NCBI RefSeq assembly: GCF_028622115.1
Contig: NZ_CP097263.1
Span: 9,249,501-9,313,500, forward strand
Source: Kutzneria chonburiensis
GTDB taxonomy: Bacteria; Actinomycetota; Actinomycetes; Mycobacteriales; Pseudonocardiaceae
Length of the DNA: 64,000 nt
Direction of reading: 5' to 3'
This document shows, one piece after another, positions 1 through 64,000 of the stretch (within the stretch, counting starts at the first letter, position 1; every line of letters begins with the position of its first letter). Both the position numbers and the translations under genes were made by a program. The notes beneath the pieces are model-generated. The model had not been told where the DNA came from. It did no database searches and worked only from the letters and a program-made list of their open reading frames with translations.

Positions 1-245
1 TCCAGCGTGCGGGCCAGGTAGTCGACGCCGTTCATCTCCGGCATGCGCTGATCGGCCAGCAGCAGCGCGGGTTCCTCGCCCCGCTTGCGCACGGCTTCCA
101 GCACCCGCAGCGCCTCGGCCGGCGAGTCGACCGCCATGACCCGGTAGCGGTCCTGGTACTGCCGGCTCAGGTCGCGTCGGATCGCGCGCAGCACATGCGG
201 ATCGTCGTCGACCGCGAGCACCACCGGGCGGTGTCGTTCAGGCAT
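1..245 (-). CDS. Response regulator receiver domain, partial (likely response regulator/thioredoxin reductase fusion)
   Basis: The gene runs off the left edge; only the first 81 codons are visible, starting at ATG 243-245. The N-terminus has a receiver-domain start (VVLAVDDDP) and the phosphoacceptor region (LLLADQRMPEMNG), so the acidic pocket and phospho-Asp are present. The pattern of two Arg-rich helices and the LLLADQRMPEMNGVDYL segment resembles the N-terminal domain of actinobacterial proteins that fuse a receiver to an FAD-dependent thioredoxin reductase. That C-terminal half lies outside the window, so the fusion is an inference. It is divergent from the operon starting at 448. A cyclic-nucleotide-binding histidine kinase, the usual neighbour of such fusions, lies at 19578. 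Confidence 0.75.
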   Translation of the reverse strand, partial: MPERHRPVVLAVDDDPHVLRAIRRDLSRQYQDRYRVMAVDSPAEALRVLEAVRKRGEEPALLLADQRMPEMNGVDYLARTL

Positions 246-447
246 GGCAGTCTCCAATGCCGCGCGGACTTGGCCGGCCAATCGTCCCCGCCGAGGCCTG
301 CTCGACGCGCGCTGACCTGACGCAGTCGCACGACTGTTGTGCCCGTGGCTGCGTCAAGTCGCGGAAGTAGCGGTGGTTGTGTTGTTCGGCAATCACTCGA
401 GAGGTTGACTGCGATGCGAGAAGAACGATCGAGTGGGGAGCACACCC

Positions 448-1272
448 ATGTCCAAGAAGATCCTCTTCATCCTGTCCGAATACGGATACTGGGGCGAGGA
501 ACTGGTCGGTCCGCTGGCGGCCTGCGACGAACAGGGATACCAGGTCGTGTTCGCCACGCCGAACGGCAAGCGGCCGGTGCCGCTGCCGCCCAGCGTCGAC
601 CCCGGCTACATCGACCCGCCACTGGGTCGTTCGGTGACCACGCCGGAAGTGGCGGCCTCGGTCGTCGCGCTGGACGGGTCCGGCCGGCTCGACGAGCCGG
701 TCAGCCTGGCCGAGTGGGTGCCGGAACGGCCGTACAACAGCGAGAACAACTTCCTGCGCAAGATCGAGGCCTACTACCGCGAGCTGGACGACGTGGCCGA
801 GGACCTGCGCTCGTTCGACGCGATGGTGATCGTCGGCGGCTCCGGCCCGATCGTGGACCTGGCCAACAACGGCCGGGTGCACGAGCTGATCCTGGCCTTC
901 GTCCGCGCCGGCAAGCCGGTGGTGGCCGAGTGCTACGGCGTTGCCTGCCTTGCCTTCGCCCGCAGCTGGGAGGACCGGGACAGCATCATCGACGGCAAGC
1001 ACGTCACCGGTCACTGCAAGGAGTACGACTACAAGGACGGCACCGGCTTCATCGGCGTCGAGTTCAACATGGGCCCGCCGCCGTACCCGCTGGAGTACAT
1101 CCTGCGCGACGCCACCGGCCCGAACGGGCGCTACCACGGCAACGTCGGCCACGAGACCTCGGTGATCGTGGACTACCCGTTCATCACCGCACGGTCCACT
1201 CCGGACTCCTTCCTGGCCGGCGAGAAGCTGGTCGAGGTGCTGGAGTCGGGGCTGACCCGGTACGGCTGGTGA
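448..1272 (+). CDS. DJ-1/PfpI (type 1 glutamine amidotransferase-like) family protein
   Basis: A 274-residue protein with the DJ-1/PfpI fold. It has a VIVGGSGP strand-loop, then the nucleophile elbow AECYGVACLAF with candidate catalytic Cys162, and a conserved GHCKEYDYKDGTGF region. Family members act as proteases, chaperones, deglycases, glyoxalases or hydratases, so the reaction is not fixed by sequence. ATG 448 is preferred to an in-frame GTG at 433 because GGGGAG at 435-440 is well spaced before it. It is the first gene of a tightly packed operon and is followed after 7 bp by a ThDP enzyme. A second, divergent DJ-1 protein lies two genes downstream, which suggests work on reactive carbonyl or 2-oxo metabolites (inference). 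Confidence 0.85.
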   Translation: MSKKILFILSEYGYWGEELVGPLAACDEQGYQVVFATPNGKRPVPLPPSVDPGYIDPPLGRSVTTPEVAASVVALDGSGRLDEPVSLAEWVPERPYNSENNFLRKIEAYYRELDDVAEDLRSFDAMVIVGGSGPIVDLANNGRVHELILAFVRAGKPVVAECYGVACLAFARSWEDRDSIIDGKHVTGHCKEYDYKDGTGFIGVEFNMGPPPYPLEYILRDATGPNGRYHGNVGHETSVIVDYPFITARSTPDSFLAGEKLVEVLESGLTRYGW

Positions 1273-1279
1273 GCCGGCG

Positions 1280-2884
1280 ATGACTCCACGGCCCGGCAAG
1301 GTCGCCGTCTTCGAGCAGTTCACCGCCGACGGCATCACCACGATGTTCGGCAATCCCGGCACGGTCGAGCAGGGCTTCCTCGACGTGCTGGAATCGGTGC
1401 CGGATTTCGACTACGTGCTGGCGTTGCAGGAGACCGTCGCGATCGGCATCGCGGACGGCTTCGCCCGTGCCGGCGCCCGCCCCGCCCTGGTGCAGCTGCA
1501 CTCGGGCGTGGGACTGGGCAACGGGATCGGCATGCTCTACCAGGCCAAGCGGGGGCATTCGCCGCTCGTGGTCGTCGCCGGCGAGGCTGGTGTCCGCTAC
1601 GACGCGATGGACGCCCAGATGGCCGCCGACCTGGTCGCCATGGCCAAGCCGGTGACCAAGTACGCGACCAGGGTGATCGACCCGTCCTCGGTGCTGCGGG
1701 TGCTGCGCCGGGCCGTGAAGATCGCGATGACGCCGCCCCGCGGGCCGGTGTTCGTCGCGCTGCCGATGGACGTGCTCGACGAGCTCACGGCCGAGGCGGC
1801 ACTGCCGACCGTCATTCCCAACAGGACGGTCACGCCGGCGGCGGCCGACATCGCCGAGGCGGTCGAGCTGCTGGCCGCCGCGCGCAACCCGATTGTCCTG
1901 ATGGGCGACGGGGTTTCGGTGTCCGGCGCGCAGGAGCAGCTGACCGCGGTGGCCGAGATGCTGGACGCGCCGGTGTACGGCGTAGACAACTCCGAGCTCA
2001 ACATGGATCCCCGGCACCCGCTGTACAAGGGCAACACGGGGCACATGTTCGGCGAGGACAGCGCCCGCCGACTGTCCGATGTGGACGCGGTGCTGATCGT
2101 CGGCACGTACGTGTTCTCGGAGGTCTTCCCGGCGCTGGGCAACCCGTTCCCGCCGGGCGCCAAGGTCGTGCACATCGACCTGGACGACTACGAGATCGCC
2201 AAGAACCACCCGGTGGACATCGCGCTGGCCGCCGACCCGAGGCCGACGCTGGCGGCCATCGCCGACGGCCTGGCCGAGGCCGGTCGGGCCCGCGGCATCT
2301 TCGACCAGGTGCCGCGGCCCGAAGTGACCGCGGACAGCCCGATGATGGCGGTCTTCGCGGCCGAGCTGCACAACCAGACCGGCGACGACCTGATCGTGAT
2401 CGACGAAGCGCTGACGGCGTCGCCGCACCTCACCGCGCACCTGCCGCGGCGGCTGCCCGGCACGTACTTCGCCACCCGCGGCGGCTCACTCGGCATCGGG
2501 ATTCCCGGCGCCATCGGGGCGAAGCTGGCCCGGCCGGACGCGCCGGTCGTCGGCTTCACCGGCGACGGCGGCAGCATGTACACCATCCAGGCGCTGTGGA
2601 CGGCCGCGCGGCACAACGTCGCGGCCAAGTTCGTGATCTGCAACAACCACCGGTACCAGCTGCTGGACGACAACATCGACCGCTACTTCGCGGAACGCGA
2701 CATCGCCCAGCACGTGCACCCCAGCGGCTTCGACCTGGCCGAGCCGGAGATCGGCTTCGTCGGGTTGGCGGAAAGCCTCGGGGTGCCGGCGATGCGGGTG
2801 GACAAGCCGGAGCAGGTGGCGGCCGCGGTGCAGCGGATGCTCGACCACGACGGCCCGTTCCTCATCGACCTCGTGACGGCCTGA
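1280..2884 (+). CDS. Thiamine pyrophosphate-dependent enzyme (benzoylformate decarboxylase/acetolactate synthase family)
   Basis: A 534-residue, full-length ThDP enzyme with three domains. The N-terminal pyrimidine-binding domain carries the activating Glu (E51 in LALQETVAIGIADGFA) and a GNPGT entry motif like that of benzoylformate decarboxylase. A central domain follows. The C-terminal PP domain has the GDGG...NN cofactor motif (GDGG 428-431, NN 455-456). The substrate is probably a 2-oxo acid; decarboxylase, lyase and synthase activities cannot be separated by eye. No FAD-binding signature stands out, which leans towards decarboxylase. It lies 7 bp after one DJ-1/PfpI gene and 14 bp before another, so the three are almost certainly co-transcribed. 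Confidence 0.88.
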   Translation: MTPRPGKVAVFEQFTADGITTMFGNPGTVEQGFLDVLESVPDFDYVLALQETVAIGIADGFARAGARPALVQLHSGVGLGNGIGMLYQAKRGHSPLVVVAGEAGVRYDAMDAQMAADLVAMAKPVTKYATRVIDPSSVLRVLRRAVKIAMTPPRGPVFVALPMDVLDELTAEAALPTVIPNRTVTPAAADIAEAVELLAAARNPIVLMGDGVSVSGAQEQLTAVAEMLDAPVYGVDNSELNMDPRHPLYKGNTGHMFGEDSARRLSDVDAVLIVGTYVFSEVFPALGNPFPPGAKVVHIDLDDYEIAKNHPVDIALAADPRPTLAAIADGLAEAGRARGIFDQVPRPEVTADSPMMAVFAAELHNQTGDDLIVIDEALTASPHLTAHLPRRLPGTYFATRGGSLGIGIPGAIGAKLARPDAPVVGFTGDGGSMYTIQALWTAARHNVAAKFVICNNHRYQLLDDNIDRYFAERDIAQHVHPSGFDLAEPEIGFVGLAESLGVPAMRVDKPEQVAAAVQRMLDHDGPFLIDLVTA

Positions 2885-2898
2885 GAGGAGGCGGACGA

Positions 2899-3564
2899 AT
2901 GACGATCTCGGTACCCGTCGCCGACACCGGGCGGCTGGTCGGACGCAACATCGCGATCCTGATGGAAAGCGACTACGTCGAGCCGGAAATCGCCTACTAC
3001 GAAAGGCGGTTCGCGGAGGAGGGCGCACACGTCGACCTGCTCACCCGGCTGTGGGGGCAGGAGTCGATGACCTTCTTCGGCCACGAGTACCAGGCGCCGA
3101 TGTCGGTCAGCGGCGACCTGGAGGCCGTGACCGACGAGCAGCTGCACGGCTACGACGCGCTGATCGTGCCGGGTGGCATGGTGTCCGACCGGTTGCGCTA
3201 CACCGAGGACGTGCGGGAGCTGGCGCCCGCGGTGCAGCTGCTGCGGCGCGCGTTCGCCGTGCCGACCATCCTCAAGGGCATCATCTGCCACGGCATGTGG
3301 CTGGTGTCGCCCATCCCCGAGGTGGTCAAGGACCGCAGGCTCACCTGCCACAACAACCTCATCGGGGACGTCCGCAACATGGGCGCCCGCTACACCGACC
3401 AGGACGTCGTCGTGGACAACGACCTGATCACCGGCCGCAGCGCCGGGCACTGCCATCTGTTCGCCCGCACGCTGATCGACCTCGTCGTCGCGCGCACCGA
3501 CCACCGCCGCTCGTGGGACCGCGGGCCGAGGCCGGCACTGCAGGGAGTGCGTCATGTCCGCTGA
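2899..3564 (+). CDS. DJ-1/PfpI family protein
   Basis: A 221-residue protein starting at ATG 2899 with a strong GAGAGGAGG site just upstream. After a short N-terminal tail it shows the family strands NIAILMESDYVEPE, then DALIVPGGM, then the nucleophile elbow KGIICHGMW with Cys130. It resembles the PfpI/YhbO branch more than the DJ-1-like gene at 448. The C-terminal 25 residues are Arg-rich and overlap the next gene by 11 bp. Its presence with a second DJ-1 protein and a ThDP enzyme in one transcript argues for a carbonyl- or 2-oxo-acid-handling role (inference). Confidence 0.86.
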   Translation: MTISVPVADTGRLVGRNIAILMESDYVEPEIAYYERRFAEEGAHVDLLTRLWGQESMTFFGHEYQAPMSVSGDLEAVTDEQLHGYDALIVPGGMVSDRLRYTEDVRELAPAVQLLRRAFAVPTILKGIICHGMWLVSPIPEVVKDRRLTCHNNLIGDVRNMGARYTDQDVVVDNDLITGRSAGHCHLFARTLIDLVVARTDHRRSWDRGPRPALQGVRHVR

Positions 3565-5371
3565 GCTGGACTTCACCTTCTCCGACACGGTCGCCGGCTA
3601 CGTCACCGGCTACGACCACGAACGCGCGCTGCTCGACCTGCGCACCAGCGACGGCAAGGCGGTGCGGGCCGACATGGGCGCGCTGACCAACGCCGAGTTC
3701 CTGCGCAACCTCGGTGCGCCGTCGATCGACGCCACCTCGCACGTGCGGGAGATGCTGGTGCCGGGCCGGCACGTGCACGTGCGCGGCATCGGCTATCCGG
3801 GCGGGCGGTTCGAGGCCAAGCACCTGACCTTCCTCGGCCGCCGCCCCGGCGAGTACAACTTCGAGGAGCAGGGCTGGTGGGCGGCGCAGCTCGACGAGCT
3901 GGCCAAGTTCTACCGCCGCGCCCAGTTCGGCAAGAAGAACCCGGTCGACTACGCCGACTACCGCACGACCCTGCGGCTGGGCGGCGACAAGAGCGACCAC
4001 CACGTGCAGGAGACCGACACCATCTCGCGGCTGGTCTACGGCATGGCCTCGGCCTACATGCTGACCGGCAACGAGGACTTCCTCGGCGTGGCCGAGAAGG
4101 GCACCGAGTACCTGCGCGCGCACATGCGGTTCGTTGACCGCGACGACGACGTCGTCTACTGGTACCACGGCGTCGATGTGCGTGACGGCGTCGAGACGAA
4201 GCTGTTCACCTCGGAGTTCGGCGACGACTACGACGCGCTGCCGGCGTACGAGCAGATCTACGCGCTGGTCGGCCCGACGCAGACCTTCCGCGTCACCGGC
4301 GACCCGCGCATCGCCGAGGACATCGACGGCACGCTTCGCCTGTTCCACAAGTTCTTCCACGACCCGGAGCGGGGCGGCTACTTCTCGCACATCGACCCGA
4401 TCCTGCTCAGCCCGCACCACGAGTCGCTTGGCCCCAACCGGTCCCGCAAGAACTGGAACTCGGTCGGCGACCACGCCCCGGCGTACCTGATCAACCTGTT
4501 CCTGGCCACCGGGGACAAGCGGCACGCCGACATGCTCGAGGAGACCTTCGACCTGATCACCGAGCACTTCCCGGCCAAGGACAGTCCCTTCGTGCAGGAG
4601 CGGTTCCACGCCGACTGGTCGGCCGACCAGGAGTACGGCTGGCAGCAGAACCGGGCGGTGGTCGGGCACAACCTGAAGATCGCCTGGAACCTGATGCGGA
4701 TGAACGCCATCCGGCCCAAGCAGTCCTACCGCGACCTGGCCGAGCAGCTGGGCCGGAGCATGCCGGCCATCGGCAGCGACACCCGCCGCGGCGGCTGGTA
4801 CGACGTGGTGGAGCGGGTCATCCGGGACGGCGAGAGCGTCCCGCGCTTCACCTGGCACGACCGCAAGGCCTGGTGGCAGCAGGAGCAGGCGATCCTCGCC
4901 TACCTCATCCTGGCCGGCAACACCGGCGACGAGGAGTTCCTGCGCCACGCTCGGGAGGCGTCGTCGTTCTACAACGCCTACTTCCTCGACCACGACGAGG
5001 GCGGCGTGTACTTCAACGTGCTGGCCGACGGAATGCCGTACCTGTTGGGCACCGAGCGGCTCAAGGGCAGCCACTCGATGAGCATGTACCACGCGTCGGA
5101 GCTGGCTTTCCTGGCCACCGTGTACGGCCGGCTGCTGCTGCACAACCAGCCGCTGACGCTGTGGTTCCGGCCCCGGCCGGACGGCTTCAAGGACCGGGTG
5201 CTGCGGGTGGCGCCGGACGCGCTGCCGCCCGGTCGGGTGCGGCTGGAATGGGTCGAGGTGGATGGCCGTCCGTACGGCGACTTCGACCCGGTGGCGATGA
5301 CGGTGTCATTGCCCGACTCCACCCAGGACGTGGTGGTGCGGGCGCACCTGTCTCCTTTAGAGAACCGATAA
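3554..5371 (+). CDS. AGE-family (N-acylglucosamine 2-epimerase/mannose isomerase-like) protein with extra N- and C-terminal domains
   Basis: A 605-residue protein. The middle (roughly 105-490) has the alpha6/alpha6-barrel features of the AGE superfamily: repeated aromatic helices, RKNWNSVGDHAPAYL, VVGHNLKIAWNLMR and GSHSMSMYHASELAFL, which supply the conserved His residues. Such enzymes epimerise or isomerise free or linked sugars. It is about 200 residues longer than typical members. Residues 1-100 form a beta-rich module (TVAGYVTGYDHERALLDL...) and the last 80 look like a small beta-sandwich. The start overlaps the previous gene by 11 bp (ATG 3554, GGGAG upstream), indicating translational coupling. 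The substrate is unknown; GlgX downstream suggests glycogen-derived or maltodextrin sugars (inference). Confidence 0.82.
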   Translation: MSAELDFTFSDTVAGYVTGYDHERALLDLRTSDGKAVRADMGALTNAEFLRNLGAPSIDATSHVREMLVPGRHVHVRGIGYPGGRFEAKHLTFLGRRPGEYNFEEQGWWAAQLDELAKFYRRAQFGKKNPVDYADYRTTLRLGGDKSDHHVQETDTISRLVYGMASAYMLTGNEDFLGVAEKGTEYLRAHMRFVDRDDDVVYWYHGVDVRDGVETKLFTSEFGDDYDALPAYEQIYALVGPTQTFRVTGDPRIAEDIDGTLRLFHKFFHDPERGGYFSHIDPILLSPHHESLGPNRSRKNWNSVGDHAPAYLINLFLATGDKRHADMLEETFDLITEHFPAKDSPFVQERFHADWSADQEYGWQQNRAVVGHNLKIAWNLMRMNAIRPKQSYRDLAEQLGRSMPAIGSDTRRGGWYDVVERVIRDGESVPRFTWHDRKAWWQQEQAILAYLILAGNTGDEEFLRHAREASSFYNAYFLDHDEGGVYFNVLADGMPYLLGTERLKGSHSMSMYHASELAFLATVYGRLLLHNQPLTLWFRPRPDGFKDRVLRVAPDALPPGRVRLEWVEVDGRPYGDFDPVAMTVSLPDSTQDVVVRAHLSPLENR

Positions 5372-5400
5372 GCGAGAGCGCTGCGGCTGGAGTGGTGGAC

Positions 5401-5736
5401 ATGGAACTGGAGAAGCAGATGCGCGGCCCGGTCACCGTGATCGCGCTGAACGGGGAGCTGGACAGCACGACCGCGCCGAGGGTCCAGCAGGGTCTCGACG
5501 AGCTGGTCCCGGTGCACGGCATGGTGCTGCTCGACCTGAGTCGCACCACGTACATGTCCAGCGCCGGCTTGCGGGTGCTGCTGCTGGTGTACCGGCTGTG
5601 CCAGCAGATGGGCACGCGGGTGATGGTGTCGGGCATCTCGAACGAGGTGAAGGCGGTGATGGCCGCGACCGGGTTCCTGGCCTTCTTCACCGTCGCCGGT
5701 TCCGTGGACGAGGGTGTGGAGGTCCTGGCGGCGTGA
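5401..5736 (+). CDS. STAS-domain anti-sigma factor antagonist
   Basis: A 111-residue single STAS domain of the SpoIIAA/RsbV type. It shows the core strand (VTVIALNGELDSTTAPRVQ) and the phosphorylation loop LLDLSRTTYMSSAGLRVL, in which the second Ser of MSSAG is the expected target of an RsbW-type kinase. ATG 5401 has GGAG at 5389-5392; in-frame GTGs at 5392 and 5395 are less well placed. It sits between AGE epimerase and GlgX rather than beside its kinase, which is at 8245, so it may link the metabolic and signalling halves of the operon. One of two STAS proteins here. Confidence 0.88.
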   Translation: MELEKQMRGPVTVIALNGELDSTTAPRVQQGLDELVPVHGMVLLDLSRTTYMSSAGLRVLLLVYRLCQQMGTRVMVSGISNEVKAVMAATGFLAFFTVAGSVDEGVEVLAA

Positions 5737-5809
5737 GCGAGCTTGCGAGCGAACCATTCAACGCAGTGTCTCCGCGAACGCGGGCACCGAGCGCTAGCGA
5801 GGTGCCGCA

Positions 5810-7918
<2,109 letters not shown>

Positions 7919-7924
7919 GCGGGA

Positions 7925-8245
7925 ATGAGTTTCACCACGAAGGTGCACAGTGACGACGGTGTCGTCACCATCCGGCTGACCGGCGAGCTGGACTCGCGGG
8001 CGGCGCCTGCCCTCAACGAGGTGATCGTGGAGGCGACCGCGGGCACGGTGCGGCGGCTGGTGCTGCTGGCCGAGGAGCTGACCTACATGTCGTCGGCCGG
8101 CCTGCGCTGCCTGGTGTTCGCACACCAGAAGCTGGGCCGTGGCGTGGACATCGTCCTGGTCGGGGCCACGCCGGAGGTGGCGGAGACGATCAGCCTGACC
8201 GGCTTCGACCGCAGCCTGGTCATGCAGGATCCAGTGGAGCGGTGA
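7925..8245 (+). CDS. STAS-domain anti-sigma factor antagonist (RsbV-like)
   Basis: A 106-residue STAS domain with the pattern VVTIRLTGELDSRAAPAL and the phosphosite loop LTYMSSAGLRCL. It is similar in layout to the STAS protein at 5401 but diverged, so this is not a recent duplication. It starts 6 bp after glgX and its TGA overlaps the ATG of the downstream kinase-like gene (TGATG), which is typical of an RsbV-RsbW pair. It is expected to bind the HATPase protein when unphosphorylated and release the kinase's other partner. Confidence 0.9.
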   Translation: MSFTTKVHSDDGVVTIRLTGELDSRAAPALNEVIVEATAGTVRRLVLLAEELTYMSSAGLRCLVFAHQKLGRGVDIVLVGATPEVAETISLTGFDRSLVMQDPVER

Positions 8246-8724
8246 TGGCGGGCCACCGGCTGACGCTGCGCGGTGGCGAGGCGGGCGCGGCGCGGCGACT
8301 GGCTGACTTCGTCGCGGCGCTCGCCGTCAGCGGTGGACTGGACAGCCGCCAGTCCTACTGGCTGCGGCTGGCCGTCGACGAGATCACCACCAACATCGGC
8401 CAGCACGGCTATCGGGGCCTCGGGGGGCTGGTCGAGATCGAGGGCGCGGTCGACGACGATCGCGTCTGGGTGCGCATCACCGATGAGGCGCCCGCGTTCG
8501 ATCCCCACTCCCACGACCCGGCGCCGCGCCTGGCCAATGGCGCGGCGCACGACGGCGAGGGCGGCCTCGGGCTGTACCTCGCCCTGAACGGACTGGACCG
8601 CCTCGACCACGCCTATGTGGACGGTCGCAACGTCAACACGCTGATGATGCTGCGACACGCGGAGGGGGTCCGGGAGACGGACGGAGGAACGCATGGGGGC
8701 GACGATCGCGTTGGTGGTCGCTGA
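8245..8724 (+). CDS. RsbW/SpoIIAB-like anti-sigma factor kinase (HATPase_c_2)
   Basis: A 159-residue GHKL ATPase of the serine-kinase anti-sigma type. The N-box (LAVDEITTNIGQHGY) and a G1 box (VRITDEAPAFDP), followed by a Gly-rich lid (GEGGLGLYL), are present. Family function is to phosphorylate STAS antagonists and sequester a sigma factor or another target. ATG 8245 is chosen over GTG 8242 because it forms the TGATG overlap with the RsbV-like gene. The 3' end overlaps the phosphatase gene by 32 bp. No sigma factor gene is visible in the window, so its output partner is unknown. Confidence 0.88.
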   Translation: MAGHRLTLRGGEAGAARRLADFVAALAVSGGLDSRQSYWLRLAVDEITTNIGQHGYRGLGGLVEIEGAVDDDRVWVRITDEAPAFDPHSHDPAPRLANGAAHDGEGGLGLYLALNGLDRLDHAYVDGRNVNTLMMLRHAEGVRETDGGTHGGDDRVGGR

Positions 8725-9928
8725 GGAGCACGCCACGACAAGGGAGCTGGACCGGGCGCTGCGCACGGCGGGATTCGCCGTGCGCCACGCCGTGCCCGGG
8801 CAGGAACATGCCGTGGCCGCCTCGGCGGAGCCGCCGGACATCGTGCTGGTGTCGGCCTCGGTCGGGTTGCACCGGCTGGCCACGCTCGGACAGCGGTTCG
8901 CCGCCGACGACGTGAACCCGGCGATCGTGGTGTTCCCTCAGGACGACTTCGAGGCGCTGGAAGCCTGTGTGACCGCCGGGTTCGACTGGGTGATGCCACC
9001 GTTCCTGCCGGCGCTGCTGCGCAGCCGGCTGTCCACGTGCTGGGAGCGGTCCCAGCTGGCGACCGCCGTCGAGGACATGGCCGCGGTGGCCAACCTGCGC
9101 GAGTACGAGCGGGACATGAGCATTGCCCGGGAGATCCAGGCCGGCTTCCTGCCCGAGCAGCTGCCAGCCGCGCACGGCTGGGACTTCGCGGTGCGGTTCC
9201 GGCCGGCCAAGGAGGTGGCCGGCGACTTCTACGACGGTTTCGAGCTGGTCAACGGCCGGCGGCTGGGCTTCCTGGTCGCCGACGTGTGCGACAAGGGCGT
9301 CGGGGCCGCGCTGTTCATGGCGTTGATCCGGACCCTGTTGCGACACACCGCCGAGCACACCGGCAGCTGGTGGCAGGACGACGTCGTCCAGGAAGTGTTG
9401 GTGGACAGCGAGGTCGAGGCCGGCGGCGCGCTGCCGCCGCTGCTGTCGGTCGGCGCCGGACCGCTGGTGCAGTCCGTCGTCGGCACCAACCGCTACATGG
9501 CCCGCAACCATTTGCGGCAGGGCTACTTCGCCACGCTGTTCTTCGGCGTGCTCGACCCGACATCCGGCGCCCTGCTGTACATCAACGGCGGCCACAACCC
9601 GCCGGTGCTGGTCCGCGCCGACGGCGAGATCACCACGCTGCGGCCGACCGGGCCGGCCGTCGGCATCCTCGCCGACAGCTCGTACACCTTGGGGCACACC
9701 ACACTCGGCCCCGGCGACGCCCTGTTCGTGTACACCGACGGCGTCGTCGACGCCCGCGACCCCGACGGCGGCCTGTTCGGCTACGAGCGCATGCTCGACG
9801 CCGTCCGCACGCCCTGCGACACCCCGGAGCAGCTGCTCGACATCATGGACACGCAGCTGGGCCTGCACGTCGGCCAGGCCAACCAGTTCGACGACATCAC
9901 CATGCTCGCCGTCCGCCGATCCGTCTGA
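8693..9928 (+). CDS. SpoIIE/RsbU-type PP2C phosphatase with degenerate receiver domain
   Basis: A 411-residue protein. Residues 1-115 fold like a receiver domain, but the beta-3 strand reads DIVLVSASVG and lacks the phospho-Asp, so it is a pseudo-receiver that may sense by protein contact. A linker helix (about 120-155) leads to the SpoIIE phosphatase domain: ARE-IQAGFLP, VAGDFYD, VADVCDKGVGAALFMAL and VYTDGVVDARD, which carry the metal-binding Asp residues. It should dephosphorylate the STAS antagonists. It is the last gene of the operon and is followed directly by a strong hairpin terminator. ATG 8693 has GGAGGAACGC upstream. Confidence 0.9.
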   Translation: MGATIALVVAEEHATTRELDRALRTAGFAVRHAVPGQEHAVAASAEPPDIVLVSASVGLHRLATLGQRFAADDVNPAIVVFPQDDFEALEACVTAGFDWVMPPFLPALLRSRLSTCWERSQLATAVEDMAAVANLREYERDMSIAREIQAGFLPEQLPAAHGWDFAVRFRPAKEVAGDFYDGFELVNGRRLGFLVADVCDKGVGAALFMALIRTLLRHTAEHTGSWWQDDVVQEVLVDSEVEAGGALPPLLSVGAGPLVQSVVGTNRYMARNHLRQGYFATLFFGVLDPTSGALLYINGGHNPPVLVRADGEITTLRPTGPAVGILADSSYTLGHTTLGPGDALFVYTDGVVDARDPDGGLFGYERMLDAVRTPCDTPEQLLDIMDTQLGLHVGQANQFDDITMLAVRRSV

Positions 9929-9944
9929 TCCGCGGACCGCACAA

Positions 9945-9982
9945 GCGAAAGGGGCCGCTCCCACCGGGAGCGGCCCCTTCGC
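9945..9982. terminator. Bidirectional rho-independent-type hairpin
   Basis: A GC-rich stem (GGGGCCGCTCCC with its complement GGGAGCGGCCCC) around an ACC loop at 9963-9965, extended by GCGAA/TTCGC with one bulged A. It lies between the convergent SpoIIE and PKS genes and can serve both strands. Confidence 0.9.
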
Positions 9983-9989
9983 GTCGGGC

Positions 9990-12900
9990 TCAGCCGGCGG
10001 CGACCGCCTGGCTCAGCTCGGCCGCCAGCTCACCGATCGGCGTGCCGGACAGCAGCACCCCCAGTGACACCGGAATGCCGAGATCGTTGCTCAACCGGGT
10101 GCGCAGCCGGGCCGCCATCAGCGAGTCCAGCCCGAGGGCCGACAGCCGCATGGTCGGGTCGGCCTCTTCCTTCGGCAGCGCCAGCAGCGTGGTCACGTGC
10201 TCGACCAGCAGGGTCTCGATGTCCTGCTGCTGCGGTCGGGTCCGAGCCACCCGCAGCACCGGCACAGTGCGGGCGGACGCCGCCTTGGCCAGCCGTCCGG
10301 TGGAATGCACGCACCAGCGCCGCGTGCGTTCGGAGGACGGTTGCAGGCCCAACAACTCGTACTGCCAGCCGCCGCGGGTCGCCCGCAGCGTCACCCGCAC
10401 GGTCCGGGCCGACGGGTCGCTGGGCAGCGGCCGCACCGTACGGGTCTGCTCGATCACGTAACGCGTGTGTTCGAACAGTTCCCCGACCGCCGTGCGCAGC
10501 GTCTCCTCGACCGACGAGCCGAGCTCGCCGTCCCAGGTGAGCACCGTGTCGGCGTTGGCCGCGTCGGTGTCGGGCACCCAGAACCGCTTGCGCTGCCACG
10601 GATAGCTCGGCAGGTCGACGTACCGGCCGGGCCCGTTGATCTCGTGCCAGTCCAGTTCGTACCCCACGGCGTACACCGCGGCGGCGGACCGCAGCAGCGA
10701 CAGCGTCGCCGGTTCGTTCCGCCGGGTCGACGCGACCGCGATGCCGACCTGGCCGGCGTCGAACAGCACCCCCTCGACCTCGTCCAGCAGCAGCGGATGC
10801 GCGCTGATCTCGATGTACACGGTCGGCCGGTCGGTGGCCGCGGCCGCGCGGAGCGCCGCGGCCAGCTGCACCGGCCGGCACAGGTTGTCGGCCCAGTACT
10901 CGCCGTCCATCCCGGACCCGTCGACCAGTTGGCCGGTGACCGTCGACCAGATCGGGATCCGCCCGGCCGTCGGCCGCAGATCGACCAGGTCGTCCACCAG
11001 CGCCGGCCGCAGCGGCTCGACGTGCTCGGAGTGCGACGCGAAGTCGATGTCGATCATCCAGCAGGGCACGTCGTCGGCCCGCAGCCGCTCGACGATCGTG
11101 GCCAGCGCGGTGCGGTCGCCGGACAGTGCGGTGCTGGCGACACCGTTGATCGCACCGATGCTGACCCGACCGGCGAACTCGCCGATCGCCGCGGCGGCCG
11201 GCGCGGGGGCCAGCCGGACCAGGGCCATGCCGCCGTCGTGGTCGAGTCCGTCGAGCAGCCGAGCCCGGCGGCAGGCCACCGCCGCGCCCTCGGCCACGGT
11301 GAGCGCTCCCGACACCGTGGCGGCGGCGATCTCGCCGATGCTCTGGCCGACCAGCTCGTCCGGTCGGACGCCCCACTGCCGCCACACCGCCGCGAGCGCC
11401 ACCTGCACCGCCCACAGCGTCGGATGCACCTGGCACGGCCCGACGGGCTGCTGGCCCTCCGCGATCAGCCGCAGCGGTGAGAAGCCGAGCTCCCACCGGA
11501 CCGCCGCGTCGCACTCGGCCAGGCGGTCCCGGAACACCGGCTCGTTCTCGAGCAGGTCCCGCGCCATGCCGGTCCAGTGCGAGCCCTGGCCGGAGAACAC
11601 GAAGACGACCTTGGGCTGGACGTCCTTGTGAGGAATGCTCGGTTCCCAGGTCGCCCGCAGCAGCGCCGCCGCCTCGGCCGGGCCGTCGGCGGCGACGGCC
11701 CGGCGAAAGCGGTGGTGCGATCGCCGTGCGCCGGCGCTGTAGGCGATGTCCCGCAGGCAGTTCTCGCCGTCGATCCGGTCCGCGGTGAGTTCGGCCAGCT
11801 GGGTCAGCGCCTTCGGCGCCCGCGCGGAGATCGGCAGCAGGTACGGCCGCTGCCCGACGCTCGGCGGGTGCGGCGCCTCGTCCGGCGCCTGGAGCAGCAC
11901 GATGTGCGAGTTCGACCCGGAGATGCCGAAAGCGCTCACGCCCGCGACCCGCCGATGGCCCGTCGTCGGCCACGGCCGGCTGGTCAACGGCAGCTCCAGC
12001 GGCAGATTCTCGTCCTCGAGCAGGGACAGCGGATTCTCCACGTGCAGCGTCGCCGGCACGATCCCGTGCCGCAGCGCCAACGCCGTCTTGATCAGGCCGG
12101 CCAGGCCGGACGCCGGCTCCAGGTGGCCGACGTTCGACTTCGCCGAGCCGACCAGGCACCGGCTGCCGGTGGGGCGGCCGTCGCCGAGCACCGTGCCCAG
12201 CGTGCGGAGTTCGACCCGGTCACCGGTGACCGTGCCGGTGCCGTGCGCCTCCACGTAGTCCACATCGGCCGGCGCGATGCCGGCGTCCCGGTAGGCGCCG
12301 CGCAGGGCCAGCTCCTGGCCGACGCTGCTCGGCGTCATCAGCGAACCGCCGCTGCGGCCGTCGTTGCTGCTGGCCACACCGGCGATCACGGCGTGGATGC
12401 GGTCGCCGTCGGCGATCGCATCGGACAGTCGCTTGAGCACGACCGAGGCAACGCCCTCGCCACGCACGTACCCGTTGGCGTCGGCGTCGCCGAAGCGGCT
12501 GCGGCCGTCCGGCGAGATGACCGTGCCCTGGGACAGCGCGATGGCGTGGTGCGGCGTCAGCTGTAGCGACACCGAGGAGACCAGCGCCAGGTCGGTCTCC
12601 CCGGCCCGCAGCGCCTGGCAGGCGGTCTGGATCGCCATCATGGCGGTGGCGCAGGTCGCGTCCACCGACACGCTCGGGCCGTGCAGGTCGAGCGCGTGCG
12701 AGATGCGGCCGGCCGCGGTGCCGTACATGCCGGCGCCCATGATCGAGTGCAGGTCGACCATGCCGGCCTCGCGCAGCAGATCCCAGTACTCCGACATGAG
12801 GCACGCGCCGGTGTAGACGCCCGCCCCCGTGCCGGCGATGTCCTCCAGGCGCAGGCCGGCGTCCTCGACGGCCTCGTAGGTGGACTCCAGCAGCATCCGG

Positions 12901-13187
12901 TGCTGTGGGTCGATCCGGACCGCCTCCCGCGGCGCGATGCCGAAGAAGGCCGCGTCGAACTTCTCGACGTCGTCGACGAAGCCACCCCGCGTGCTGTTCA
13001 CGGTGCCCTTGCTGCGGGGGTCGTCGCTGTACAGCGCGGCCGCGTCGTAGCGCGAGATCGGCACCTCGGTGATGGTGTCGCGGCCGCCGGACAGCACGTC
13101 CCAGTACTCGGCGACCGAGGTGGCGCCGGGGAACCGGCAGCTCATGCCGACGATGGCGATCTGACGGGACTGGTCGGGGGCGCTCAT
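9990..13187 (-). CDS. Type I polyketide synthase, single module KS-AT-(DH remnant)-ACP
   Basis: A 1065-residue protein starting at ATG 13187, four bases overlapping the upstream ATPase gene (ATGA). The ketosynthase (about 8-430) has the triad C179 (DATCATA), H315 (EAHGTGT) and H355 (NVGHLEPASG). The acyltransferase (about 520-810) has S616 in GQSIGE, where the usual His before Ser is Gln. Residues 870-960 contain a stretch like the first hot-dog half of a PKS dehydratase but no full DH. The ACP carries S1022 in LGLDSL. There is no KR, ER or thioesterase and no docking helices, so it may be iterative or a starter/stand-alone module. The product is unknown, and no tailoring genes flank it. Confidence 0.92.
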   Translation of the reverse strand: MSAPDQSRQIAIVGMSCRFPGATSVAEYWDVLSGGRDTITEVPISRYDAAALYSDDPRSKGTVNSTRGGFVDDVEKFDAAFFGIAPREAVRIDPQHRMLLESTYEAVEDAGLRLEDIAGTGAGVYTGACLMSEYWDLLREAGMVDLHSIMGAGMYGTAAGRISHALDLHGPSVSVDATCATAMMAIQTACQALRAGETDLALVSSVSLQLTPHHAIALSQGTVISPDGRSRFGDADANGYVRGEGVASVVLKRLSDAIADGDRIHAVIAGVASSNDGRSGGSLMTPSSVGQELALRGAYRDAGIAPADVDYVEAHGTGTVTGDRVELRTLGTVLGDGRPTGSRCLVGSAKSNVGHLEPASGLAGLIKTALALRHGIVPATLHVENPLSLLEDENLPLELPLTSRPWPTTGHRRVAGVSAFGISGSNSHIVLLQAPDEAPHPPSVGQRPYLLPISARAPKALTQLAELTADRIDGENCLRDIAYSAGARRSHHRFRRAVAADGPAEAAALLRATWEPSIPHKDVQPKVVFVFSGQGSHWTGMARDLLENEPVFRDRLAECDAAVRWELGFSPLRLIAEGQQPVGPCQVHPTLWAVQVALAAVWRQWGVRPDELVGQSIGEIAAATVSGALTVAEGAAVACRRARLLDGLDHDGGMALVRLAPAPAAAAIGEFAGRVSIGAINGVASTALSGDRTALATIVERLRADDVPCWMIDIDFASHSEHVEPLRPALVDDLVDLRPTAGRIPIWSTVTGQLVDGSGMDGEYWADNLCRPVQLAAALRAAAATDRPTVYIEISAHPLLLDEVEGVLFDAGQVGIAVASTRRNEPATLSLLRSAAAVYAVGYELDWHEINGPGRYVDLPSYPWQRKRFWVPDTDAANADTVLTWDGELGSSVEETLRTAVGELFEHTRYVIEQTRTVRPLPSDPSARTVRVTLRATRGGWQYELLGLQPSSERTRRWCVHSTGRLAKAASARTVPVLRVARTRPQQQDIETLLVEHVTTLLALPKEEADPTMRLSALGLDSLMAARLRTRLSNDLGIPVSLGVLLSGTPIGELAAELSQAVAAG

Positions 13188-14575
13188 CCGGCCACCACCA
13201 CAGTGCTCGTGGGCTCGGTACTCAGCGGTGGCAGCGGACCGGCGGCCAGCGAGGAGATGGCCACCGCCACGGTCCAGCCGCTGCTGCGGCGGGCCGCGTG
13301 GAAGCCCGAGGCCATCGCCGTCGCCTCGCCGATGCGCCCGCCGAGCAGGAGCGCGTCGATCAGCAGGGCCCGCAGGTACGGGGCCAGCCACGGCAGGTCG
13401 ACGTGCCCGGCTTCGTCGGCCGCGACGGCCCGCCGGATGTGCGGGATCGCCTGCCACGGCCGCATCTCCGCCATCGCCAGCAGGCCACGCGCGGCCTGGT
13501 CGAACAGGATCTCCCCCCGATCGTGCAGCACCGGCTCGGCCGCCAGCAGGGCCGACGCCACGGCCGTGCGGCCGCCGACCGCGGCGATCCAGGCCCGCAT
13601 CCCGGCCGGTACCCCGGCCTCGGCGAGCACGTGGTCCGCGTCGTCCGGCCGCCGCAGGCCGAAGGCCACCGCGATACCCCGCAGCAGCGCCGTCTCCCGG
13701 TCGGACGGTGCGGATTCCAGCAGCCGCAGGCATTCCGCCGGTCGGGCGCGCAGCAGCAGGGCGGTGGCCAGCGCCCGACGCGCCCAGTCGTCCAGTTCCG
13801 TCGCCAGGTCGCACAACAGCTCGACGCGGGCGAGGTCCAGGGATTCCCACGCGACCCGGATCGCGTCGGCCAACCGGGCGGTCGCCGCGTCGCTCAGGGG
13901 CGGGCCTGCGGTGACGGGGCCGGCCACCCGCCACTTCCCGTCCCGCGGCTCGAGCCGCCCTCGGTCGACCAGTTCCCTCAGCAGCAAGGGATTTCCGCCG
14001 CTGGCGGCGTGCAGCGCATCCGACGTCGCGGTGTCGACCCGGCCGTCGACAAGGCCGCCGACCACGAGGTTCACCTCGCCGGGCGTGAGCGACGCCAGCT
14101 TCACGGTGGTGATGTCGTGCTCGTAGGCCAGGCAGTCCAGCGGATCCGGGGTGACCCGGCCCGTCAGGTGGGTCACCACCAGCTGTGCCCGGCCGGTGCG
14201 GTGCAGCTCGCGCAGCACCAGCATGCTGGCGTGGTCGGCGAGATGCGCATCGTCCACGAAGATCGGCCGCCGGCCGTCCTCGGTGAGTTCGTACAGGTCG
14301 CGTGCCCCGGCACGGACCGCTTCCGTCAGCGGCGATCCGGCGCCGAGCCCGGGTAGCAGCCGGCGCAGCATGCCGAAGGCGGTGTCGCCGCCGCGGCCCG
14401 ACAACCACAACGCGGTCGCCGGGCCGCCGGGTAACCGGCCGGCTGCCTCGCGGAGCAGGCTGCTGCGGCCCATACCGGGTTCGCGGGCGACGACGACCAC
14501 CGCGCTGCCGCGCCGGTCGTGCGTCGGGCGAACCTGGTCAAGCTCATAGTTTCTACCGACAAAGCTCCAAGCCAT
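13184..14575 (-). CDS. LAL-type AAA ATPase (LuxR-family regulator lacking its C-terminal HTH)
   Basis: A 463-residue protein. It starts SFVGRNYELD, the usual opening of large ATP-binding LuxR (LAL) regulators. Walker A is REPGMGRSSLL and Walker B is RPIFVDDAHLAD; helical TPR-like repeats fill the C-terminal half. LAL regulators are normally about 900 residues and end in a LuxR HTH. This one stops after the first helical part, and its last codon overlaps the PKS start, so it cannot bind DNA through the usual domain. It could be a truncated regulator, or an ATPase that acts with the PKS or with the nearby XRE protein (inference). GGGGGA precedes ATG 14575. Confidence 0.82.
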   Translation of the reverse strand: MAWSFVGRNYELDQVRPTHDRRGSAVVVVAREPGMGRSSLLREAAGRLPGGPATALWLSGRGGDTAFGMLRRLLPGLGAGSPLTEAVRAGARDLYELTEDGRRPIFVDDAHLADHASMLVLRELHRTGRAQLVVTHLTGRVTPDPLDCLAYEHDITTVKLASLTPGEVNLVVGGLVDGRVDTATSDALHAASGGNPLLLRELVDRGRLEPRDGKWRVAGPVTAGPPLSDAATARLADAIRVAWESLDLARVELLCDLATELDDWARRALATALLLRARPAECLRLLESAPSDRETALLRGIAVAFGLRRPDDADHVLAEAGVPAGMRAWIAAVGGRTAVASALLAAEPVLHDRGEILFDQAARGLLAMAEMRPWQAIPHIRRAVAADEAGHVDLPWLAPYLRALLIDALLLGGRIGEATAMASGFHAARRSSGWTVAVAISSLAAGPLPPLSTEPTSTVVVAG

Positions 14576-14767
14576 CGGTGTCCCCCACCCTTGTGCCTCG
14601 CTTGAAGAATGCGTAGTCGGGTGCGCACGGGAACGATGAGTGTTCCCGCGCTGCTACCCGTGGTATGGCCGCCATTCGCGGCAAAGGCGCTCCCCGAGCG
14701 CCGGCCCTCAGGGCCTATCCGCATGACAGCCACCGGCCGACGACGTTGACGGCCACTGTGCACCTTT

Positions 14768-14796
14768 AATTGTCAGAATGCACTCCCGCCTGTCAA
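14768..14796 (-). promoter_or_regulatory. Candidate promoter and direct repeats upstream of the ATPase-PKS operon
   Basis: On the minus strand a perfect TTGACA (14791-14796) stands about 17-19 bp before an AT-rich hexamer (ACAATT/AATTAA around 14767-14773). The same stretch carries two TGTCA-N2/3-TGCA direct repeats starting 20 bp apart (14771 and 14791), a spacing that could suit an activator. It lies in the 258-bp gap between the XRE regulator and the ATPase gene, about 200 bp upstream of the start codon. Confidence 0.45.
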
Positions 14797-14833
14797 CGTG
14801 CATTTAACGGACTGCGCGCGGCGGCAATCTGCG

Positions 14834-15565
14834 CTAGGGTAGGTGGAAGATCACCATGACATCGTCGTAATCGCTCGGGTACAGCGCGGTGAAACGCCAC
14901 GGGTACTCACCGTGCACGGGGTGTCGCAGCCTGCGTTCGCGGGTTCGCTGCACATGGACATCGTGCTCGGCCCACCATTGCTCGAACATGGGATGCGCTT
15001 CGGTGGCCATCGCGACCACCTGTTCCAGCCGCGGATGTCCCCGATAGGGCGCGGTGATCCAGCGCACTCGGGCGATGAGATCCTTGACGTCGTACTCCCA
15101 GTTGACAAAGCAGTACTGGGCCTGCGGATCGGACAGCATCCACAACAGCATGTTCCTGCGTTCGGCAGGAATCTTTCCGAAGTCGGTGTACCACTCCTTG
15201 GCCGCCTGGTTCCAGGCCAGCACATCGCAGAACCGATCGCCCGCGTATACCGGGGCGGTCCCGGTGTCTGTGATATCAACCACACCGCGCAGCAGTTCTT
15301 CCCGCTCCTGCCGGCTCTGTTCGGCCGCGGACACGCTGGTGTGCCCGTAGGCCAGCGTGTGCATGTAGCGCCGCTCGTCCTCGCCGAGCAGCAACACCCG
15401 GGCCAGGCTGTCCAACACCTCGGCCGACGGCCGGATGTTTCGCCCCTGTTCCAGGTATGTGTACCAAGTAGGGCTCAGCCCGGCCAGAACTGCGACTTCC
15501 TCACGACGAAGTCCGACCGTTCGGCGGCGTGCCCCACTGGGCAGCCCTACTGATTCCGGAGTCAC
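14834..15565 (-). CDS. XRE-family regulator with MmyB-type ligand-binding domain (5' end apparently frameshifted)
   Basis: A 243-residue reading from GTG 15565: an HTH (GLRREEVAVLAGLSPTWYTYLEQGR) followed by the MmyB-like domain (WNQAAKEWYTDF, NMLLWMLSDP, FVNWEYD, RVRWITAPYRGHP). MmyB-type regulators bind a small, fatty-acid-like ligand. The family consensus start NRHELAAFLRSRRER is encoded in frame just upstream (to about 15611) but has no start codon before an in-frame TGA. Adding one base to the C5 run at 15612-15616 would join it to a GTG at 15627 that has an excellent GGGGGTGA site. So the true gene is probably 14834-15627 with a one-base deletion, or an indel in the sequence. It reads towards the LAL ATPase and PKS and may control them (inference). 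Confidence 0.8.
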   Translation of the reverse strand: MTPESVGLPSGARRRTVGLRREEVAVLAGLSPTWYTYLEQGRNIRPSAEVLDSLARVLLLGEDERRYMHTLAYGHTSVSAAEQSRQEREELLRGVVDITDTGTAPVYAGDRFCDVLAWNQAAKEWYTDFGKIPAERRNMLLWMLSDPQAQYCFVNWEYDVKDLIARVRWITAPYRGHPRLEQVVAMATEAHPMFEQWWAEHDVHVQRTRERRLRHPVHGEYPWRFTALYPSDYDDVMVIFHLP

Positions 15566-15806
15566 GCGTTCCCGACGGCTGCGAAGGAACGCGGCCAGTT
15601 CGTGGCGATTGCCCCCTCAACCGGCACGTATGTCACCCCCAAGGTCACCCAGTACCAGACATTATTCCAGAATCCCCGCCGCGATCGAGCACCCTTGCCC
15701 TCTCGTGTAGTCCTTTTTGTGGCGGACCGCGTAACTCTCCTGCTGCGGATACCGGACGTTCACCTGATCGGTGGCGTGACTGCTCAGAAGCCCTCCCCGC
15801 CAGTGC

Positions 15807-15823
15807 TGGTACCGCCAGTACCA
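15807..15823. promoter_or_regulatory. Inverted repeat in the XRE/membrane-protein divergent region
   Basis: TGGTAC-N5-GTACCA, a perfect 6-bp inverted repeat, lies about 75 bp before the GTG of the membrane protein, next to a TTGACT hexamer at 15832-15837. It is a plausible operator; the protein that binds it is not identified. Confidence 0.35.
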
Positions 15824-15897
15824 CCACAACTTGACTCTGCCCGCGCGGGCCGAACTCGAATCAAGCTTGAGTCACCGTCGAGGCAGGGAGGCGTTCC

Positions 15898-16893
15898 GTG
15901 GTGGTCGAGCTGATGGCCATGCTCGCCGGGATCGTGCTGGCGGTGCTCACGGGCTTGAGCGTGGTCCGAACCGTGGTCAACCCGCGGGACCGGTCCTCGT
16001 TGGCGGCCCGGCTCACCGCCCGGTTCACCTACCGGACCTTGCTGCTCGGTGCGTCGAAGTTGCCGCACCGGCGCCGGGAACGCGTACTCGACCTGTGCGT
16101 TCCGCTGAGCCTGGCAGCGCTGCTGGGCGGCTGGCTGGTGGCCACCGGCGTCGCGTGCTGGCTGATCGCCTACGGACTGCCGGCCGGCGCCGAGGACGCC
16201 GTCCGTGCGGCCGGGTGGTCGCTGGCCGCGCTCGAGGCCCTGCTGTTCGCGGTGTACCTGAGCAAGCTGATCGAGAAGTACCAGCGCCGCGAGGCGATCA
16301 CCACCCGGTTGCAGGCGCGGGCGACCAGCCTGTTGGACGCCGAGGTGGTGCTGGCCGACCGGCTGCGCGGCGGCACGCGGTCCGACCTGGGCACGGCGTT
16401 CGAGCACTGGGCGGACTGGCTGGCCGACATCCGGTCCAGCCATGCCAGCTGTCCGGCGCTGCTGTACCTGCGCCCGGCCGGCGAGATGTGCTGGGTGGAG
16501 GCGGCGGTGATCGTGCTGGACGCGGCCGCGCTGACCGAGGCGGTGGCGCCGATGTGGGCGCCGCCGAGCGTGCGGGTGGTGCTCGCCGCCGGCAGCGACT
16601 GCATCCAGCGGTTGGCCTGGCAGCTGGACATTCGGCTGGCGGTGCCGACGGTGAGCCTGCACGGACGTGAGGAACGGGCGTTTTCCGATTCCGTGCGCTG
16701 CGCGGTGTCCGCCGGGCTGCCGGCGGAACGGGACACCGACAAGTCCTGGCGGGCATTCCAGGACAGCCGCACCCGGTACGCGGCGCACGCGGACGCGATC
16801 TGCTCGTACCTGCGCTATTCGAACGAGGCACCACGATCGGAAAGGCAGGGCGGCGACATGGGGGAGCCGTTCGTGCCACGGCCGGTCTTCTGA
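15898..16893 (+). CDS. Membrane protein of unknown function
   Basis: A 331-residue protein starting at GTG 15898 after a GGGAGG site. It has an N-terminal membrane helix (about 3-22), a basic loop, then two further hydrophobic segments at about 60-90 and 95-120. A soluble C-terminal part of about 200 residues follows, with a coiled-coil-like opening (SKLIEKYQRREAITTRLQAR). I do not recognise a catalytic motif. The topology resembles actinobacterial channel-like membrane proteins but there is no selectivity filter. It lies 29 bp upstream of the IS701-like gene on the same strand and may be co-transcribed with it and maltokinase. Confidence 0.7.
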   Translation: MVVELMAMLAGIVLAVLTGLSVVRTVVNPRDRSSLAARLTARFTYRTLLLGASKLPHRRRERVLDLCVPLSLAALLGGWLVATGVACWLIAYGLPAGAEDAVRAAGWSLAALEALLFAVYLSKLIEKYQRREAITTRLQARATSLLDAEVVLADRLRGGTRSDLGTAFEHWADWLADIRSSHASCPALLYLRPAGEMCWVEAAVIVLDAAALTEAVAPMWAPPSVRVVLAAGSDCIQRLAWQLDIRLAVPTVSLHGREERAFSDSVRCAVSAGLPAERDTDKSWRAFQDSRTRYAAHADAICSYLRYSNEAPRSERQGGDMGEPFVPRPVF

Positions 16894-16922
16894 GAACACT
16901 TATTTGTCACGCTGGGGGAGAA

Positions 16923-18119
16923 ATGCAGACGATGGTGAAGACGATGAGCCCGCAGACCACTTCTACCGACAGCGGCCTGTCCTGGTTCTGCCAGGGCCTG
17001 TTCGCCTCCCTGCCCCGCTCCGATCAGCGGCGCTGGGCCGAGGTGTATGTCCGTGGCCTGATCGAGGTGCCGGGCCGCAAGTCCATCCGCCGCATTTCCG
17101 ACCACGTGCTCGGCTGGCGGGCGGACCAATGCCTCCAGCAGTTCGTGAACCAGAGTCCCTGGGCGTGGGAGCCGGTGCGGCGCGGACTGGCCACCCAATT
17201 CGCGGCGACCTCGCCACCGCAGGCCTGGGTGCTGGAGGAGGCCGTTTTCCCGAAGAACGGCGACAACTCGGTCGGCGTGGCCAAGCAGTACGTGCAGTCG
17301 GCCCGGCGCACCATCAACTGCCAGCTGGGCATGGCCGTGTTCATGGCCAACGAGACGACGAGCTGCCCGGTGAACTGGCGGCTGGTGCTGCCGCGCTGCT
17401 GGTCCGACGACGACGCCCGGCGGGCCCGCACGCACGTGCCCGAGGAGGAGCAGCACCGCTCGCAGTGGTCGTGCGCGCTGGACGCGGTGGACGAGATGGT
17501 CACCGAGTGGGCGCTGCCGCCGGCGCCGGTCGTGGTCGACGCGAGCAGCCACTCCGACCTGGCCGAGCTGATCGACGGTCTCGAACAGCGCGGACTCCGT
17601 TACCTGGTGCGGATTCCGGCCGAGACGAGCGTGCCGCCGGTCAACGGCCGCCGGTTCACCGCCGGCGAGCTGGCCATGCTGGCCGCCCGCCGCGGGCAGC
17701 TGACGATGAGCTGGCGGGACCCGGCGAGCTGGCGGGTCGGCACCTCCCGCTGGATCGTCGCGATGATCCCGAACGCGGAGAACGTGGTGCAGATGGCGCC
17801 GCACGCGGCGTACCGGCGGATGCGGCGCATCGCCGCCGAGTGGCTGCCGGGCCGGGCCGCGCCGAGTTCGGTGTGGCTGACCAACATGCACAACGCCCGG
17901 CTGCCCGAGCTGGTCCGGCTGACCCGGCTGCGCCGGCGCACCGGCGAGGACATGGCCAAACTGCACGACGGTTTCGGCCTGCGCCACTTCGAGGGCCGCA
18001 GCTTCCGCGGCTGGCACCACCACATGACGCTGGCGTCCGCCGCGCACGCCTTCGCCGCGCTGTCCGCGGCGGACCAGGAGTACGCCGACGAGTTGGCCAC
18101 CCTGCGGCCGTACGCCTGA
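16923..18119 (+). CDS. IS701-family transposase relative, probably domesticated
   Basis: A 398-residue protein with the full IS701/DDE layout: LPRSDQRRWAEVYVRGL, GRKSIRRISDHVLG, SVGVAKQYVQSARRTINCQ and VVVDASSHSD. The usual first catalytic Asp (DDTGF.KKG in active members) is replaced by Glu in LEEAVFPKNG, so activity is doubtful. I see no flanking inverted repeats or target duplication. It has a good GGGGGAG ribosome site and normal base composition, and sits 29 bp after a membrane protein and 14 bp before maltokinase. These points suggest a retained host gene rather than a mobile element. Alternative: an old, immobile IS remnant. Confidence 0.75.
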   Translation: MQTMVKTMSPQTTSTDSGLSWFCQGLFASLPRSDQRRWAEVYVRGLIEVPGRKSIRRISDHVLGWRADQCLQQFVNQSPWAWEPVRRGLATQFAATSPPQAWVLEEAVFPKNGDNSVGVAKQYVQSARRTINCQLGMAVFMANETTSCPVNWRLVLPRCWSDDDARRARTHVPEEEQHRSQWSCALDAVDEMVTEWALPPAPVVVDASSHSDLAELIDGLEQRGLRYLVRIPAETSVPPVNGRRFTAGELAMLAARRGQLTMSWRDPASWRVGTSRWIVAMIPNAENVVQMAPHAAYRRMRRIAAEWLPGRAAPSSVWLTNMHNARLPELVRLTRLRRRTGEDMAKLHDGFGLRHFEGRSFRGWHHHMTLASAAHAFAALSAADQEYADELATLRPYA

Positions 18120-18133
18120 TCCTGGAGGTGATC

Positions 18134-19468
18134 GTGTACTGGGAGCCTGAGTCGCCGGGCCGGATGAGCCCGCTGGAACACGCGCTGGTCTCCTGGCTGC
18201 CCCACCGACGCTGGTTCGCCGGTGGGGGCCGGGACGCCCACCGGGTCGAGATCGTCTCGGCCACCGAGCTGGTCACGGCCGGCGCGGCCCGCGGCGCGCT
18301 CGTGCTGGTCGAAGTGTCCTATCCGGACGGTGGCCGCGAGCTCTACCAGGTGCCGCTGGGACATCGGACCATCCAGAGCTCGGACATCGGCCCGGCGGTG
18401 ATCGCCAACGTGCCGGACGGAGTGGTGTACGACGCCACCGTGGACGCGGCGCTGATGGGTTCGCTGTTGGCGATGATCCGCGGTGGCGCCAGGTCCGGCG
18501 ACACCGCCTTCACCCCGGAGCCCGGCGCCTGGCCCGCCGGCGCCGGGCCGATGCCAGGGCGGCCGCTGGGCGTCGAGCAGTCCAACACCTCGATCGTGTT
18601 CGGGGACAAGGCGATCCTCAAGCTGTTCCGGCGGCTCGCCCCCGGCGTCAACCCGGAACTGGAGCTGCACCGGGCGATCACCGGCGCCCGGGTGCCGCGG
18701 CTGCTCGGCGCGGTCGAGGGCTCGCTGCGGGGCGAACCCGTCACGCTCGGCGTGCTGCACGAGTTCGCCGCCGGCTCGAGCGACGGTTGGCTGATGGCCA
18801 CCGAGGCCGTGCGGAACCTGGTGTCCGGCGTTGACGACGGCACGGACTTCGTCGCCGACATCGAACTGCTCGGCGCCGCGGTGGCCGATGTGCACGTCAC
18901 ACTGGCCGACCGGCTCGGTACGTCCACAATGGACGCCGAGGTGCTCGCGGACGTGTTGTCGGCCCGGCTGGACCGGGCGGTCGCGGTCGCCCCGGCGCTG
19001 GCTCGCGACGCCGACCGCATCCGGGCCGTCTACCGGGCCCCGGCCGCGGCCGGCGAGAAGATCGTCACGCAGCGCGTGCACGGCGATCTCCATCTGGGAC
19101 AGGTGCTGCGGGCTTCCGACGGCTGGCTGCTGACCGACTTCGAGGGCGAGCCGGCCGGCGAGGACCGCATGGCCGCGCACTCGCCGCTGCGGGACGTCGC
19201 CGGCATGCTGCGGTCGTTCGACTACGCCGCCGGCCAGGTCGGCGACGCGTGGTCCCGCTACCAGCTGGAACGCTGGCTCGCCCAGGTGCGGCTGGCGTTT
19301 TCCGCCGGCTACGGCCGGGAGTCCGGAGTGGACCTGGCCCGGTCGCGGTGCGTGCTGACCGCGTACGAGCTGGACAAGGCGGTGTACGAGGTCGCGTACG
19401 AGACGAGGAATCGCCCGTCCTGGGCGCACATCCCGCTCCGCGCCGTCGCCGCCATCCTGGGCGGCTGA
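18134..19468 (+). CDS. mak: Maltokinase-like phosphotransferase
   Basis: A 444-residue protein with the maltokinase N-cap (LVSWLPHRRWFAGGG) and an APH-type kinase lobe: catalytic loop HGDLHLGQVL (H316, D318) and metal-binding DFEGEP. Maltokinase phosphorylates maltose to maltose 1-phosphate for the GlgE alpha-glucan pathway. GTG 18134 is set by GGAGGTGATC at 18124-18133, a ten-base match to the 16S 3' end. treS and glgE, the usual partners, are not adjacent. GlgX at 5810 is the only other alpha-glucan gene in view. Confidence 0.88.
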   Translation: MYWEPESPGRMSPLEHALVSWLPHRRWFAGGGRDAHRVEIVSATELVTAGAARGALVLVEVSYPDGGRELYQVPLGHRTIQSSDIGPAVIANVPDGVVYDATVDAALMGSLLAMIRGGARSGDTAFTPEPGAWPAGAGPMPGRPLGVEQSNTSIVFGDKAILKLFRRLAPGVNPELELHRAITGARVPRLLGAVEGSLRGEPVTLGVLHEFAAGSSDGWLMATEAVRNLVSGVDDGTDFVADIELLGAAVADVHVTLADRLGTSTMDAEVLADVLSARLDRAVAVAPALARDADRIRAVYRAPAAAGEKIVTQRVHGDLHLGQVLRASDGWLLTDFEGEPAGEDRMAAHSPLRDVAGMLRSFDYAAGQVGDAWSRYQLERWLAQVRLAFSAGYGRESGVDLARSRCVLTAYELDKAVYEVAYETRNRPSWAHIPLRAVAAILGG

Positions 19469-19476
19469 CCGCCCAT

Positions 19477-19514
19477 TGCGCTGACGCCCCGATCCCTGCC
19501 GGGGCGTCAGCGCA
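19477..19514 (+). terminator. Rho-independent-type terminator after mak
   Basis: A perfect 15-bp stem (TGCGCTGACGCCCCG with its complement at 19500-19514) around an 8-nt loop, 8 bp after the mak stop codon. A short T/C-rich tail follows. Confidence 0.88.
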
Positions 19515-19577
19515 GTTCTCGTCGACACTGCGTTCGTTCCGCTGGGCCGGCCGGCCGGACGCGGTCACCATGGGGAC

Positions 19578-21035
19578 ATGGAAGTCGAGACCTTGCGGGG
19601 GATCACCCTGTTCGCCGCGCTGGACGGCGACCAGTTGGCCTGGCTCGCGCAAGCCGGCACCCGGTTGTCGCTGGCCGACGGCGAGGTGCTGTTCCGTGAC
19701 GGTGAGCGGGCCGAGGCGTTCTACGTTCTGGTCGAGGGCGGACTGGCCTTCAGCACGACCGACCACAATGGACAGGAACGGCTGCTGACCCGGCACTCGA
19801 GGCGGGCGCGGGCGGGCGACGATGTCGGCCGGGCCGAGGCCGATCACGACGGCAAGCCGCCGGCCGCCCACGAGTTCACCGGCGAGCTGCCGCTGCTGGC
19901 CGACGCCGACTACATCGCGACCGCGGTCGCGGTCGGCCCCACCCAGGTGCTGCGTTACGCCAAGCCTCAGTTCTTCGAGATGCTCGTGCGCTGCCCGCAG
20001 GTCTGCACGGTGTTGCTGCCCGTGTTGGCGTGGCGCATCCATGCCGCCGAGGTCGCCGTCCGGCGTCGCGACACCCTGGAGGCCCTCGGCACCCTCGCCG
20101 CCGGTCTCGCGCACGAGTTGAACAACCCGGCCGCGGCCGTGGCCCGCTCCGCCGCGGAACTGGCGGACCTGTTCCCGCAGCTGCTCCGGGACTGCTCCTG
20201 TCTTGGCCGGCAGGCTGAGCCCGACGAGCTCGCCGCCGTCAACGACAGCATCGATGCCGTCCGCTACCGGGCGCCGCTGCGCGCCGTGGATCCGTTGGAT
20301 GCCATGGACGCCATGGACGGCGTCACCGACTGGCTCGAGGATCGCGGCATCGACGCCGGCGGCATCGCCGATGATCTCGTCGAATGCGGCCTGCGGGTCG
20401 ACGACCTTGACGCCCTCGCCGGGCAACTGCGCCCCCAGGTCCTGCGCCCCGCCGTGGAGGTCGTCGCCGGCTCGCTGCGGGGTCACGCCACCGTCGCCGA
20501 GGTGGTCGGCGCGATCGGCCGGATCTCCGGGCTCATCGCCTCCACCAAGGCGTACAGCGATCTCGACCGGGCCGCCGAACGCGACGAGGTCGACGTCGTG
20601 GAGGGCGTCGAGGCGACGCTGACCCTGTTGGTGTCCAAGCTGTCCGGCATCCACGTGGTGCGGGACTACCGCCCGTCGCTGCCGCGCATCTCCGGCCGGC
20701 CGAGCGAGCTGAACCAGGTGTGGACCAACCTGATCGACAATGCCGTGGACGCCATGCCCGACGGCGGCACACTCACCATCACCGCCGACGGCGTCGGCGA
20801 CGACCTGCTGGTGGAGTTCCGGGACACCGGCGCCGGTGTGCCGCCGGAGGCCGTTCCCCGGCTGTTCCAGCCGTTCTTCACCACCAAGGACGTCGGCCGC
20901 GGCACCGGGCTCGGGCTCTACCTGTCACACGAGATCGTCAGCCGCCGGCACGGCGGCGCCATCTCGGTGTCCTCGCAGCCGGGCGACACCCGCTTCTGCG
21001 TCCGCCTACCCGTCCGCCCCGGCGCTCGAGCGTGA
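19578..21035 (+). CDS. Sensor histidine kinase with N-terminal cyclic-nucleotide-binding domain
   Basis: A 485-residue soluble protein. Residues 1-155 are a CNB/Crp-like beta-barrel (FAALDGDQLAWLAQAG, FYVLVEGGLAF). The H-box LAAGLAHELNNPAAA (H179) follows, then a helical region and a HATPase_c domain with N-box (VWTNLIDNAVDAM), G1 (FRDTGAGVP) and G2 (GRGTGLGLYL). The HELNNP H-box belongs to the NtrB-like class. Proteins of this build usually sit next to response regulator/thioredoxin reductase fusions, a candidate of which begins at 245 on the other strand about 19 kb away. No membrane helices, so it senses a cytoplasmic signal. Confidence 0.88.
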   Translation: MEVETLRGITLFAALDGDQLAWLAQAGTRLSLADGEVLFRDGERAEAFYVLVEGGLAFSTTDHNGQERLLTRHSRRARAGDDVGRAEADHDGKPPAAHEFTGELPLLADADYIATAVAVGPTQVLRYAKPQFFEMLVRCPQVCTVLLPVLAWRIHAAEVAVRRRDTLEALGTLAAGLAHELNNPAAAVARSAAELADLFPQLLRDCSCLGRQAEPDELAAVNDSIDAVRYRAPLRAVDPLDAMDAMDGVTDWLEDRGIDAGGIADDLVECGLRVDDLDALAGQLRPQVLRPAVEVVAGSLRGHATVAEVVGAIGRISGLIASTKAYSDLDRAAERDEVDVVEGVEATLTLLVSKLSGIHVVRDYRPSLPRISGRPSELNQVWTNLIDNAVDAMPDGGTLTITADGVGDDLLVEFRDTGAGVPPEAVPRLFQPFFTTKDVGRGTGLGLYLSHEIVSRRHGGAISVSSQPGDTRFCVRLPVRPGARA

Positions 21036-21114
21036 GCCGAGTCCGTTGTGGACACCCAACTCCGGGAGTTCGCGCCGGACACGTAACCGGCATCACACCT
21101 GACTCAGTGCAGAA

Positions 21115-21146
21115 AAATGGCCCGGCGAGACATCGCCGGGCCATTT
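21115..21146 (-). terminator. Terminator of the tRNA-His gene
   Basis: A 14-bp stem (AAATGGCCCGGCGA with its complement) and a 4-nt loop, read on the minus strand into a short T run at 21112-21117, immediately downstream of tRNA-His. Confidence 0.88.
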
Positions 21147-21152
21147 CAAGCG

Positions 21153-21226
21153 GGTGAGTGACGGGATTCGAACCCGCGACACCTGGGACCACAACCCAGT
21201 GCTCTACCGACTGAGCTACACCCACC
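21153..21226 (-). tRNA. tRNA-His (anticodon GTG)
   Basis: A complete cloverleaf on the minus strand: acceptor GTGGGTG/CACTCAC, D-arm GCTC...GAGC, anticodon stem CTGGG/CCCAG around TTGTGGT with anticodon GTG, and T-arm CGGGTTCGAATCCCG. The extra G at 21226 and the C at 21153 give the tRNA-His-specific G-1:C73 pair. The 3' CCA is not encoded. Confidence 0.97.
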
Positions 21227-21299
21227 ATCGAAGATCCCCACCGTTGCCGGTGGCGACCTCCGTAAGGCTAGCGCATCGGGTCTTCAGCTCAAAAACGGG

Positions 21300-21911
21300 T
21301 TACCCCTGGCCGGCCTGCCGAAGGATCTCCGCCGCCGCGGCCTGTGCTTGTTCGCTGGTCGGGCCGGGCTGCGGCACGAACGCCGTGGCCCGGTAGTAGG
21401 CCAGCTCGCGGATGGACTCGTGGATGTCGGCCAGCGCGCGGTGGGCCAGGCCCTTGGCCGGCTGCGCGTAGTAGATGCGCGGGTACCAGCGCCGGCACAG
21501 CTCCTTGATGCTGGACACGTCCACCATGCGGTAGTGCAGGTGGCCGTCCAGCTCGGGCATGTCGCGGGCGATGAAGCCGCGGTCGGTGGCGATGCTGTTG
21601 CCGGCCAGCGGTGTGGAGCGGGAGTCGGGCACCCACTGCCGGATGTAGTCCAGCACCAGCTGCTCGGCTTCCTCGAGCGTGGTCGTGGACCGGCGCACCT
21701 CTTCGGTCAGCCCGCTGTGGGCATGCATGTCCCGGACCACGTCCGGCATTGCCGCCAGCGCCTCGTCGTCGGCGTGGATCACCACGTCGACGCCGTCCCC
21801 GAGCACGTTCAGTTCTGCGTCGGTGACCAGGGCCGCGATCTCTATCAGGGCGTCTTTGCCCAGGTCGAGCCCGGTCATCTCGCAGTCGATCCACACCAGA
21901 CGATCAGTCAC
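21300..21911 (-). CDS. orn: Oligoribonuclease (DEDDh 3'-5' exonuclease)
   Basis: A 203-residue, full-length Orn. The acidic residues of the DEDDh active site are visible: D9 and E11 in WIDCEMTG, Asp in IATDRGF, and the His/Asp pair in [10 protein letters not shown]. It degrades nanoRNAs of 2-5 nt, including pGpG from c-di-GMP turnover; a GGDEF/EAL protein lies at 58709. Single gene on the minus strand, divergent from the HerA-like ATPase and downstream of no visible operon partner. Confidence 0.97.
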
Positions 21912-21977
21912 CCGCAGGAGCCTATCCCGCCACGGTGCGTGTTCGTCTGAACGCGCGGTTTCGGGCCTTTCGGCCTA

Positions 21978-23543
<1,566 letters not shown>

Positions 23544-23907
23544 CGCCTCCTTCACCCCGCACTTTCCGCCGCCCCTGCCCTCCAGGCCTCCGCACGCCCT
23601 GTTGCCCCGCGCTCCCAGCGCGCTGTCCGCACGCCTCCATGCACTTACCCACCGGCAGTCTCTGCTTGCTGCCCGCTTCCTGGCGGCTCCGTTCCCTCTG
23701 CTGCCGCCACCGCCTCCTGGCGGCTTCGGTCCCTCTGCTGCCACCACCACTTTCTGGCCGCTCCAGCCCCACTTCTGCCGCCAGCTATCGGCCGGGAGCG
23801 TGAAATCGTGGGCCTGTTCGGGTATTGAGTCGACACCATCCCGAAACACGGCCGTCCTTTTGCCGATTTAGCGTCCATGGTGGACGTCGACCCGGGAGGT
23901 GGGTGGG
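23544..23907. other. Non-coding, pyrimidine-rich spacer
   Basis: 364 bp with no supported gene. The plus strand is strongly C/T-rich for the first 240 bp and contains three imperfect direct repeats (listed separately). The last 100 bp return to normal composition and lead to the zinc-ribbon gene. Confidence 0.6.
23677..23782. repeat. Three imperfect ~37-bp direct repeats
   Basis: Units begin at about 23677, 23715 and 23752, each starting TTCCTGGCGGCT-like (third unit TTCTGGCCGCT) and containing CCCTCTGCTGCC or its variant. They lie 3' of the HerA-like gene. They are not CRISPR: there are no unique spacers. Confidence 0.7.
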
Positions 23908-24087
23908 ATGACCGGTCCCTGTGTCGTCTGCGGTGCGGAGCGGCCTAGTTCTCCGTCGGACTTCTTCTGTTCCGACCAGTGCCAGCGCGACTGGCACTCC
24001 GGCCAGGTGGAGCCGTTGGTCAGCGATGCCAGCACGTGGCTGCCGCCGACGGTGAACCGCAACGGCGAAACGTGGCGCGCGGCCTGA
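23908..24087 (+). CDS. Small zinc-ribbon protein
   Basis: A 59-residue protein starting at ATG 23908, 8 bp after GGGAGG; an in-frame GTG at 23899 is inside that ribosome site. Two Cys pairs, CVVC and CSDQC, can hold one zinc. The WRAA tail ends 1 bp before the convergent SDR gene. Function is unknown. Confidence 0.7.
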   Translation: MTGPCVVCGAERPSSPSDFFCSDQCQRDWHSGQVEPLVSDASTWLPPTVNRNGETWRAA

Positions 24088-24088
24088 G

Positions 24089-24877
24089 TCAGACCGAACG
24101 CGTGCGGTACGCGAGGTTGAGCACCCGCTCGACCAACCGCGGCGCGATCGCGTAGCTGGCCGCGGCGAGCCGGCCGAACGGCAGGTCCACGGACTTGGGC
24201 CGGCGGACGAGCGCGCGCACCACCAGCCGGGCAGCCCGTTCCGGGGTGGCGGCCGGCATCCGGTCGTAGACCCGGCTCGGGCCGATCATCGGTGTGCGCA
24301 CGAGCGGCATGTGCACAGTGGTGAACGTGATCCGGTCGCGCAGCGTCTCGGCCGCCGCGACCTGGCTGAACTCGTCCAAAGCGGCCTTGGACGCCAGGTA
24401 CGCGGCGAACCGCGGCGTGCGGGTCTGCACGCCCATCGACGAGATGTTGACGACGTGCCCGCCGCCGTTGTGCCGGAAGTGCGGCAGCAGCCCCAGCACC
24501 AGCCGCACCGGCGCGAAGTAGTTGATCGCCATCGTGCGTTCGAAGTCGTGATGACGGTCGCGCGAGCTGTTCAGCGACCGTCGGATCGACCGGCCGGCGT
24601 TGTTGACCAGCATGTCCACCCGGGGCTGCTCGGCCAGCACGCGCTTGAGCAGCGTGTCGACGGATTCGGCGTCGGTCAGGTCGCACGCGTAGCTGTGCGC
24701 CTCGCCGCCACGGGCCACGATGCCGTCGCGGACCTGGTCCAGCTCGTCGGCACGGCGGGCCACCAGCAGCGGCACCGCGCCGAGTCCGGCGATCGCGAAC
24801 GCCGTGGCGCGGCCGATGCCGGAGGACGCGCCGGTGATCAGGATGCGCTTGCCGGCCAGCGACGACGATCCACTCAT
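24089..24877 (-). CDS. Short-chain dehydrogenase/reductase (SDR)
   Basis: A 262-residue classical SDR. The cofactor motif is TGASSGIG (near residue 15), then LVNNAGRS, catalytic Ser in VVNISSMG, and the YxxxK motif in YLASKAALDEF. A C-terminal hydrophobic tail (about 220-262) is longer than in fabG-type enzymes and resembles lipid- or steroid-active members. A perfect palindrome just upstream suggests TetR-type control. It is divergent from a small membrane protein. Confidence 0.88.
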   Translation of the reverse strand: MSGSSSLAGKRILITGASSGIGRATAFAIAGLGAVPLLVARRADELDQVRDGIVARGGEAHSYACDLTDAESVDTLLKRVLAEQPRVDMLVNNAGRSIRRSLNSSRDRHHDFERTMAINYFAPVRLVLGLLPHFRHNGGGHVVNISSMGVQTRTPRFAAYLASKAALDEFSQVAAAETLRDRITFTTVHMPLVRTPMIGPSRVYDRMPAATPERAARLVVRALVRRPKSVDLPFGRLAAASYAIAPRLVERVLNLAYRTRSV

Positions 24878-24895
24878 GACCCGATGATGCCACTA

Positions 24896-24911
24896 CCTAC
24901 TCGTGAGTAGG
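24896..24911. promoter_or_regulatory. TetR-type operator candidate
   Basis: CCTACTC-GT-GAGTAGG, a perfect 7-bp inverted repeat, centred between the divergent SDR and small membrane protein genes, 19 bp before the SDR start codon. No TetR gene is adjacent. Confidence 0.6.
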
Positions 24912-24919
24912 AAGCGGTC

Positions 24920-25144
24920 GTGGCAGCATGGCTGACCATGGCGAGGTGGGGAGAGTTCCGGGCCAGGCCGTTCCACCTGGGTTTCGGGGTGCTGGCGATC
25001 GGGTGCGCGGTCGTGAGCGCCGCGCTCATGGAGGACGCCGCGCTGCGCGCGGGCTGGATCGCGCTCGGCTGCGCCGGCCTTGTCTGGCTCGGCTTCGTGT
25101 CGTGGGCGCTGGTCCGTCAGCGCAGGCGCAGCTCCAACACCTGA
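24920..25144 (+). CDS. Small two-helix membrane protein
   Basis: A 74-residue protein with hydrophobic segments at about 20-36 and 45-64 and a basic end (RQRRRSSNT). GTG 24920 is the likely start; ATG 24938 is an in-frame alternative that keeps both helices. The last 28 bp overlap the convergent GNAT gene. Function unknown; the TetR-like palindrome lies 9 bp upstream. Confidence 0.6.
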   Translation: MAAWLTMARWGEFRARPFHLGFGVLAIGCAVVSAALMEDAALRAGWIALGCAGLVWLGFVSWALVRQRRRSSNT

Positions 25145-25614
25145 CCCGGCCACGTGCCGACCATGAAGGTGTCGGTCGGCGTGAATCCGGCTGAGACGTA
25201 GAACGCGACCAAGGCTCGGTCGTCTCCGGCGTAGCAGTCCACGCGAACCCGTTCCACGCCCTCCTCGACGGCGCGGGCCTCCGCGTGCTTGAGCAGTAAC
25301 CGCCCCGCGCCCCGCGCGGCCGGGAACCTCGCGCCGGCGAGCCCCGTGACGTATAGCTCCGGCACGTCGGTCGGCGGGATGTGGGCCTGCGGCTGGCCGA
25401 GGGCCATGAAGCCCGCCGCCCGGCCGTCCGCCTCGGCGATCCACGCCTCACCGGCCAACCACTGCCGCATGGCCTCCACGCGCTTCGGGTTCGTTGAGAA
25501 CGGCTCCGTGCCCCACTGCCCCGTGCGGCCCTGTTCCGTCAGCCACCGCACGGCGTCGTCGAACAACGCGCCCACGGCGTCCAGGTCGGCGGCCGTTGCC
25601 GGGCGGAGCTTCAT
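25117..25614 (-). CDS. GNAT-family N-acetyltransferase
   Basis: A 165-residue single GNAT domain: N-terminal LRPATAADLDAVGALF, the acetyl-CoA loop (GAGRLLLKHAEARA, a degenerate R/QxxGxG/A), and C-terminal VAFYVSAGF. It acetylates an unknown small molecule or peptide amine. ATG 25614 overlaps the stop of the upstream small gene (ATGA), so the two are co-translated. Confidence 0.88.
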   Translation of the reverse strand: MKLRPATAADLDAVGALFDDAVRWLTEQGRTGQWGTEPFSTNPKRVEAMRQWLAGEAWIAEADGRAAGFMALGQPQAHIPPTDVPELYVTGLAGARFPAARGAGRLLLKHAEARAVEEGVERVRVDCYAGDDRALVAFYVSAGFTPTDTFMVGTWPGQVLELRLR

Positions 25615-25808
25615 GCCGGCTCGGACGCCGTCACCACCGCGTCGCGCAGCGCCGCCCTCAGCCGTCCGACCTCCAGCGGCGCCAGCACTGCTGTCTCTCC
25701 CGGCGGCGCGACCAACACCACGTGGCCCTGGCTGACGAACACCGTGAGGTCACGGCGACGGCCCGCCACATCCCGGCAGGTCACCAACCATTCCTTGCGG
25801 TCAACCAC
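25611..25808 (-). CDS. Conserved small protein of unknown function
   Basis: A 65-residue protein from GTG 25808, set by GGGAGG 8 bp upstream; the frame is open further 5' but without a ribosome site. It reads as a short beta-sheet protein (EWLVTCRDVAGRRRDLTVFVSQGHVVLVAPPGE). Its stop codon overlaps the GNAT start, so they form a two-gene operon. Confidence 0.65.
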   Translation of the reverse strand: MVDRKEWLVTCRDVAGRRRDLTVFVSQGHVVLVAPPGETAVLAPLEVGRLRAALRDAVVTASEPA

Positions 25809-26315
25809 GTCTTCCGCCTCCCAGCCAATCGGTGCCTGACAACATCGCGGCGCTCGCAGCGGTGTGACGCACCCCGGCCGACGACGTGACGCGGGTTTCG
25901 CGGCCAGATCGTGCCCGTCCCCGTGGATGATCACGCCGTGCTGCTGCTTAGCCTCGCACGACCGAGCGGTCGATTGTCACCTGGGAGGGTGATCAGGCAC
26001 CCCGGCCCGGACCCCCGACCACCGCTTTTAGTCAGAAGGGCGGAAGCGGTGGCCGCCCGTTCGGGCGATCACGCCTACTCTCCGCCGGCTCGGCGTTCAC
26101 ACCGGCCCGATCGTCCTCGGACGCCGCGACCTGCCGTTTTTCTCCGCTTCGCCGGTTTGCGGCAGTGTCGACGGACTGCACTGGTTTTGCAAACTGCTCC
26201 AGTTCGTCGGACTGCTCCGAGCCGCACACCGTCCCCACGGCGTTGCGCACGGTCGCCGCGACGACCTCCACCACGTCGTGCGAACTGCACTACTTTGCAA
26301 AACTTCTCGAGTTCG
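25809..26315. other. Non-coding region with two AT-rich elements
   Basis: About 500 bp between the small gene (25808) and the MFS stop codon. I find no gene with a ribosome site. The right half holds two related AT-rich elements (26181-26218 and 26291-26339), listed separately. Confidence 0.55.
26181..26218 (+). repeat. AT-rich dispersed element, copy A
   Basis: It contains TTTTGCAAACTGCTCCAG followed by TTCGTCGGACTGCTCC, inside a GC-rich context. The flanking sequence (ACTGCACTG upstream, CGCACACCGTC downstream) also matches copy B about 107 bp away, so the duplicated unit is roughly 60 bp. Confidence 0.65.
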
Positions 26316-26339
26316 TCAAACTGCTCGACTTCGCACGAC
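26291..26339 (+). repeat. AT-rich dispersed element, copy B
   Basis: The clearest copy: TTTGCAAAACTTCTCGAG, then TTCGTCAAACTGCTCG and ACTTCGCACG. It overlaps the 3' end of the MFS gene and supplies its TGA stop codon (26316-26318). Confidence 0.7.
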
Positions 26340-27944
26340 CGTCTCGCCGTCGACAGTCTCGACCGCGATGCCAGTCTCGACGGAGATGCCAGTCTGGACC
26401 TCGATGCCAGTCTCGGTCGCGATGCCGGTCTGGACCGCTACGCCAGGCTCGGTCGCGATGCCGGTCTGGACCGCTACGCCGGTCTCGGTCGCGATGCCAA
26501 TGTCGGTCGCCGTGACGACCTCGGCCGTATCACCGGCCGTCGCCGTCGCCGGCCGGCTCATGGTCGCCGCCGCGTCGCCGTCCTTGATCAGCAGTGCCAC
26601 CGCACCGGACGCGATCATCAGCCCCGCGGCCACGGCGAACGCCACGTGGTAGCCGACCAGGCTGCCCGTGCCGCCCGAAGTTCCACTGCTGAACGCGGCG
26701 AGCACGCTGCCCAGCACCGCCACGCCGATCGCCGACCCGGCCTGCCGGCCCGAGTTGTACAGCGTGGACGCCCGGCCGGTCTTGGCCGGCGGCACCTGGG
26801 CGAACGCGGCCGTCTGGGCCGGGTTGAAGTTGTTGGACATGCCCAGCCCCAGGTAGAACATGATCAACATGACCACCCACTGCGGGGTGGCCGCCCCGAC
26901 CAGCGTCATGAGCATCATCGCCACGGCGGCATTCACCACGCCGAGCACGATGTGCAGCCGCGGCCCGAGCGTCGAGTAGACCCGACTGGCAATCTGCGTG
27001 CCGACCAGCACACCGACCGCCTCGGGGAAAGTCGTCAGCCCGGTCTGCCACGCCGAGACACCGAGCCCGGCCTGGTAGAGCAGCGGGAACACGAACAGCG
27101 TGCCGAGGAACCCGGCCGTCGACATCAGCTGCACGACGTTGATGCTGCGGAACAGCCGGTCCCGGAACAGCCGCAGGTCCAGCATCGGTTCCGGCACGCG
27201 CAGCTCAACCAGCACGGTCGCGGCCAACAGCAGCGCGCCCAGCACGCCGGTGATCACGATCTGCGTCGCGCCCCAGCCCAGCGTGGCGCCCTCGGTGAGC
27301 GCGTACATCAGGAGCGCGAACCCGACGCCGGAGAGCAGGAAGCCGGCCACGTCGAACCGCCCGGCGCCCGGCTCACGGTGCTCACGCAGCAGAAACAGTC
27401 CGAATAGGAAGGTCAGGACGCCGACCGGCAGGTTGACGTAGAACACCCAGCGCCACGACAGCGTGTCCACGAGCAGCCCACCCAGCACCGGTCCCATCGC
27501 CGGCGCGACGGCCGTGGGCAGGATCAGCACACGGTTCACCCGCATGCGCTCGGCCAGCGGGAACTCCCGGTACAGCATGGCGAGGCCGATCGGCGCGAGC
27601 ATGCCGCCGCCCAGACCTTGGAGCAGCCGGAACCCGACGAGCTGGGGGAGTGTCTGGGCCACGCCACACAGCGCCGATGCCAGCGTGAAGACGGCCAGCG
27701 CAACAAGGAACACCCGCTTGGTGCCGAACCGGTCGCCCAGCCAGCCCGACGCCGGGATCACCAGGGCCAGGCTGAGCAAGTAGCCGACGACGACCGCACC
27801 GGCGTCGGCTGCGGTCACGCGGAACTGGCCGGCGATCGTCGGCAGCGCGACGTTGACGATCGTGGTGTCGAGGATGTTGAGGAAGAGCGCGGCGACGAAG
27901 ACGACGCTGACGACGACCTTCGGGCTCAGCTGACGTAACCCCAC
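26316..27944 (-). CDS. MFS drug exporter, DHA2 (EmrB/QacA) type, with repeat tail
   Basis: A 542-residue, 14-helix major facilitator: motif A GDRFGTKRVF, motif C-like region PAMGPVLGGLLVD, and further DHA2 features. It should export hydrophobic drugs by proton antiport. The last 65 residues lie outside the membrane core and consist of hexapeptide repeats of the type TGIATE/TGVAVQ, encoded by 18-bp tandem repeats; typical members end soon after helix 14. GTG 27944 has GAGGGAG upstream. A perfect 9-bp inverted repeat at 27961 is a likely operator. The stop codon comes from an AT-rich element. Confidence 0.92.
   Translation of the reverse strand: MGLRQLSPKVVVSVVFVAALFLNILDTTIVNVALPTIAGQFRVTAADAGAVVVGYLLSLALVIPASGWLGDRFGTKRVFLVALAVFTLASALCGVAQTLPQLVGFRLLQGLGGGMLAPIGLAMLYREFPLAERMRVNRVLILPTAVAPAMGPVLGGLLVDTLSWRWVFYVNLPVGVLTFLFGLFLLREHREPGAGRFDVAGFLLSGVGFALLMYALTEGATLGWGATQIVITGVLGALLLAATVLVELRVPEPMLDLRLFRDRLFRSINVVQLMSTAGFLGTLFVFPLLYQAGLGVSAWQTGLTTFPEAVGVLVGTQIASRVYSTLGPRLHIVLGVVNAAVAMMLMTLVGAATPQWVVMLIMFYLGLGMSNNFNPAQTAAFAQVPPAKTGRASTLYNSGRQAGSAIGVAVLGSVLAAFSSGTSGGTGSLVGYHVAFAVAAGLMIASGAVALLIKDGDAAATMSRPATATAGDTAEVVTATDIGIATETGVAVQTGIATEPGVAVQTGIATETGIEVQTGISVETGIAVETVDGETVVRSRAV
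26367..26510. repeat. 18-bp tandem repeat, eight units, inside the MFS 3' end
   Basis: Eight 18-bp units read on the plus strand as GATGCCAGTCTCGACGGA and variants, with no length variation; a partial unit precedes them. On the coding strand they give a hexapeptide repeat tail. Confidence 0.92.
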
Positions 27945-27960
27945 CGCTCGGCTCCCTCAA

Positions 27961-27991
27961 GGAATGTTTGCATGCGACAACGAAACATTCC
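27961..27991. promoter_or_regulatory. Operator candidate upstream of the MFS exporter
   Basis: GGAATGTTT-N13-AAACATTCC, a perfect 9-bp inverted repeat starting 16 bp upstream of the GTG. Its size and place suit a TetR- or MarR-type repressor; a decayed MarR gene lies at 28718. Confidence 0.7.
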
Positions 27992-28055
27992 AACAGGGAC
28001 GGCTCGGGGGTTGTTCCTCGGACGAGGTGATCCGTGCTGCGGGGTGGGCCGGGTC

Positions 28056-28481
28056 TCAGCCCAGGTCGTAGGGCATCAGGGTGGTGAGCGCGTCGTCGAC
28101 GCTGACCCAGCTGCCCTCGGTGCCCGGCAGGACCAGGTCGTAGGTGCGGTCGAGGAAGTCGGCCAGCTCCTGCGCGGACGCCTCGAACATGGCCAGGCCG
28201 GCCGGCGAGCTGACCACCAGCACGACGAGCTCGATGTCGTCGACCGCGGGGCGGATCCGGACGTCGCCCGAGCCGGCTTCGGCGATCAGACCGTCGGCCA
28301 GCAGGTCGCGGGCGAAGCACCACTCCACCCAGCCCGACGGGCCGGAGCGGAAGGCGGCTGTCACGGCGTACGGGTCACGGGTGTCGTAGCGAAGTTCGAC
28401 CTCGACCGGGACCGACGGTGCGTCGGGCACCAGCAGGTCCAGCACCGCCATCGAGCGGAGCGTCATGTGGTCGTTACGCAT
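28056..28481 (-). CDS. ssgB: SsgA/SsgB-family sporulation and cell-division regulator
   Basis: A 141-residue SALP protein (MRNDHMTLRS..., VELRYDTRDPYAV, SGWVEWCFARDLL, ADFLDRTYDLV). The VPVEVELRYDTRDPYAV block is the SsgB hallmark. SsgB positions FtsZ for sporulation septa and is restricted to morphologically complex actinomycetes, so it is the best taxonomic marker in the window. ATG 28481 has GAGGGGTGA upstream; a longer in-frame GTG start lacks a site. Monocistronic. Confidence 0.93.
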   Translation of the reverse strand: MRNDHMTLRSMAVLDLLVPDAPSVPVEVELRYDTRDPYAVTAAFRSGPSGWVEWCFARDLLADGLIAEAGSGDVRIRPAVDDIELVVLVVSSPAGLAMFEASAQELADFLDRTYDLVLPGTEGSWVSVDDALTTLMPYDLG

Positions 28482-28717
28482 CGTGTTCACCCCTCGGCTT
28501 CCCGACACTCGTCCTGAGTCAACAGTGGCGGAGTCCTCTGGAGAACTTGTCCACGTTCACTCAATGTCGCCCCCAGGCGGAGTTGCCCGCTCAATCTGTC
28601 ACTCATCCGGGTGGCGGTCCAGCGGTTTCGTCATTCACCGTACGAAAGTGTGGGGATATGACCTGAAAAGGGGAACGGTCTTGCCCCTGTTGTGACCACT
28701 TTCCAACGTGATGATCG

Positions 28718-29115
28718 CTACACCCGCGCGCCCTCCGGGTCCGCGACATCCCGGCCTGGGTGTCGCCGACCGTGCAGCACGCGCCGCTGCACCGCCACTT
28801 CCTCCGTGCTCAGCCAGCCGAGCACGGCCCGTCCGATCAGTTCCAGTTCGAGCAGGAAGACCACCTGGCCTGGCGACTCTTCTCTGTCAGCTCGGGATAC
28901 GCACGCGACGGTCGCTCGGATCAGGTGGCCGTGCGATCGGTTCGAGTTGCTCCATCCGGTCCAGGGCGGAAGTCAAGGTCGTCTCGGCCGACCGTCTTGC
29001 CCTGGATCAGCGGTGTTAGCGCCAACGGCCTCAGGGCACCTCGACCGTAGGGCTGTCTGAATCTCGCCGCGCCAGTCCGCCGGCCGCATCCGCGATGGCG
29101 CGAGCGTGGCGTCAC
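28718..29115 (-). pseudogene. Decayed MarR-family regulator
   Basis: Read on the minus strand with frame changes, the pieces line up with a MarR winged helix: GALRPLALTPLIQG, then TTLTSALDRMEQLEPIARPPDPSDRRVRIP (wing signature PDPSDRR), then LTEKSRQ, then LLELELIGRAVLGWLSTEEVAVQRRVLHG as the C-terminal dimer helix, ending at TAG 28718-28720. At least two one-base shifts separate the pieces, one of them a missing base near CCCGAG. No continuous frame exists. It may once have controlled the MFS exporter (inference). Exact ends are uncertain. Confidence 0.65.
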
Positions 29116-29266
29116 ACCTTCTCTTAGGGGCTTACGCCGTCTAATTGGGCCGTCCAGCGGTGTCGGTCTTCACGACACGCCGGTATAGGACGGTCCCCTC
29201 GTTCCCGGTCGTCCGCTGCCAGACTTGCCCGAGTTGCCTGGTCCGGCTGGTGGGAGGACGCAAGCG

Positions 29267-31135
29267 ATGGGCGAACCGCTCGGAGACGTACTCGATCGAG
29301 CAGCCAGGTTGAGTGCCTCCGGCCGGCGTCGCAAAGCGGTTGCCCTGCTGCGCAGCACCGCCGACTCCCATCCCGACAGCTCAGAGGTCTGGTGCCGGCT
29401 GGCCGCCGCGCTGCTGGATCGTGGCGACGCGGCCGCTGCCCTGATCGCCGTGCGTCGGGCGATGCCGCTCGGTGGGGACAGGGCGTGGGCACACCGTCTC
29501 GCCAGCAAGGCCTTGAGCCGCCTCGGCCGTCACGAGGAGGCCGTCGCCGCCGCTCGGCAGGCTGTCCGCGCCGCGCCCTCCGACTGGCGTTGCCGCATCG
29601 CCCTCGCCGAGGTGTTCGGTGCAGCCGGCAGTTGGCCCGACGCCGTCGATGCCGCTGCGCAGGCCGTCCGCTACCAGCCCGACCACGTCCGGCCGTACCT
29701 CATCTTGGGCGATGCCGCCCGCCGGACCGGCGACCTCGCCACCGCCGAGCGCGCTTACCGCACCGCCTTGCGTCGCAAACCGGGCGACCCTCGCGTTCGC
29801 GCCGAACTCACCCGTCTCCGCCAGGCCAGCTCCCGTGACGCCGACCTCCCTGGCCCGCGTCGACCCCGCTCCGGTCTCGACAACTTCGCCGAAAACGAGA
29901 AGTTTGCAAAAATCCAGGAGTTCGCAACTCTCGAGGATGTCGACCAACCCTCGGGTTTCGACCAGCTTCCCGCAGGAGGCCGTCCCTCCCGACCGTGGAC
30001 GGCCTCCTCCGGCTGGTCAGATGACTGGCAGCCCCGCAGCTCCGCCCACGACCCCAACCACCGCGCCGCCGCCCATCCCGACAACCGTGCCAGCGGCAAC
30101 CGTTCCCTGCTCAACCGTCTCATGGGCAACCATTCCGCCGGGGACCTTCCCACGCTCAACTATCCCGACAGCACCCCGTTCCCCGACGACCACCCGGCCG
30201 TCGCCCACCCCGCGCCCGGTCGACCTTCTGTAGTTCGCCAAAACCGAGCATTTCGCAAATCTTCTGCACTCGGTCGAACTCCTGCCGACGACCGCGCGCC
30301 AGATGATGGCTGGCCATCCCCCGGCCGTTGGACACTCGGCCGCCCGGCAACCGACCCGCCCGCCCCTAACCGCGCGAAGCCCAGCCACTCGTCGCGCCCC
30401 GACCGTTCGTCGGCGGTCGGCCGAGCTTCAGAGGGTGGCCGCTCGTCGGGAATCGGTTGGTCTGCCGCTGACGGTGTGGCGGTCGGAAACTCGTCGCGAC
30501 TCGACAGCTCCTCTGCGGTTGGTCGTTCGCCGGTGGGTGGTCGGTCGTCGGGAACTGGTTGGTCTGCCGCTGACGGCGTGGAGTCCGGCCAACTGTCGCG
30601 AGCTGGCCGTCCTTCGGCGGTCGGTCGAACGCCAGAGGTCGCTCGGTTGCCACGGACCAAGTGGTCTGCCGCTGACAATGTGCAGGCCGGCCACTCGTCG
30701 CGAGCCGGCCGATCTCCGGCAGGCGGCCGACCTTCAGAGGTCGGTCGGTCGCCGGTGGCGGAGAAGCTGGCGTGGCGCGTGGTCCGTCAGCTGTCCGTGG
30801 CCGTGGCGATCGCCGGCATGTTCCTGATGGTCGCCGGCCTGCCGAAGCCCACTCCGGTGTTGGCGTGGCTCGGTTTCGCCATCCCGTGTGTGGTCCTGGT
30901 GCTGGCCGTCGTCGAGGTGTTCCGGGTGCCGTCCGGGCTTCGGTTCGCCGTGCTGACCATGCCGCTGCGCCGCCCGGTGATCGCCCTGGCGTGGGTGCTG
31001 CTGGCATTGGCCAACGCCCTCGTGCTGCTCTGGGCCATGCTCGACCGCGTCAACGCCGGCACGATGGAGCCGCTGATCTTCGCCCTGGTCTGCGCGGTCT
31101 GCGCCGGCGCGGTGTCCCTGGTCAACGAGGCGTAG
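29267..31135 (+). CDS. TPR protein with repeat-rich linker and C-terminal membrane domain
   Basis: A 622-residue protein from ATG 29267 (GGGAGG upstream). Residues 1-190 are about five TPR-like helical pairs (AVALLRSTADSHPDSSEVW, AVAAARQAVRAAPSDW, DAVDAAAQAVRYQPDH, AERAYRTALRRKPGDP). Residues 195-500 are a low-complexity, Pro/Ser/Arg-rich linker that includes two AT-rich elements and 34-residue tandem repeats. Residues 510-615 hold three to four membrane helices. Similar actinobacterial proteins exist with a short linker; the inflated linker is the oddity. Function unknown, probably a membrane-tethered scaffold. Confidence 0.78.
   Translation: MGEPLGDVLDRAARLSASGRRRKAVALLRSTADSHPDSSEVWCRLAAALLDRGDAAAALIAVRRAMPLGGDRAWAHRLASKALSRLGRHEEAVAAARQAVRAAPSDWRCRIALAEVFGAAGSWPDAVDAAAQAVRYQPDHVRPYLILGDAARRTGDLATAERAYRTALRRKPGDPRVRAELTRLRQASSRDADLPGPRRPRSGLDNFAENEKFAKIQEFATLEDVDQPSGFDQLPAGGRPSRPWTASSGWSDDWQPRSSAHDPNHRAAAHPDNRASGNRSLLNRLMGNHSAGDLPTLNYPDSTPFPDDHPAVAHPAPGRPSVVRQNRAFRKSSALGRTPADDRAPDDGWPSPGRWTLGRPATDPPAPNRAKPSHSSRPDRSSAVGRASEGGRSSGIGWSAADGVAVGNSSRLDSSSAVGRSPVGGRSSGTGWSAADGVESGQLSRAGRPSAVGRTPEVARLPRTKWSAADNVQAGHSSRAGRSPAGGRPSEVGRSPVAEKLAWRVVRQLSVAVAIAGMFLMVAGLPKPTPVLAWLGFAIPCVVLVLAVVEVFRVPSGLRFAVLTMPLRRPVIALAWVLLALANALVLLWAMLDRVNAGTMEPLIFALVCAVCAGAVSLVNEA
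29881..29940 (+). repeat. AT-rich dispersed element, copy C
   Basis: It contains AACGAGAAGTTTGCAAAAAT, followed by CCAGGAGTTCGCAACTCTCGAG; in frame within the TPR protein linker it reads ENEKFAKIQEFATLED. Its core matches the reverse complement of copy B. Confidence 0.65.
30221..30284 (+). repeat. AT-rich dispersed element, copy F
   Basis: TAGTTCGCCAAAACCGAG then CATTTCGCAAATCTTCTGC then ACTCGGTCGAACTCCTG. It aligns with copy B over the CGCAAA-CTTCT part and is in the linker of the TPR protein. Confidence 0.55.
30389..30763. repeat. 102-bp tandem repeat, about 3.7 units, in the TPR protein
   Basis: Units start at 30389, 30491 and 30593 with a partial one at 30695. Each opens with TCGTCGCG (CTGTCGCG in the third) and contains GTGGTCTGCCGCTGAC or GGTTGGTCTGCCGCTGAC. 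The in-frame length keeps the protein open and gives 34-residue repeats containing WSAADG. Confidence 0.9.
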
Positions 31136-31232
31136 CCGCGCCCGGACAAGCGCGGGACAAGCGGCACGTCAGCCGCCGCGGGCAGCATTCCGGTGTGACT
31201 GATCGATGGTCATCCGCGCCGGAGGTGCGCTC

Positions 31233-32624
31233 GTGAGCGGCTTGGGTCTCGACCCCGTCGCCGAGACCGTCTACCTGACGGCACTGACGCGCGTCCGATG
31301 GCGGCTCGCCGACCTCGCTCGCCACGTCGACGTCGCCAGCCGGCCCGACGATCGCCCCCACACCAACAGCGCTCCCGGCGACGGCGTCGACCGGCTCTGC
31401 CCCGACGGTCCCACTGTTGCCGGGCAGCCTCGCCCAGACGCCCGCTCCGCCGAGGCCGCCGACCAAGTCCGCTTAGACGACGGTGCTGGTGCTCCCGGCG
31501 ATTCCCGGTCGGACCGTTGTCTGCCGGCTTCCGCTGATCAGGTCTGCCCCAGTGATCGTGCTGGTGTGCTCGGCCGCTCCCGGCCGGACGGCTGTCTGCT
31601 GCCTTCCAGTGGCCAGGCGCGGTCCGGTGGCCGCGTGGTTGCGGGTGCCGAGCAGCTCGGCTCTGGTGGTGCGGGCGAGCAGTCTCGCCCAGACGGCTGG
31701 TCTGGAGAGGCCGCCGAGCTGGTCCGCGCCGACGAAGCTGCTGCTCGGCGGCGATCTCGACCGGACGGCCGTCTGCTCGCGTCCGCTGATCGGGCTCGCT
31801 TCGACGACCGGTTCGTCGCGGCCGTCGACCGGCTCCGCACCGACGGTCTGCTTGTGGCATCCGCCGAGGAAAGTGGCGCGGTCCGTGCCGTCGATCCGGC
31901 CCTCGGGCTGCCGGCGCTGGCCGCGAGTCGGGTGTGGGGTCTGAGCGCCGGCGACTCGCGGCCGCAGGCCCTGGCGATCGCCCAGGTCATCGCCCGCCAC
32001 GAGCCGTCAGCGGCCGATCGCCTTCACGGGCTGGACGAGATGAACTCGTTCGCCGAACATCTCGTCGCCAATGCCCGTCGCGAGGTCGTGATCCTCAGCG
32101 GACAGCACCGGACCGGCTCGTTCGAGTTCGCGGTGCCGGTCGCCGAGGCCGTGCTGCGTCGCGGTGCCGAATTTCGACTTCTATGGCGCAGCGAACTGAT
32201 TCGCACGCCCACCGTTGCCGCGCACGCCACCTGGCTGCGCTCCCGTGGTGCCGCGCCCCGCATCGTCCAAACGTTGCCGACGAGCATGCTGCTGGTGGAT
32301 CGGTCCGTCGCCGTGGTCATCACCGGCGATGATGCCGTGGTCAACCGCGCCGCCTCAGCGGTCGCACCGCTCTGCATGCTCGCCGACCAGCTCTGGGCCA
32401 ACAGCAGTCCGGGTCCCCGCCGTCAGCACACGGCCGACCAGACGCCGCGCCACCACAAGGTCCTCCGCCTGCTGGCCGACGGACTGACCGACGACGCCAT
32501 CGCCCGCCAAGTCGGCGTCAGCGTCCGCACGGTTCGCAACGACATGGCCGCGGCCATGCTCAGCCTCGACGCCCGCAGTCGCTTTCAAGCCGGCGTCCGC
32601 GCCGCCCAACTCGGTCTGCTCTGA
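31233..32624 (+). CDS. LuxR-family regulator with TrmB-like start, PLD-like sensor and repeat-inflated linker
   Basis: A 463-residue protein. GTG 31233 is set by GGAGG at 31221-31225; an ATG at 31206 lacks a site. Residues 1-30 (LGLDPVAETVYLTALTRVRWRLADLARH) match the degenerate winged helix at the start of TrmB/LuxR hybrids. A PLD-like sensor region follows at about 265-390 (SFAEHLVANARREVVILSG, TSMLLVDRSVAVV), then an HTH LuxR domain (LRLLADGLTDDAIARQVGVSVRTVRNDM). Between wing and sensor lie about 190 residues of imperfect repeats that ordinary members lack (they are near 320 residues). It starts 97 bp downstream of the TPR membrane protein on the same strand. Confidence 0.85.
   Translation: MSGLGLDPVAETVYLTALTRVRWRLADLARHVDVASRPDDRPHTNSAPGDGVDRLCPDGPTVAGQPRPDARSAEAADQVRLDDGAGAPGDSRSDRCLPASADQVCPSDRAGVLGRSRPDGCLLPSSGQARSGGRVVAGAEQLGSGGAGEQSRPDGWSGEAAELVRADEAAARRRSRPDGRLLASADRARFDDRFVAAVDRLRTDGLLVASAEESGAVRAVDPALGLPALAASRVWGLSAGDSRPQALAIAQVIARHEPSAADRLHGLDEMNSFAEHLVANARREVVILSGQHRTGSFEFAVPVAEAVLRRGAEFRLLWRSELIRTPTVAAHATWLRSRGAAPRIVQTLPTSMLLVDRSVAVVITGDDAVVNRAASAVAPLCMLADQLWANSSPGPRRQHTADQTPRHHKVLRLLADGLTDDAIARQVGVSVRTVRNDMAAAMLSLDARSRFQAGVRAAQLGLL
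31430..31865. repeat. Imperfect ~42-bp motif repeated six times in the LuxR gene
   Basis: CGGCCGGACGGCTGTCTGCT and variants recur at spacings of about 60-90 bp, each followed by a CCGCTGATCAG/CCGCCGAGCTG-like end. They give SRPDG-type peptide repeats and keep the frame open. Confidence 0.65.
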
Positions 32625-32714
32625 AAAACAGCGGTCAGCAGCGCTCTGCGCCGAACGGGAAGGTCGCGCGGCGCAGCCACCGTTCACCGTCGGAGTGGAC
32701 GAGCCACGCCTCGG

Positions 32715-33152
32715 TCAGCCGTTCATACACGGGGAGTTTTGCAAAAGCTCGTTTTTGACGAACTCCTCGACTTCGTCGGAGACGTCTGTTGTGACGGTCA
32801 GGTGCGGCTGGACATCGTCGCCGAACTCGCCGCCGTAGGGCTGATGGGCCGGCCAGCGCGCGGCGATCCGACGGGTGAGCACGCGGAACGGCTCCTCCGG
32901 TTCGGGCCGCAGATACAGCACCGTTGGAAAGCGACGGAACTCGGCCAACCGGACGTCGATCGGCGCGGTTTCGGCGAAGATCGCGGCCAGGGCCAGCCCG
33001 TCCTCGTCGGTCAACAGATCCATCGGCACCCACGGGTACAGCACCGTCACGTGAGCCTCGACCGCCCGCGGCGGAACGCCCGGTCGATCTAGGAGCGGCT
33101 CCACGGCCAGTACGGGGATGATCACGCCGGTGACGCCGACAGGCAAGGTCAT
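32715..33152 (-). CDS. 2'-5' RNA ligase/phosphodiesterase family protein, frameshifted near its 3' end
   Basis: A 145-residue reading from ATG 33152 with the two HxT motifs of the 2H phosphoesterase fold (AHVTVLYPW and PHLTVTTD). It ends early at 32715. In the other frame the sequence continues with the expected family ending (VYERLTEAWLVHSDG...WLRRATFPFG) and stops at 32635. Adding one base to the T5 run at 32752-32756 joins the two into a normal 172-residue protein. So it is either recently broken or carries a sequence error. The break lies inside an AT-rich element copy. Divergent from the TTC38-like gene with only 18 bp between. Confidence 0.8.
   Translation of the reverse strand: MTLPVGVTGVIIPVLAVEPLLDRPGVPPRAVEAHVTVLYPWVPMDLLTDEDGLALAAIFAETAPIDVRLAEFRRFPTVLYLRPEPEEPFRVLTRRIAARWPAHQPYGGEFGDDVQPHLTVTTDVSDEVEEFVKNELLQNSPCMNG
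32729..32780 (+). repeat. AT-rich dispersed element, copy D
   Basis: GAGTTTTGCAAAAGCTCG then TTTTTGACGAACTCCTCGACTTCG. It coincides with the frameshift of the RNA-ligase-like gene. Here the match could be partly natural coding, because FAKLP fits the protein family. Confidence 0.5.
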
Positions 33153-33170
33153 GGCCGTATTGTCGGAGGA

Positions 33171-34496
33171 ATGCGCCAGGATCAGCACGGAATTTCGGTG
33201 CACGCGGCCACCGCCGCCGCGGTCGAGGAACTGGACGGAGCCGTCGACTCGCTGCTGCACTTCCGCCTGGACGTGGGCGAACGGTCCGAGCGCGCGGTCA
33301 CCGAGGACCCGCTGCAGCCGACGGCCAACGCGATGCGTGTGTACCTGGCTGTGCTGAGCACCGATCCCCAGTACGTGCCGCCGATCGCGGCGAAGTTCGC
33401 CGAGTTCCGGCAACGCGTGAGCGACCTCACCGACGGCGAACGCCGTCACGTCGAGGCCGCGGCCAAGCTGCTCGACGGCGATCTCCACGCCGCGGGCGCA
33501 CTGCTCGCCGATCTCGTGGCCGAGCAGCCCCGCGACGCCCTGGCCCTGGCCGTCGGCCACCAGATCGACTTCCTCACCGGGAACGCGACCTCGTTGCGCG
33601 ACCGCATCGGCGGGGCCCTGCCCGCCTGGAACACGGCCGACCCGCATTACGCCAACCTGCTCGGCATGTACGCCTTCGGCCTGGAGGAATGCGGCCACTG
33701 GGAGCTGGCCGAGCAGACGGGCCTGCGCTCGATGGAGCTCGACGCGGCCGATGTCTGGAGCATCCACGCCGTCGGCCACACCCACGAGATGCGTGCCACC
33801 TACGACGACGGCATCGCCATGCTGGACCGCCGCCGCGCCAACTGGGACCAGGGCAATCTGCTCCGCGTGCACATCTGGTGGCACTACTGCCTGTTCCTGC
33901 TGGAAGCCGGCCGCTACCGCGAGGCGCTCGACCTCTACGACGAGCGGCTCGCCCCGACCGACGAGTCGACGATCACCGAGGCCGTCAACGCCGCCAGCCT
34001 GATGTGGCGACTGCACCTGCTCGGCGAGAACGTCGGCGATCGCTGGGCCAAGCTGGCCGCGACCTGGCCGCCGCGCATGACGATCCCGTTCAACGCCTTC
34101 AACGACATGCATGCCGTCATGTCGTACGTCGGTGCCGGCGAGGACAATCTTGCCGCGGATCTCGTTGCCGACCGTCGCCGCTACGTCGCCGAAGCCGGGC
34201 CCGCGACCAACATCGCCACGACCGCCCGCGTCGGACTGCCCATTTGTGAAGGATTGCTCGCGTTCGGCCGCGGCCGCTACGAGGAGGCCGTCGACCTGCT
34301 GTGGCCCATCCGCCGCCACGTGCACGAGTTCGGCGGCAGCCATGCCCAGCGGGACGTCATGCAGCGCACGCTCGTCGAGGCCGCCATTCGCGCGGGCCGC
34401 ACCGCGCAGGCCCGGACGCTGGTCGGGGAGCGGATCAGCGTGCGACCCGACTCCCCGTACAACCAGCTCAAGATGCGTCAGCTGACCGGTTCCTGA
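33171..34496 (+). CDS. TTC38-type tetratricopeptide repeat protein
   Basis: A 441-residue all-helical protein. The block VGHTHEMRATYDDGIAMLDRRRANW...HIWWHYCLFLLEAGRY is the TTC38 signature, with HxxE and WHxxLF conserved pairs. Bacterial members are of unknown function. GGAGGA lies directly against ATG 33171, unusually close, so a downstream start cannot be ruled out. The last 29 bp overlap the convergent cupin gene. Confidence 0.88.
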   Translation: MRQDQHGISVHAATAAAVEELDGAVDSLLHFRLDVGERSERAVTEDPLQPTANAMRVYLAVLSTDPQYVPPIAAKFAEFRQRVSDLTDGERRHVEAAAKLLDGDLHAAGALLADLVAEQPRDALALAVGHQIDFLTGNATSLRDRIGGALPAWNTADPHYANLLGMYAFGLEECGHWELAEQTGLRSMELDAADVWSIHAVGHTHEMRATYDDGIAMLDRRRANWDQGNLLRVHIWWHYCLFLLEAGRYREALDLYDERLAPTDESTITEAVNAASLMWRLHLLGENVGDRWAKLAATWPPRMTIPFNAFNDMHAVMSYVGAGEDNLAADLVADRRRYVAEAGPATNIATTARVGLPICEGLLAFGRGRYEEAVDLLWPIRRHVHEFGGSHAQRDVMQRTLVEAAIRAGRTAQARTLVGERISVRPDSPYNQLKMRQLTGS

Positions 34497-34812
34497 TCTC
34501 CAACATCGTGCAGCCGTCCACCGTCCGATACGGACCGTGCGGCATCCCCGGCGGCCGCGAGGCGAAGTGCCCCGCCCGGAAAGTCCGGTCCAGCGTGATG
34601 TCGTGCAGCGACCCTTCGAGCAACAGCACCTCCTCGAAGTAGTCGTGCCGGATCACGCCCGATGTCTCCGTGCCGGGCGCCCACCTCGCGAGCCTGGTGC
34701 CCACGTCGCCGTCGTCCTCCCGGCTGAGAACCCGCTCGCTGACTCCCGGCGCTAGTGGATCCGGCCGCCACGGCACGGTCTCCACGTCGAAGAACTCCAG
34801 CTCGTCCTTCAT
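34468..34812 (-). CDS. Cupin-domain protein
   Basis: A 114-residue single cupin barrel starting at ATG 34812 (GGAGG 5 bp upstream). The two cupin motifs are weak: IRHDYFEEVLLLEGSLHD and GHFASRPPGMPHGPYRT. Metal-binding His and Glu are plausible. Resembles acetylacetone-cleaving-enzyme-like cupins. No operon partner. Confidence 0.75.
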   Translation of the reverse strand: MKDELEFFDVETVPWRPDPLAPGVSERVLSREDDGDVGTRLARWAPGTETSGVIRHDYFEEVLLLEGSLHDITLDRTFRAGHFASRPPGMPHGPYRTVDGCTMLEIRNRSADAS

Positions 34813-34867
34813 CCCGACCTCCAAAATCGGTTGCCGGCGGTGGCGTCACGAGATCAGGCTGCCACCC

Positions 34868-35353
34868 GTGCCGATCCGAATCCTGCACGCCGACGACGCC
34901 GCCCGCTGTGACGAGATCATCGCCGCACTGCCGTACTTCTTCGGCATCCAGGCCGGCGTCGATGCCTGTGCCGAGGCCGTCCGCACCCATCGAGGCTGGG
35001 TCGCCGAGGTTGACGGTGTCGTCGCCGGCTTCCTCACGGTCGAACAGCTCATCAACCCGGAAATTTCCTGGCTGGCGGTGCACCCGGAACATCGTCACCA
35101 CGGCATTGGCAAGGCCCTCGTCGCCGCTGCTGTCGATGTTCTGGCCAGTGAAGGTCACACGCTGCTCACCGTGCTCACGCTCGGGCCCTCGGTCGTCGAA
35201 CAGCCGACCGACAACTACTCCGGCACGCGCCGCTTCTACCGCTCGGTCGGCTTCGAGGCCGTCCGGGAGCTCGATCTCGTCGGCTGGGAGCAGGCCGCCC
35301 TGCTGTTGGTCCGTCGACTGGACCGACACTCGTCCACTGTGGTCAATAGTTGA
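34868..35353 (+). CDS. GNAT-family N-acetyltransferase
   Basis: A 161-residue GNAT with a clear acetyl-CoA motif (WLAVHPEHRHHGIGKALVAAA, R/QxxGxG/A as HHGIGK) and ending GTRRFYRSVGF...VGWEQAALLL. GTG 34868 begins PIRILHADDAARCDEI; the ribosome site is weak. It ends inside the base of the large AT-rich hairpin at 35350. Substrate unknown. Confidence 0.83.
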   Translation: MPIRILHADDAARCDEIIAALPYFFGIQAGVDACAEAVRTHRGWVAEVDGVVAGFLTVEQLINPEISWLAVHPEHRHHGIGKALVAAAVDVLASEGHTLLTVLTLGPSVVEQPTDNYSGTRRFYRSVGFEAVRELDLVGWEQAALLLVRRLDRHSSTVVNS

Positions 35354-35404
35354 TTGTGTTGATCCATGTTGACAAGTCTCGTCAACATGGATCAACACAA
35401 TCAA
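35350..35404. repeat. Perfect 24-bp AT-rich inverted repeat with 7-nt loop
   Basis: Arms 35350-35373 and 35381-35404 are exact complements around AAGTCTC. They contain TTGATCCATGTTGAC and are far richer in A/T than the surroundings. The hairpin lies between the convergent GNAT and DAHP synthase genes, so it could terminate both, but it lacks the GC-rich stem and T tail of the other terminators here. Confidence 0.85.
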
Positions 35405-35413
35405 TGTCGGTCG

Positions 35414-36517
35414 CTAGACCGTCACACCCGAGGAAACTTGCGAAACAGTCGAGATTGACCGACTCGCCCGCCGCTGACCGACAGCCTCGGCGAGAGAACG
35501 CAGCACGGATTCCGTCACATCCCAGCCCATACAGGCATCGGTGACGCTCTGGCCGTACGTCAACTCCTCGGCATGGCCCAGCCCCAGCTCCTGCCGTCCC
35601 GGCTCGAGGAAGCTTTCCAGCATGAGACCGACGACCTCGGTCTCGCCGCCGGCGATCCGGGCGGCGATGTCCGCCGCGACCAGGGGCTGGCGCAGGTGGT
35701 CCTTGCCGCTGTTGCCGTGGCTGCCGTCGATGATCACCCGAGTCGGCAGCCCGGACTTGGCCAGCCGGTCCACGGTGTGCTCGACATTGGCCCGGTCGTA
35801 GTTCGGACCGGCGCTGCTGCCGCGCAGGATGACGTGGCAGTCGGGGTTGCCGGCGGTGGAGAAGATCGCCGCAAGACCGTCGTCGGTGATGCCGGGGAAC
35901 ACGTGGCTGGACGCGGCGGCCTTGACCGCGTCGACGGCCGCTTGCACGTCGCCCTCGGTGGAGTTCTTGATTCCGATCGGCATGGACAGGCCGCTGCACA
36001 GCTGCCGGTGCACCTGGCTCTGCGCGGTGCGCGCGCCGATGGATCCCCAGGTCACGGTGTCGGCGATGTACTGCGGCGTGATCGGGTCCAGGAACTCGCA
36101 GCCGACCGGGAGTCCCAGGTCGAGAATGTCCAGCAGTAGCCGCCGGGCGATGCGCAGCCCGTGGTTCACGTCGTACGAGCCGTCCAGCCGCGGGTCGTTG
36201 ATCAGGCCCTTCCAGCCGAGCGTGGTGCGCGGCTTCTCGAAGTACACCCGCATCACGACGCACAGCTCGTCGGAGAGCTCGGCGGTCAGTGCGGCCAGCC
36301 TCCGCGCGTAGTCGAGGCCGGCCACGGGATCGTGCACCGAGCACGGCCCGACTACGACGAGTAGCCGGTCGTCGGCACCGTTGAGCACGTTGGTCACCGC
36401 GGTCCGGCTCTGCACGACCACGGCCTCGGCGGCGTCGGTGAGCGGGGCCTCGTCACGCAGCAGCGCGGGCGAGACCATCGGCCGCGAGCTGACGATGCGC
36501 TGGTTGTGGGTGGACAT
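35414..36517 (-). CDS. aroG: 3-deoxy-7-phosphoheptulonate (DAHP) synthase, class I
   Basis: A 367-residue AroG/F/H-type enzyme from ATG 36517 (GGAGAGGAA upstream). Landmarks are VVVGPCSVHDP, VYFEKPRTTLGWKG, GCEFLDPITPQY, IGIKNSTEG, IIDGSHGNSGK and VTDACMGW. It joins PEP and erythrose 4-phosphate, the first step of aromatic synthesis. Most actinobacteria use the class II enzyme, so a class I copy may serve specialised metabolism. The last 15 or so residues after QRRASR are extra and come from an AT-rich element. Expression is very likely controlled by the leader peptide and terminator upstream. Confidence 0.95.
   Translation of the reverse strand: MSTHNQRIVSSRPMVSPALLRDEAPLTDAAEAVVVQSRTAVTNVLNGADDRLLVVVGPCSVHDPVAGLDYARRLAALTAELSDELCVVMRVYFEKPRTTLGWKGLINDPRLDGSYDVNHGLRIARRLLLDILDLGLPVGCEFLDPITPQYIADTVTWGSIGARTAQSQVHRQLCSGLSMPIGIKNSTEGDVQAAVDAVKAAASSHVFPGITDDGLAAIFSTAGNPDCHVILRGSSAGPNYDRANVEHTVDRLAKSGLPTRVIIDGSHGNSGKDHLRQPLVAADIAARIAGGETEVVGLMLESFLEPGRQELGLGHAEELTYGQSVTDACMGWDVTESVLRSLAEAVGQRRASRSISTVSQVSSGVTV
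35427..35460 (-). repeat. AT-rich dispersed element, copy I
   Basis: On the minus strand GGTCAATCTCGACTGTTTCG then CAAGTTTCCTCGG, at the extreme 3' end of the DAHP synthase gene. The match to the family core is weaker than in copies A-E. Confidence 0.45.
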
Positions 36518-36571
36518 CGGGGTTCCTCTCCAGCAGGCCGCCCGAGATCCGCCGGCCTGCCCTGTCTGGGG

Positions 36572-36604
36572 CAAAACAAAAGGCAGAGGCGAATCGCCTC
36601 TGCC
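36572..36604 (-). terminator. Attenuator terminator before aroG
   Basis: On the minus strand GGCAGAGGC-N5-GCCTCTGCC followed by TTTTGTTTT, a textbook intrinsic terminator, placed between the leader peptide and the aroG start codon. Confidence 0.92.
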
Positions 36605-36628
36605 TTGCCGGCTCTGGGTGCTTCGTGG

Positions 36629-36715
36629 TCAGCGCACGGGGTCGCCGCCGGGCCCACCCAGGGCCGGCTCGCTAAACCACCGATAGCTACGAAGCACGGA
36701 AGAAGCGTAGCGCAT
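36629..36715 (-). CDS. Aromatic leader peptide of aroG (transcription attenuator)
   Basis: A 28-codon ORF, ATG 36715 to TGA 36629, containing two Tyr, one Trp and one Phe, three of them close together in SYRWF. The RNA offers competing pairings: GTGCTTCGT inside the leader is an exact complement of ACGAAGCAC just after it, and GCCGGCCCTGGG pairs with CCCAGAGCCGGC with one mismatch. A terminator follows. This is the layout of ribosome-mediated attenuation sensing aromatic amino acid supply. Confidence 0.8.
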   Translation of the reverse strand: MRYASSVLRSYRWFSEPALGGPGGDPVR

Positions 36716-36717
36716 GT

Positions 36718-36741
36718 TGACCGCACCGGTGCAATGGGTCA
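36718..36741. promoter_or_regulatory. Palindromic operator candidate between aroG leader and glutamine-synthetase-like gene
   Basis: GCACCGGTGC (36723-36732), a perfect 10-bp palindrome, flanked by TGACC and GGTCA. It lies in the short divergent promoter region and could be the site of the FadR-type domain encoded at the end of the downstream operon (inference). Confidence 0.4.
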
Positions 36742-36781
36742 GGATCAGTCCATTGGAGCCGGGCGAGGAAGGGCGGTCCCC

Positions 36782-38128
36782 GTGATCACCGTCGACGCAC
36801 TGCGCGAACTGGTAGCGACCGGGGAGGTCGACACCGTCCTGGTGGCCATCGTGGACATGCAGGGCCGCCTCCAGGGCAAACGCTGCTCGGCCAACTACTT
36901 CCTGGACGTGGTGCTGGACCACGCCACCGAGGGCTGCAACTACCTGCTCGCGGTCGACGTCGAGATGAACACCGTCAGCGGCTACCGGATGTCCTCCTGG
37001 GAGCGCGGTTACGGCGACTTCGTGATGCGGCCGGACCTGAGCACGTTACGGCTCACGCCGTGGCTGCCCGGCACCGCGATGGTGATGTGTGACGTCGAGT
37101 GGGAGGACCGCAGCCCGGTCACCGTCTCGCCCCGCCAGGTGCTGCGCCGGCAGCTCGACCGGCTAGCCGAGCGCGGCCTCGCCGCCTTCGTCGGCACGGA
37201 GCTGGAATTCATCGTTTTCGACGACAGCTACGAGCAGGCGCACGATCTCGGCTACCGCGACCTGCGGCCGGCCAATCAGTACAATGTGGACTACTCGTTG
37301 CTCGGAACCTCCCGTATCGAGCCACTTCTGCGGCGCATCCGCAACGAGATGAGCGGCGCCGGCCTGATGGTCGAGTCGGCCAAGGGCGAGTGCAACTTCG
37401 GCCAGCACGAGATCGTCTTCCGGTACGACGAGGCGCTGCCGACGTGCGACAACCACGCGATCTACAAGACCGGTGCGAAGGAGATCGCCGCGCAGGAGGG
37501 GCACAGCCTCACCTTCATGGCGAAGTACAACGAGCGCGAGGGCAACTCCTGCCACATTCACATCAGCCTGCGCGGCACGGACGGCGATCTCACGTTCGTC
37601 GGGGACGGGCCGCACGGCATGTCCGAGACGGCGCAGCAGTTCATCGCCGGTCAGCTGGCCTGCCTGCGTGACCTGACGCTGCTGTTCGCGCCGAACATCA
37701 ACTCCTACAAGCGTTTCCAGCCCGGGAGCTTTGCGCCGACGGCCGTCGCCTGGGGTAGCGACAACCGGACCTGCGCGCTGCGGCTGGTCGGTCACGGCGC
37801 GGGGCTGCGCATCGAGAACCGGGTGCCGGGTGGCGACGTGAACCCGTACCTCGCGGTCGCCGCGCTGATCGCGGCCGGCCTGCACGGCATCGACAACGGG
37901 CTGGCCCTGGAGCCGGAGCTGTCCGGCAATGCCTACGCCTCGGACAAGCCGACGGTGCCGAGTTCCTTGCGCGAGGCCAAGGATCTGTTCGCGGCCAGCG
38001 CGGTCGCCCGCGAGGCGTTCGGCGAGGACGTCGTCGATCACTACTGCAACGCGGCCCGAGTGGAGCTGGCCGCGTTCGACTCCGCCGTCACCGACTGGGA
38101 GCGTTTCCGTGGCTTCGAACGGCTTTGA
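36782..38128 (+). CDS. Glutamine synthetase-like gamma-glutamyl-amine ligase (GlnA3/GlnA4/PuuA type)
   Basis: A 448-residue GS-fold enzyme from GTG 36782. Motifs: TELEFIVFDDSYEQA (metal-binding Glu), ESAKGECNFGQHEI, CHIHISL, and RIENRVPGGDVNPYLAVAALIAAG. It lacks the NRSA/adenylylation-type ending of true GlnA. Relatives join glutamate to putrescine, polyamines or ethanolamine. The next genes (gamma-glutamyl hydrolase, aldehyde dehydrogenase) complete such a route. The substrate amine cannot be decided. Overlaps the next gene by 20 bp. Confidence 0.9.
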   Translation: MITVDALRELVATGEVDTVLVAIVDMQGRLQGKRCSANYFLDVVLDHATEGCNYLLAVDVEMNTVSGYRMSSWERGYGDFVMRPDLSTLRLTPWLPGTAMVMCDVEWEDRSPVTVSPRQVLRRQLDRLAERGLAAFVGTELEFIVFDDSYEQAHDLGYRDLRPANQYNVDYSLLGTSRIEPLLRRIRNEMSGAGLMVESAKGECNFGQHEIVFRYDEALPTCDNHAIYKTGAKEIAAQEGHSLTFMAKYNEREGNSCHIHISLRGTDGDLTFVGDGPHGMSETAQQFIAGQLACLRDLTLLFAPNINSYKRFQPGSFAPTAVAWGSDNRTCALRLVGHGAGLRIENRVPGGDVNPYLAVAALIAAGLHGIDNGLALEPELSGNAYASDKPTVPSSLREAKDLFAASAVAREAFGEDVVDHYCNAARVELAAFDSAVTDWERFRGFERL

Positions 38129-38819
38129 CCGCCGGCCGGTCATCGGCATCACGACGTACATCGAACGGGCTCGTTACGGCCCTTGGGACATCGACGTCGC
38201 ACTGCTGCCCCGAACCTACGTCGACACAGTCGCGGCAGCCGGCGGCAACCCGGTTCTGTTGCCGCCGCTCGGCTTCGCCGATGTGTCCTTTCTGGACGGA
38301 CTGGTGATCGCCGGCGGCGCGGACGTCGACCCGGCCCGCTACGGCGAGGCGGTGCACCCGGAAACCCTCGGCCTGCGACCGGATCGGGACGAGACCGAGT
38401 TCGCACTGGTCCAGAGCGCCCTGGCCGTCGGCCTACCGTTGATCGGCGTGTGTCGTGGCATGCAGGTGCTCAACGTCGTGCTCGGCGGCACGTTGACGCA
38501 ACACGTTCCGGATGTGACGGGTTCGTCGGCGCACCGTCCGGTGATCGGCCAGTTCGGGCGCACCGAGGTGAAGATGGAGCCCGGCAGTGCGGTGTCCGAC
38601 ATCCTCGGCGGCACGGCGAGTGTCTCGTGCTCGCACCATCAAGCCATCGATCGGCTTGGTGATGGGCTGACAGTCACCGCTCGATCAGTCGACGGCGTCA
38701 TCGAGGCGGTCGAGCTGGCCGGCGCCGACTTCGCGATCGGCGTGCAGTGGCATCCCGAGCAGGACGCGGAAGTGCGGCTGTTCAAGGCTTTGGTGGCGAG
38801 AACGGGGAATGGGCAGTGA
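38109..38819 (+). CDS. Gamma-glutamyl-gamma-aminobutyrate hydrolase (PuuD-like class I amidotransferase)
   Basis: A 236-residue peptidase C26 protein: [18 protein letters not shown] start, [11 protein letters not shown], nucleophile Cys in [11 protein letters not shown], and His in GVQWHPEQD. It removes the glutamyl group after oxidation of the amine. GTG 38109 lies inside the end of the ligase gene, and the stop overlaps the dehydrogenase start (GTGA), so translation is coupled on both sides. Confidence 0.92.
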
Positions 38820-40180
38820 CCACCTTCGATGTGATCAATCCGGCGACCGAAGAGCTGGTGGGTGCCGTCGAGCTGACCACGCTGGAGCAGACCGACGCGG
38901 CGATCGCCCGGGCCCAGGCCGCGTTGCCGGCGTGGAAGGCCGTCGCACCGGGCGACCGGGCCCGGCTACTACGACGGTTCGCCGCGGCGATCGACGCCGA
39001 CCGGGAGAACCTGGCGCAGCTCGAGGTTGCGAATTCCGGGCACACCATCGGCAACGCGCGGTGGGAGGCCGGCAACGCCCGCGATGTCGTCGAGTACTAC
39101 GCGGCAGCGCCGGAACGCCTGTTCGGTCGCCAGATTCCGGTCGCCGGCGGCATCGACGTCACCTTCGCCGAACCGCTCGGTGTCATCGGCGTGATCGTGC
39201 CGTGGAACTTCCCGATGCCCATCGCCGCCTGGGGTTTCGCCCCGGCGCTGGCCGCCGGCAACACAGTTGTCGTCAAGCCGGCCGAACTGACGCCGCTCAC
39301 GGCGATCCGGTTGGCCGAGCTCGCCCGTGACGCGGGCATCCCCGACTACGTCTTCCAGGTCCTGCCCGGCAAGGGATCCGTTGTCGGGCAACGATTCGTC
39401 ACGCATCCGGCGGTGCGTAAAGTCGTGTTCACCGGTTCGACGGTGGTCGGCAAGCAGATCATGGCCGGCTGCGCCGAGCAGGTGAAGCGGGTGACCCTGG
39501 AACTTGGCGGCAAGAGTGCGAACATCGTGTTCGCCGACGCCGACATCGAGCGCGCCGCCGCGACCGCGCCCTACGGCGTCTTCGACAACGCCGGCCAGGA
39601 CTGCTGCGCCCGTTCGCGAATCCTGGTGCAGCGCAGCGTTTACGACCGGTTCATGGCGCTGCTGGAGCCGGCGGTGCAGGGTGTCAAGGTCGGTGACCCG
39701 AGTAGTACGGAGTCCGAGATGGGTCCGCTCATCTCGTCCGCGCATCGCGAGAAGGTCGCCTCGTACGTGCCCGAGGACGCCCCGGTCGCGTGCCGCGGCA
39801 GCGCTCCGGAAGGTGCTGGATTCTGGTTTCCGCCAACCGTTCTCACGCCATCGTCCGAAAAGGACCGATCGGTCGTCGAGGAGATCTTCGGCCCGGTGGT
39901 CGTCGTCCTGCCGTTCGACGACGAAGCCGACGCGCTGCGGATCGCCAACGACAGCGAGTACGGCCTGTCCGGCTCCATCTGGACCCGTGACGTCGGTCGT
40001 GCCCTGCGGGTGGCCCGTGGTGTCGAGGCCGGCAACCTGTCGGTCAACTCGCATTCGTCGGTCCGCTACTGGACGCCTTTCGGCGGGTACAAGCAGTCCG
40101 GCCTCGGCCGGGAGCTCGGTCCGGACGCGGTCGCCGCGTTCACCGAGACCAAGAACGTGTTCATCGCGACTGAGGAGTGA
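38816..40180 (+). CDS. Aldehyde dehydrogenase (NAD(P)-dependent, PuuC-like)
   Basis: A 454-residue full-length [27 protein letters not shown] (cofactor), [12 protein letters not shown] (general base Glu), [11 protein letters not shown] (nucleophile Cys, here a CC pair), and [12 protein letters not shown]. It is expected to oxidise the gamma-glutamyl-aminoaldehyde made from the amine. GTG 38816 overlaps the hydrolase stop. An amine oxidase or transaminase needed between ligase and ALDH is not in the operon. Confidence 0.93.
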
Positions 40181-40183
40181 GAA

Positions 40184-41668
40184 GTGGCAGAACGTCTTGC
40201 CGGCCGCGTTGCGGTGATCACCGGTGGTGGCAGCGGAATCGGACTCGCCTCGGCGCGACGGCTGGCGTCCGAGGGCGCCAGGGTCGTCATCGGCGACGTG
40301 GACGAGAACGCCGGGGGCGCGGCAGCCGATGAGGTCGGCGGCTTGTTCGTCAAGGTCGACGTCACCGACGCCGGTCAGGTCGAGGCGATGTTCCAGCAGG
40401 CCGTGGACACCTACGGGTCGCTCGACATCGCGTTCAACAACGCCGGCATCTCACCGCCCGACGACGACTCCATCCTGACCACGGAATTCGAGGCGTGGCA
40501 GCGAGTCCAGCACGTCAACCTGACTTCGGTCTACCTGTGCTGCAAGTACGCCCTGCCGCACATGTTGGCCCAGGGCAAGGGATCCATCATCAACACCGCG
40601 TCTTTCGTCGCGGTGATGGGCGCCGCCACTTCGCAGATCTCGTACACCGCCTCCAAGGGCGGCGTGCTGGCGATGACCCGTGAACTCGGCGTCCAGTTCG
40701 CGCGGCAGGGTGTTCGGGTGAACGCGCTGTGCCCGGGGCCGGTGAACACGCCGCTGCTCAAGGAGTTGTTCGCCAAGGACCCGGTGCGCGCCGCCCGGCG
40801 GCTCGTGCACATCCCGATGGGCCGTTTCGCCGAACCCGAGGAGATCGCCGCCGCCGTCGCCTTCCTGGCCAGCGACGACTCGTCGTTCATGACCGGATCC
40901 CAGTTCTTGGTGGACGGCGGCATCTCCGGCGCCTACGTGACCCCGAATAGTCCGACGGGCCTGCTGATGGACTCCGCCGGCGACGCGTTGTTCCGTCCGG
41001 TCCGGACGGGCAACGCGTTCGAGGAGACGGTGGAACGGCTGCTCCAGGCGATCAAGCTGGGCGTCGTGCCGCCGGGCGAGCGGCTGCCCGCCGAGCGTGA
41101 CCTGGCCACCCGGCTCAACGTGAGCCGGGTGACCTTGCGCGAGGCCTTGCATGCCTTGCAGGAGTCCGGTTTCGTGGAGTCCCGCCGCGGTCGTTACGGC
41201 GGGACCTTCGTCTGCACGGCTTCGCCCCGTGCCGTGCCGACCACTCCGTCCCGTGTGGACGACATCGAGGACGTCCTGATCCTCCGTTCCGCCTTGGAGA
41301 TCGGCGCCGCCGAGTGCGCCGCCATGCGGCCGCTGTCCGACGAGGATCGGGCCCAGCTGCGCGCCCGACTGTCCGAATGCGACACCTCAGGGCTGGACGA
41401 GTACCGCCGCAAGGATTCCCGGTTGCACCTGGCCGTCGCCGAGCTCACCGGCTCGCCCTCCCTGACCGCCGCCGTCGCCGACGTTCGGATGCGCCTCAAC
41501 GAGCTGCTCGACGGCATCCCGTTGCTGCCCAAGAACATCGAGCATTCCAACCGTCAGCACGCCGCCCTCGTCGAGGCCATCCTCGCCGGCGACGCCGTCA
41601 CCGCGCGCCGCGCCATGACCGAGCACCTCGAAGGATCCGCCTCCCTCCTCAGGGGTTTCCTGGTGTGA
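40184..41668 (+). CDS. SDR oxidoreductase fused in frame to a FadR-type GntR regulator
   Basis: A 494-residue reading. Residues 1-258 are a complete SDR: TGGGSGIG, FNNAGIS, catalytic Ser in NTASFVAVMG, SYTASKGGV, and the usual C-terminus FLVDGGISGAYVTP. Residues 262-494 are a complete GntR/FCD regulator: winged helix (LPAERDLATRLNVSRVTLREALHALQESGFVESRRGRYGG) and FadR-C helices. A methionine (codon 262) marks the normal regulator start. One extra base near CCCCG at 40941-40945 would create ...TPE followed by TAG, the usual SDR end, so this may be two genes joined by a one-base deletion. If real, the fusion would place the operon regulator on a pathway enzyme. RBS GAGTGAGAAG upstream. Confidence 0.82.
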   Translation: MAERLAGRVAVITGGGSGIGLASARRLASEGARVVIGDVDENAGGAAADEVGGLFVKVDVTDAGQVEAMFQQAVDTYGSLDIAFNNAGISPPDDDSILTTEFEAWQRVQHVNLTSVYLCCKYALPHMLAQGKGSIINTASFVAVMGAATSQISYTASKGGVLAMTRELGVQFARQGVRVNALCPGPVNTPLLKELFAKDPVRAARRLVHIPMGRFAEPEEIAAAVAFLASDDSSFMTGSQFLVDGGISGAYVTPNSPTGLLMDSAGDALFRPVRTGNAFEETVERLLQAIKLGVVPPGERLPAERDLATRLNVSRVTLREALHALQESGFVESRRGRYGGTFVCTASPRAVPTTPSRVDDIEDVLILRSALEIGAAECAAMRPLSDEDRAQLRARLSECDTSGLDEYRRKDSRLHLAVAELTGSPSLTAAVADVRMRLNELLDGIPLLPKNIEHSNRQHAALVEAILAGDAVTARRAMTEHLEGSASLLRGFLV

Positions 41669-41680
41669 GAGCGCTCTCAC
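41665..41680. promoter_or_regulatory. Orphan LacI-type operator palindrome
   Basis: GTGAGAGCGCTCTCAC, a perfect 16-bp palindrome with the CG centre typical of LacI-family sites. It overlaps the stop codon of the SDR-GntR gene. No LacI gene or sugar operon lies next to it. Confidence 0.6.
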
Positions 41681-42130
41681 CGCTTGGTTCCCCGAAGTGC
41701 GACGCGGCCAGCCGAGTCATCGCGCCGGCCACCTGGCCCGGCGGCTGCGCGGAACGTCCCGGTGCCGGCTTCGGCCAGCCGACGGCCCATGCCCCGATAT
41801 CGCCTTCGGATCGCGCCGCCAACCGAGATCATGGTGTCGGTGGAGCCGGTTTCACCACGCCTGCGGCCTGGGTCGTGGTGTCGGGTGTCGGTTTGTGGAG
41901 CTGGCAGTCCACGTCGTGGTGCCGGCTTTGGGTCGCGTTGGTGGCTAGGTCGTGGTACCGCCCGGCTTCGGGTCGGCCGGCGGGAGGCTGGCCGTCCGTT
42001 CCGGCTGACGTCGCCACGAAAATGGCGGGGGTCTGGCAGCGCGTGGTCCGTGGCGGTCATGGCCATGACCACGGGCCACCGCTGAGTCGGCGGTTCGAAT
42101 CGGGGCCGCTGGCGGCGTAACTTCGCACGG
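41681..42130. other. Non-coding or poorly coding spacer
   Basis: 450 bp with no gene I can support. The middle (about 41870-41980) has three loose repeats of GTCGTGGTGTCGG/GTCGTGGTGCCGG/GTCGTGGTACCG. A short basic minus-strand frame (ATG near 41832 to 41677) exists but matches nothing I know. Confidence 0.5.
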
Positions 42131-42997
42131 GTGAGCGCTGTGCCGTCGAACGGGGCCGACCCTGGCTTGGTCGGTCCGAACTCGGTAACCTGGCAGCTGC
42201 ACGCCGACCCCGCGATGTGGCTCGCCGGCATCGCCAGCCTGTTCCTGCAGTCGCTGCATCCGCTGGCGGCGGCGGGCGTGGTGCAGAACTCGAACTTCCG
42301 CGAGGACCCGCTCGGCCGGCTGATGCGGACGGCGAGATTTGTCGCGATGAGCACCTACGCGCCGCTTGACGAGGTGCACGCCGGGGCGGCGAAGGTCAGG
42401 GCGGTGCATCGCAGCCTGCGTGGCAAGGACCCGGACACCGGCCGGACGTTTCGCATCGACCGGCCCGACCTCCTGCTCTGGGTGCACTGCGCCGAGGTGG
42501 CGATGTTCTTGTCGATCGTCCGGCGGGCCGGCTTCCGGCTGACGAAGGCGCAAGCCGACCGCTATTTCGATGAACAGCGTCACTCCGCCGCCCTCGTCGG
42601 CCTCGACCCGGACGAAGTGCCGGGTTCGACTGCCGAGATGTCCACCTACTTGCGTGACATGCGCGCTGAGCTCCGGCGGGGCGAGGACTCCGAGGTGGTC
42701 TACGAGTTCCTGCACAAGCCGCCGCTACCGGGAGTGCTCGGCCTGGGGCTGCCGGTCTACGAGCCGACGGTCGCCCACCTCGCCTACTCCCTGCTACCGC
42801 GCTGGGCGATCCGGCTGCACGGCCACTCCGCCTACTCACCGGCCACGAGCACCGCGATGCTCCGTGCCGTCCGCTCCGCCGCACTGCTCGTGCCGGCGCC
42901 GGTCCGGTGGCGGGCTCCGCACGGGTTCGTGCCACGGGCGATGCGCCGCCTCGGACCATCCGTCCGGCCGTCGACGAAGTTGCTCCCGGTCGACTGA
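42131..42997 (+). CDS. MpaB-family oxygenase (DUF2236, latex-clearing-protein-like)
   Basis: A 288-residue protein with the DUF2236 pattern: LQSLHPLAAAGVVQNS, DPLGRLMRTARFVAM, the LLLWVHCAEVAMFLS helix carrying conserved His, and WAIRLHGHSAYS. Members are heme- or metal-containing oxygenases related to latex-clearing protein and fungal MpaB. Substrate unknown. GTG 42131 start. Monocistronic; followed by the cysteine leader promoter. Confidence 0.88.
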   Translation: MSAVPSNGADPGLVGPNSVTWQLHADPAMWLAGIASLFLQSLHPLAAAGVVQNSNFREDPLGRLMRTARFVAMSTYAPLDEVHAGAAKVRAVHRSLRGKDPDTGRTFRIDRPDLLLWVHCAEVAMFLSIVRRAGFRLTKAQADRYFDEQRHSAALVGLDPDEVPGSTAEMSTYLRDMRAELRRGEDSEVVYEFLHKPPLPGVLGLGLPVYEPTVAHLAYSLLPRWAIRLHGHSAYSPATSTAMLRAVRSAALLVPAPVRWRAPHGFVPRAMRRLGPSVRPSTKLLPVD

Positions 42998-43027
42998 AAA
43001 TTCCCGTTTTCACCCCGTGAGATGAAC

Positions 43028-43056
43028 TTGTCGGTGCCTGGGGCCTGACCTAGCGT
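43028..43056 (+). promoter_or_regulatory. Promoter of the cysteine leader/ssuE transcript
   Basis: TTGTCG (43028-43033), a 17-bp spacer and TAGCGT (43051-43056). The GTG of the leader peptide follows after only 7 bp, so the transcript probably begins at the start codon and is leaderless. Confidence 0.7.
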
Positions 43057-43063
43057 CGAACCC

Positions 43064-43141
43064 GTGGCCCAGTCCGAGGAGTTCCGCACGAGGGCGCACG
43101 TCGACAACTGTCACGTGTGCAGCGCCCTGTGTCCCCGCTGA
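43064..43141 (+). CDS. Cysteine-containing leader peptide upstream of ssuE
   Basis: A 25-codon ORF, GTG 43064 to TGA 43141, ending RAHVDNCHVCSALCPR. The HVDxCxVxSALC pattern is that of the short peptides that precede sulfur-metabolism genes in many actinobacteria and act as cysteine-responsive attenuators. Three Cys codons (16, 19 and 23) are present. The start is probably leaderless. It should govern ssuE at 43374. Confidence 0.82.
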   Translation: MAQSEEFRTRAHVDNCHVCSALCPR

Positions 43142-43174
43142 CCCGAAACCCCGCCGACCTGCGCTTGCGCTGTG

Positions 43175-43222
43175 GACCAGTCCGACGAACTCGAGCTTTT
43201 TTGCATTTTCGAGAAGTTCGCC
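43175..43222 (-). repeat. AT-rich dispersed element, copy E
   Basis: Read on the minus strand: GAACTTCTCGAAAATGC then AAAAAAGCTCGAGTTCGTCG then GACTGGTCC. The 3' part matches copy A almost base for base. It lies in the 5' untranslated region of ssuE. Confidence 0.65.
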
Positions 43223-43231
43223 ATCCGAGGG

Positions 43232-43322
43232 GAAGTTCGCCGACGAGGTCGAAGTCGGCGGTCGAGGGGAAGTTCGTCGGTCGAGAGCAGTTCGTCAGTG
43301 GAGAGCAGTTCGTCGGCGGAGC
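43232..43322. repeat. 18-bp tandem repeat, five units, in the ssuE leader
   Basis: Units of 18 bp (the first 19) with consensus GAAGTTCGTCGGTCGAGA. They lie between the cysteine leader peptide and ssuE and must be transcribed. No protein need be encoded. Confidence 0.85.
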
Positions 43323-43373
43323 GGTCGGCCGCCGGCCCAGTCGTTCGCACTCCCCAACAGCCCAGGAGTGGTC

Positions 43374-43928
43374 ATGCCCGCTGTTGTTGTCATCTCCGGA
43401 AGTCCGTCGCGCAACTCCAAGACGGCCAAGGTCGCCGAGTACGTCACGGATCGACTGGCCGGCGCGGGTCTGGTCACCGAACACGTGAGGCTGCGTGACC
43501 TGCCGCCGGGTCCGCTGCTCGCGGCCGACACGTCGGATGCCGCGATTGCCCGTGCCGCGGCGACGCTGGCGGATGCCGACGGGGTCGTGCTCGCTACGCC
43601 TACTTATAAGGCTGCCTACTCCGGCCTGCTGAAAGTCTTCCTCGACCTGCTGCCTCAGTTCGGACTGTCCGGCAAGACGGTGTTGCCGCTCGCGACTGGC
43701 GGCAGCCTCGCTCACGTACTGGCCCTCGACTACGGCCTGCGGCCGGTCATCCAATCGCTTGCCCCGCGCCACGTGATCCAGAGCTACTTCCTGCTCGAAC
43801 GGGATCTCCAGGTAGACACCGAGGGCGGGCTGGCCATCAACCCGGACGTCGAGCACGTGTTCACCGACATCGTCGAGGAGTTCCGGCACGCGCTGACCAC
43901 GGCGCTGCCGTACCAACGCACCGCCTAG
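43374..43928 (+). CDS. ssuE: NADPH-dependent FMN reductase (SsuE family)
   Basis: A 184-residue flavodoxin-like reductase: VVVISGSPSRNSKTAK (FMN phosphate loop), VVLATPTYKAAYSGLLKVFLD, and LPLATGGSLAHVLALDYGL. It supplies reduced FMN to alkanesulfonate monooxygenase for sulfur scavenging; ssuD is not nearby. ATG 43374 has AGGAG upstream. Its TAG stop lies in the CCTAGA target of the IS481 element, which inserted exactly at the 3' end without harming the gene. Confidence 0.92.
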   Translation: MPAVVVISGSPSRNSKTAKVAEYVTDRLAGAGLVTEHVRLRDLPPGPLLAADTSDAAIARAAATLADADGVVLATPTYKAAYSGLLKVFLDLLPQFGLSGKTVLPLATGGSLAHVLALDYGLRPVIQSLAPRHVIQSYFLLERDLQVDTEGGLAINPDVEHVFTDIVEEFRHALTTALPYQRTA

Positions 43929-43929
43929 A
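43924..43929. repeat. Left target-site duplication CCTAGA
   Basis: Direct copy of 45036-45041; contains the TAG stop codon of ssuE. Confidence 0.9.
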
Positions 43930-45035
43930 TGTACTGCCTTGGGAGGTTGCGAACGGGCAGACACGTGAACCGATGATCTTGAAATGAGGGAAGGCCTCCA
44001 GGTTCGGTGTGGATTGCGACGTCTACACCGAGCGCCCGGAGGCCCTCATGCCCCACCGTAACGCACCCTTGACCGAGCTGGGCAGGCTGCGGCTGGCCCG
44101 CTGCGTCGTGGACGACGGTTGGCCACTGCGACCAGCGGCCGACCGGTTCCAGGTCTCGGTCAGCACCGCTCAACGCTGGGCGCGGCGCTACCGCCAACTC
44201 GGTGCCGCTGGCATGGTCGACCGGTCCTCCCGTCCTCACACCAGCCCTGGCCGTACCCCTACCCGCACCGAACGCCGCATCATCAAGGTCCGCGTACTAC
44301 GCCGCTGGGGACCGGCCCGCATCGCCTACCTGCTCGGCCTGAACCCGGCTACGGTGCACCGGGTGCTGCGTCGCTACGGCCTGGCTCGCCTGACGCATCT
44401 GGACCGCGCCACCGCGCACCCCATCCGCCGCTACGAACGCGACGCTCCCGGCGACCTGATCCACGTCGACATCAAAAAGCTGGGCAACATCCCCGACGGC
44501 GGCGGTCACCGGGTGCACGGCCGTCAGATCGGCGGCCGCAACAGCCAACGCACCGCCACCGCGACCCGCAGCGCCTACCGCAACCCCTTGCTGGGCTACG
44601 GATTCCTGCACAACGTGATCGATGATCACTCCCGTCTGGCCTACACCGAGATCCTGCCCGACGAGACCAAGGAAGCCGCCGCCGCGTTCTGGCAGAGGGC
44701 GCAGACCTTCTTCCACACCAACGGAATCACCGTCAAACGGGTACTCACTGACAACGGGTCCTGCTACCGCTCACGACTCTGGCGCGACACCCTGGCCGCC
44801 GCAGACATCACCCACAAACGCACCCGCCCCTACCGGCCCCAGACCAACGGCAAAGTGGAACGGTTCAACCGCACCCTGCTCGACGAATGGGCCTACGCCC
44901 GCCCCTACCGGTCCGAGACCGAACGCCGCCAGGCCCTGCCGCAGTGGCTACACGCCTACAATCACCACCGCGGCCACACCGCGCTCAAGGGCCTACCCCC
45001 AGCCAGCCGCGTTCCCAACCTCACGGGTCAGAACA
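43930..45035 (+). mobile_element. Complete IS481-family insertion sequence
   Basis: 1106 bp. The ends are imperfect inverted repeats, 20 of 27 positions identical: TGTACTGCCTTGGGAGGTTG at the left, TGTTCTGACCCGTGAGGTTG at the right. It is flanked by a 6-bp duplication CCTAGA at 43924-43929 and 45036-45041, which fits the NCTAGN preference of IS481. It carries one transposase gene. It sits at the point where the convergent ssuE and MocR genes share a CTAG stop-codon overlap. Confidence 0.92.
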
Positions 45036-45040
45036 CCTAG
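44048..45040 (+). CDS. IS481-family transposase
   Basis: A 330-residue transposase from ATG 44048 (MPHRNAPLTELGRLRLARC, the usual IS481 opening). An HTH region (RPAADRFQVSVSTAQRWARRY) is followed by the rve integrase core with DDE residues: Asp in LIHVDIKKLG, Asp in VLTDNGSCY, Glu in NGKVERFNRTL. All look intact, so the element may be active. The reading frame passes through the right inverted repeat, and the stop TAG (45038-45040) lies in the target duplication outside the element. Confidence 0.95.
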   Translation: MPHRNAPLTELGRLRLARCVVDDGWPLRPAADRFQVSVSTAQRWARRYRQLGAAGMVDRSSRPHTSPGRTPTRTERRIIKVRVLRRWGPARIAYLLGLNPATVHRVLRRYGLARLTHLDRATAHPIRRYERDAPGDLIHVDIKKLGNIPDGGGHRVHGRQIGGRNSQRTATATRSAYRNPLLGYGFLHNVIDDHSRLAYTEILPDETKEAAAAFWQRAQTFFHTNGITVKRVLTDNGSCYRSRLWRDTLAAADITHKRTRPYRPQTNGKVERFNRTLLDEWAYARPYRSETERRQALPQWLHAYNHHRGHTALKGLPPASRVPNLTGQNT

Positions 45041-46430
45041 ACCAGCTTGCGCAACGCCGTGACCAGGGCCTTTGCGGCGGCTGGATAGGTATGGCCCGGG
45101 GAGTGGCGTAACCGATGACGAGCCCGGTGGGCGCCGAGTCGTGGCGACGCGCGTATTCGGACAGCAGATGGGCATCGACGCCGTGTTCGGTGAGCACGGC
45201 TCGGATGTCGTCGTCGGGGATTCCGTCCGGAAGCAGCAATGTGACGTGCAAGCCGGCGGCGATGCCGATCGGTCGGACCTGCGGCACGGCTGTGGCCAGC
45301 GCATCGAGCAGGTGGTCGCGCCGCTTCCGGTAATGCGTGCGCATTCGACGAAGATGACGGTCGAGTCCGCCGCTGTCGACAAGGTGGGCCAGCGCCAACT
45401 GCTCGAAGACCGGGCACTGCCGCTCGGACAGCAGCCGGATCCGGACGATGGGCTCGATCAGTCGTTCCGGCACGGCCAGCCAAGCCATCCGCATGGCCGG
45501 GGCCAGCGACTTGCTGGCCGTCCCGGCATAGATGACGTGCTCCGGGGCCAAACCCTGGATCGCGCCGATCGGCTGACGGTCGTAGCGGAACTCGCCGTCG
45601 TAGTCGTCTTCGACGATCACCGCGTTGTTGTCACGCGCCCAGTCGACCAGCGCGCCACGGCGAGCGGGGTGCAGCCGCGTGCCCCACGGCAGCTGGTGCG
45701 ATGCGGTGACCAGCGCGGCGTCGGCGTTGGGAAGTTCGTCGACAACGAGGCCGTCGTCGTCGAGCCGGGCAGTCTGTGTTTGCAGTCCGGCGTGCTCGAT
45801 CGCCTCGACGTGGAACGGCAGGCCGTAATTTTCGACGGCCATCGTCTGGCCACCGCGCTCGCGCAGTGCGGCGGCGATGAGCCGCAGACCGTTTGTGAAC
45901 CCAGTACACACGATAATTGCCTGTGAACTGGTGCGCACACCACGGACGCGTCCCAGGTAGTCGGCCAGCGCCCGACGCAGCTCGGGGTGTCCACGGGGAT
46001 CGCCGTAGCGGAGGTCCTCGTCGGCGGCGACCGTGACGGCATGCCGCAACGCCGATGCCCACGTCGACCGCGGGAACTGGCTGACGTCCGGGTTGCCCGG
46101 GGCCAGGTCGTACGGAACGGAGACGTTTTTCAAACTTCTCAATTTCGTACGAGTTCCTGCTCCCGGCACGGCCGCCACCTCGGTGTGCGTCCGGGACCGG
46201 CTTGTCAGATAACCCTCGGCGAGCAACTGCTCGTAGGCCTGCACAACAGTCCCGCGTGAAAGTCCGAGGTCGTTTGCCAACGCGCGGGAGGACGGCAACT
46301 GAGTGCCCGCCGCCAGCCGGCCGGAACGGATGGCCTCCCGCAGCGAACGCTCCAGCGCCGCCCGGCGGCCGACTCCCGGCTCCAGATCGAGGTGCAGCTC
46401 CAGCCCACCGCTGGTCCATGATTCTGGCAT
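45021..46430 (-). CDS. MocR/PdxR-type GntR regulator with aminotransferase domain, C-terminus frameshifted
   Basis: A 469-residue reading from ATG 46430. The N-terminal GntR winged helix (LPSSRALANDLGLSRGTVVQAYEQLLAEGYL) is joined by a linker to a fold-I aminotransferase domain with PLP contacts (VEDDYDGEFRY, GTASKSLAPAMRM with the Schiff-base Lys). The last 23 residues are abnormal. One extra base in CCCGGGG at 45095-45101 would restore the usual end (GYATPPGHTYPAAAKALVTALRKLV) with a stop at 45037 in the target duplication. The linker contains an AT-rich element. Divergent from the CMD/PEP-mutase-like pair, which it probably regulates. Confidence 0.88.
   Translation of the reverse strand: MPESWTSGGLELHLDLEPGVGRRAALERSLREAIRSGRLAAGTQLPSSRALANDLGLSRGTVVQAYEQLLAEGYLTSRSRTHTEVAAVPGAGTRTKLRSLKNVSVPYDLAPGNPDVSQFPRSTWASALRHAVTVAADEDLRYGDPRGHPELRRALADYLGRVRGVRTSSQAIIVCTGFTNGLRLIAAALRERGGQTMAVENYGLPFHVEAIEHAGLQTQTARLDDDGLVVDELPNADAALVTASHQLPWGTRLHPARRGALVDWARDNNAVIVEDDYDGEFRYDRQPIGAIQGLAPEHVIYAGTASKSLAPAMRMAWLAVPERLIEPIVRIRLLSERQCPVFEQLALAHLVDSGGLDRHLRRMRTHYRKRRDHLLDALATAVPQVRPIGIAAGLHVTLLLPDGIPDDDIRAVLTEHGVDAHLLSEYARRHDSAPTGLVIGYATPRAIPIQPPQRPWSRRCASWSRCSDP
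45036..45041. repeat. Right target-site duplication CCTAGA
   Basis: Direct copy of 43924-43929. It provides the transposase stop codon on the plus strand and the expected MocR stop codon on the minus strand. Confidence 0.9.
46120..46160 (-). repeat. AT-rich dispersed element, copy G
   Basis: On the minus strand GAACTCGTACGAAATTGAG then AAGTTTGAAAAACGTCTCC. GAAATTGAGAAGTTTGAAAA aligns with GAAAACGAGAAGTTTGCAAAA of copy C. It falls exactly in the linker between the DNA-binding and aminotransferase domains of the MocR protein. Confidence 0.6.
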
Positions 46431-46456
46431 CAAACTGGATCATACGAGTGGACCAG
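46411..46456. promoter_or_regulatory. MocR operator candidate
   Basis: CTGGTCCA (46411-46418) and TGGACCAG (46449-46456) are perfect inverted copies. Between them TGG-led half sites recur (TGGCATCA, TGGATCAT). The region covers the MocR start codon and the promoter side of the divergent CMD gene. Confidence 0.55.
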
Positions 46457-46464
46457 GCCGCGAC

Positions 46465-46470
46465 TAGCGT
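46465..46470 (+). promoter_or_regulatory. -10 box of a probably leaderless CMD gene
   Basis: TAGCGT, 7 bp before GTG 46478: same hexamer and same distance as at the cysteine leader (43051). No convincing -35 box, which suits an activator-dependent promoter. Confidence 0.5.
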
Positions 46471-46477
46471 CATTACC

Positions 46478-46954
46478 GTGAGTTCTGACGAGTACGTGAC
46501 CCATCTGCCCCGGATCAACGTCGCCCAGGAGGCCTCGGCCGCCTACCGCGCGATGCTGCTGGTGAGCAAGGCCTCCCACGACGGCATCGACCCCATCCTG
46601 GCCGAGCTGATCAAGATCCGCGCCTCGCAGATCAACGGCTGCGGCTTCTGCATCGACATGCACGCCACCGACGCCCGCAAGCACGGCGAGCACGAGCGCC
46701 GCATCTACGCGCTGCCGGCGTGGCGCGAGCTCTCCTTCTACACGGCCCGCGAGCGGGCGGCGCTCGCGCTGACCGAGGAAGGCACGCTGCTGGCCGACGG
46801 CGGCGTCAGCGACGAGACCTGGGCCGAGGCCGAGAAGCAATTCAGCCAGGCCGAGCTGGCTCAGATCATCACCCTGATCGCCACCATCAACGCGTGGAAC
46901 CGGATCAGCGTGATCAGCCGGAACCAGCCGCCGGCCCTCGGCAACGCCGAGTGA
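46478..46954 (+). CDS. Carboxymuconolactone decarboxylase/AhpD-like protein
   Basis: A 158-residue CMD-family protein. The redox CxxC is in INGCGFCIDMHATDARKHGE, the AhpD-type active site, with SYAARERAALALTE-like helices following. It is likely an alkylhydroperoxidase-type protein rather than a true decarboxylase. GTG 46478 is probably the transcript start. The stop overlaps the next gene's GTG (GTGA), so the pair is coupled. Confidence 0.9.
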   Translation: MSSDEYVTHLPRINVAQEASAAYRAMLLVSKASHDGIDPILAELIKIRASQINGCGFCIDMHATDARKHGEHERRIYALPAWRELSFYTARERAALALTEEGTLLADGGVSDETWAEAEKQFSQAELAQIITLIATINAWNRISVISRNQPPALGNAE

Positions 46955-47706
46955 GCAGCCTCGCCGCACACGCCGAGACGCTGCGTGAACTGCACCAGCG
47001 GGGCAACCCGCTGGTGCTGCCCAATGTCTGGGACGCGGCGACCGCGGGCTTGGTCGCCGAGGCCGGCTTCCCGGTCGTCGCCACGTCGAGCAGCGCCGTG
47101 GCCAACAGCCTCGGCTTCCCCGACGGCGAGCAGGCGCCGGCCGACGAGGTGTTCGCGGCGGTCCGCCGCGTCGCCAAGGCCGTCGACCTGCCGGTGACCG
47201 CCGACGTCGAGGCCGGCTACGGCCTTGACGCCGAACAGCTGGTCGCCGCCCTGCTCGCCGCCGGCGCGGTCGGCATCAACCTGGAGGACACCGACCACAC
47301 CGCGGGCGGCCTCCGCGAGCCGGGCTGGCAGGCCGAGCGCCTCGCACGGATCCGCAAGGCGGCCGACGCCGCCGGCGTGCCGGTGGTCATCAACGCCCGG
47401 GTCGACGTGTTCATTCGCAGCGGGGACCCGGACCGGCACGCCGACGTTCTCGCCGAGGGCGTCGAGCGGGCCAAGCGCTATCTCGACGCCGGCGCCGACT
47501 GCGTCTACCCGATCACGCTGGCCGAGCCGCGGCTGGTCGGCGAGTTCGTCCGCCAGGTCGACGCCCCCGTCAACATCATGTTCAAGTCGACGGGGCCGTC
47601 GGTGAGCGAGCTGGGCGCCCTGGGGGTCGCCCGGATCAGCCTGGCCACCGGCGTATGGCGGGCCAGTCTCCAGGCTGTCCGGGATCTCCTCGCCGGCCTG
47701 CGCTAA
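46951..47706 (+). CDS. Isocitrate lyase/PEP mutase family protein
   Basis: A 251-residue TIM-barrel enzyme: LVLPNVWDAATAGLVAEAGFPVVATSSSAVANSLGFPDGE, then VTADVEAGYG, GINLEDTDH, VINARVDVF and DCVYPI. The metal-binding acidic residues are in place. The KKCGH-type catalytic loop of isocitrate lyase is absent, so it belongs to the short PEP-mutase-like group (oxaloacetate hydrolase, carboxyphosphonoenolpyruvate or methylisocitrate-like activities). GTG 46951 overlaps the CMD stop. Confidence 0.9.
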   Translation: MSSLAAHAETLRELHQRGNPLVLPNVWDAATAGLVAEAGFPVVATSSSAVANSLGFPDGEQAPADEVFAAVRRVAKAVDLPVTADVEAGYGLDAEQLVAALLAAGAVGINLEDTDHTAGGLREPGWQAERLARIRKAADAAGVPVVINARVDVFIRSGDPDRHADVLAEGVERAKRYLDAGADCVYPITLAEPRLVGEFVRQVDAPVNIMFKSTGPSVSELGALGVARISLATGVWRASLQAVRDLLAGLR

Positions 47707-49748
47707 CTCCCGATCAGCTGCCAGCCGCCGAACGGGCCGTCCCCGACGGCGGCTGTCTGCTTGTTCACGGCCAGCTGCCCGCCGGCCCCCATCGACAGCA
47801 GCACCACAGCGCCGCTGCTGTCGACAGCAGCCGTCGGCGACCCGACGAAGAACCCGCCGAGATCGATCCAGCTGCCGAACGCGCCGTTGGCCGCGGTCTG
47901 CCGCGTCGAACTCACGCCGCCGGCCCCGTTCCGGGTGAACGCCAACACGCGTCCATCGGTACCGGCCGGTGCCGTGACCAGTGCCGGCGGACCGACGCCG
48001 GCCTGCCCGCCGAGCACCACCGGCGTCTGCTGCCACCACGCATCGACCACGGCCTGTACGGACACCGCGACCGACGCGCTGTCGGCCTGCCGGTAGAAGA
48101 CCTGCAGCCGGCCGTCCTGGTTGACCGAGACCGTCGGCCCACTCGCCGGCACGGCCGAGGGGAAGGACGAGTCGACGTTGAACCCGTTGTTCGGCGACGG
48201 CTGGTACCAGTGCAGCATCTTGGTCTTCGTGCTGGCGAACAGCTCGATCCGGCCGCTGTTCGTCGTCACGGCGGCCGGGTCCTCCTGGATGTCGCTGCCG
48301 TGCATGTCGTACCAGCCGCTGAACGCCCAGCTGCCGCTCTGCTGGAACGAGGTGCTCACGCCGCCACCACCGTTGCGGATGAAGATCTCGAGCCGGCCGT
48401 CCCCGTTCTTCGCGACGATCGGCGTGCCGACCTGCTGCTCACCCGCCGCATCGCCGGCGTTCGGATTGCCCAGCGACGTCCAACTCGTCGCCCAGGCCCC
48501 GTTGGGCGCCGTCTGAGAGAGCTCGACGATCGCCGCGGTGTCGGCGCGACGGCCGAACACGCTCAACCGGCCGTCGTGCTCGCTGGCCACCGCGAGTCCC
48601 GGCTCCAGCGGGCCGCCTGGGGTGCCGCGGTCGACCGGCCCGGTCCAAGTGCCCGTCGACGTCTGCGACCAGTTGAGCAACCGGCCGCCGCGCACGGCGA
48701 ACGCCTCCAGCCGGCCGTCCTGGTCGTGTCCGACCCAGTTGGTCCCGGTCGGCCACCGGTAGTACATGCGGTTGGGCAGGTCCGTGTACAGCTCGCCGTT
48801 CACCTCCCAGCTCGCCGGGTCGAGCGGCTTGTACGCCTGGAAGGTCGCGTTCTTGTCGGCCCGGGCCGCGGGCGTGAGGTTCACCGGCGCCCAGGCGATG
48901 TTGTAGTCGCGGAACTCCTCGAGCGAGATCCGGTTGTAGCCGGTCTGCTGCGTGTAGTTGCGCAACGCCTCCGTCGCCAGCCGGGCCGCCACCACGTGGT
49001 CGGTGTGGTCGTGGAAGATCCACTCACCGATCTGCACCCGCGCGTCGGGGTTGGTGTCCTGCACGCGAACCGCGGTCGGCGCGAACATCCCGTAGAGCGC
49101 CACCAGCGCGTTGATCATGTGGGCGCGGTCGTAGCTGTAGCTCTGCGTCGTCAGGCCGTTGGTCGGCACGAGCGTGTGCGCGACGAAGTTCGCCTGGTCG
49201 CCGAAGTACAGGTGGTACAGCGAGCAGCAGTTGGCCGAGTCGCCGTCCTCGGGCAGGTCGAGGAACACCAGCTTGATCGACGGCTTGCCCCGCAGCGTGT
49301 ACTGCTCGGCGAAGCCGCCGCCGGTCACGTCGATCAGGGCGCCGTCCCAGACGTTGTCCACGCCGGCCATCTGCGCGTACGCCGCCTGGCTTGCGCGCTG
49401 GCGGCACTGCGCGTACCGCTCACGGCTGAGGTCGCCGAAATGGTTGGTGCCGTCGTCGGGCAGCTTCGGACAGTACGGCGAGGCCGGATCGCCGCTGGTA
49501 CTGCCGTTGAAGGCGTTCTCGCCGGCCGTCAGGAAGATCGACGTGGTCGGCACGCCGGCCCTGATGCCGGCGACCACATCGGGATTCATGAACAGGATGT
49601 CGTCGTCCTCATGGGCGACGACGTTGACGAACGCGGTCGCCCGAGGCGGCGCGTCCGCGCCGACCGCGGGCGGCATGACCGCCACGAGTGACGTGACCAG
49701 CGTCATCGCCACTCCCACTGCTCCCCACCAGACAGTGTTTCTACGCAC
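47703..49748 (-). CDS. Secreted PIG-L family deacetylase with beta-propeller-like domain
   Basis: A 681-residue protein with a Sec signal peptide (about 1-31, cleavage near AVGADA). The PIG-L domain spans about 38-320, with the zinc motif AHEDDD (H46, D48, D49) and a second-site HDHTDH. The rest (about 340-681) consists of repeated blades with DGRLEAF/DGRLSVF/DGRLEIF/GRIELF/DGRLQVF motifs, as in tachylectin/fucose-lectin-like propellers. It probably deacetylates an extracellular GlcNAc polymer or glycan and binds it by the propeller. Its stop overlaps the end of the PEP-mutase gene by 4 bp. Confidence 0.9.
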   Translation of the reverse strand: MRRNTVWWGAVGVAMTLVTSLVAVMPPAVGADAPPRATAFVNVVAHEDDDILFMNPDVVAGIRAGVPTTSIFLTAGENAFNGSTSGDPASPYCPKLPDDGTNHFGDLSRERYAQCRQRASQAAYAQMAGVDNVWDGALIDVTGGGFAEQYTLRGKPSIKLVFLDLPEDGDSANCCSLYHLYFGDQANFVAHTLVPTNGLTTQSYSYDRAHMINALVALYGMFAPTAVRVQDTNPDARVQIGEWIFHDHTDHVVAARLATEALRNYTQQTGYNRISLEEFRDYNIAWAPVNLTPAARADKNATFQAYKPLDPASWEVNGELYTDLPNRMYYRWPTGTNWVGHDQDGRLEAFAVRGGRLLNWSQTSTGTWTGPVDRGTPGGPLEPGLAVASEHDGRLSVFGRRADTAAIVELSQTAPNGAWATSWTSLGNPNAGDAAGEQQVGTPIVAKNGDGRLEIFIRNGGGGVSTSFQQSGSWAFSGWYDMHGSDIQEDPAAVTTNSGRIELFASTKTKMLHWYQPSPNNGFNVDSSFPSAVPASGPTVSVNQDGRLQVFYRQADSASVAVSVQAVVDAWWQQTPVVLGGQAGVGPPALVTAPAGTDGRVLAFTRNGAGGVSSTRQTAANGAFGSWIDLGGFFVGSPTAAVDSSGAVVLLSMGAGGQLAVNKQTAAVGDGPFGGWQLIGS

Positions 49749-49834
49749 GAATGGGTGACGTTCTGGACAGCGTGTTCGTTACAGGTCAGTTTTTCGGCGA
49801 ACAACCCGGGCCGGGGTGGCCCACCGTCACCGCC

Positions 49835-49840
49835 TAGGAT
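49835..49840 (+). promoter_or_regulatory. Likely -10 box for glycyl-tRNA synthetase
   Basis: TAGGAT, about 67 bp before the GTG at 49907. The short leader contains TTGCC-N10-GGCAA, a small hairpin. No T-box features (stem I, T-box sequence) are visible. Confidence 0.45.
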
Positions 49841-49906
49841 CGACGGTCTCTGGTGCGTGTTCGGCCAGCTCAAGTTGCCCGCGACCGATGGCAAGAGGGT
49901 TCACCC

Positions 49907-52891
<2,985 letters not shown>

Positions 52892-52906
52892 GTTGTGCTC
52901 GACCCG

Positions 52907-52939
52907 GCGGCCCCGTCTCACTTTGTGAGGCGGGGCCGC
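52907..52939. terminator. Bidirectional terminator between glyQS and tetR
   Basis: A 15-bp stem (GCGGCCCCGTCTCAC with its partner, one G-T pair) around a TTT loop, starting 15 bp after the synthetase stop. Confidence 0.88.
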
Positions 52940-52943
52940 TTCG

Positions 52944-53531
52944 CTACTCGGGCTTGTTGTCCGGCACCTGGCGGGCGGCGTTGATGACGCTGCGGATGAC
53001 GGCCTGGATGCGGTCGGACACCGTCGCCGGATCGGGCTGGCCGGCGTCCAGCCACGCCATGATCGTTTCGACCAGTACCAGCGGAATGCTGGCCGCGGCC
53101 CACGTCGTCCAGGCCGGGTCGGCGATGCGGCCGGCGATCTGGTCGTAGGTGGCGTCGGCCATGCCCTGCCGGACCTGTTCGACGATCGAGCTGAACTCGG
53201 GCTCACGGGCGGCATGCCGGTACAGCAGACGGAAACCGTCGGGCTCGGCCGCCGCGGCGGCGATGAACGCCTCGAGCGTTTTCGCCGAGATCTCGTCGCC
53301 TTCGGTCGCCACCCGGATGCGGTCGCCCACCCGGACCAGCGCCTGCTCGTAGAGATCCCGCTTCGACTCGAAGTGCCGGTACACGATCATCCGGCTGATG
53401 CCGGCCTCCCGGGCCACGTCGTCGAGGCTCGTCGCGGCGAAGCCGGCCCGCGCGAACGCCGTCGTCGCCGCCGCCAGGATCTGCTCCCGCCGCTGCGCCC
53501 GGGGTAGTCGCTCGCTGCGCTGTTCCGTCAC
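52944..53531 (-). CDS. TetR-family regulator of the P450 gene
   Basis: A 195-residue TetR protein: HTH (RREQILAAATTAFARAGFAATSLDDVAREAGISRMIVYRHFESKRDLYEQAL) and an AcrR-type C-terminal domain. GTG 53531 is preferred because AGGA lies 8 bp upstream; GTG 53537 is an alternative. It is divergent from the P450 gene, and the palindrome between them is its likely operator. Confidence 0.9.
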   Translation of the reverse strand: MTEQRSERLPRAQRREQILAAATTAFARAGFAATSLDDVAREAGISRMIVYRHFESKRDLYEQALVRVGDRIRVATEGDEISAKTLEAFIAAAAAEPDGFRLLYRHAAREPEFSSIVEQVRQGMADATYDQIAGRIADPAWTTWAAASIPLVLVETIMAWLDAGQPDPATVSDRIQAVIRSVINAARQVPDNKPE

Positions 53532-53571
53532 GGGCACTGTCCTACCAGGTCGTTGATGTTGACACCCGTGT

Positions 53572-53589
53572 GTATATTTCAAAGTATAC
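53572..53589. promoter_or_regulatory. TetR operator candidate at the P450 promoter
   Basis: GTATATTT-CA-AAGTATAC, an inverted repeat with one mismatch, 22 bp before the P450 start codon and 41 bp before the TetR start. Strongly AT-rich in context. Confidence 0.65.
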
Positions 53590-53610
53590 CTTTTTGGGGA
53601 GGGGTACACG

Positions 53611-54789
53611 ATGACCGATTTGCCGCAGTTGCCGTTCGCGCGGACCGGCCTGCTCGACGCGCCGCCGCAACTGCTGAAGCTCCAGGCCGAAGGCCCGATT
53701 GGCCGGATCCGTACCCAGGTCGGCGACGAGGCGTGGCTCGTCACTCGCTACGACGAGGTGCGCGAGCTGTTCGCCGACCCGAGGCTGGGCCGCTCGCACC
53801 CGAATCCGGAGCAGGCCGCGCGTCTGACCAACTCCGCGATCATGAGCGGCGCGGTGGACGACAAGGATGAAGACACCAACCACGCGATGATGCGAGCCCT
53901 GCTCATGCCCGCGTTCTCGCCGCGCCGGATGCGAGCCATGCGGCCGCACGTCCAGGAAATCGTCGACAGCATCATCGACGGCATGCTGGCCGACGGTGGT
54001 CCCGTCGACCTGCACGAACGGCTGTCGATGCCGCTGCCCGTGCTGGTCATCTGCGCCCTGCTCGGCGTGCCGTACGAGGACCGGGACGACTTTCGAGCCT
54101 GGTCCGACGGCGTCGGCGACATGATCGACGGCGCCCGCTCGGCCGCCGCGTGGGGCAACCTCACCACGTACATGAAGGACCTCATCAACCAGAAGCGGAC
54201 CCAGCCCGGCGACGACCTCATCAGTGACCTGCTCGCCGACTACGGCGACAAGATCGGCGACGACGAGCTCGCCGCCCTGTCCGCCGGCCTGCTGTTCGCC
54301 GGCCACGAGACCACCATGGTCCGCATCGATGTCGGCACGGTGCTGTTCCTGACCAACCCCGACCAGCGCGAGGCGTACGTCCAGGACGACAAACTCGCCG
54401 CCTCCGCCATCGAGGAGGTCTTGCGCTGCGGCATCAACGGCGGCGGTGGGCTGCTCCGCTACGCCCGTGAGGACATGGAGATCGCCGGCACCAAGATCAA
54501 GGCTGGCGACGCCGTACTGCTCGGCGCGGCCGCCGCCAACCGGGACGAGCGGGCTTTCCCCGATGCCGCCCGGTTCGACATCTCTCGGACCGCCAACCAG
54601 CACCTCAGCTTCGGCCACGGGGCCCGCTACTGCATCGGCGCCAACCTGGCCCGCCTCGAACTCCAGATCGTGTTCGACGCCCTGCTCCGCCGAATCCCCA
54701 CCTTGCGCCTCGCCGTCCCCGTCGAGGAACTAGAACTGCGCGTCAACCAGCTCGGCGGCGGCCTCGTCGCTGTTCCCGTCACCTGGTGA
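53611..54789 (+). CDS. Cytochrome P450
   Basis: A 392-residue bacterial class I P450. The I-helix motif is AGHETT (230-235, with Glu in place of Asp), the ExxR pair is in AIEEVLR, and the heme loop is FGHGARYCIG with axial Cys341. It needs ferredoxin and reductase from elsewhere. Strong GGGGAGGGG ribosome site. TetR control is likely. Substrate unknown; proximity to no clear biosynthetic cluster leaves detoxification or tailoring open. Confidence 0.95.
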   Translation: MTDLPQLPFARTGLLDAPPQLLKLQAEGPIGRIRTQVGDEAWLVTRYDEVRELFADPRLGRSHPNPEQAARLTNSAIMSGAVDDKDEDTNHAMMRALLMPAFSPRRMRAMRPHVQEIVDSIIDGMLADGGPVDLHERLSMPLPVLVICALLGVPYEDRDDFRAWSDGVGDMIDGARSAAAWGNLTTYMKDLINQKRTQPGDDLISDLLADYGDKIGDDELAALSAGLLFAGHETTMVRIDVGTVLFLTNPDQREAYVQDDKLAASAIEEVLRCGINGGGGLLRYAREDMEIAGTKIKAGDAVLLGAAAANRDERAFPDAARFDISRTANQHLSFGHGARYCIGANLARLELQIVFDALLRRIPTLRLAVPVEELELRVNQLGGGLVAVPVTW

Positions 54790-54804
54790 CGACCGGCGGC
54801 TGCG

Positions 54805-54908
54805 CCGAGTTTTGCCAACTTCTGGAAACTCGCGCAGTCGCCCACGTTTGCAACCCACATCAGGTCGACCGAAGTTGAGGAGTTTGGCGAAGTCGAGGAC
54901 TTTGGCGG
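54805..54908. repeat. AT-rich dispersed element, copy H (composite)
   Basis: GAGTTTTGCCAACTTCTGG and AAACTCGCGCAG on the plus strand, then on the minus strand GACTTCGCCAAACTCCTCAA and CTTCGGTCGAC. Two half-copies in opposite orientation fill the 120 bp between the P450 gene and the GntR gene. Confidence 0.55.
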
Positions 54909-55274
54909 TCAGCTGGAGTGGGTGGGGTTCAGGGCAGCTCGGACGATGTGGAGCAGGTCCTCGGGGGAGAGACCCAGGTCGGCGGTGGCGGCGGCGAACT
55001 GGCGGGCGGCCTGCTGGGCGCGCTGGAGGCTGTGCTCACCGGCGGCGCTGACGAAAGTGCCGGCGCGGCCGCGGGTCTGGACGAGACCGGCCTCTTCGAG
55101 TTCACGGTAAGCGCGAGCCACGGTGTTGACGGCGAGCCCGAGGTCGGCGGCGAGCTGGCGGACGGTGGGCAGCCGGGTGCCGACGGCCAGTGTCCGCTCC
55201 GCGATCTGACGGGCGAACTGGGCCTTGACCTGCTCGAACGGCGGAACGTGGGACGCGGGGTCGAGCTCGATCAC
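54909..55274 (-). CDS. GntR-family regulator, YtrA type
   Basis: A 121-residue protein: an N-terminal winged helix (VPPFEQVKAQFARQIAERTLAVGTRLPTVRQLAADLGLAVNTVARAYRELEEAGLVQTRGRAGTFV) and a short dimerisation tail, the YtrA layout. GTG 55274 overlaps the stop of the upstream membrane-protein gene (GTGA). It probably regulates that operon. Confidence 0.88.
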   Translation of the reverse strand: MIELDPASHVPPFEQVKAQFARQIAERTLAVGTRLPTVRQLAADLGLAVNTVARAYRELEEAGLVQTRGRAGTFVSAAGEHSLQRAQQAARQFAAATADLGLSPEDLLHIVRAALNPTHSS

Positions 55275-56029
55275 CGGGCCACCGGGACCTTCGGTGTCAA
55301 CGGCTCGTGGGCCATCGCGAAAACTGAGATCACAACCGAAACGGCTGTGTACACAGTTAACAACCACAAGGACGACGTGGTCGACATCGTCACGACGGCC
55401 AGCAGCACGGGGTAGGCCAGGGCGGCGTGGCGGGCGTCGTTGACGCGGAGCAGGTCGTCGGCCTGGCGGGAGCCGTGGTCGACGGCGATGGGAGCCCGGA
55501 CGAGAGCGGTGTGCAGCGAGGCGTAGGTGACGGCGGCCAGCAGCGCGACACCGACGAGGAAAATGACAGATTGCTCGATTTCGTCACCGTGGAGCAGTGC
55601 GACAAATCCGAGCAGCGCGGCGCCGAGGTAGGAGACCGCTAGCAGGATGCGGGTTCGGCGGCCGACGACGGTGGTGAAGTCGGCCGGCTCGACGGGCACG
55701 AAGGGGTCGAACGGCTCCGGCTGCGCGGCGGCGGCGACCCGGGCGTCGCCGAGGCGTTGGACGAGCAGAGCGACGCCGGCGGCCATGGCGACCAACGCGC
55801 TGAGCGCGACGGACCACAGCAGGCTGGTCGAACCGAGCAGGAACTGCGCAACCCGAAGGACGAGCACCACGGCGACCAGGCCGGCACCGAGGTGCATGGC
55901 TCGCCTGCGAACAAGGAGGCGGCCGAGCAGCAGGGTGTGTGGCCCCAGGTCCACGCCGCGATAGCGCTGCGTCCACGAGTCGACGTATCCCACGGAGCTC
56001 CTCGGCATTGAGTGCGACCGGAATGACAT
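55271..56029 (-). CDS. Membrane protein co-transcribed with GntR
   Basis: A 252-residue protein with four membrane helices: about 45-65, 68-88, then 125-145 and 150-170, with one or two more near the C-terminus. It resembles DUF1648-type or other membrane proteins paired with YtrA regulators but has no clear motif. ATG 56029 is taken as start; ATG 56008 is possible, and neither has a ribosome site, so the gene may be leaderless. Confidence 0.7.
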   Translation of the reverse strand: MSFRSHSMPRSSVGYVDSWTQRYRGVDLGPHTLLLGRLLVRRRAMHLGAGLVAVVLVLRVAQFLLGSTSLLWSVALSALVAMAAGVALLVQRLGDARVAAAAQPEPFDPFVPVEPADFTTVVGRRTRILLAVSYLGAALLGFVALLHGDEIEQSVIFLVGVALLAAVTYASLHTALVRAPIAVDHGSRQADDLLRVNDARHAALAYPVLLAVVTMSTTSSLWLLTVYTAVSVVISVFAMAHEPLTPKVPVAR

Positions 56030-56125
56030 GTGACTGTGATCACCGTATCCGACCGGCGGCGTCGCGTCGCCCGTTCGAGCGCGACCAATACACCCAGCGT
56101 CAAGTCCCGGATACACCCGAATGCC

Positions 56126-56596
56126 TCAGGTGATCTCCAGCACACCGGCCGGGTCGAGCGGGATCTGCCGCAGCACGAGCCGACTGCGCAGCTCACGGAC
56201 GCCGTGCTCACGCTTGAGCCGCTCGATCAACTCCTCGAATTCGCCGGTGTCGGTGCAGGCCATCCGGAGCTGGTAGTCGTACTCCCCGGTCACGTGCGCG
56301 GCCGAGAAGATCTGCGGAAACCGGCGCAGGCCGCGTTCGAACTCGGCACCGGACACCCCGTCCCGGAGGCGCACCTCGGTGACCAGTACCAGCGGCCGGC
56401 CGAGGGCGGCGAAATCCAGGTCGGCCCGATAGCCGCGCAGGATCCCGGATCGCCGCAGCCGTCGCACCCGGTCGGCGACGGCGTTGGCGCTGAGTCGGAC
56501 GGTCCGGGCCAGCTCCTGATACGTGATTCGGCCGTCGTGCAGGAGCACGGTGAGGATCTCCCGGTCGACGGCGTCTACTGCGACTTCCGAAGTCAT
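56126..56596 (-). CDS. Lrp/AsnC-family regulator
   Basis: A 156-residue protein: HTH (VDREILTVLLHDGRITYQELARTVRLSANAVADRVRRLRRSGILRGYRADLD) and RAM ligand-binding domain (HVTGEYDYQLRMACTD). It likely senses an amino acid. It is divergent from the membrane-protein/MFS pair, which look like amino-acid or metabolite exporters, and probably controls them. Confidence 0.93.
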   Translation of the reverse strand: MTSEVAVDAVDREILTVLLHDGRITYQELARTVRLSANAVADRVRRLRRSGILRGYRADLDFAALGRPLVLVTEVRLRDGVSGAEFERGLRRFPQIFSAAHVTGEYDYQLRMACTDTGEFEELIERLKREHGVRELRSRLVLRQIPLDPAGVLEIT

Positions 56597-56689
56597 CTGG
56601 CCAATCTACCGAGAACATCGCAGTCGTAGAGCCTCACTGGCCGCGATTTCCGCGACAAACGCGGCGGAAATGCTGAGAGGGTCGAAGTC

Positions 56690-57502
56690 ATGGGGCCCGA
56701 CCTGCTCAAACTCCTCCTGACACCCACTTTGATCATCGCCGCCACCCTCCTCCAACGCCGCTGGGCGACGCTGTTCGGTGGCCGCCTCGTCGGCCTGCCG
56801 CTGACCGCCGCCTCCTCGCTCACGCTGCTGACCATCCGCGAAGGTGAGAAGTTCGCCGTCCAGACGGCGATCGCCACGCTGGGCGGCCAGCTCGCGATCG
56901 CGGCCTTCTGCCTCGGTTACGCCCGCACGGCCCTCAACCACCGCTGGCCGATCGCGCTGCCGATCGCCGTCTGCTGCTACGCGATCGCCGCGCTCACCCT
57001 CAGCAGGCACAACTTTTCCTTGCCAGCGCTGGAATTCCTGGTGCCGACGGGCCTGGCGGCGACGCTGGCGGCCTGGCCGGCGCTGACGCCGCGCGAGGTT
57101 GTGTCGATACCGTGGGAGCTGCCGGCGCGCATCACGGTCGCCACGGTGATGACGACCCTGGTGCTTACCGCGGCCACGATGCTGGGCTCGCGGACGATCG
57201 GCCTCGTCGCCTCTTTTCCTTTGTTCGCAAGCCTCTCGGCCGCGTACGGGCACAACGCCGCTGGCGGCCCGGTTGCAGTCATCTCGCTGCGCTCGGTGGT
57301 GGTCGGGGCCTTCACGTCCTCGGTGTTCTTCCTCACGATCGCCAGCACTCTGCCGCTGCTGGGCGCCCTCGGCGCATTCCCGCTTGCGGTGACGGCGACG
57401 GTGTTCGCGCACATTGCCGTCAACCTATTCACCTATGGATTGAAACCCCGCGATTCCTGTATTGGACGCATGAACGAGTGGCAACTAGCTTCCAGTGCAT
57501 GA
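56690..57502 (+). CDS. Multi-pass membrane protein of unknown function
   Basis: A 270-residue protein with eight or so hydrophobic helices and a GRLVGLPLT motif near the start. I do not recognise the family with certainty. Its TGA overlaps the ATG of the MFS gene (ATGA). The divergent Lrp gene suggests export of an amino-acid-like compound (inference). Confidence 0.7.
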   Translation: MGPDLLKLLLTPTLIIAATLLQRRWATLFGGRLVGLPLTAASSLTLLTIREGEKFAVQTAIATLGGQLAIAAFCLGYARTALNHRWPIALPIAVCCYAIAALTLSRHNFSLPALEFLVPTGLAATLAAWPALTPREVVSIPWELPARITVATVMTTLVLTAATMLGSRTIGLVASFPLFASLSAAYGHNAAGGPVAVISLRSVVVGAFTSSVFFLTIASTLPLLGALGAFPLAVTATVFAHIAVNLFTYGLKPRDSCIGRMNEWQLASSA

Positions 57503-58707
57503 CGGAAGAACGAGCACATCGCCGTGGCAGCAAGGGATTCCGTCGCATCAACCTCGGGCTGTTCGCCGCCGGCCTGGCCACGTTCATGGTCCTCTACTGC
57601 GTGCAGCCACTGCTTCCCGTGTTCGCCAAGGACTTCCGGCTCACGCCGACCGAATCGAGCCTGGCCATCTCGGTCGCCACCGGCATGCTGGCGCTGGCCA
57701 TCGTGCCGCTGAGCATGCTTTCCGAGCGGTGGGGCCGAATGCCGCTCATGACGGCGTCGCTGTTCGCCACGGCCACGCTCCAGATCGCCGTGGCGTTCAG
57801 CCCGAACTTCACGGTCATGTTGGCCATCAGGGCGTTGCAGGGCCTCGCGGTCGCCGGCCTGCCCGCGGTGGCGATGGCCTATCTGGCCGAAGAGGTGCAC
57901 CGAGGATCACTCGGCTTTGCGGTCGGTCTCTACATCGGCGGCAACAGCATCGGCGGCATGGCCGGCCGGGTGATCACCGGCCTGGTCACGGACATCGGCG
58001 GCTGGCGGTGGGCGCTCGGCGCGGTCGGGGTGACCTCGATGGCCTGCGCGCTGCTGTTCAAGGCGGTGATGCCGTCCTCGGCCAACTTCGACCAGAAGCC
58101 GCTGAAACTGCGCTCGCTGGCCAACTGCTTCCGGGACAGCGGCCTGGTCCGCCTCTACCTGATCGGCATGCTGCTGATGGGCAGCTTCGTGACGATCTAC
58201 AACTACCTCGGCTTCCGGCTCACCGCCGCCCCGTTCGGCCTGTCGCAGGCGGTGGTCGGCCTGATCTCGGTGGCCTATCTCGCCGGCACGGTCAGCTCCC
58301 CGGTCGCCGGCCGGCTGGTCGACCGGTACAGCCGACGCCAGGTGCTGTGGGGAACGGCGCTGGTCAGCATCGCCGGCCTCGGCCTGATGCTGGCCGACAA
58401 CCTGGTGCTGGTGATCATCGGACTGCTGCTCACCGCCGGCTTCTTCGCCGGCCACACGGTCGCCAGCGGCTGGGTCAGCGCCCGCGCGACGCACCCGGCG
58501 CAGGCCGCGGCGGCCTACCAGCTGTGCTACTACCTCGGCAGCAGTGTCGGCGGATCCGTTGGCGGGCTTGCCTTTTCCGGCGGCGGCTGGCCGGCCGTGA
58601 CGGTCTTCACGGCCGCGTTGACGCTGGGCATGCTGGCCCTGGGACTGAGCCTGCGCAAGCTGGCGCCGGCCGCGCGGAACGTCGTCCGCACACCCGTCAC
58701 GGTCTGA
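57499..58707 (+). CDS. MFS transporter (YnfM-like exporter)
   Basis: A 402-residue, 12-helix MFS protein: INLGLFAAGLATFMVLYCVQPLLPVFAKDF opening, motif A SERWGRMPLM, and DRYSRRQVLWG in the second half. This group exports sugars, amino acids or drugs. ATG 57499 overlaps the membrane-protein stop. Its stop is 1 bp from the convergent GGDEF/EAL gene. Confidence 0.9.
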   Translation: MTEERAHRRGSKGFRRINLGLFAAGLATFMVLYCVQPLLPVFAKDFRLTPTESSLAISVATGMLALAIVPLSMLSERWGRMPLMTASLFATATLQIAVAFSPNFTVMLAIRALQGLAVAGLPAVAMAYLAEEVHRGSLGFAVGLYIGGNSIGGMAGRVITGLVTDIGGWRWALGAVGVTSMACALLFKAVMPSSANFDQKPLKLRSLANCFRDSGLVRLYLIGMLLMGSFVTIYNYLGFRLTAAPFGLSQAVVGLISVAYLAGTVSSPVAGRLVDRYSRRQVLWGTALVSIAGLGLMLADNLVLVIIGLLLTAGFFAGHTVASGWVSARATHPAQAAAAYQLCYYLGSSVGGSVGGLAFSGGGWPAVTVFTAALTLGMLALGLSLRKLAPAARNVVRTPVTV

Positions 58708-58708
58708 A

Positions 58709-60817
58709 TCACTGGGTGATCAACGGCCCGATGTCCTCGGGCCCGCCAGGCTCACCCAGCGCGACCCCCTGACCGGCGTCCACGCCGATCTCCCGCAGCC
58801 ACGCCACATCCTCCAGCGTGTCCACCTTCTCGGCGATCACCCGCATGCCCATCTGGTGGGCCAGCGACACGGTGTTCCACGAGACCGTGGCCGGAATCGT
58901 CTCCCGCTCGCCGTCGACCTGGTCGACCACCAGATCCCGGCTCTTCAGCACGGTCAGCGGCCGCGCCACCAGGCATTCCGGCCGGTGCCCCGACAGCGCC
59001 GAGATGCTGAAGGAGATGCCGCGCTCGGCGAGCAGGGTCATGTCCTCCTCCTGCTCGTCGCCGTCGCAGTCGATCGCCGAAGGCTCCAGCTCCAGCCGCA
59101 CCAGACCGCCGTCGACGCCGCTGTCGGCCAGCGCCCGCAACACGTTGGGCAGGAAATCGGGGTCGCGGGCCTGCCGCGGCGGCATCTTCACGCTCACCAC
59201 CGGGGCCCGCTCGCCGAACTCGAGCTGCCACGAACGCGCCTGCCGGCACACCTCCAGCAGCAGCCACTCGGACAGTCGCACCACCAGCCCGGTGCGCTCG
59301 GCCAGCGACAGGAACTCGGCCGGCGACAACACGCCGTGCTCGGGGTGGTCCCAGGCCAGCTGCGCCTCCACGGCGACCAGCCGGTCGTCGCCGAGCGCGC
59401 GGATCGGTTGGTAGACAACGGTGAACTCACCGTTGTCCAGCGCGATCGGCATGGTCAGGGCGAGCTGCATCTGCGCCCGGTCGCGGTCGCAGCGCTGCTG
59501 GTCGAACAGGGCCCACTGGGCCTTGCCGCCCTCCTTGGCCCAGTGCAGCGCCATGGTGGCGTCGCGCAGCAGCTCGGCCGGCTGCTCCCGGCCGACGGCC
59601 CGCTCCACGATGCCGGCGCTGGCGTGCACGGACAGCCGGTGCCCGAGCACCGTCACGGGCTCGGTGATCAGCCGCATCGCCTCCTCGACGAGCGGCGTCA
59701 CGGTCCGGGTGCCCTCCGACTCCTCGATCAGCAGCGCGAACTCGTCGCCGCCGAGCCGGGCGGCCAGCATCTTGTTGTCCTCGGCGTGGTAGCGCAGCTT
59801 GGTGCCCAGCTTGAGCAGCACCTCGTCGCCGACCTCGGGGCCGAGCCCGTCGTTGATGGTGGCGAAGCCGTCGATGCCGAACACGCACAGCGCGACCCGC
59901 CGCGGCCGGTCCACCCGACCGAGCACGCTGTCCAGCCGGGCCATGAACGCCGTCCTGGTCGGCAGACCGGTCAGCGGGTCCTGCATACCGAGCGTGGCCA
60001 TCGCCTGGTTCGCGTAGTGCAGCTCGGTGGCGTCCTCGACCATCGCCACCTGGTACGTCGCCACGCCCGACGAGTCGCGCACCGCGGACACGGTGACGTT
60101 GGCCCACAGCACGTCGCCGTCCTTCTTCAGCAGCCGCTGCCGGCTGCGGAACGACGGGTACTCGCCACGGAACAGCCGGTCGTAGCGCTGGAGCGTGTCC
60201 GGGATGTCGTCCGGGTGCAGGATGTCCGCGCCGGTCAGCGCGTTCAGCTCCTCGCGGGTGTAGCCGAGCAGCTCCTGCAGCGCCTGGTTGGACTCGAGGA
60301 TGTTGGAGTCGAAGTCGCCGATGGCCAGGCCGATCGGCGCCGAGTCGAACACGGCCAGGAAGCGCGACTCGCTGTCCTGGAGCCGCCGCTGCGCCACGTC
60401 GGTGGCCAGCCACATGGCCTGCTTGATGACCTCCTGCTCCTCGAAGGTGCGCTCACGCAGCGCCTCCGAGTAGCCGGTGCTGAGCCGCCCGAGCAGCTGG
60501 ACGACCCGGTCCAGCAGCTTGAGGTTCTCGCTGGAGATGCCGGCCGGCAGCACCAGACCGGTGCCGAGCAGCTGGAGCGTGCGGCCGAGCGCCTCCGGCG
60601 CGGTGAAGTGGGCGCCGACCAGCCGGGCCCCGACCTCGATCGCCGGCTCCGGGTCGAACGGCTCACTGACCAGGGCGGTCAGCAGCGCGCCGGACAGCTC
60701 CTCGAGGAAGTCCTCGATCTCCCGCCGGGACATCGGCACGTAGGACGTGTCGATGATGGCCGCCGCCCAGCCCTCGGCGAACTCGCGCAGTTGGGCGCTG
60801 CGACCGTCCTCGGTCAT
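58709..60817 (-). CDS. PAS-GGDEF-EAL protein: intact GGDEF, degenerate EAL
   Basis: A 702-residue protein. ATG 60817 is set by GAGGTGG; an upstream GTG/ATG (60865) lacks a site. Order: helical N-terminal domain (1-160), PAS domain (FDSAPIGLAIGDF, about 165-285), GGDEF domain (LTGLPTRTAFMARLD, signature RLGGDEFALL), then EAL domain. In the EAL domain the signature is EAQ, the Asn of the metal site is Lys (VSVKMPP), and other acidic ligands are missing, so it should not hydrolyse c-di-GMP. Probably a cyclase, with the EAL part as a binding or regulatory module. Confidence 0.92.
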   Translation of the reverse strand: MTEDGRSAQLREFAEGWAAAIIDTSYVPMSRREIEDFLEELSGALLTALVSEPFDPEPAIEVGARLVGAHFTAPEALGRTLQLLGTGLVLPAGISSENLKLLDRVVQLLGRLSTGYSEALRERTFEEQEVIKQAMWLATDVAQRRLQDSESRFLAVFDSAPIGLAIGDFDSNILESNQALQELLGYTREELNALTGADILHPDDIPDTLQRYDRLFRGEYPSFRSRQRLLKKDGDVLWANVTVSAVRDSSGVATYQVAMVEDATELHYANQAMATLGMQDPLTGLPTRTAFMARLDSVLGRVDRPRRVALCVFGIDGFATINDGLGPEVGDEVLLKLGTKLRYHAEDNKMLAARLGGDEFALLIEESEGTRTVTPLVEEAMRLITEPVTVLGHRLSVHASAGIVERAVGREQPAELLRDATMALHWAKEGGKAQWALFDQQRCDRDRAQMQLALTMPIALDNGEFTVVYQPIRALGDDRLVAVEAQLAWDHPEHGVLSPAEFLSLAERTGLVVRLSEWLLLEVCRQARSWQLEFGERAPVVSVKMPPRQARDPDFLPNVLRALADSGVDGGLVRLELEPSAIDCDGDEQEEDMTLLAERGISFSISALSGHRPECLVARPLTVLKSRDLVVDQVDGERETIPATVSWNTVSLAHQMGMRVIAEKVDTLEDVAWLREIGVDAGQGVALGEPGGPEDIGPLITQ

Positions 60818-60868
60818 CGCCACCTCGCTCGTACCGGGATCCCGGGCCGACAGTGTATTCGGCATCGG

Positions 60869-61696
60869 CTACGGCTTCGCCGCCACCACTCCGTAGACGA
60901 GTGAACTCTCCGGGTGACGGCCGACGTCGGCGTCCGAGTCGGGCCGCCACAGCGGCAGGTGCACGACGCCGGGCGGCACCGGCTCGAAGCCGTCGATGAT
61001 GCGCAGCAGCTCATCGGCGGTGCGCAGGTGCAGCGGCTCCAGGGTGTCCTGCACGATCTCGCCGACCGACTGCGCGTCGGCCAGCTCGTCGCCCTGCGCG
61101 CCGGTGAAGCTCGGATGGGACAGCGCCACGTAGCTGCCCGGCACGAGCGCGTCCCGGTAGCGGCGCATCAGCCGCGCCGGATCGGCGCTGTCCGCGACGA
61201 AATGCATCATCAGCAGCGTCAGCACGGCCACCGGCTGGTCGAAGTCGATCAACGCCCGCACGTCGGGGGCGTTCAGGACCTCGTCCGGCGAGCGGAAGTC
61301 GGCCAGCACCGCGGTGGCGAACGCGTTGTCCCGCAGCAGCGGCTCGGCGTAGGCGATGGCGATCGGGTCGTTGTCCACGTACGCCACGCGGCACTTCGGG
61401 TTCAGGCCCTGGGCGATCTGGTGCACGTTGCCCACCGACGGGATGCCGGAGCCGATGTCCAGGAACTGCGTGACGCCCTGGCCGACCAGCCACGTCACCG
61501 CCCGGCGCAGGAAGCTCCGGTTCAGCCGCACGGTGACCCGCACCTGCGGCGTCACCTCGAGCAGGCGCTTGGCCAGCTCCCGGTCGGCCGCGGTGTTGCA
61601 GCCGCCGCCGAGCAGGTAGTCGTACACCCGGGCCGCGCTGGGCCGGGTGAGGTCGATGCGTTTGGGCGTCCAACGCGGTCTGTCCAGCATCGGCAA
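60869..61696 (-). CDS. SAM-dependent methyltransferase, DUF574 family
   Basis: A 275-residue protein: RPSAARVYDYLLGG opening, FLDIGSGIPSVGNVH (SAM motif I), YVDNDPIAIAYAEPLL (motif II). The DUF574 family is expanded in actinomycetes and has no settled substrate. It follows its paralogue at 61699 with a 2-bp gap, so they form an operon. GTG/ATG start at 61696. Confidence 0.93.
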   Translation of the reverse strand: MPMLDRPRWTPKRIDLTRPSAARVYDYLLGGGCNTAADRELAKRLLEVTPQVRVTVRLNRSFLRRAVTWLVGQGVTQFLDIGSGIPSVGNVHQIAQGLNPKCRVAYVDNDPIAIAYAEPLLRDNAFATAVLADFRSPDEVLNAPDVRALIDFDQPVAVLTLLMMHFVADSADPARLMRRYRDALVPGSYVALSHPSFTGAQGDELADAQSVGEIVQDTLEPLHLRTADELLRIIDGFEPVPPGVVHLPLWRPDSDADVGRHPESSLVYGVVAAKP

Positions 61697-61698
61697 CG

Positions 61699-62505
61699 TC
61701 AGCGCTTCCTCGCCACCACGCCGTACATGGCGGCCTCCTCGTGGTGGTCGGCGTCCTCGGGGAACTCCGGCCGCCAGCGTGGCACGTGCACGATGCCCGG
61801 ATCCAGTGGCTCGAAGCCCTCGATCAGCCGGGCGACGTCGGCTCGGCCGCGCAGCGTTATCGGTGTCCGATTGGCCGCGTACAGGTCGTACACGGTGAGG
61901 ATGTGGTCCGTGACGGCCTCGTGGGTGGAGTGCGACACGGCCACGTAGCTGCCGTCGGGCAGCGCCTCGCGGTACACCGACATCAGCTCCGCGGGATCGT
62001 CCTCGTCGGGGATGTGGTGCAGCAGTGCGAACAGCAGCAGCCCGACCGGCTGGTCGAAATCGATCAGGTGCTGCACCTCCGGCGACGACAGCACCGCGCC
62101 GGGGCGGCGGAAGTCCTCGTGCACGACAGCGGCGAACTCGTTGTCCTGCAACAGAAGTTCACTGTGGACCACGGCCGTGGGCTCGCGATCGACGTACACG
62201 ACGCGGCAGCGCGGGTCCTTGGCCTGTGCGACCTCGTGCACGTTCCCGACGGTCGGGATGCCCGAGCCGATGTCGATGAACTGGTGCACGCCCAGGTCGA
62301 CCAGGTGGCGAACAGCGCGGCGCAGGAACGCGCGATTGGCCCTGGTCAGGTACTCCACCTCGGGCATCGCCTTGATGACCTGCCGCGCCATCTCCCGGTC
62401 GGCCTCGGAGTTGGTGGCCCCGCCGAGCAGATAGTCGTAGATGCGGGCCGCGTTGGGCGTGTCGAGGTCGATGTAGGTGTGAGCCCAGCTCGTGTGGTCA
62501 AGCAC
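61699..62505 (-). CDS. SAM-dependent methyltransferase, DUF574 family (paralogue)
   Basis: A 268-residue protein with the same landmarks (NAARIYDYLLGGATNSEADRE, FIDIGSGIPTVGNVH, YVDREPTAVVHSELLL). The two share the architecture but differ at many positions, so the duplication is old. GTG 62505 start. First gene of the pair. Confidence 0.93.
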   Translation of the reverse strand: MLDHTSWAHTYIDLDTPNAARIYDYLLGGATNSEADREMARQVIKAMPEVEYLTRANRAFLRRAVRHLVDLGVHQFIDIGSGIPTVGNVHEVAQAKDPRCRVVYVDREPTAVVHSELLLQDNEFAAVVHEDFRRPGAVLSSPEVQHLIDFDQPVGLLLFALLHHIPDEDDPAELMSVYREALPDGSYVAVSHSTHEAVTDHILTVYDLYAANRTPITLRGRADVARLIEGFEPLDPGIVHVPRWRPEFPEDADHHEEAAMYGVVARKR

Positions 62506-62595
62506 GGCGCACCTCGTGGGTCCGGTGCTGCGGCGGCGCGCACCCTGGCGTTTCGGTGGTAGCCCCGGGAAGTGTAGTGACCGGGGCCGGGACGT

Positions 62596-63675
62596 CTACC
62601 TACCTTGAGGTAAAACCCCGTCCGCCTGGGCAGGGCGGTCTCCCTGTGTTGCCGTTACAGCGTCCGATCGGGTGATGTTCGGAGTCCGAAGCACCGTGAC
62701 CAGCAGGCCGACCGCGACACCGGCTGTGATCGACACCAGCGCGCGGTCCAGTTCCACCGGCAGCGCCACGATGCTGGTCGAACTCCACCACACCGGCAGG
62801 TCCTGGAGAAAGGCGAGGGCGCCCAGGCCAACCGCGGCCAGCGCGGCGAACCAGCGTCCGGTGCTCCGGTTGGCCGCCAGCAGCGCCACCGCGGCCGCGC
62901 CGACGAGCCAGGCGAGGATCACCGGCAGGTACTCATGCGCCACGATGGTCCACTGATTCTCGGCCTGACGGCCAAGAATTGTCGCAATTCCGTGGGTGGC
63001 GCCGGCCAGCACCAGCACGGCCGTCGCGGCGGCCAGCGGGCGCTGGCTGCGGCGGACCAGGCCCAGCAGCGAGGTTGCGATCGCGAGAGACACCGTGACC
63101 AGGATCCACGGCGCGGGCGACGGCCCCGGCAGCCAGCGGAGCTCGCCCCGCACCTGGTAGGTCCTGCCGTCGGAGACAAGATCGACCTGCCACGCCCGGA
63201 TCAGGTGCTCGCTGTCCGGATCGGCGAGCACTTGCGACGGAAGTGTTGCGTCACCCCAGTGCGCGTAGTGATCGTGCCACTGCACCACCGGGTCGGCGGA
63301 AAGACGTTGCCAGCGCGGCGCCACGGCCGCGTCGCCGGTCGGCTTCTCCGGGTCCTCACTGATGTCGCCGGACGGCGTCGCCTCGGTCGGGATGGCGGCG
63401 TTGACCGCCGCGCCGTCCGAACCGATCTGGTAGCGCTGCGCCCCGTCCGGGTCGAGCACGACGACATCCGTTCGAGTGGAATTGCGCAGCCACAGGGCCT
63501 CGCCGTTCTGCAACACCCGGAACTCGACGCCCGGCGGCAGAGTGGTCGACGGAATCAGCGCGCTGCTCAGGTCGCCGACGCGGTCCGGCGGCGTGTGCGC
63601 GTCGGCCTCGTGCGCCGAGGCGGGGCCGGCCAGCGCCAGCAGCAGCACGGCGACCAGGGCGGCAAGGCGGGCCAC
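62596..63675 (-). CDS. Secreted/membrane protein next to an ECF transporter ATPase
   Basis: A 359-residue protein with a signal peptide (1-21, ending ASAHEADAH), an extracellular part (about 22-190) and five to six C-terminal membrane helices (190-330). The His-rich start HEADAH could bind a metal. It follows the CbiO-like gene by 4 bp, and proteins of this kind occur in cobalt/nickel transport clusters, so a substrate-handling role is plausible but unproven. Confidence 0.75.
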   Translation of the reverse strand: MARLAALVAVLLLALAGPASAHEADAHTPPDRVGDLSSALIPSTTLPPGVEFRVLQNGEALWLRNSTRTDVVVLDPDGAQRYQIGSDGAAVNAAIPTEATPSGDISEDPEKPTGDAAVAPRWQRLSADPVVQWHDHYAHWGDATLPSQVLADPDSEHLIRAWQVDLVSDGRTYQVRGELRWLPGPSPAPWILVTVSLAIATSLLGLVRRSQRPLAAATAVLVLAGATHGIATILGRQAENQWTIVAHEYLPVILAWLVGAAAVALLAANRSTGRWFAALAAVGLGALAFLQDLPVWWSSTSIVALPVELDRALVSITAGVAVGLLVTVLRTPNITRSDAVTATQGDRPAQADGVLPQGR

Positions 63676-63679
63676 TTCG

Positions 63680-64000
63680 TCAGCCTCCCAAGGGATTGAA
63701 GCCGGCCGGCAGCTCCAGCCGATGGGCGCTCATGAAGCCCGAGTCGGCCAGGATCTCCCGGATCGGGCCGTCCGCGACGACCTGGCCGTGGTCAAGCACA
63801 ACGGCCCGGTGGCACAGTTCCAGCGCGTACGGCAGGTCATGGGTGACCAGCAACGTGGTCATGCCCAGCCGTTTCACCAGATCCGCGAACTCGCGGCGGG
63901 CAGCTGGGTCCAAATTGGACGATGGCTCGTCGAGGACGAGGACCTCGGGATGCATGGCCAGCACGGTCGCGACCGCGGCGCGGCGGCGCTGGCCGAGCGA
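63680..64000 (-). CDS. cbiO: Energy-coupling factor ABC transporter ATPase (CbiO-like), partial
   Basis: The 3' 107 codons are visible; the gene continues past the right edge. A SLGQRRRA signature (ABC motif), Walker B LVLDEPSSNLDP and H-loop LLVTHDLPYALEL are present. It is typical of cobalt/nickel ECF transporters. The full gene would carry Walker A upstream, outside the window. Confidence 0.88.
   Translation of the reverse strand, partial: SLGQRRRAAVATVLAMHPEVLVLDEPSSNLDPAARREFADLVKRLGMTTLLVTHDLPYALELCHRAVVLDHGQVVADGPIREILADSGFMSAHRLELPAGFNPLGG

What the first reader, a model, noticed from the sequence alone, without database searches (positions are those of the whole stretch)
26181..54908. 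Family of short AT-rich elements dispersed in both orientations
About nine copies (26181, 26291, 29881, 30221, 32729, 35427, 43175, 46120, 54805) share a core like TTTGCAAAACTTCTCGAG plus TTCGTC, very A/T-rich against a GC-rich genome. They are not all in one reading frame. They sit in protein linkers, in untranslated regions, at the 3' ends of genes (where they supply or sit next to stop codons), and one at a frameshift. Copies A and B are a 60-bp direct duplication. This looks like a miniature invading repeat comparable in habit to palindromic elements that insert into bacterial proteins, and I know of no named family with this core.
Basis: seen in the sequence. Interest (0 to 1): 0.8.

Follow-up and report, generated by a model that had tools for sequence, protein, structure and literature searches.

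The report
Locally confined 18-bp bacterial repeat family
In the soil bacterium Kutzneria a short DNA repeat, built from an 18-letter half-palindromic unit, is packed into gaps and protein linkers of one 150-kilobase stretch of an otherwise ordinary chromosome, recurs in the matching stretch of four sister species, and is spelled differently in this species at many separate places, which points to local copying or to a local binding site rather than to a jumping element.

Summary
The copies are units of degenerate tandem arrays with an 18-19-bp period: a 9-bp palindrome (TTCGNCGAA; in this genome often TTTGCAAA) plus roughly CTNCTCGAC, in both orientations. In a genome search 22 of 23 model matches at E<=0.01 lie in 9,275,672-9,424,337, 1.4% of 10.41 Mb; 400 kb of controls have none that good (best E 0.36). 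GAGNAGTTTGCAAA (<=1 mismatch) occurs 8 times, 7 there. The region is core, syntenic Kutzneria DNA, and four sisters carry length-variable arrays in many of the same spacers. K. viridogrisea shows none in the 54 kb examined. In the host genes aligned, coding copies are mostly base replacements without length change. At 5 of 5 alignable sites this genome has TTTG..CAAA where relatives have TTCGNCGAA or a one-mismatch form. Best reading: a fast-turning-over satellite family of one chromosomal neighbourhood, whose units are re-copied between neighbouring loci (inferred). Main rival: a domain-specific protein-binding site that switched its word. Six library searches named no such family.

The parts
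26172..26222 (+). copy A (TTTGCAAA at 26186), spacer next to the 3' end of the MFS gene
   Evidence: profile match E 5.4e-9 genome-wide (in the training set)
26281..26333 (+). copy B, best match in the genome; overlaps the 3' end of the MFS gene (26316-27944 -)
   Evidence: E 1.1e-11 (in the training set); single-copy blastn seed
26354..26499 (.). 18/36-bp tandem array with a different unit (CAGTCTCGACCGCGATGC), coding part of the C-terminal tail of the MFS protein
   Evidence: TRF score 194; Pfam MFS_1 covers residues 18-407 of 542
29872..29924 (-). copy in the hypervariable linker of a TPR protein; in frame, hexapeptide-like units (NFAENEKFAKIQEF)
   Evidence: E 9.8e-9 (in the training set); translations of five orthologues
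30221..30270 (-). second copy in the same linker
   Evidence: E 5.8e-6 (in the training set)
29225..31135 (+). host ORF: TPR N-terminus, hypervariable linker, conserved C-terminus; longest ORFs 535-636 aa in five species
30387..30755 (+). 102-bp tandem array inside the same linker
   Evidence: TRF score 305
32725..32775 (+). copy in the 3' part of an antisense ORF; TTCGCCGAA of K. buriramensis reads TTTTGCAAA here with one base fewer
   Evidence: E 4.8e-7 (in the training set); alignment with three relatives
32715..33152 (-). antisense ORF, 145 aa; G001 and G003 continue past this point, G002 also ends early, none found in G004; no Pfam match
43168..43220 (-). copy at the start of a spacer array
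   Evidence: E 1.4e-7 (in the training set); blastn E 0.03 from copy B alone
43211..43316 (.). 18-bp tandem array (unit TCGTCGGTCGAGAGCAGT) in the 376-bp spacer before the FMN reductase gene; related arrays in 398-702 bp spacers of G002-G004, one unit in 183 bp of G001
   Evidence: TRF scores 56-81; orthologous spacers
46114..46164 (+). copy in the linker between the GntR and aminotransferase domains of a MocR-type regulator; no indel against three orthologues in that part
   Evidence: E 3.7e-5 (in the training set); alignment
54809..54826 (+). weak copy (TTTTGCCAACTTCTGG) in a convergent spacer
   Evidence: seen in sequence; not recovered by the profile
54870..54919 (-). two tandem 18-bp units in the same convergent spacer (P450 / GntR gene ends)
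   Evidence: E 3.3e-7 (in the training set); TRF score 62; >=7 units in the same spacer in each of the four relatives

Best explanation
It is a degenerate, fast-turning-over satellite (minisatellite) family with an 18-19-bp unit: palindrome P (TTCGNCGAA) plus Q (about CTNCTCGAC). It arose in the ancestor of five Kutzneria species inside one core neighbourhood of about 150 kb and has largely stayed there. Shown: tandem structure, regional confinement, conserved places with length turnover in four relatives, in-frame growth inside protein linkers, and a G000-specific palindromic spelling (TTTG..CAAA) standing in place of TTCGNCGAA at dispersed loci, one of them inside the KARI gene. Inferred: arrays grow and shrink by slippage or unequal exchange; unit sequence is copied between neighbouring loci by short-tract templated events (template switching or gene conversion primed by the shared P/Q words), which spreads a new spelling through the neighbourhood without inserting DNA; a reach of tens of kb explains the confinement.
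For: Confinement. Periodicity of 18 or a multiple (z>4) in 7 of 103 spacers of G000 9.15-9.55 Mb, all 7 inside 9.273-9.424 Mb (one of them, at 9273044, has an unrelated 37-bp unit), against 0 of 106 control spacers, 0 of 44 in G004 controls and 1 weak of 61 in G003 controls. Core and orthologous: region centres 1.90-2.06 Mb from dnaA on the same side in G000 and G002-G004; gene-by-gene synteny, mostly 75-100% amino-acid identity. Same places, changing length: spacer 9359624/9359733 is 51-363 bp and 9384305/9384469 is 163-373 bp in five species. In G000 alone 13 of 103 spacers >=40 bp (9.225-9.437 Mb) hold >=3 units, against 3 of 209 controls. Dialect: TTTG(0-2)CAAA occurs 12 times in 400 kb, all 12 in the zone at 9 places; it is 11 of 26 palindromes in G000 zone spacers and 0 of 53 in the relatives'. 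In place: 5 of 5 alignable sites, all at orthologous places. Copying: 7 pairs of array places (5 pairs of loci, 9-109 kb apart) share AT-richer words of >=15 bp; 0 of these 17 words, but 33 of 39 other shared words, occur in the fetched regions of the other four species. The KARI coding site shares GAGGAGTTTGCAAAATT with an array 55 kb away.
Against: Similarity of units within genomes over that between genomes is small (0.507 against 0.500; 5 of 1000 permutations reach it) and no single genome is significant beyond 12 of 300. Shared words as such are not more frequent in the G000 zone than in controls. G003 has a related array about 550 kb away (3314413-3314879) and an array 40 kb beyond the G000 limits. 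The genome search scored 150 of 4606 candidates. Among about 43 of 118 predicted zone proteins scanned, some in part, the only recombination enzyme is an IS481 transposase not found in the sister regions. Substitution bursts also occur without P/Q words (27 isolated bursts in G000), so a single coding copy could be chance. The frameshifted ORF ends early in G002 too and was not found in G004, so its damage says little about cost. The 12 TTTG..CAAA sites were chosen by their spelling.
Confidence: 0.47

Rival explanations
1. The palindrome P is the recognition site of a dimeric DNA-binding protein that marks or organises this chromosomal neighbourhood (working like matS or parS sites). In this species the protein changed its preference and the sites followed by selection, TTCGNCGAA to TTTG..CAAA.
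For: Changes are symmetric and keep the palindrome. Over all five genomes complementary pairs 1-9, 3-7 and 4-6 exceed permutations (z 3.5, 5.2, 3.9), pairs 3-6, 2-7 and 12-18 do not (-1.0, 1.7, 0.8). Sites occur in coding and non-coding DNA of one domain in five species.
Against: Pair 2-8 reaches only z 1.8; rows are related copies, so z is inflated; in G000 alone the 'control' pairs 3-6 and 2-7 reach 2.8 and 3.0, as high as the facing pairs, which fits the 8-bp form TTTGCAAA but weakens the test. Copy number varies strongly between sisters. The domain is not at oriC. No binding protein identified.
Confidence: 0.24
2. An ancestral satellite that decays: arrays were seeded once in this neighbourhood and have since only expanded, contracted and mutated at each place, with no exchange between places; the G000 spelling is chance or mutation bias.
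For: Arrays sit at many of the same spacers in all five species; the within-genome signal is weak overall; GC->AT changes outnumber AT->GC in coding DNA of all five genomes.
Against: The same paired change at 5 of 5 alignable dispersed sites, a spelling unseen in the other species' zone spacers; genome-specific shared words across 9-109 kb; gains in new places (spacer at 9233792 in G003; subtilase linker in K. buriramensis).
Confidence: 0.2
3. The units derive from intrinsic terminator hairpins at gene ends, kept because they end transcription between convergent genes.
For: In the convergent spacer 9359624/9359733 a hairpin GTCGACTTCGCCGG...CCGGCGAAGTCGAC is visible in G000, G002, G003 and G004; two arrays fold far better than shuffles (z -5.84, -6.25).
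Against: Folding z-scores of 12 arrays run from -6.25 to +1.80; of 23 array junctions 6 are convergent (of 30), 13 tandem (of 109), 4 divergent (of 30); terminators would be needed all over the genome, not in 1.4% of it.
Confidence: 0.05
4. A miniature mobile element (MITE, REP or RPE type) that inserts into spacers and proteins.
For: Dispersed copies in both orientations, palindromic core, some in-frame copies.
Against: No fixed boundaries; coding copies without length change in the host proteins aligned; regional confinement; no Y1/RAYT-type transposase among about 43 zone proteins scanned.
Confidence: 0.03

Closest known systems
Dispersed non-coding satellite families of prokaryotes (Leptospira interrogans, Methanocella conradii; PMC6749651, passages read)
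   Same: Related tandem arrays at many separate intergenic places, implying movement of satellite sequence, which that paper calls rare in prokaryotes.
   Different: There scattered throughout the genome (L. interrogans) and with long repeats; here an 18-bp degenerate unit in one core neighbourhood of 150 kb, seen in five species. The same paper notes C. difficile satellites clustered in two regions, but unrelated to each other.
Tandem repeats of Borg elements (PMC9879509, passages read)
   Same: Fast-evolving tandem repeats both between genes and, with unit lengths divisible by three, inside ORFs as disordered regions.
   Different: Borg repeats are near-perfect, A-enriched and arise independently; here the units are degenerate and form one family across many loci of a bacterial chromosome.
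Rickettsia palindromic elements / MITEs (PMC10969869, passages read)
   Same: Short palindromic sequence found in frame inside unrelated proteins.
   Different: RPEs are insertions of ~150 bp; here the coding copies checked are in-place replacements or growth of an array.
REP/BIME elements (recalled)
   Same: Short palindromic words grouped in both orientations, mostly extragenic.
   Different: REP units are genome-wide separate hairpins; here tandem 18-bp units in one region.
matS / parS chromosomal-domain sites (recalled)
   Same: Palindromic sites restricted to one chromosomal domain, also inside genes.
   Different: matS and parS are conserved in sequence; here sites lie in variable arrays and the word differs between sister species.

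Membership tests
Bacterial minisatellite / satellite family | Head-to-tail tandem repetition with a fixed period | tested here: met
   Period 18-19 or 36-37
Bacterial minisatellite / satellite family | Repeat-number variation between relatives at the same locus | tested here: met
   Orthologous spacers of 51-363 bp and 163-373 bp with arrays
Bacterial minisatellite / satellite family | Same unit at several loci (a family, not a single array) | tested here: met
MITE / RPE | Insertion: orthologue lacks the DNA and differs in length by the element | tested here: not met
   No indel at the KARI and MocR copies; amidohydrolase 379 aa against 374-377 aa with no gap at the copies; in place at 5 of 5 alignable sites
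MITE / RPE | Target-site duplication and terminal inverted repeats | tested here: inconclusive
   None seen by eye in the gains inspected; boundaries too degenerate for a formal test
REP/BIME | Dispersed over the genome | tested here: not met
   22 of 23 matches at E<=0.01 in 1.4% of the genome (150 of 4606 candidates scored); 2 matches, best E 0.36, in 400 kb of controls
REP/BIME | Associated RAYT/Y1 transposase | tested here: inconclusive
   Not among about 43 of 118 predicted zone proteins scanned with Pfam; rest of the genome not searched
matS/parS-like domain site | Restricted to one chromosomal domain | tested here: met
   In G000; in sisters by the model only in part: 16 of 21, 8 of 14, 15 of 26 and 7 of 13 matches at E<=0.5 in one region
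matS/parS-like domain site | Bound by a dedicated protein | not testable with these tools
   Needs pull-down or ChIP
matS/parS-like domain site | Sequence conserved between close relatives | tested here: not met
   TTTG..CAAA 11 of 26 in G000 zone spacers, 0 of 53 in relatives
Known RNA family | Match to a curated Rfam model | tested here: not met
   Only a tRNA at 21153-21225 in the window at gathering scores

The most novel reading that the evidence does not exclude
A chromosomal neighbourhood of a bacterium carries a private palindromic word, repeated in spacers, linkers and genes, whose spelling is held together within the neighbourhood and is switched as a set during speciation: by a distance-limited templated rewriting process that edits short tracts in place, coding sequence included, or by a co-evolving protein that defines the neighbourhood. 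Either would be an unrecognised form of local concerted evolution in bacteria.
Probability: 0.25. Interest if true: 0.85.

Novelty: new variant of a known kind. Interest (0 to 1): 0.62.

Why it matters
Repeat families in bacteria are usually explained by a transposase and are then genome-wide, or by slippage at one locus and are then unrelated between loci. This one is a family, yet it keeps to one syntenic 150-kb core stretch in five species and appears to change short tracts in place, even inside ketol-acid reductoisomerase. If local templated copying is the cause, it gives a natural system for measuring the reach of short-tract exchange on a bacterial chromosome; if a binding protein is the cause, it marks an unknown chromosomal domain in actinomycetes. 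It also supplies in-frame 6-residue repeats that lengthen protein linkers.

Tried and rejected
Genome island or acquired plasmid: rejected, the region is core and syntenic. Genome-wide element: not supported. Family-wide element: R1 over 249 genomes of the family (23 candidates scored in each, stricter filters) gives matches at E<=0.01 in 33 of the 242 genomes outside the genus, 1-2 each, best E 4.7e-4. That is more than such E-values should give by chance; the calibration is rough and I did not follow these up. Orthologous zone in other genera: around SsgA synteny is lost in G018 and G032; 18-bp periodicity in 1 weak of 45 and 0 of 36 spacers there. Conserved RNA structure: RNAalifold finds no pairs. 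Plasmid or phage origin: no plasmid match; one phage match lies between copies A and B, outside the core. A first EM for the unit drifted to background and was discarded. CRISPR: not tested. Apparent 9-, 10- and 22-bp periodicities in G003 spacers were runs of N; spacers holding N were not dropped and in the junction rows, and were dropped from the spacer sets and later sets made from them. In the G004 row of call 61A a neighbouring gene is not the orthologue, so I dropped that row. Literature: six searches, listings seen, one empty. After re-checking, confidence went from 0.50 to 0.47 and the binding-site rival from 0.22 to 0.24, because the frameshifted ORF proved to be decayed or missing in two sisters and no longer counts as a sign of a mutational push.


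Full report
What was checked. The stated core and copies are in the sequence; 18-base matches with <=3 mismatches are 3 against 0.04 expected in shuffles. The window is G000:C1:9249501-9313500 of a single-contig genome of 10,411,187 bp. It belongs to Kutzneria: a zone protein found Kutzneria sp. 744, sp. CA-103260, K. buriramensis and K. viridogrisea, whose contig lengths are those of G003, G004, G001 and G006. The species of G000 and G002 were not named by any search.

Anatomy. The copies are not single elements but members of tandem arrays with a period of 18-19 bp, or doubled 36-37 bp. The unit learned over five genomes from a typed seed is TTCGnCGAAnTncncgan; from G000 alone it is TTTGcCAAACTcCTCcAg. 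The first half is a 9-bp palindrome P (TTCGNCGAA). The second half is weak in the joint matrix, since both orientations mix; I read it from the arrays as Q, about CTNCTCGAC. No common RNA fold is predicted. As single-stranded DNA, 12 arrays gave z-scores from -6.25 to +1.80, 10 of 12 below zero.

Confinement. Copy B alone, blasted over the whole genome, has 6 non-self hits below E 0.05, at 3 loci between 9,292,666 and 9,384,469. A sequence-only model R1 from 17 copies has 23 matches at E<=0.01, 22 of them in 9,275,672-9,424,337; the tool scored 150 of 4606 candidates. As that model was trained on the region, other checks matter more. Twenty control stretches over the genome (400 kb) give 2 matches, best E 0.36. 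A unit matrix trained on the other four genomes finds 1.06 sites/kb in G000 zone spacers, 0.30 in flanks and 0.08 in controls (13 bits). The plain pattern GAGNAGTTTGCAAA with <=1 mismatch occurs 8 times in 10.4 Mb, 7 in the zone; the reversed control pattern 0 times. Periodicity of 18 or a multiple is found in 7 of 103 spacers of 9.15-9.55 Mb, all in 9.273-9.424 Mb (one of them an unrelated 37-bp unit), and in 0 of 106 control spacers.

Sister species. R1 matches at E<=0.5 gather in one region in four sisters: 16 of 21 in G001 (contig 10, 249-381 kb), 8 of 14 in G002 (2.19-2.30 Mb), 15 of 26 in G003 (3.85-4.00 Mb; 6 more in one array at 3.314 Mb), 7 of 13 in G004 (6.68-6.77 Mb); G005 and G006 have 12 and 7 scattered weak ones, best E 0.0385 and 0.0159. 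These regions are the same place: their centres lie 1.90-2.06 Mb from dnaA on the same side in G000, G002, G003 and G004 (in G001 dnaA is on another contig), and the genes match one by one, mostly at 75-100% identity. The genes are ordinary: clpX, trigger factor, rpiB, NAD-glutamate dehydrogenase, glycyl-tRNA synthetase, KARI, cobalamin genes, SsgA. 18-bp periodic spacers number 5 of 52, 6 of 55, 4 of 49 and 7 of 54 in the fetched 180 kb of G001-G004; controls give 1 weak of 61 in G003 and 0 of 44 in G004, none were taken for G001 and G002. K. viridogrisea shows 0 of 18 in the 54 kb at the end of its contig that cover the start of the zone; the rest was not examined. The GC-rich word GAGNAGTTCGNCGAA is also met elsewhere: 12 of 26 exact matches in the five species lie in the zones, and 22 of 82 for a longer word with one mismatch; of the 7 and 17 in K. 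viridogrisea none lies in those 54 kb.

Turnover. Arrays occupy the same gene junctions in several species but differ in length: 51-363 bp and 163-373 bp in two convergent spacers. 23 of 169 junctions between 9.225 and 9.437 Mb have >=3 units in some species (13 of 109 tandem, 6 of 30 convergent, 4 of 30 divergent). Like for like, in G000 alone and for spacers >=40 bp, it is 13 of 103 against 3 of 209 controls. A gain in a new place is the 9233792 spacer in G003, 40 kb outside the G000 limits. Confinement is not absolute: G003 has a related array about 550 kb away.

Inside proteins. The TPR protein (29225-31135) has conserved ends and a linker that differs strongly in sequence and length (longest ORFs 535-636 aa) in five species. 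The LuxR-type protein is 472 aa here and 327-362 aa in the sisters. In K. buriramensis a subtilase linker of 11-12 residues in three relatives is 41 residues, spelled by P-Q units in a Ser/Thr frame. But other coding copies add nothing: the KARI and MocR parts aligned have no indels and the amidohydrolase is 379 aa against 374-377 aa with no gap at the copies. In KARI and the amidohydrolase the copies are clusters of 6-11 substitutions in 30-36 nt. Bursts without P/Q words exist too (27 isolated ones in G000), so a single case proves little.

The dialect. In G000 zone spacers P is TTTG..CAAA 11 times, TTCG..CGAA 9 and mixed 6; in the four sisters' zone spacers TTTG..CAAA is 0 of 53 and TTCG..CGAA 49. 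In the 400 kb all 12 TTTG(0-2)CAAA are in the zone, at 9 places. Five of the 12 align through the core in a relative, each at the orthologous place; in all five a relative has TTCGNCGAA (3) or a one-mismatch form (2). Read the other way, of 67 alignable P sites of relatives (14+19+21+13, partly the same places) 21 are unchanged in G000, 37 changed otherwise and 9 carry a full or half TTTG/CAAA form. One replacement has one base fewer and lies at a frameshift in an antisense ORF; that ORF also ends early in G002 and was not found in G004. Facing positions of P covary over all genomes (z 3.5, 5.2, 3.9; 1.8 for the fourth pair) while pairs 3-6, 2-7 and 12-18 do not; in G000 alone 3-6 and 2-7 do (2.8, 3.0), as expected for the 8-bp form. 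Copies are related, so these z-values are upper limits.

Copying between loci. Seven pairs of array places (five pairs of loci, 9-109 kb apart) share AT-richer words of >=15 bp; none of these 17 words occurs in the fetched regions of the other four species, whereas 33 of the 39 other shared words do. The KARI site and the array at 9384431 share GAGGAGTTTGCAAAATT. On the other hand the number of shared words is not above controls, and over all units the within-genome excess is small (0.507 against 0.500, 5 of 1000 permutations).

Judgement. Tandem structure, confinement, conservation of place, turnover and the dialect are shown. That units are re-copied between neighbouring loci is inferred; selection for a bound palindrome is the serious rival. 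The nearest kin in print that I found are the rare dispersed satellite families of prokaryotes (PMC6749651, passages) and the Borg repeats (PMC9879509, passages). Six searches of the open library listed no paper on this family; most subscription papers are not covered.

Noticed in passing
35350-35404: 27-bp, 96% inverted repeat with 1 nt between the arms (TTGATTGTGTTGATCCATGTTGACAAG); G001 and G002 have a different palindrome in the same convergent spacer beside the DAHP synthase gene.
   Followed up: partly
44009-45040: IS481-type transposase gene with no orthologue in the four sister regions.
   Followed up: partly
31206-32624: LuxR-type ORF with a G000-specific expansion (472 aa against 327-362 aa) and a 75-bp periodicity near 31401.
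   Followed up: partly
32715-33152 (-): Antisense ORF, longer in G001 and G003, cut here by a frameshift at the repeat copy, ending early in G002 and not found in G004; no Pfam match.
   Followed up: partly
23673-23783: 37-bp unit repeated three times just at the edge of the zone; different sequence.
   Followed up: no
L039:6367-7416 (-): Tetrapyrrole methylase gene with a tail of 15/45-bp repeats, much shorter in the sisters: a second repeat family in the same zone.
   Followed up: partly
L041:16815-20000 and L042:1-8474: Stretch (9366815-9378474) whose predicted genes have no orthologues in the sister regions, with 168-bp repeats at 98%.
   Followed up: no
L173:9413-9879: Array with a related 18-bp unit (CTTCTCAACTCCGGCCGA) in Kutzneria sp. 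744, about 550 kb outside its zone.
   Followed up: partly
33 genomes of other genera of the family: One or two weak R1 matches each (best E 4.7e-4), more than E<=0.01 should give over 242 genomes; loci L116-L131 hold sixteen of them.
   Followed up: no
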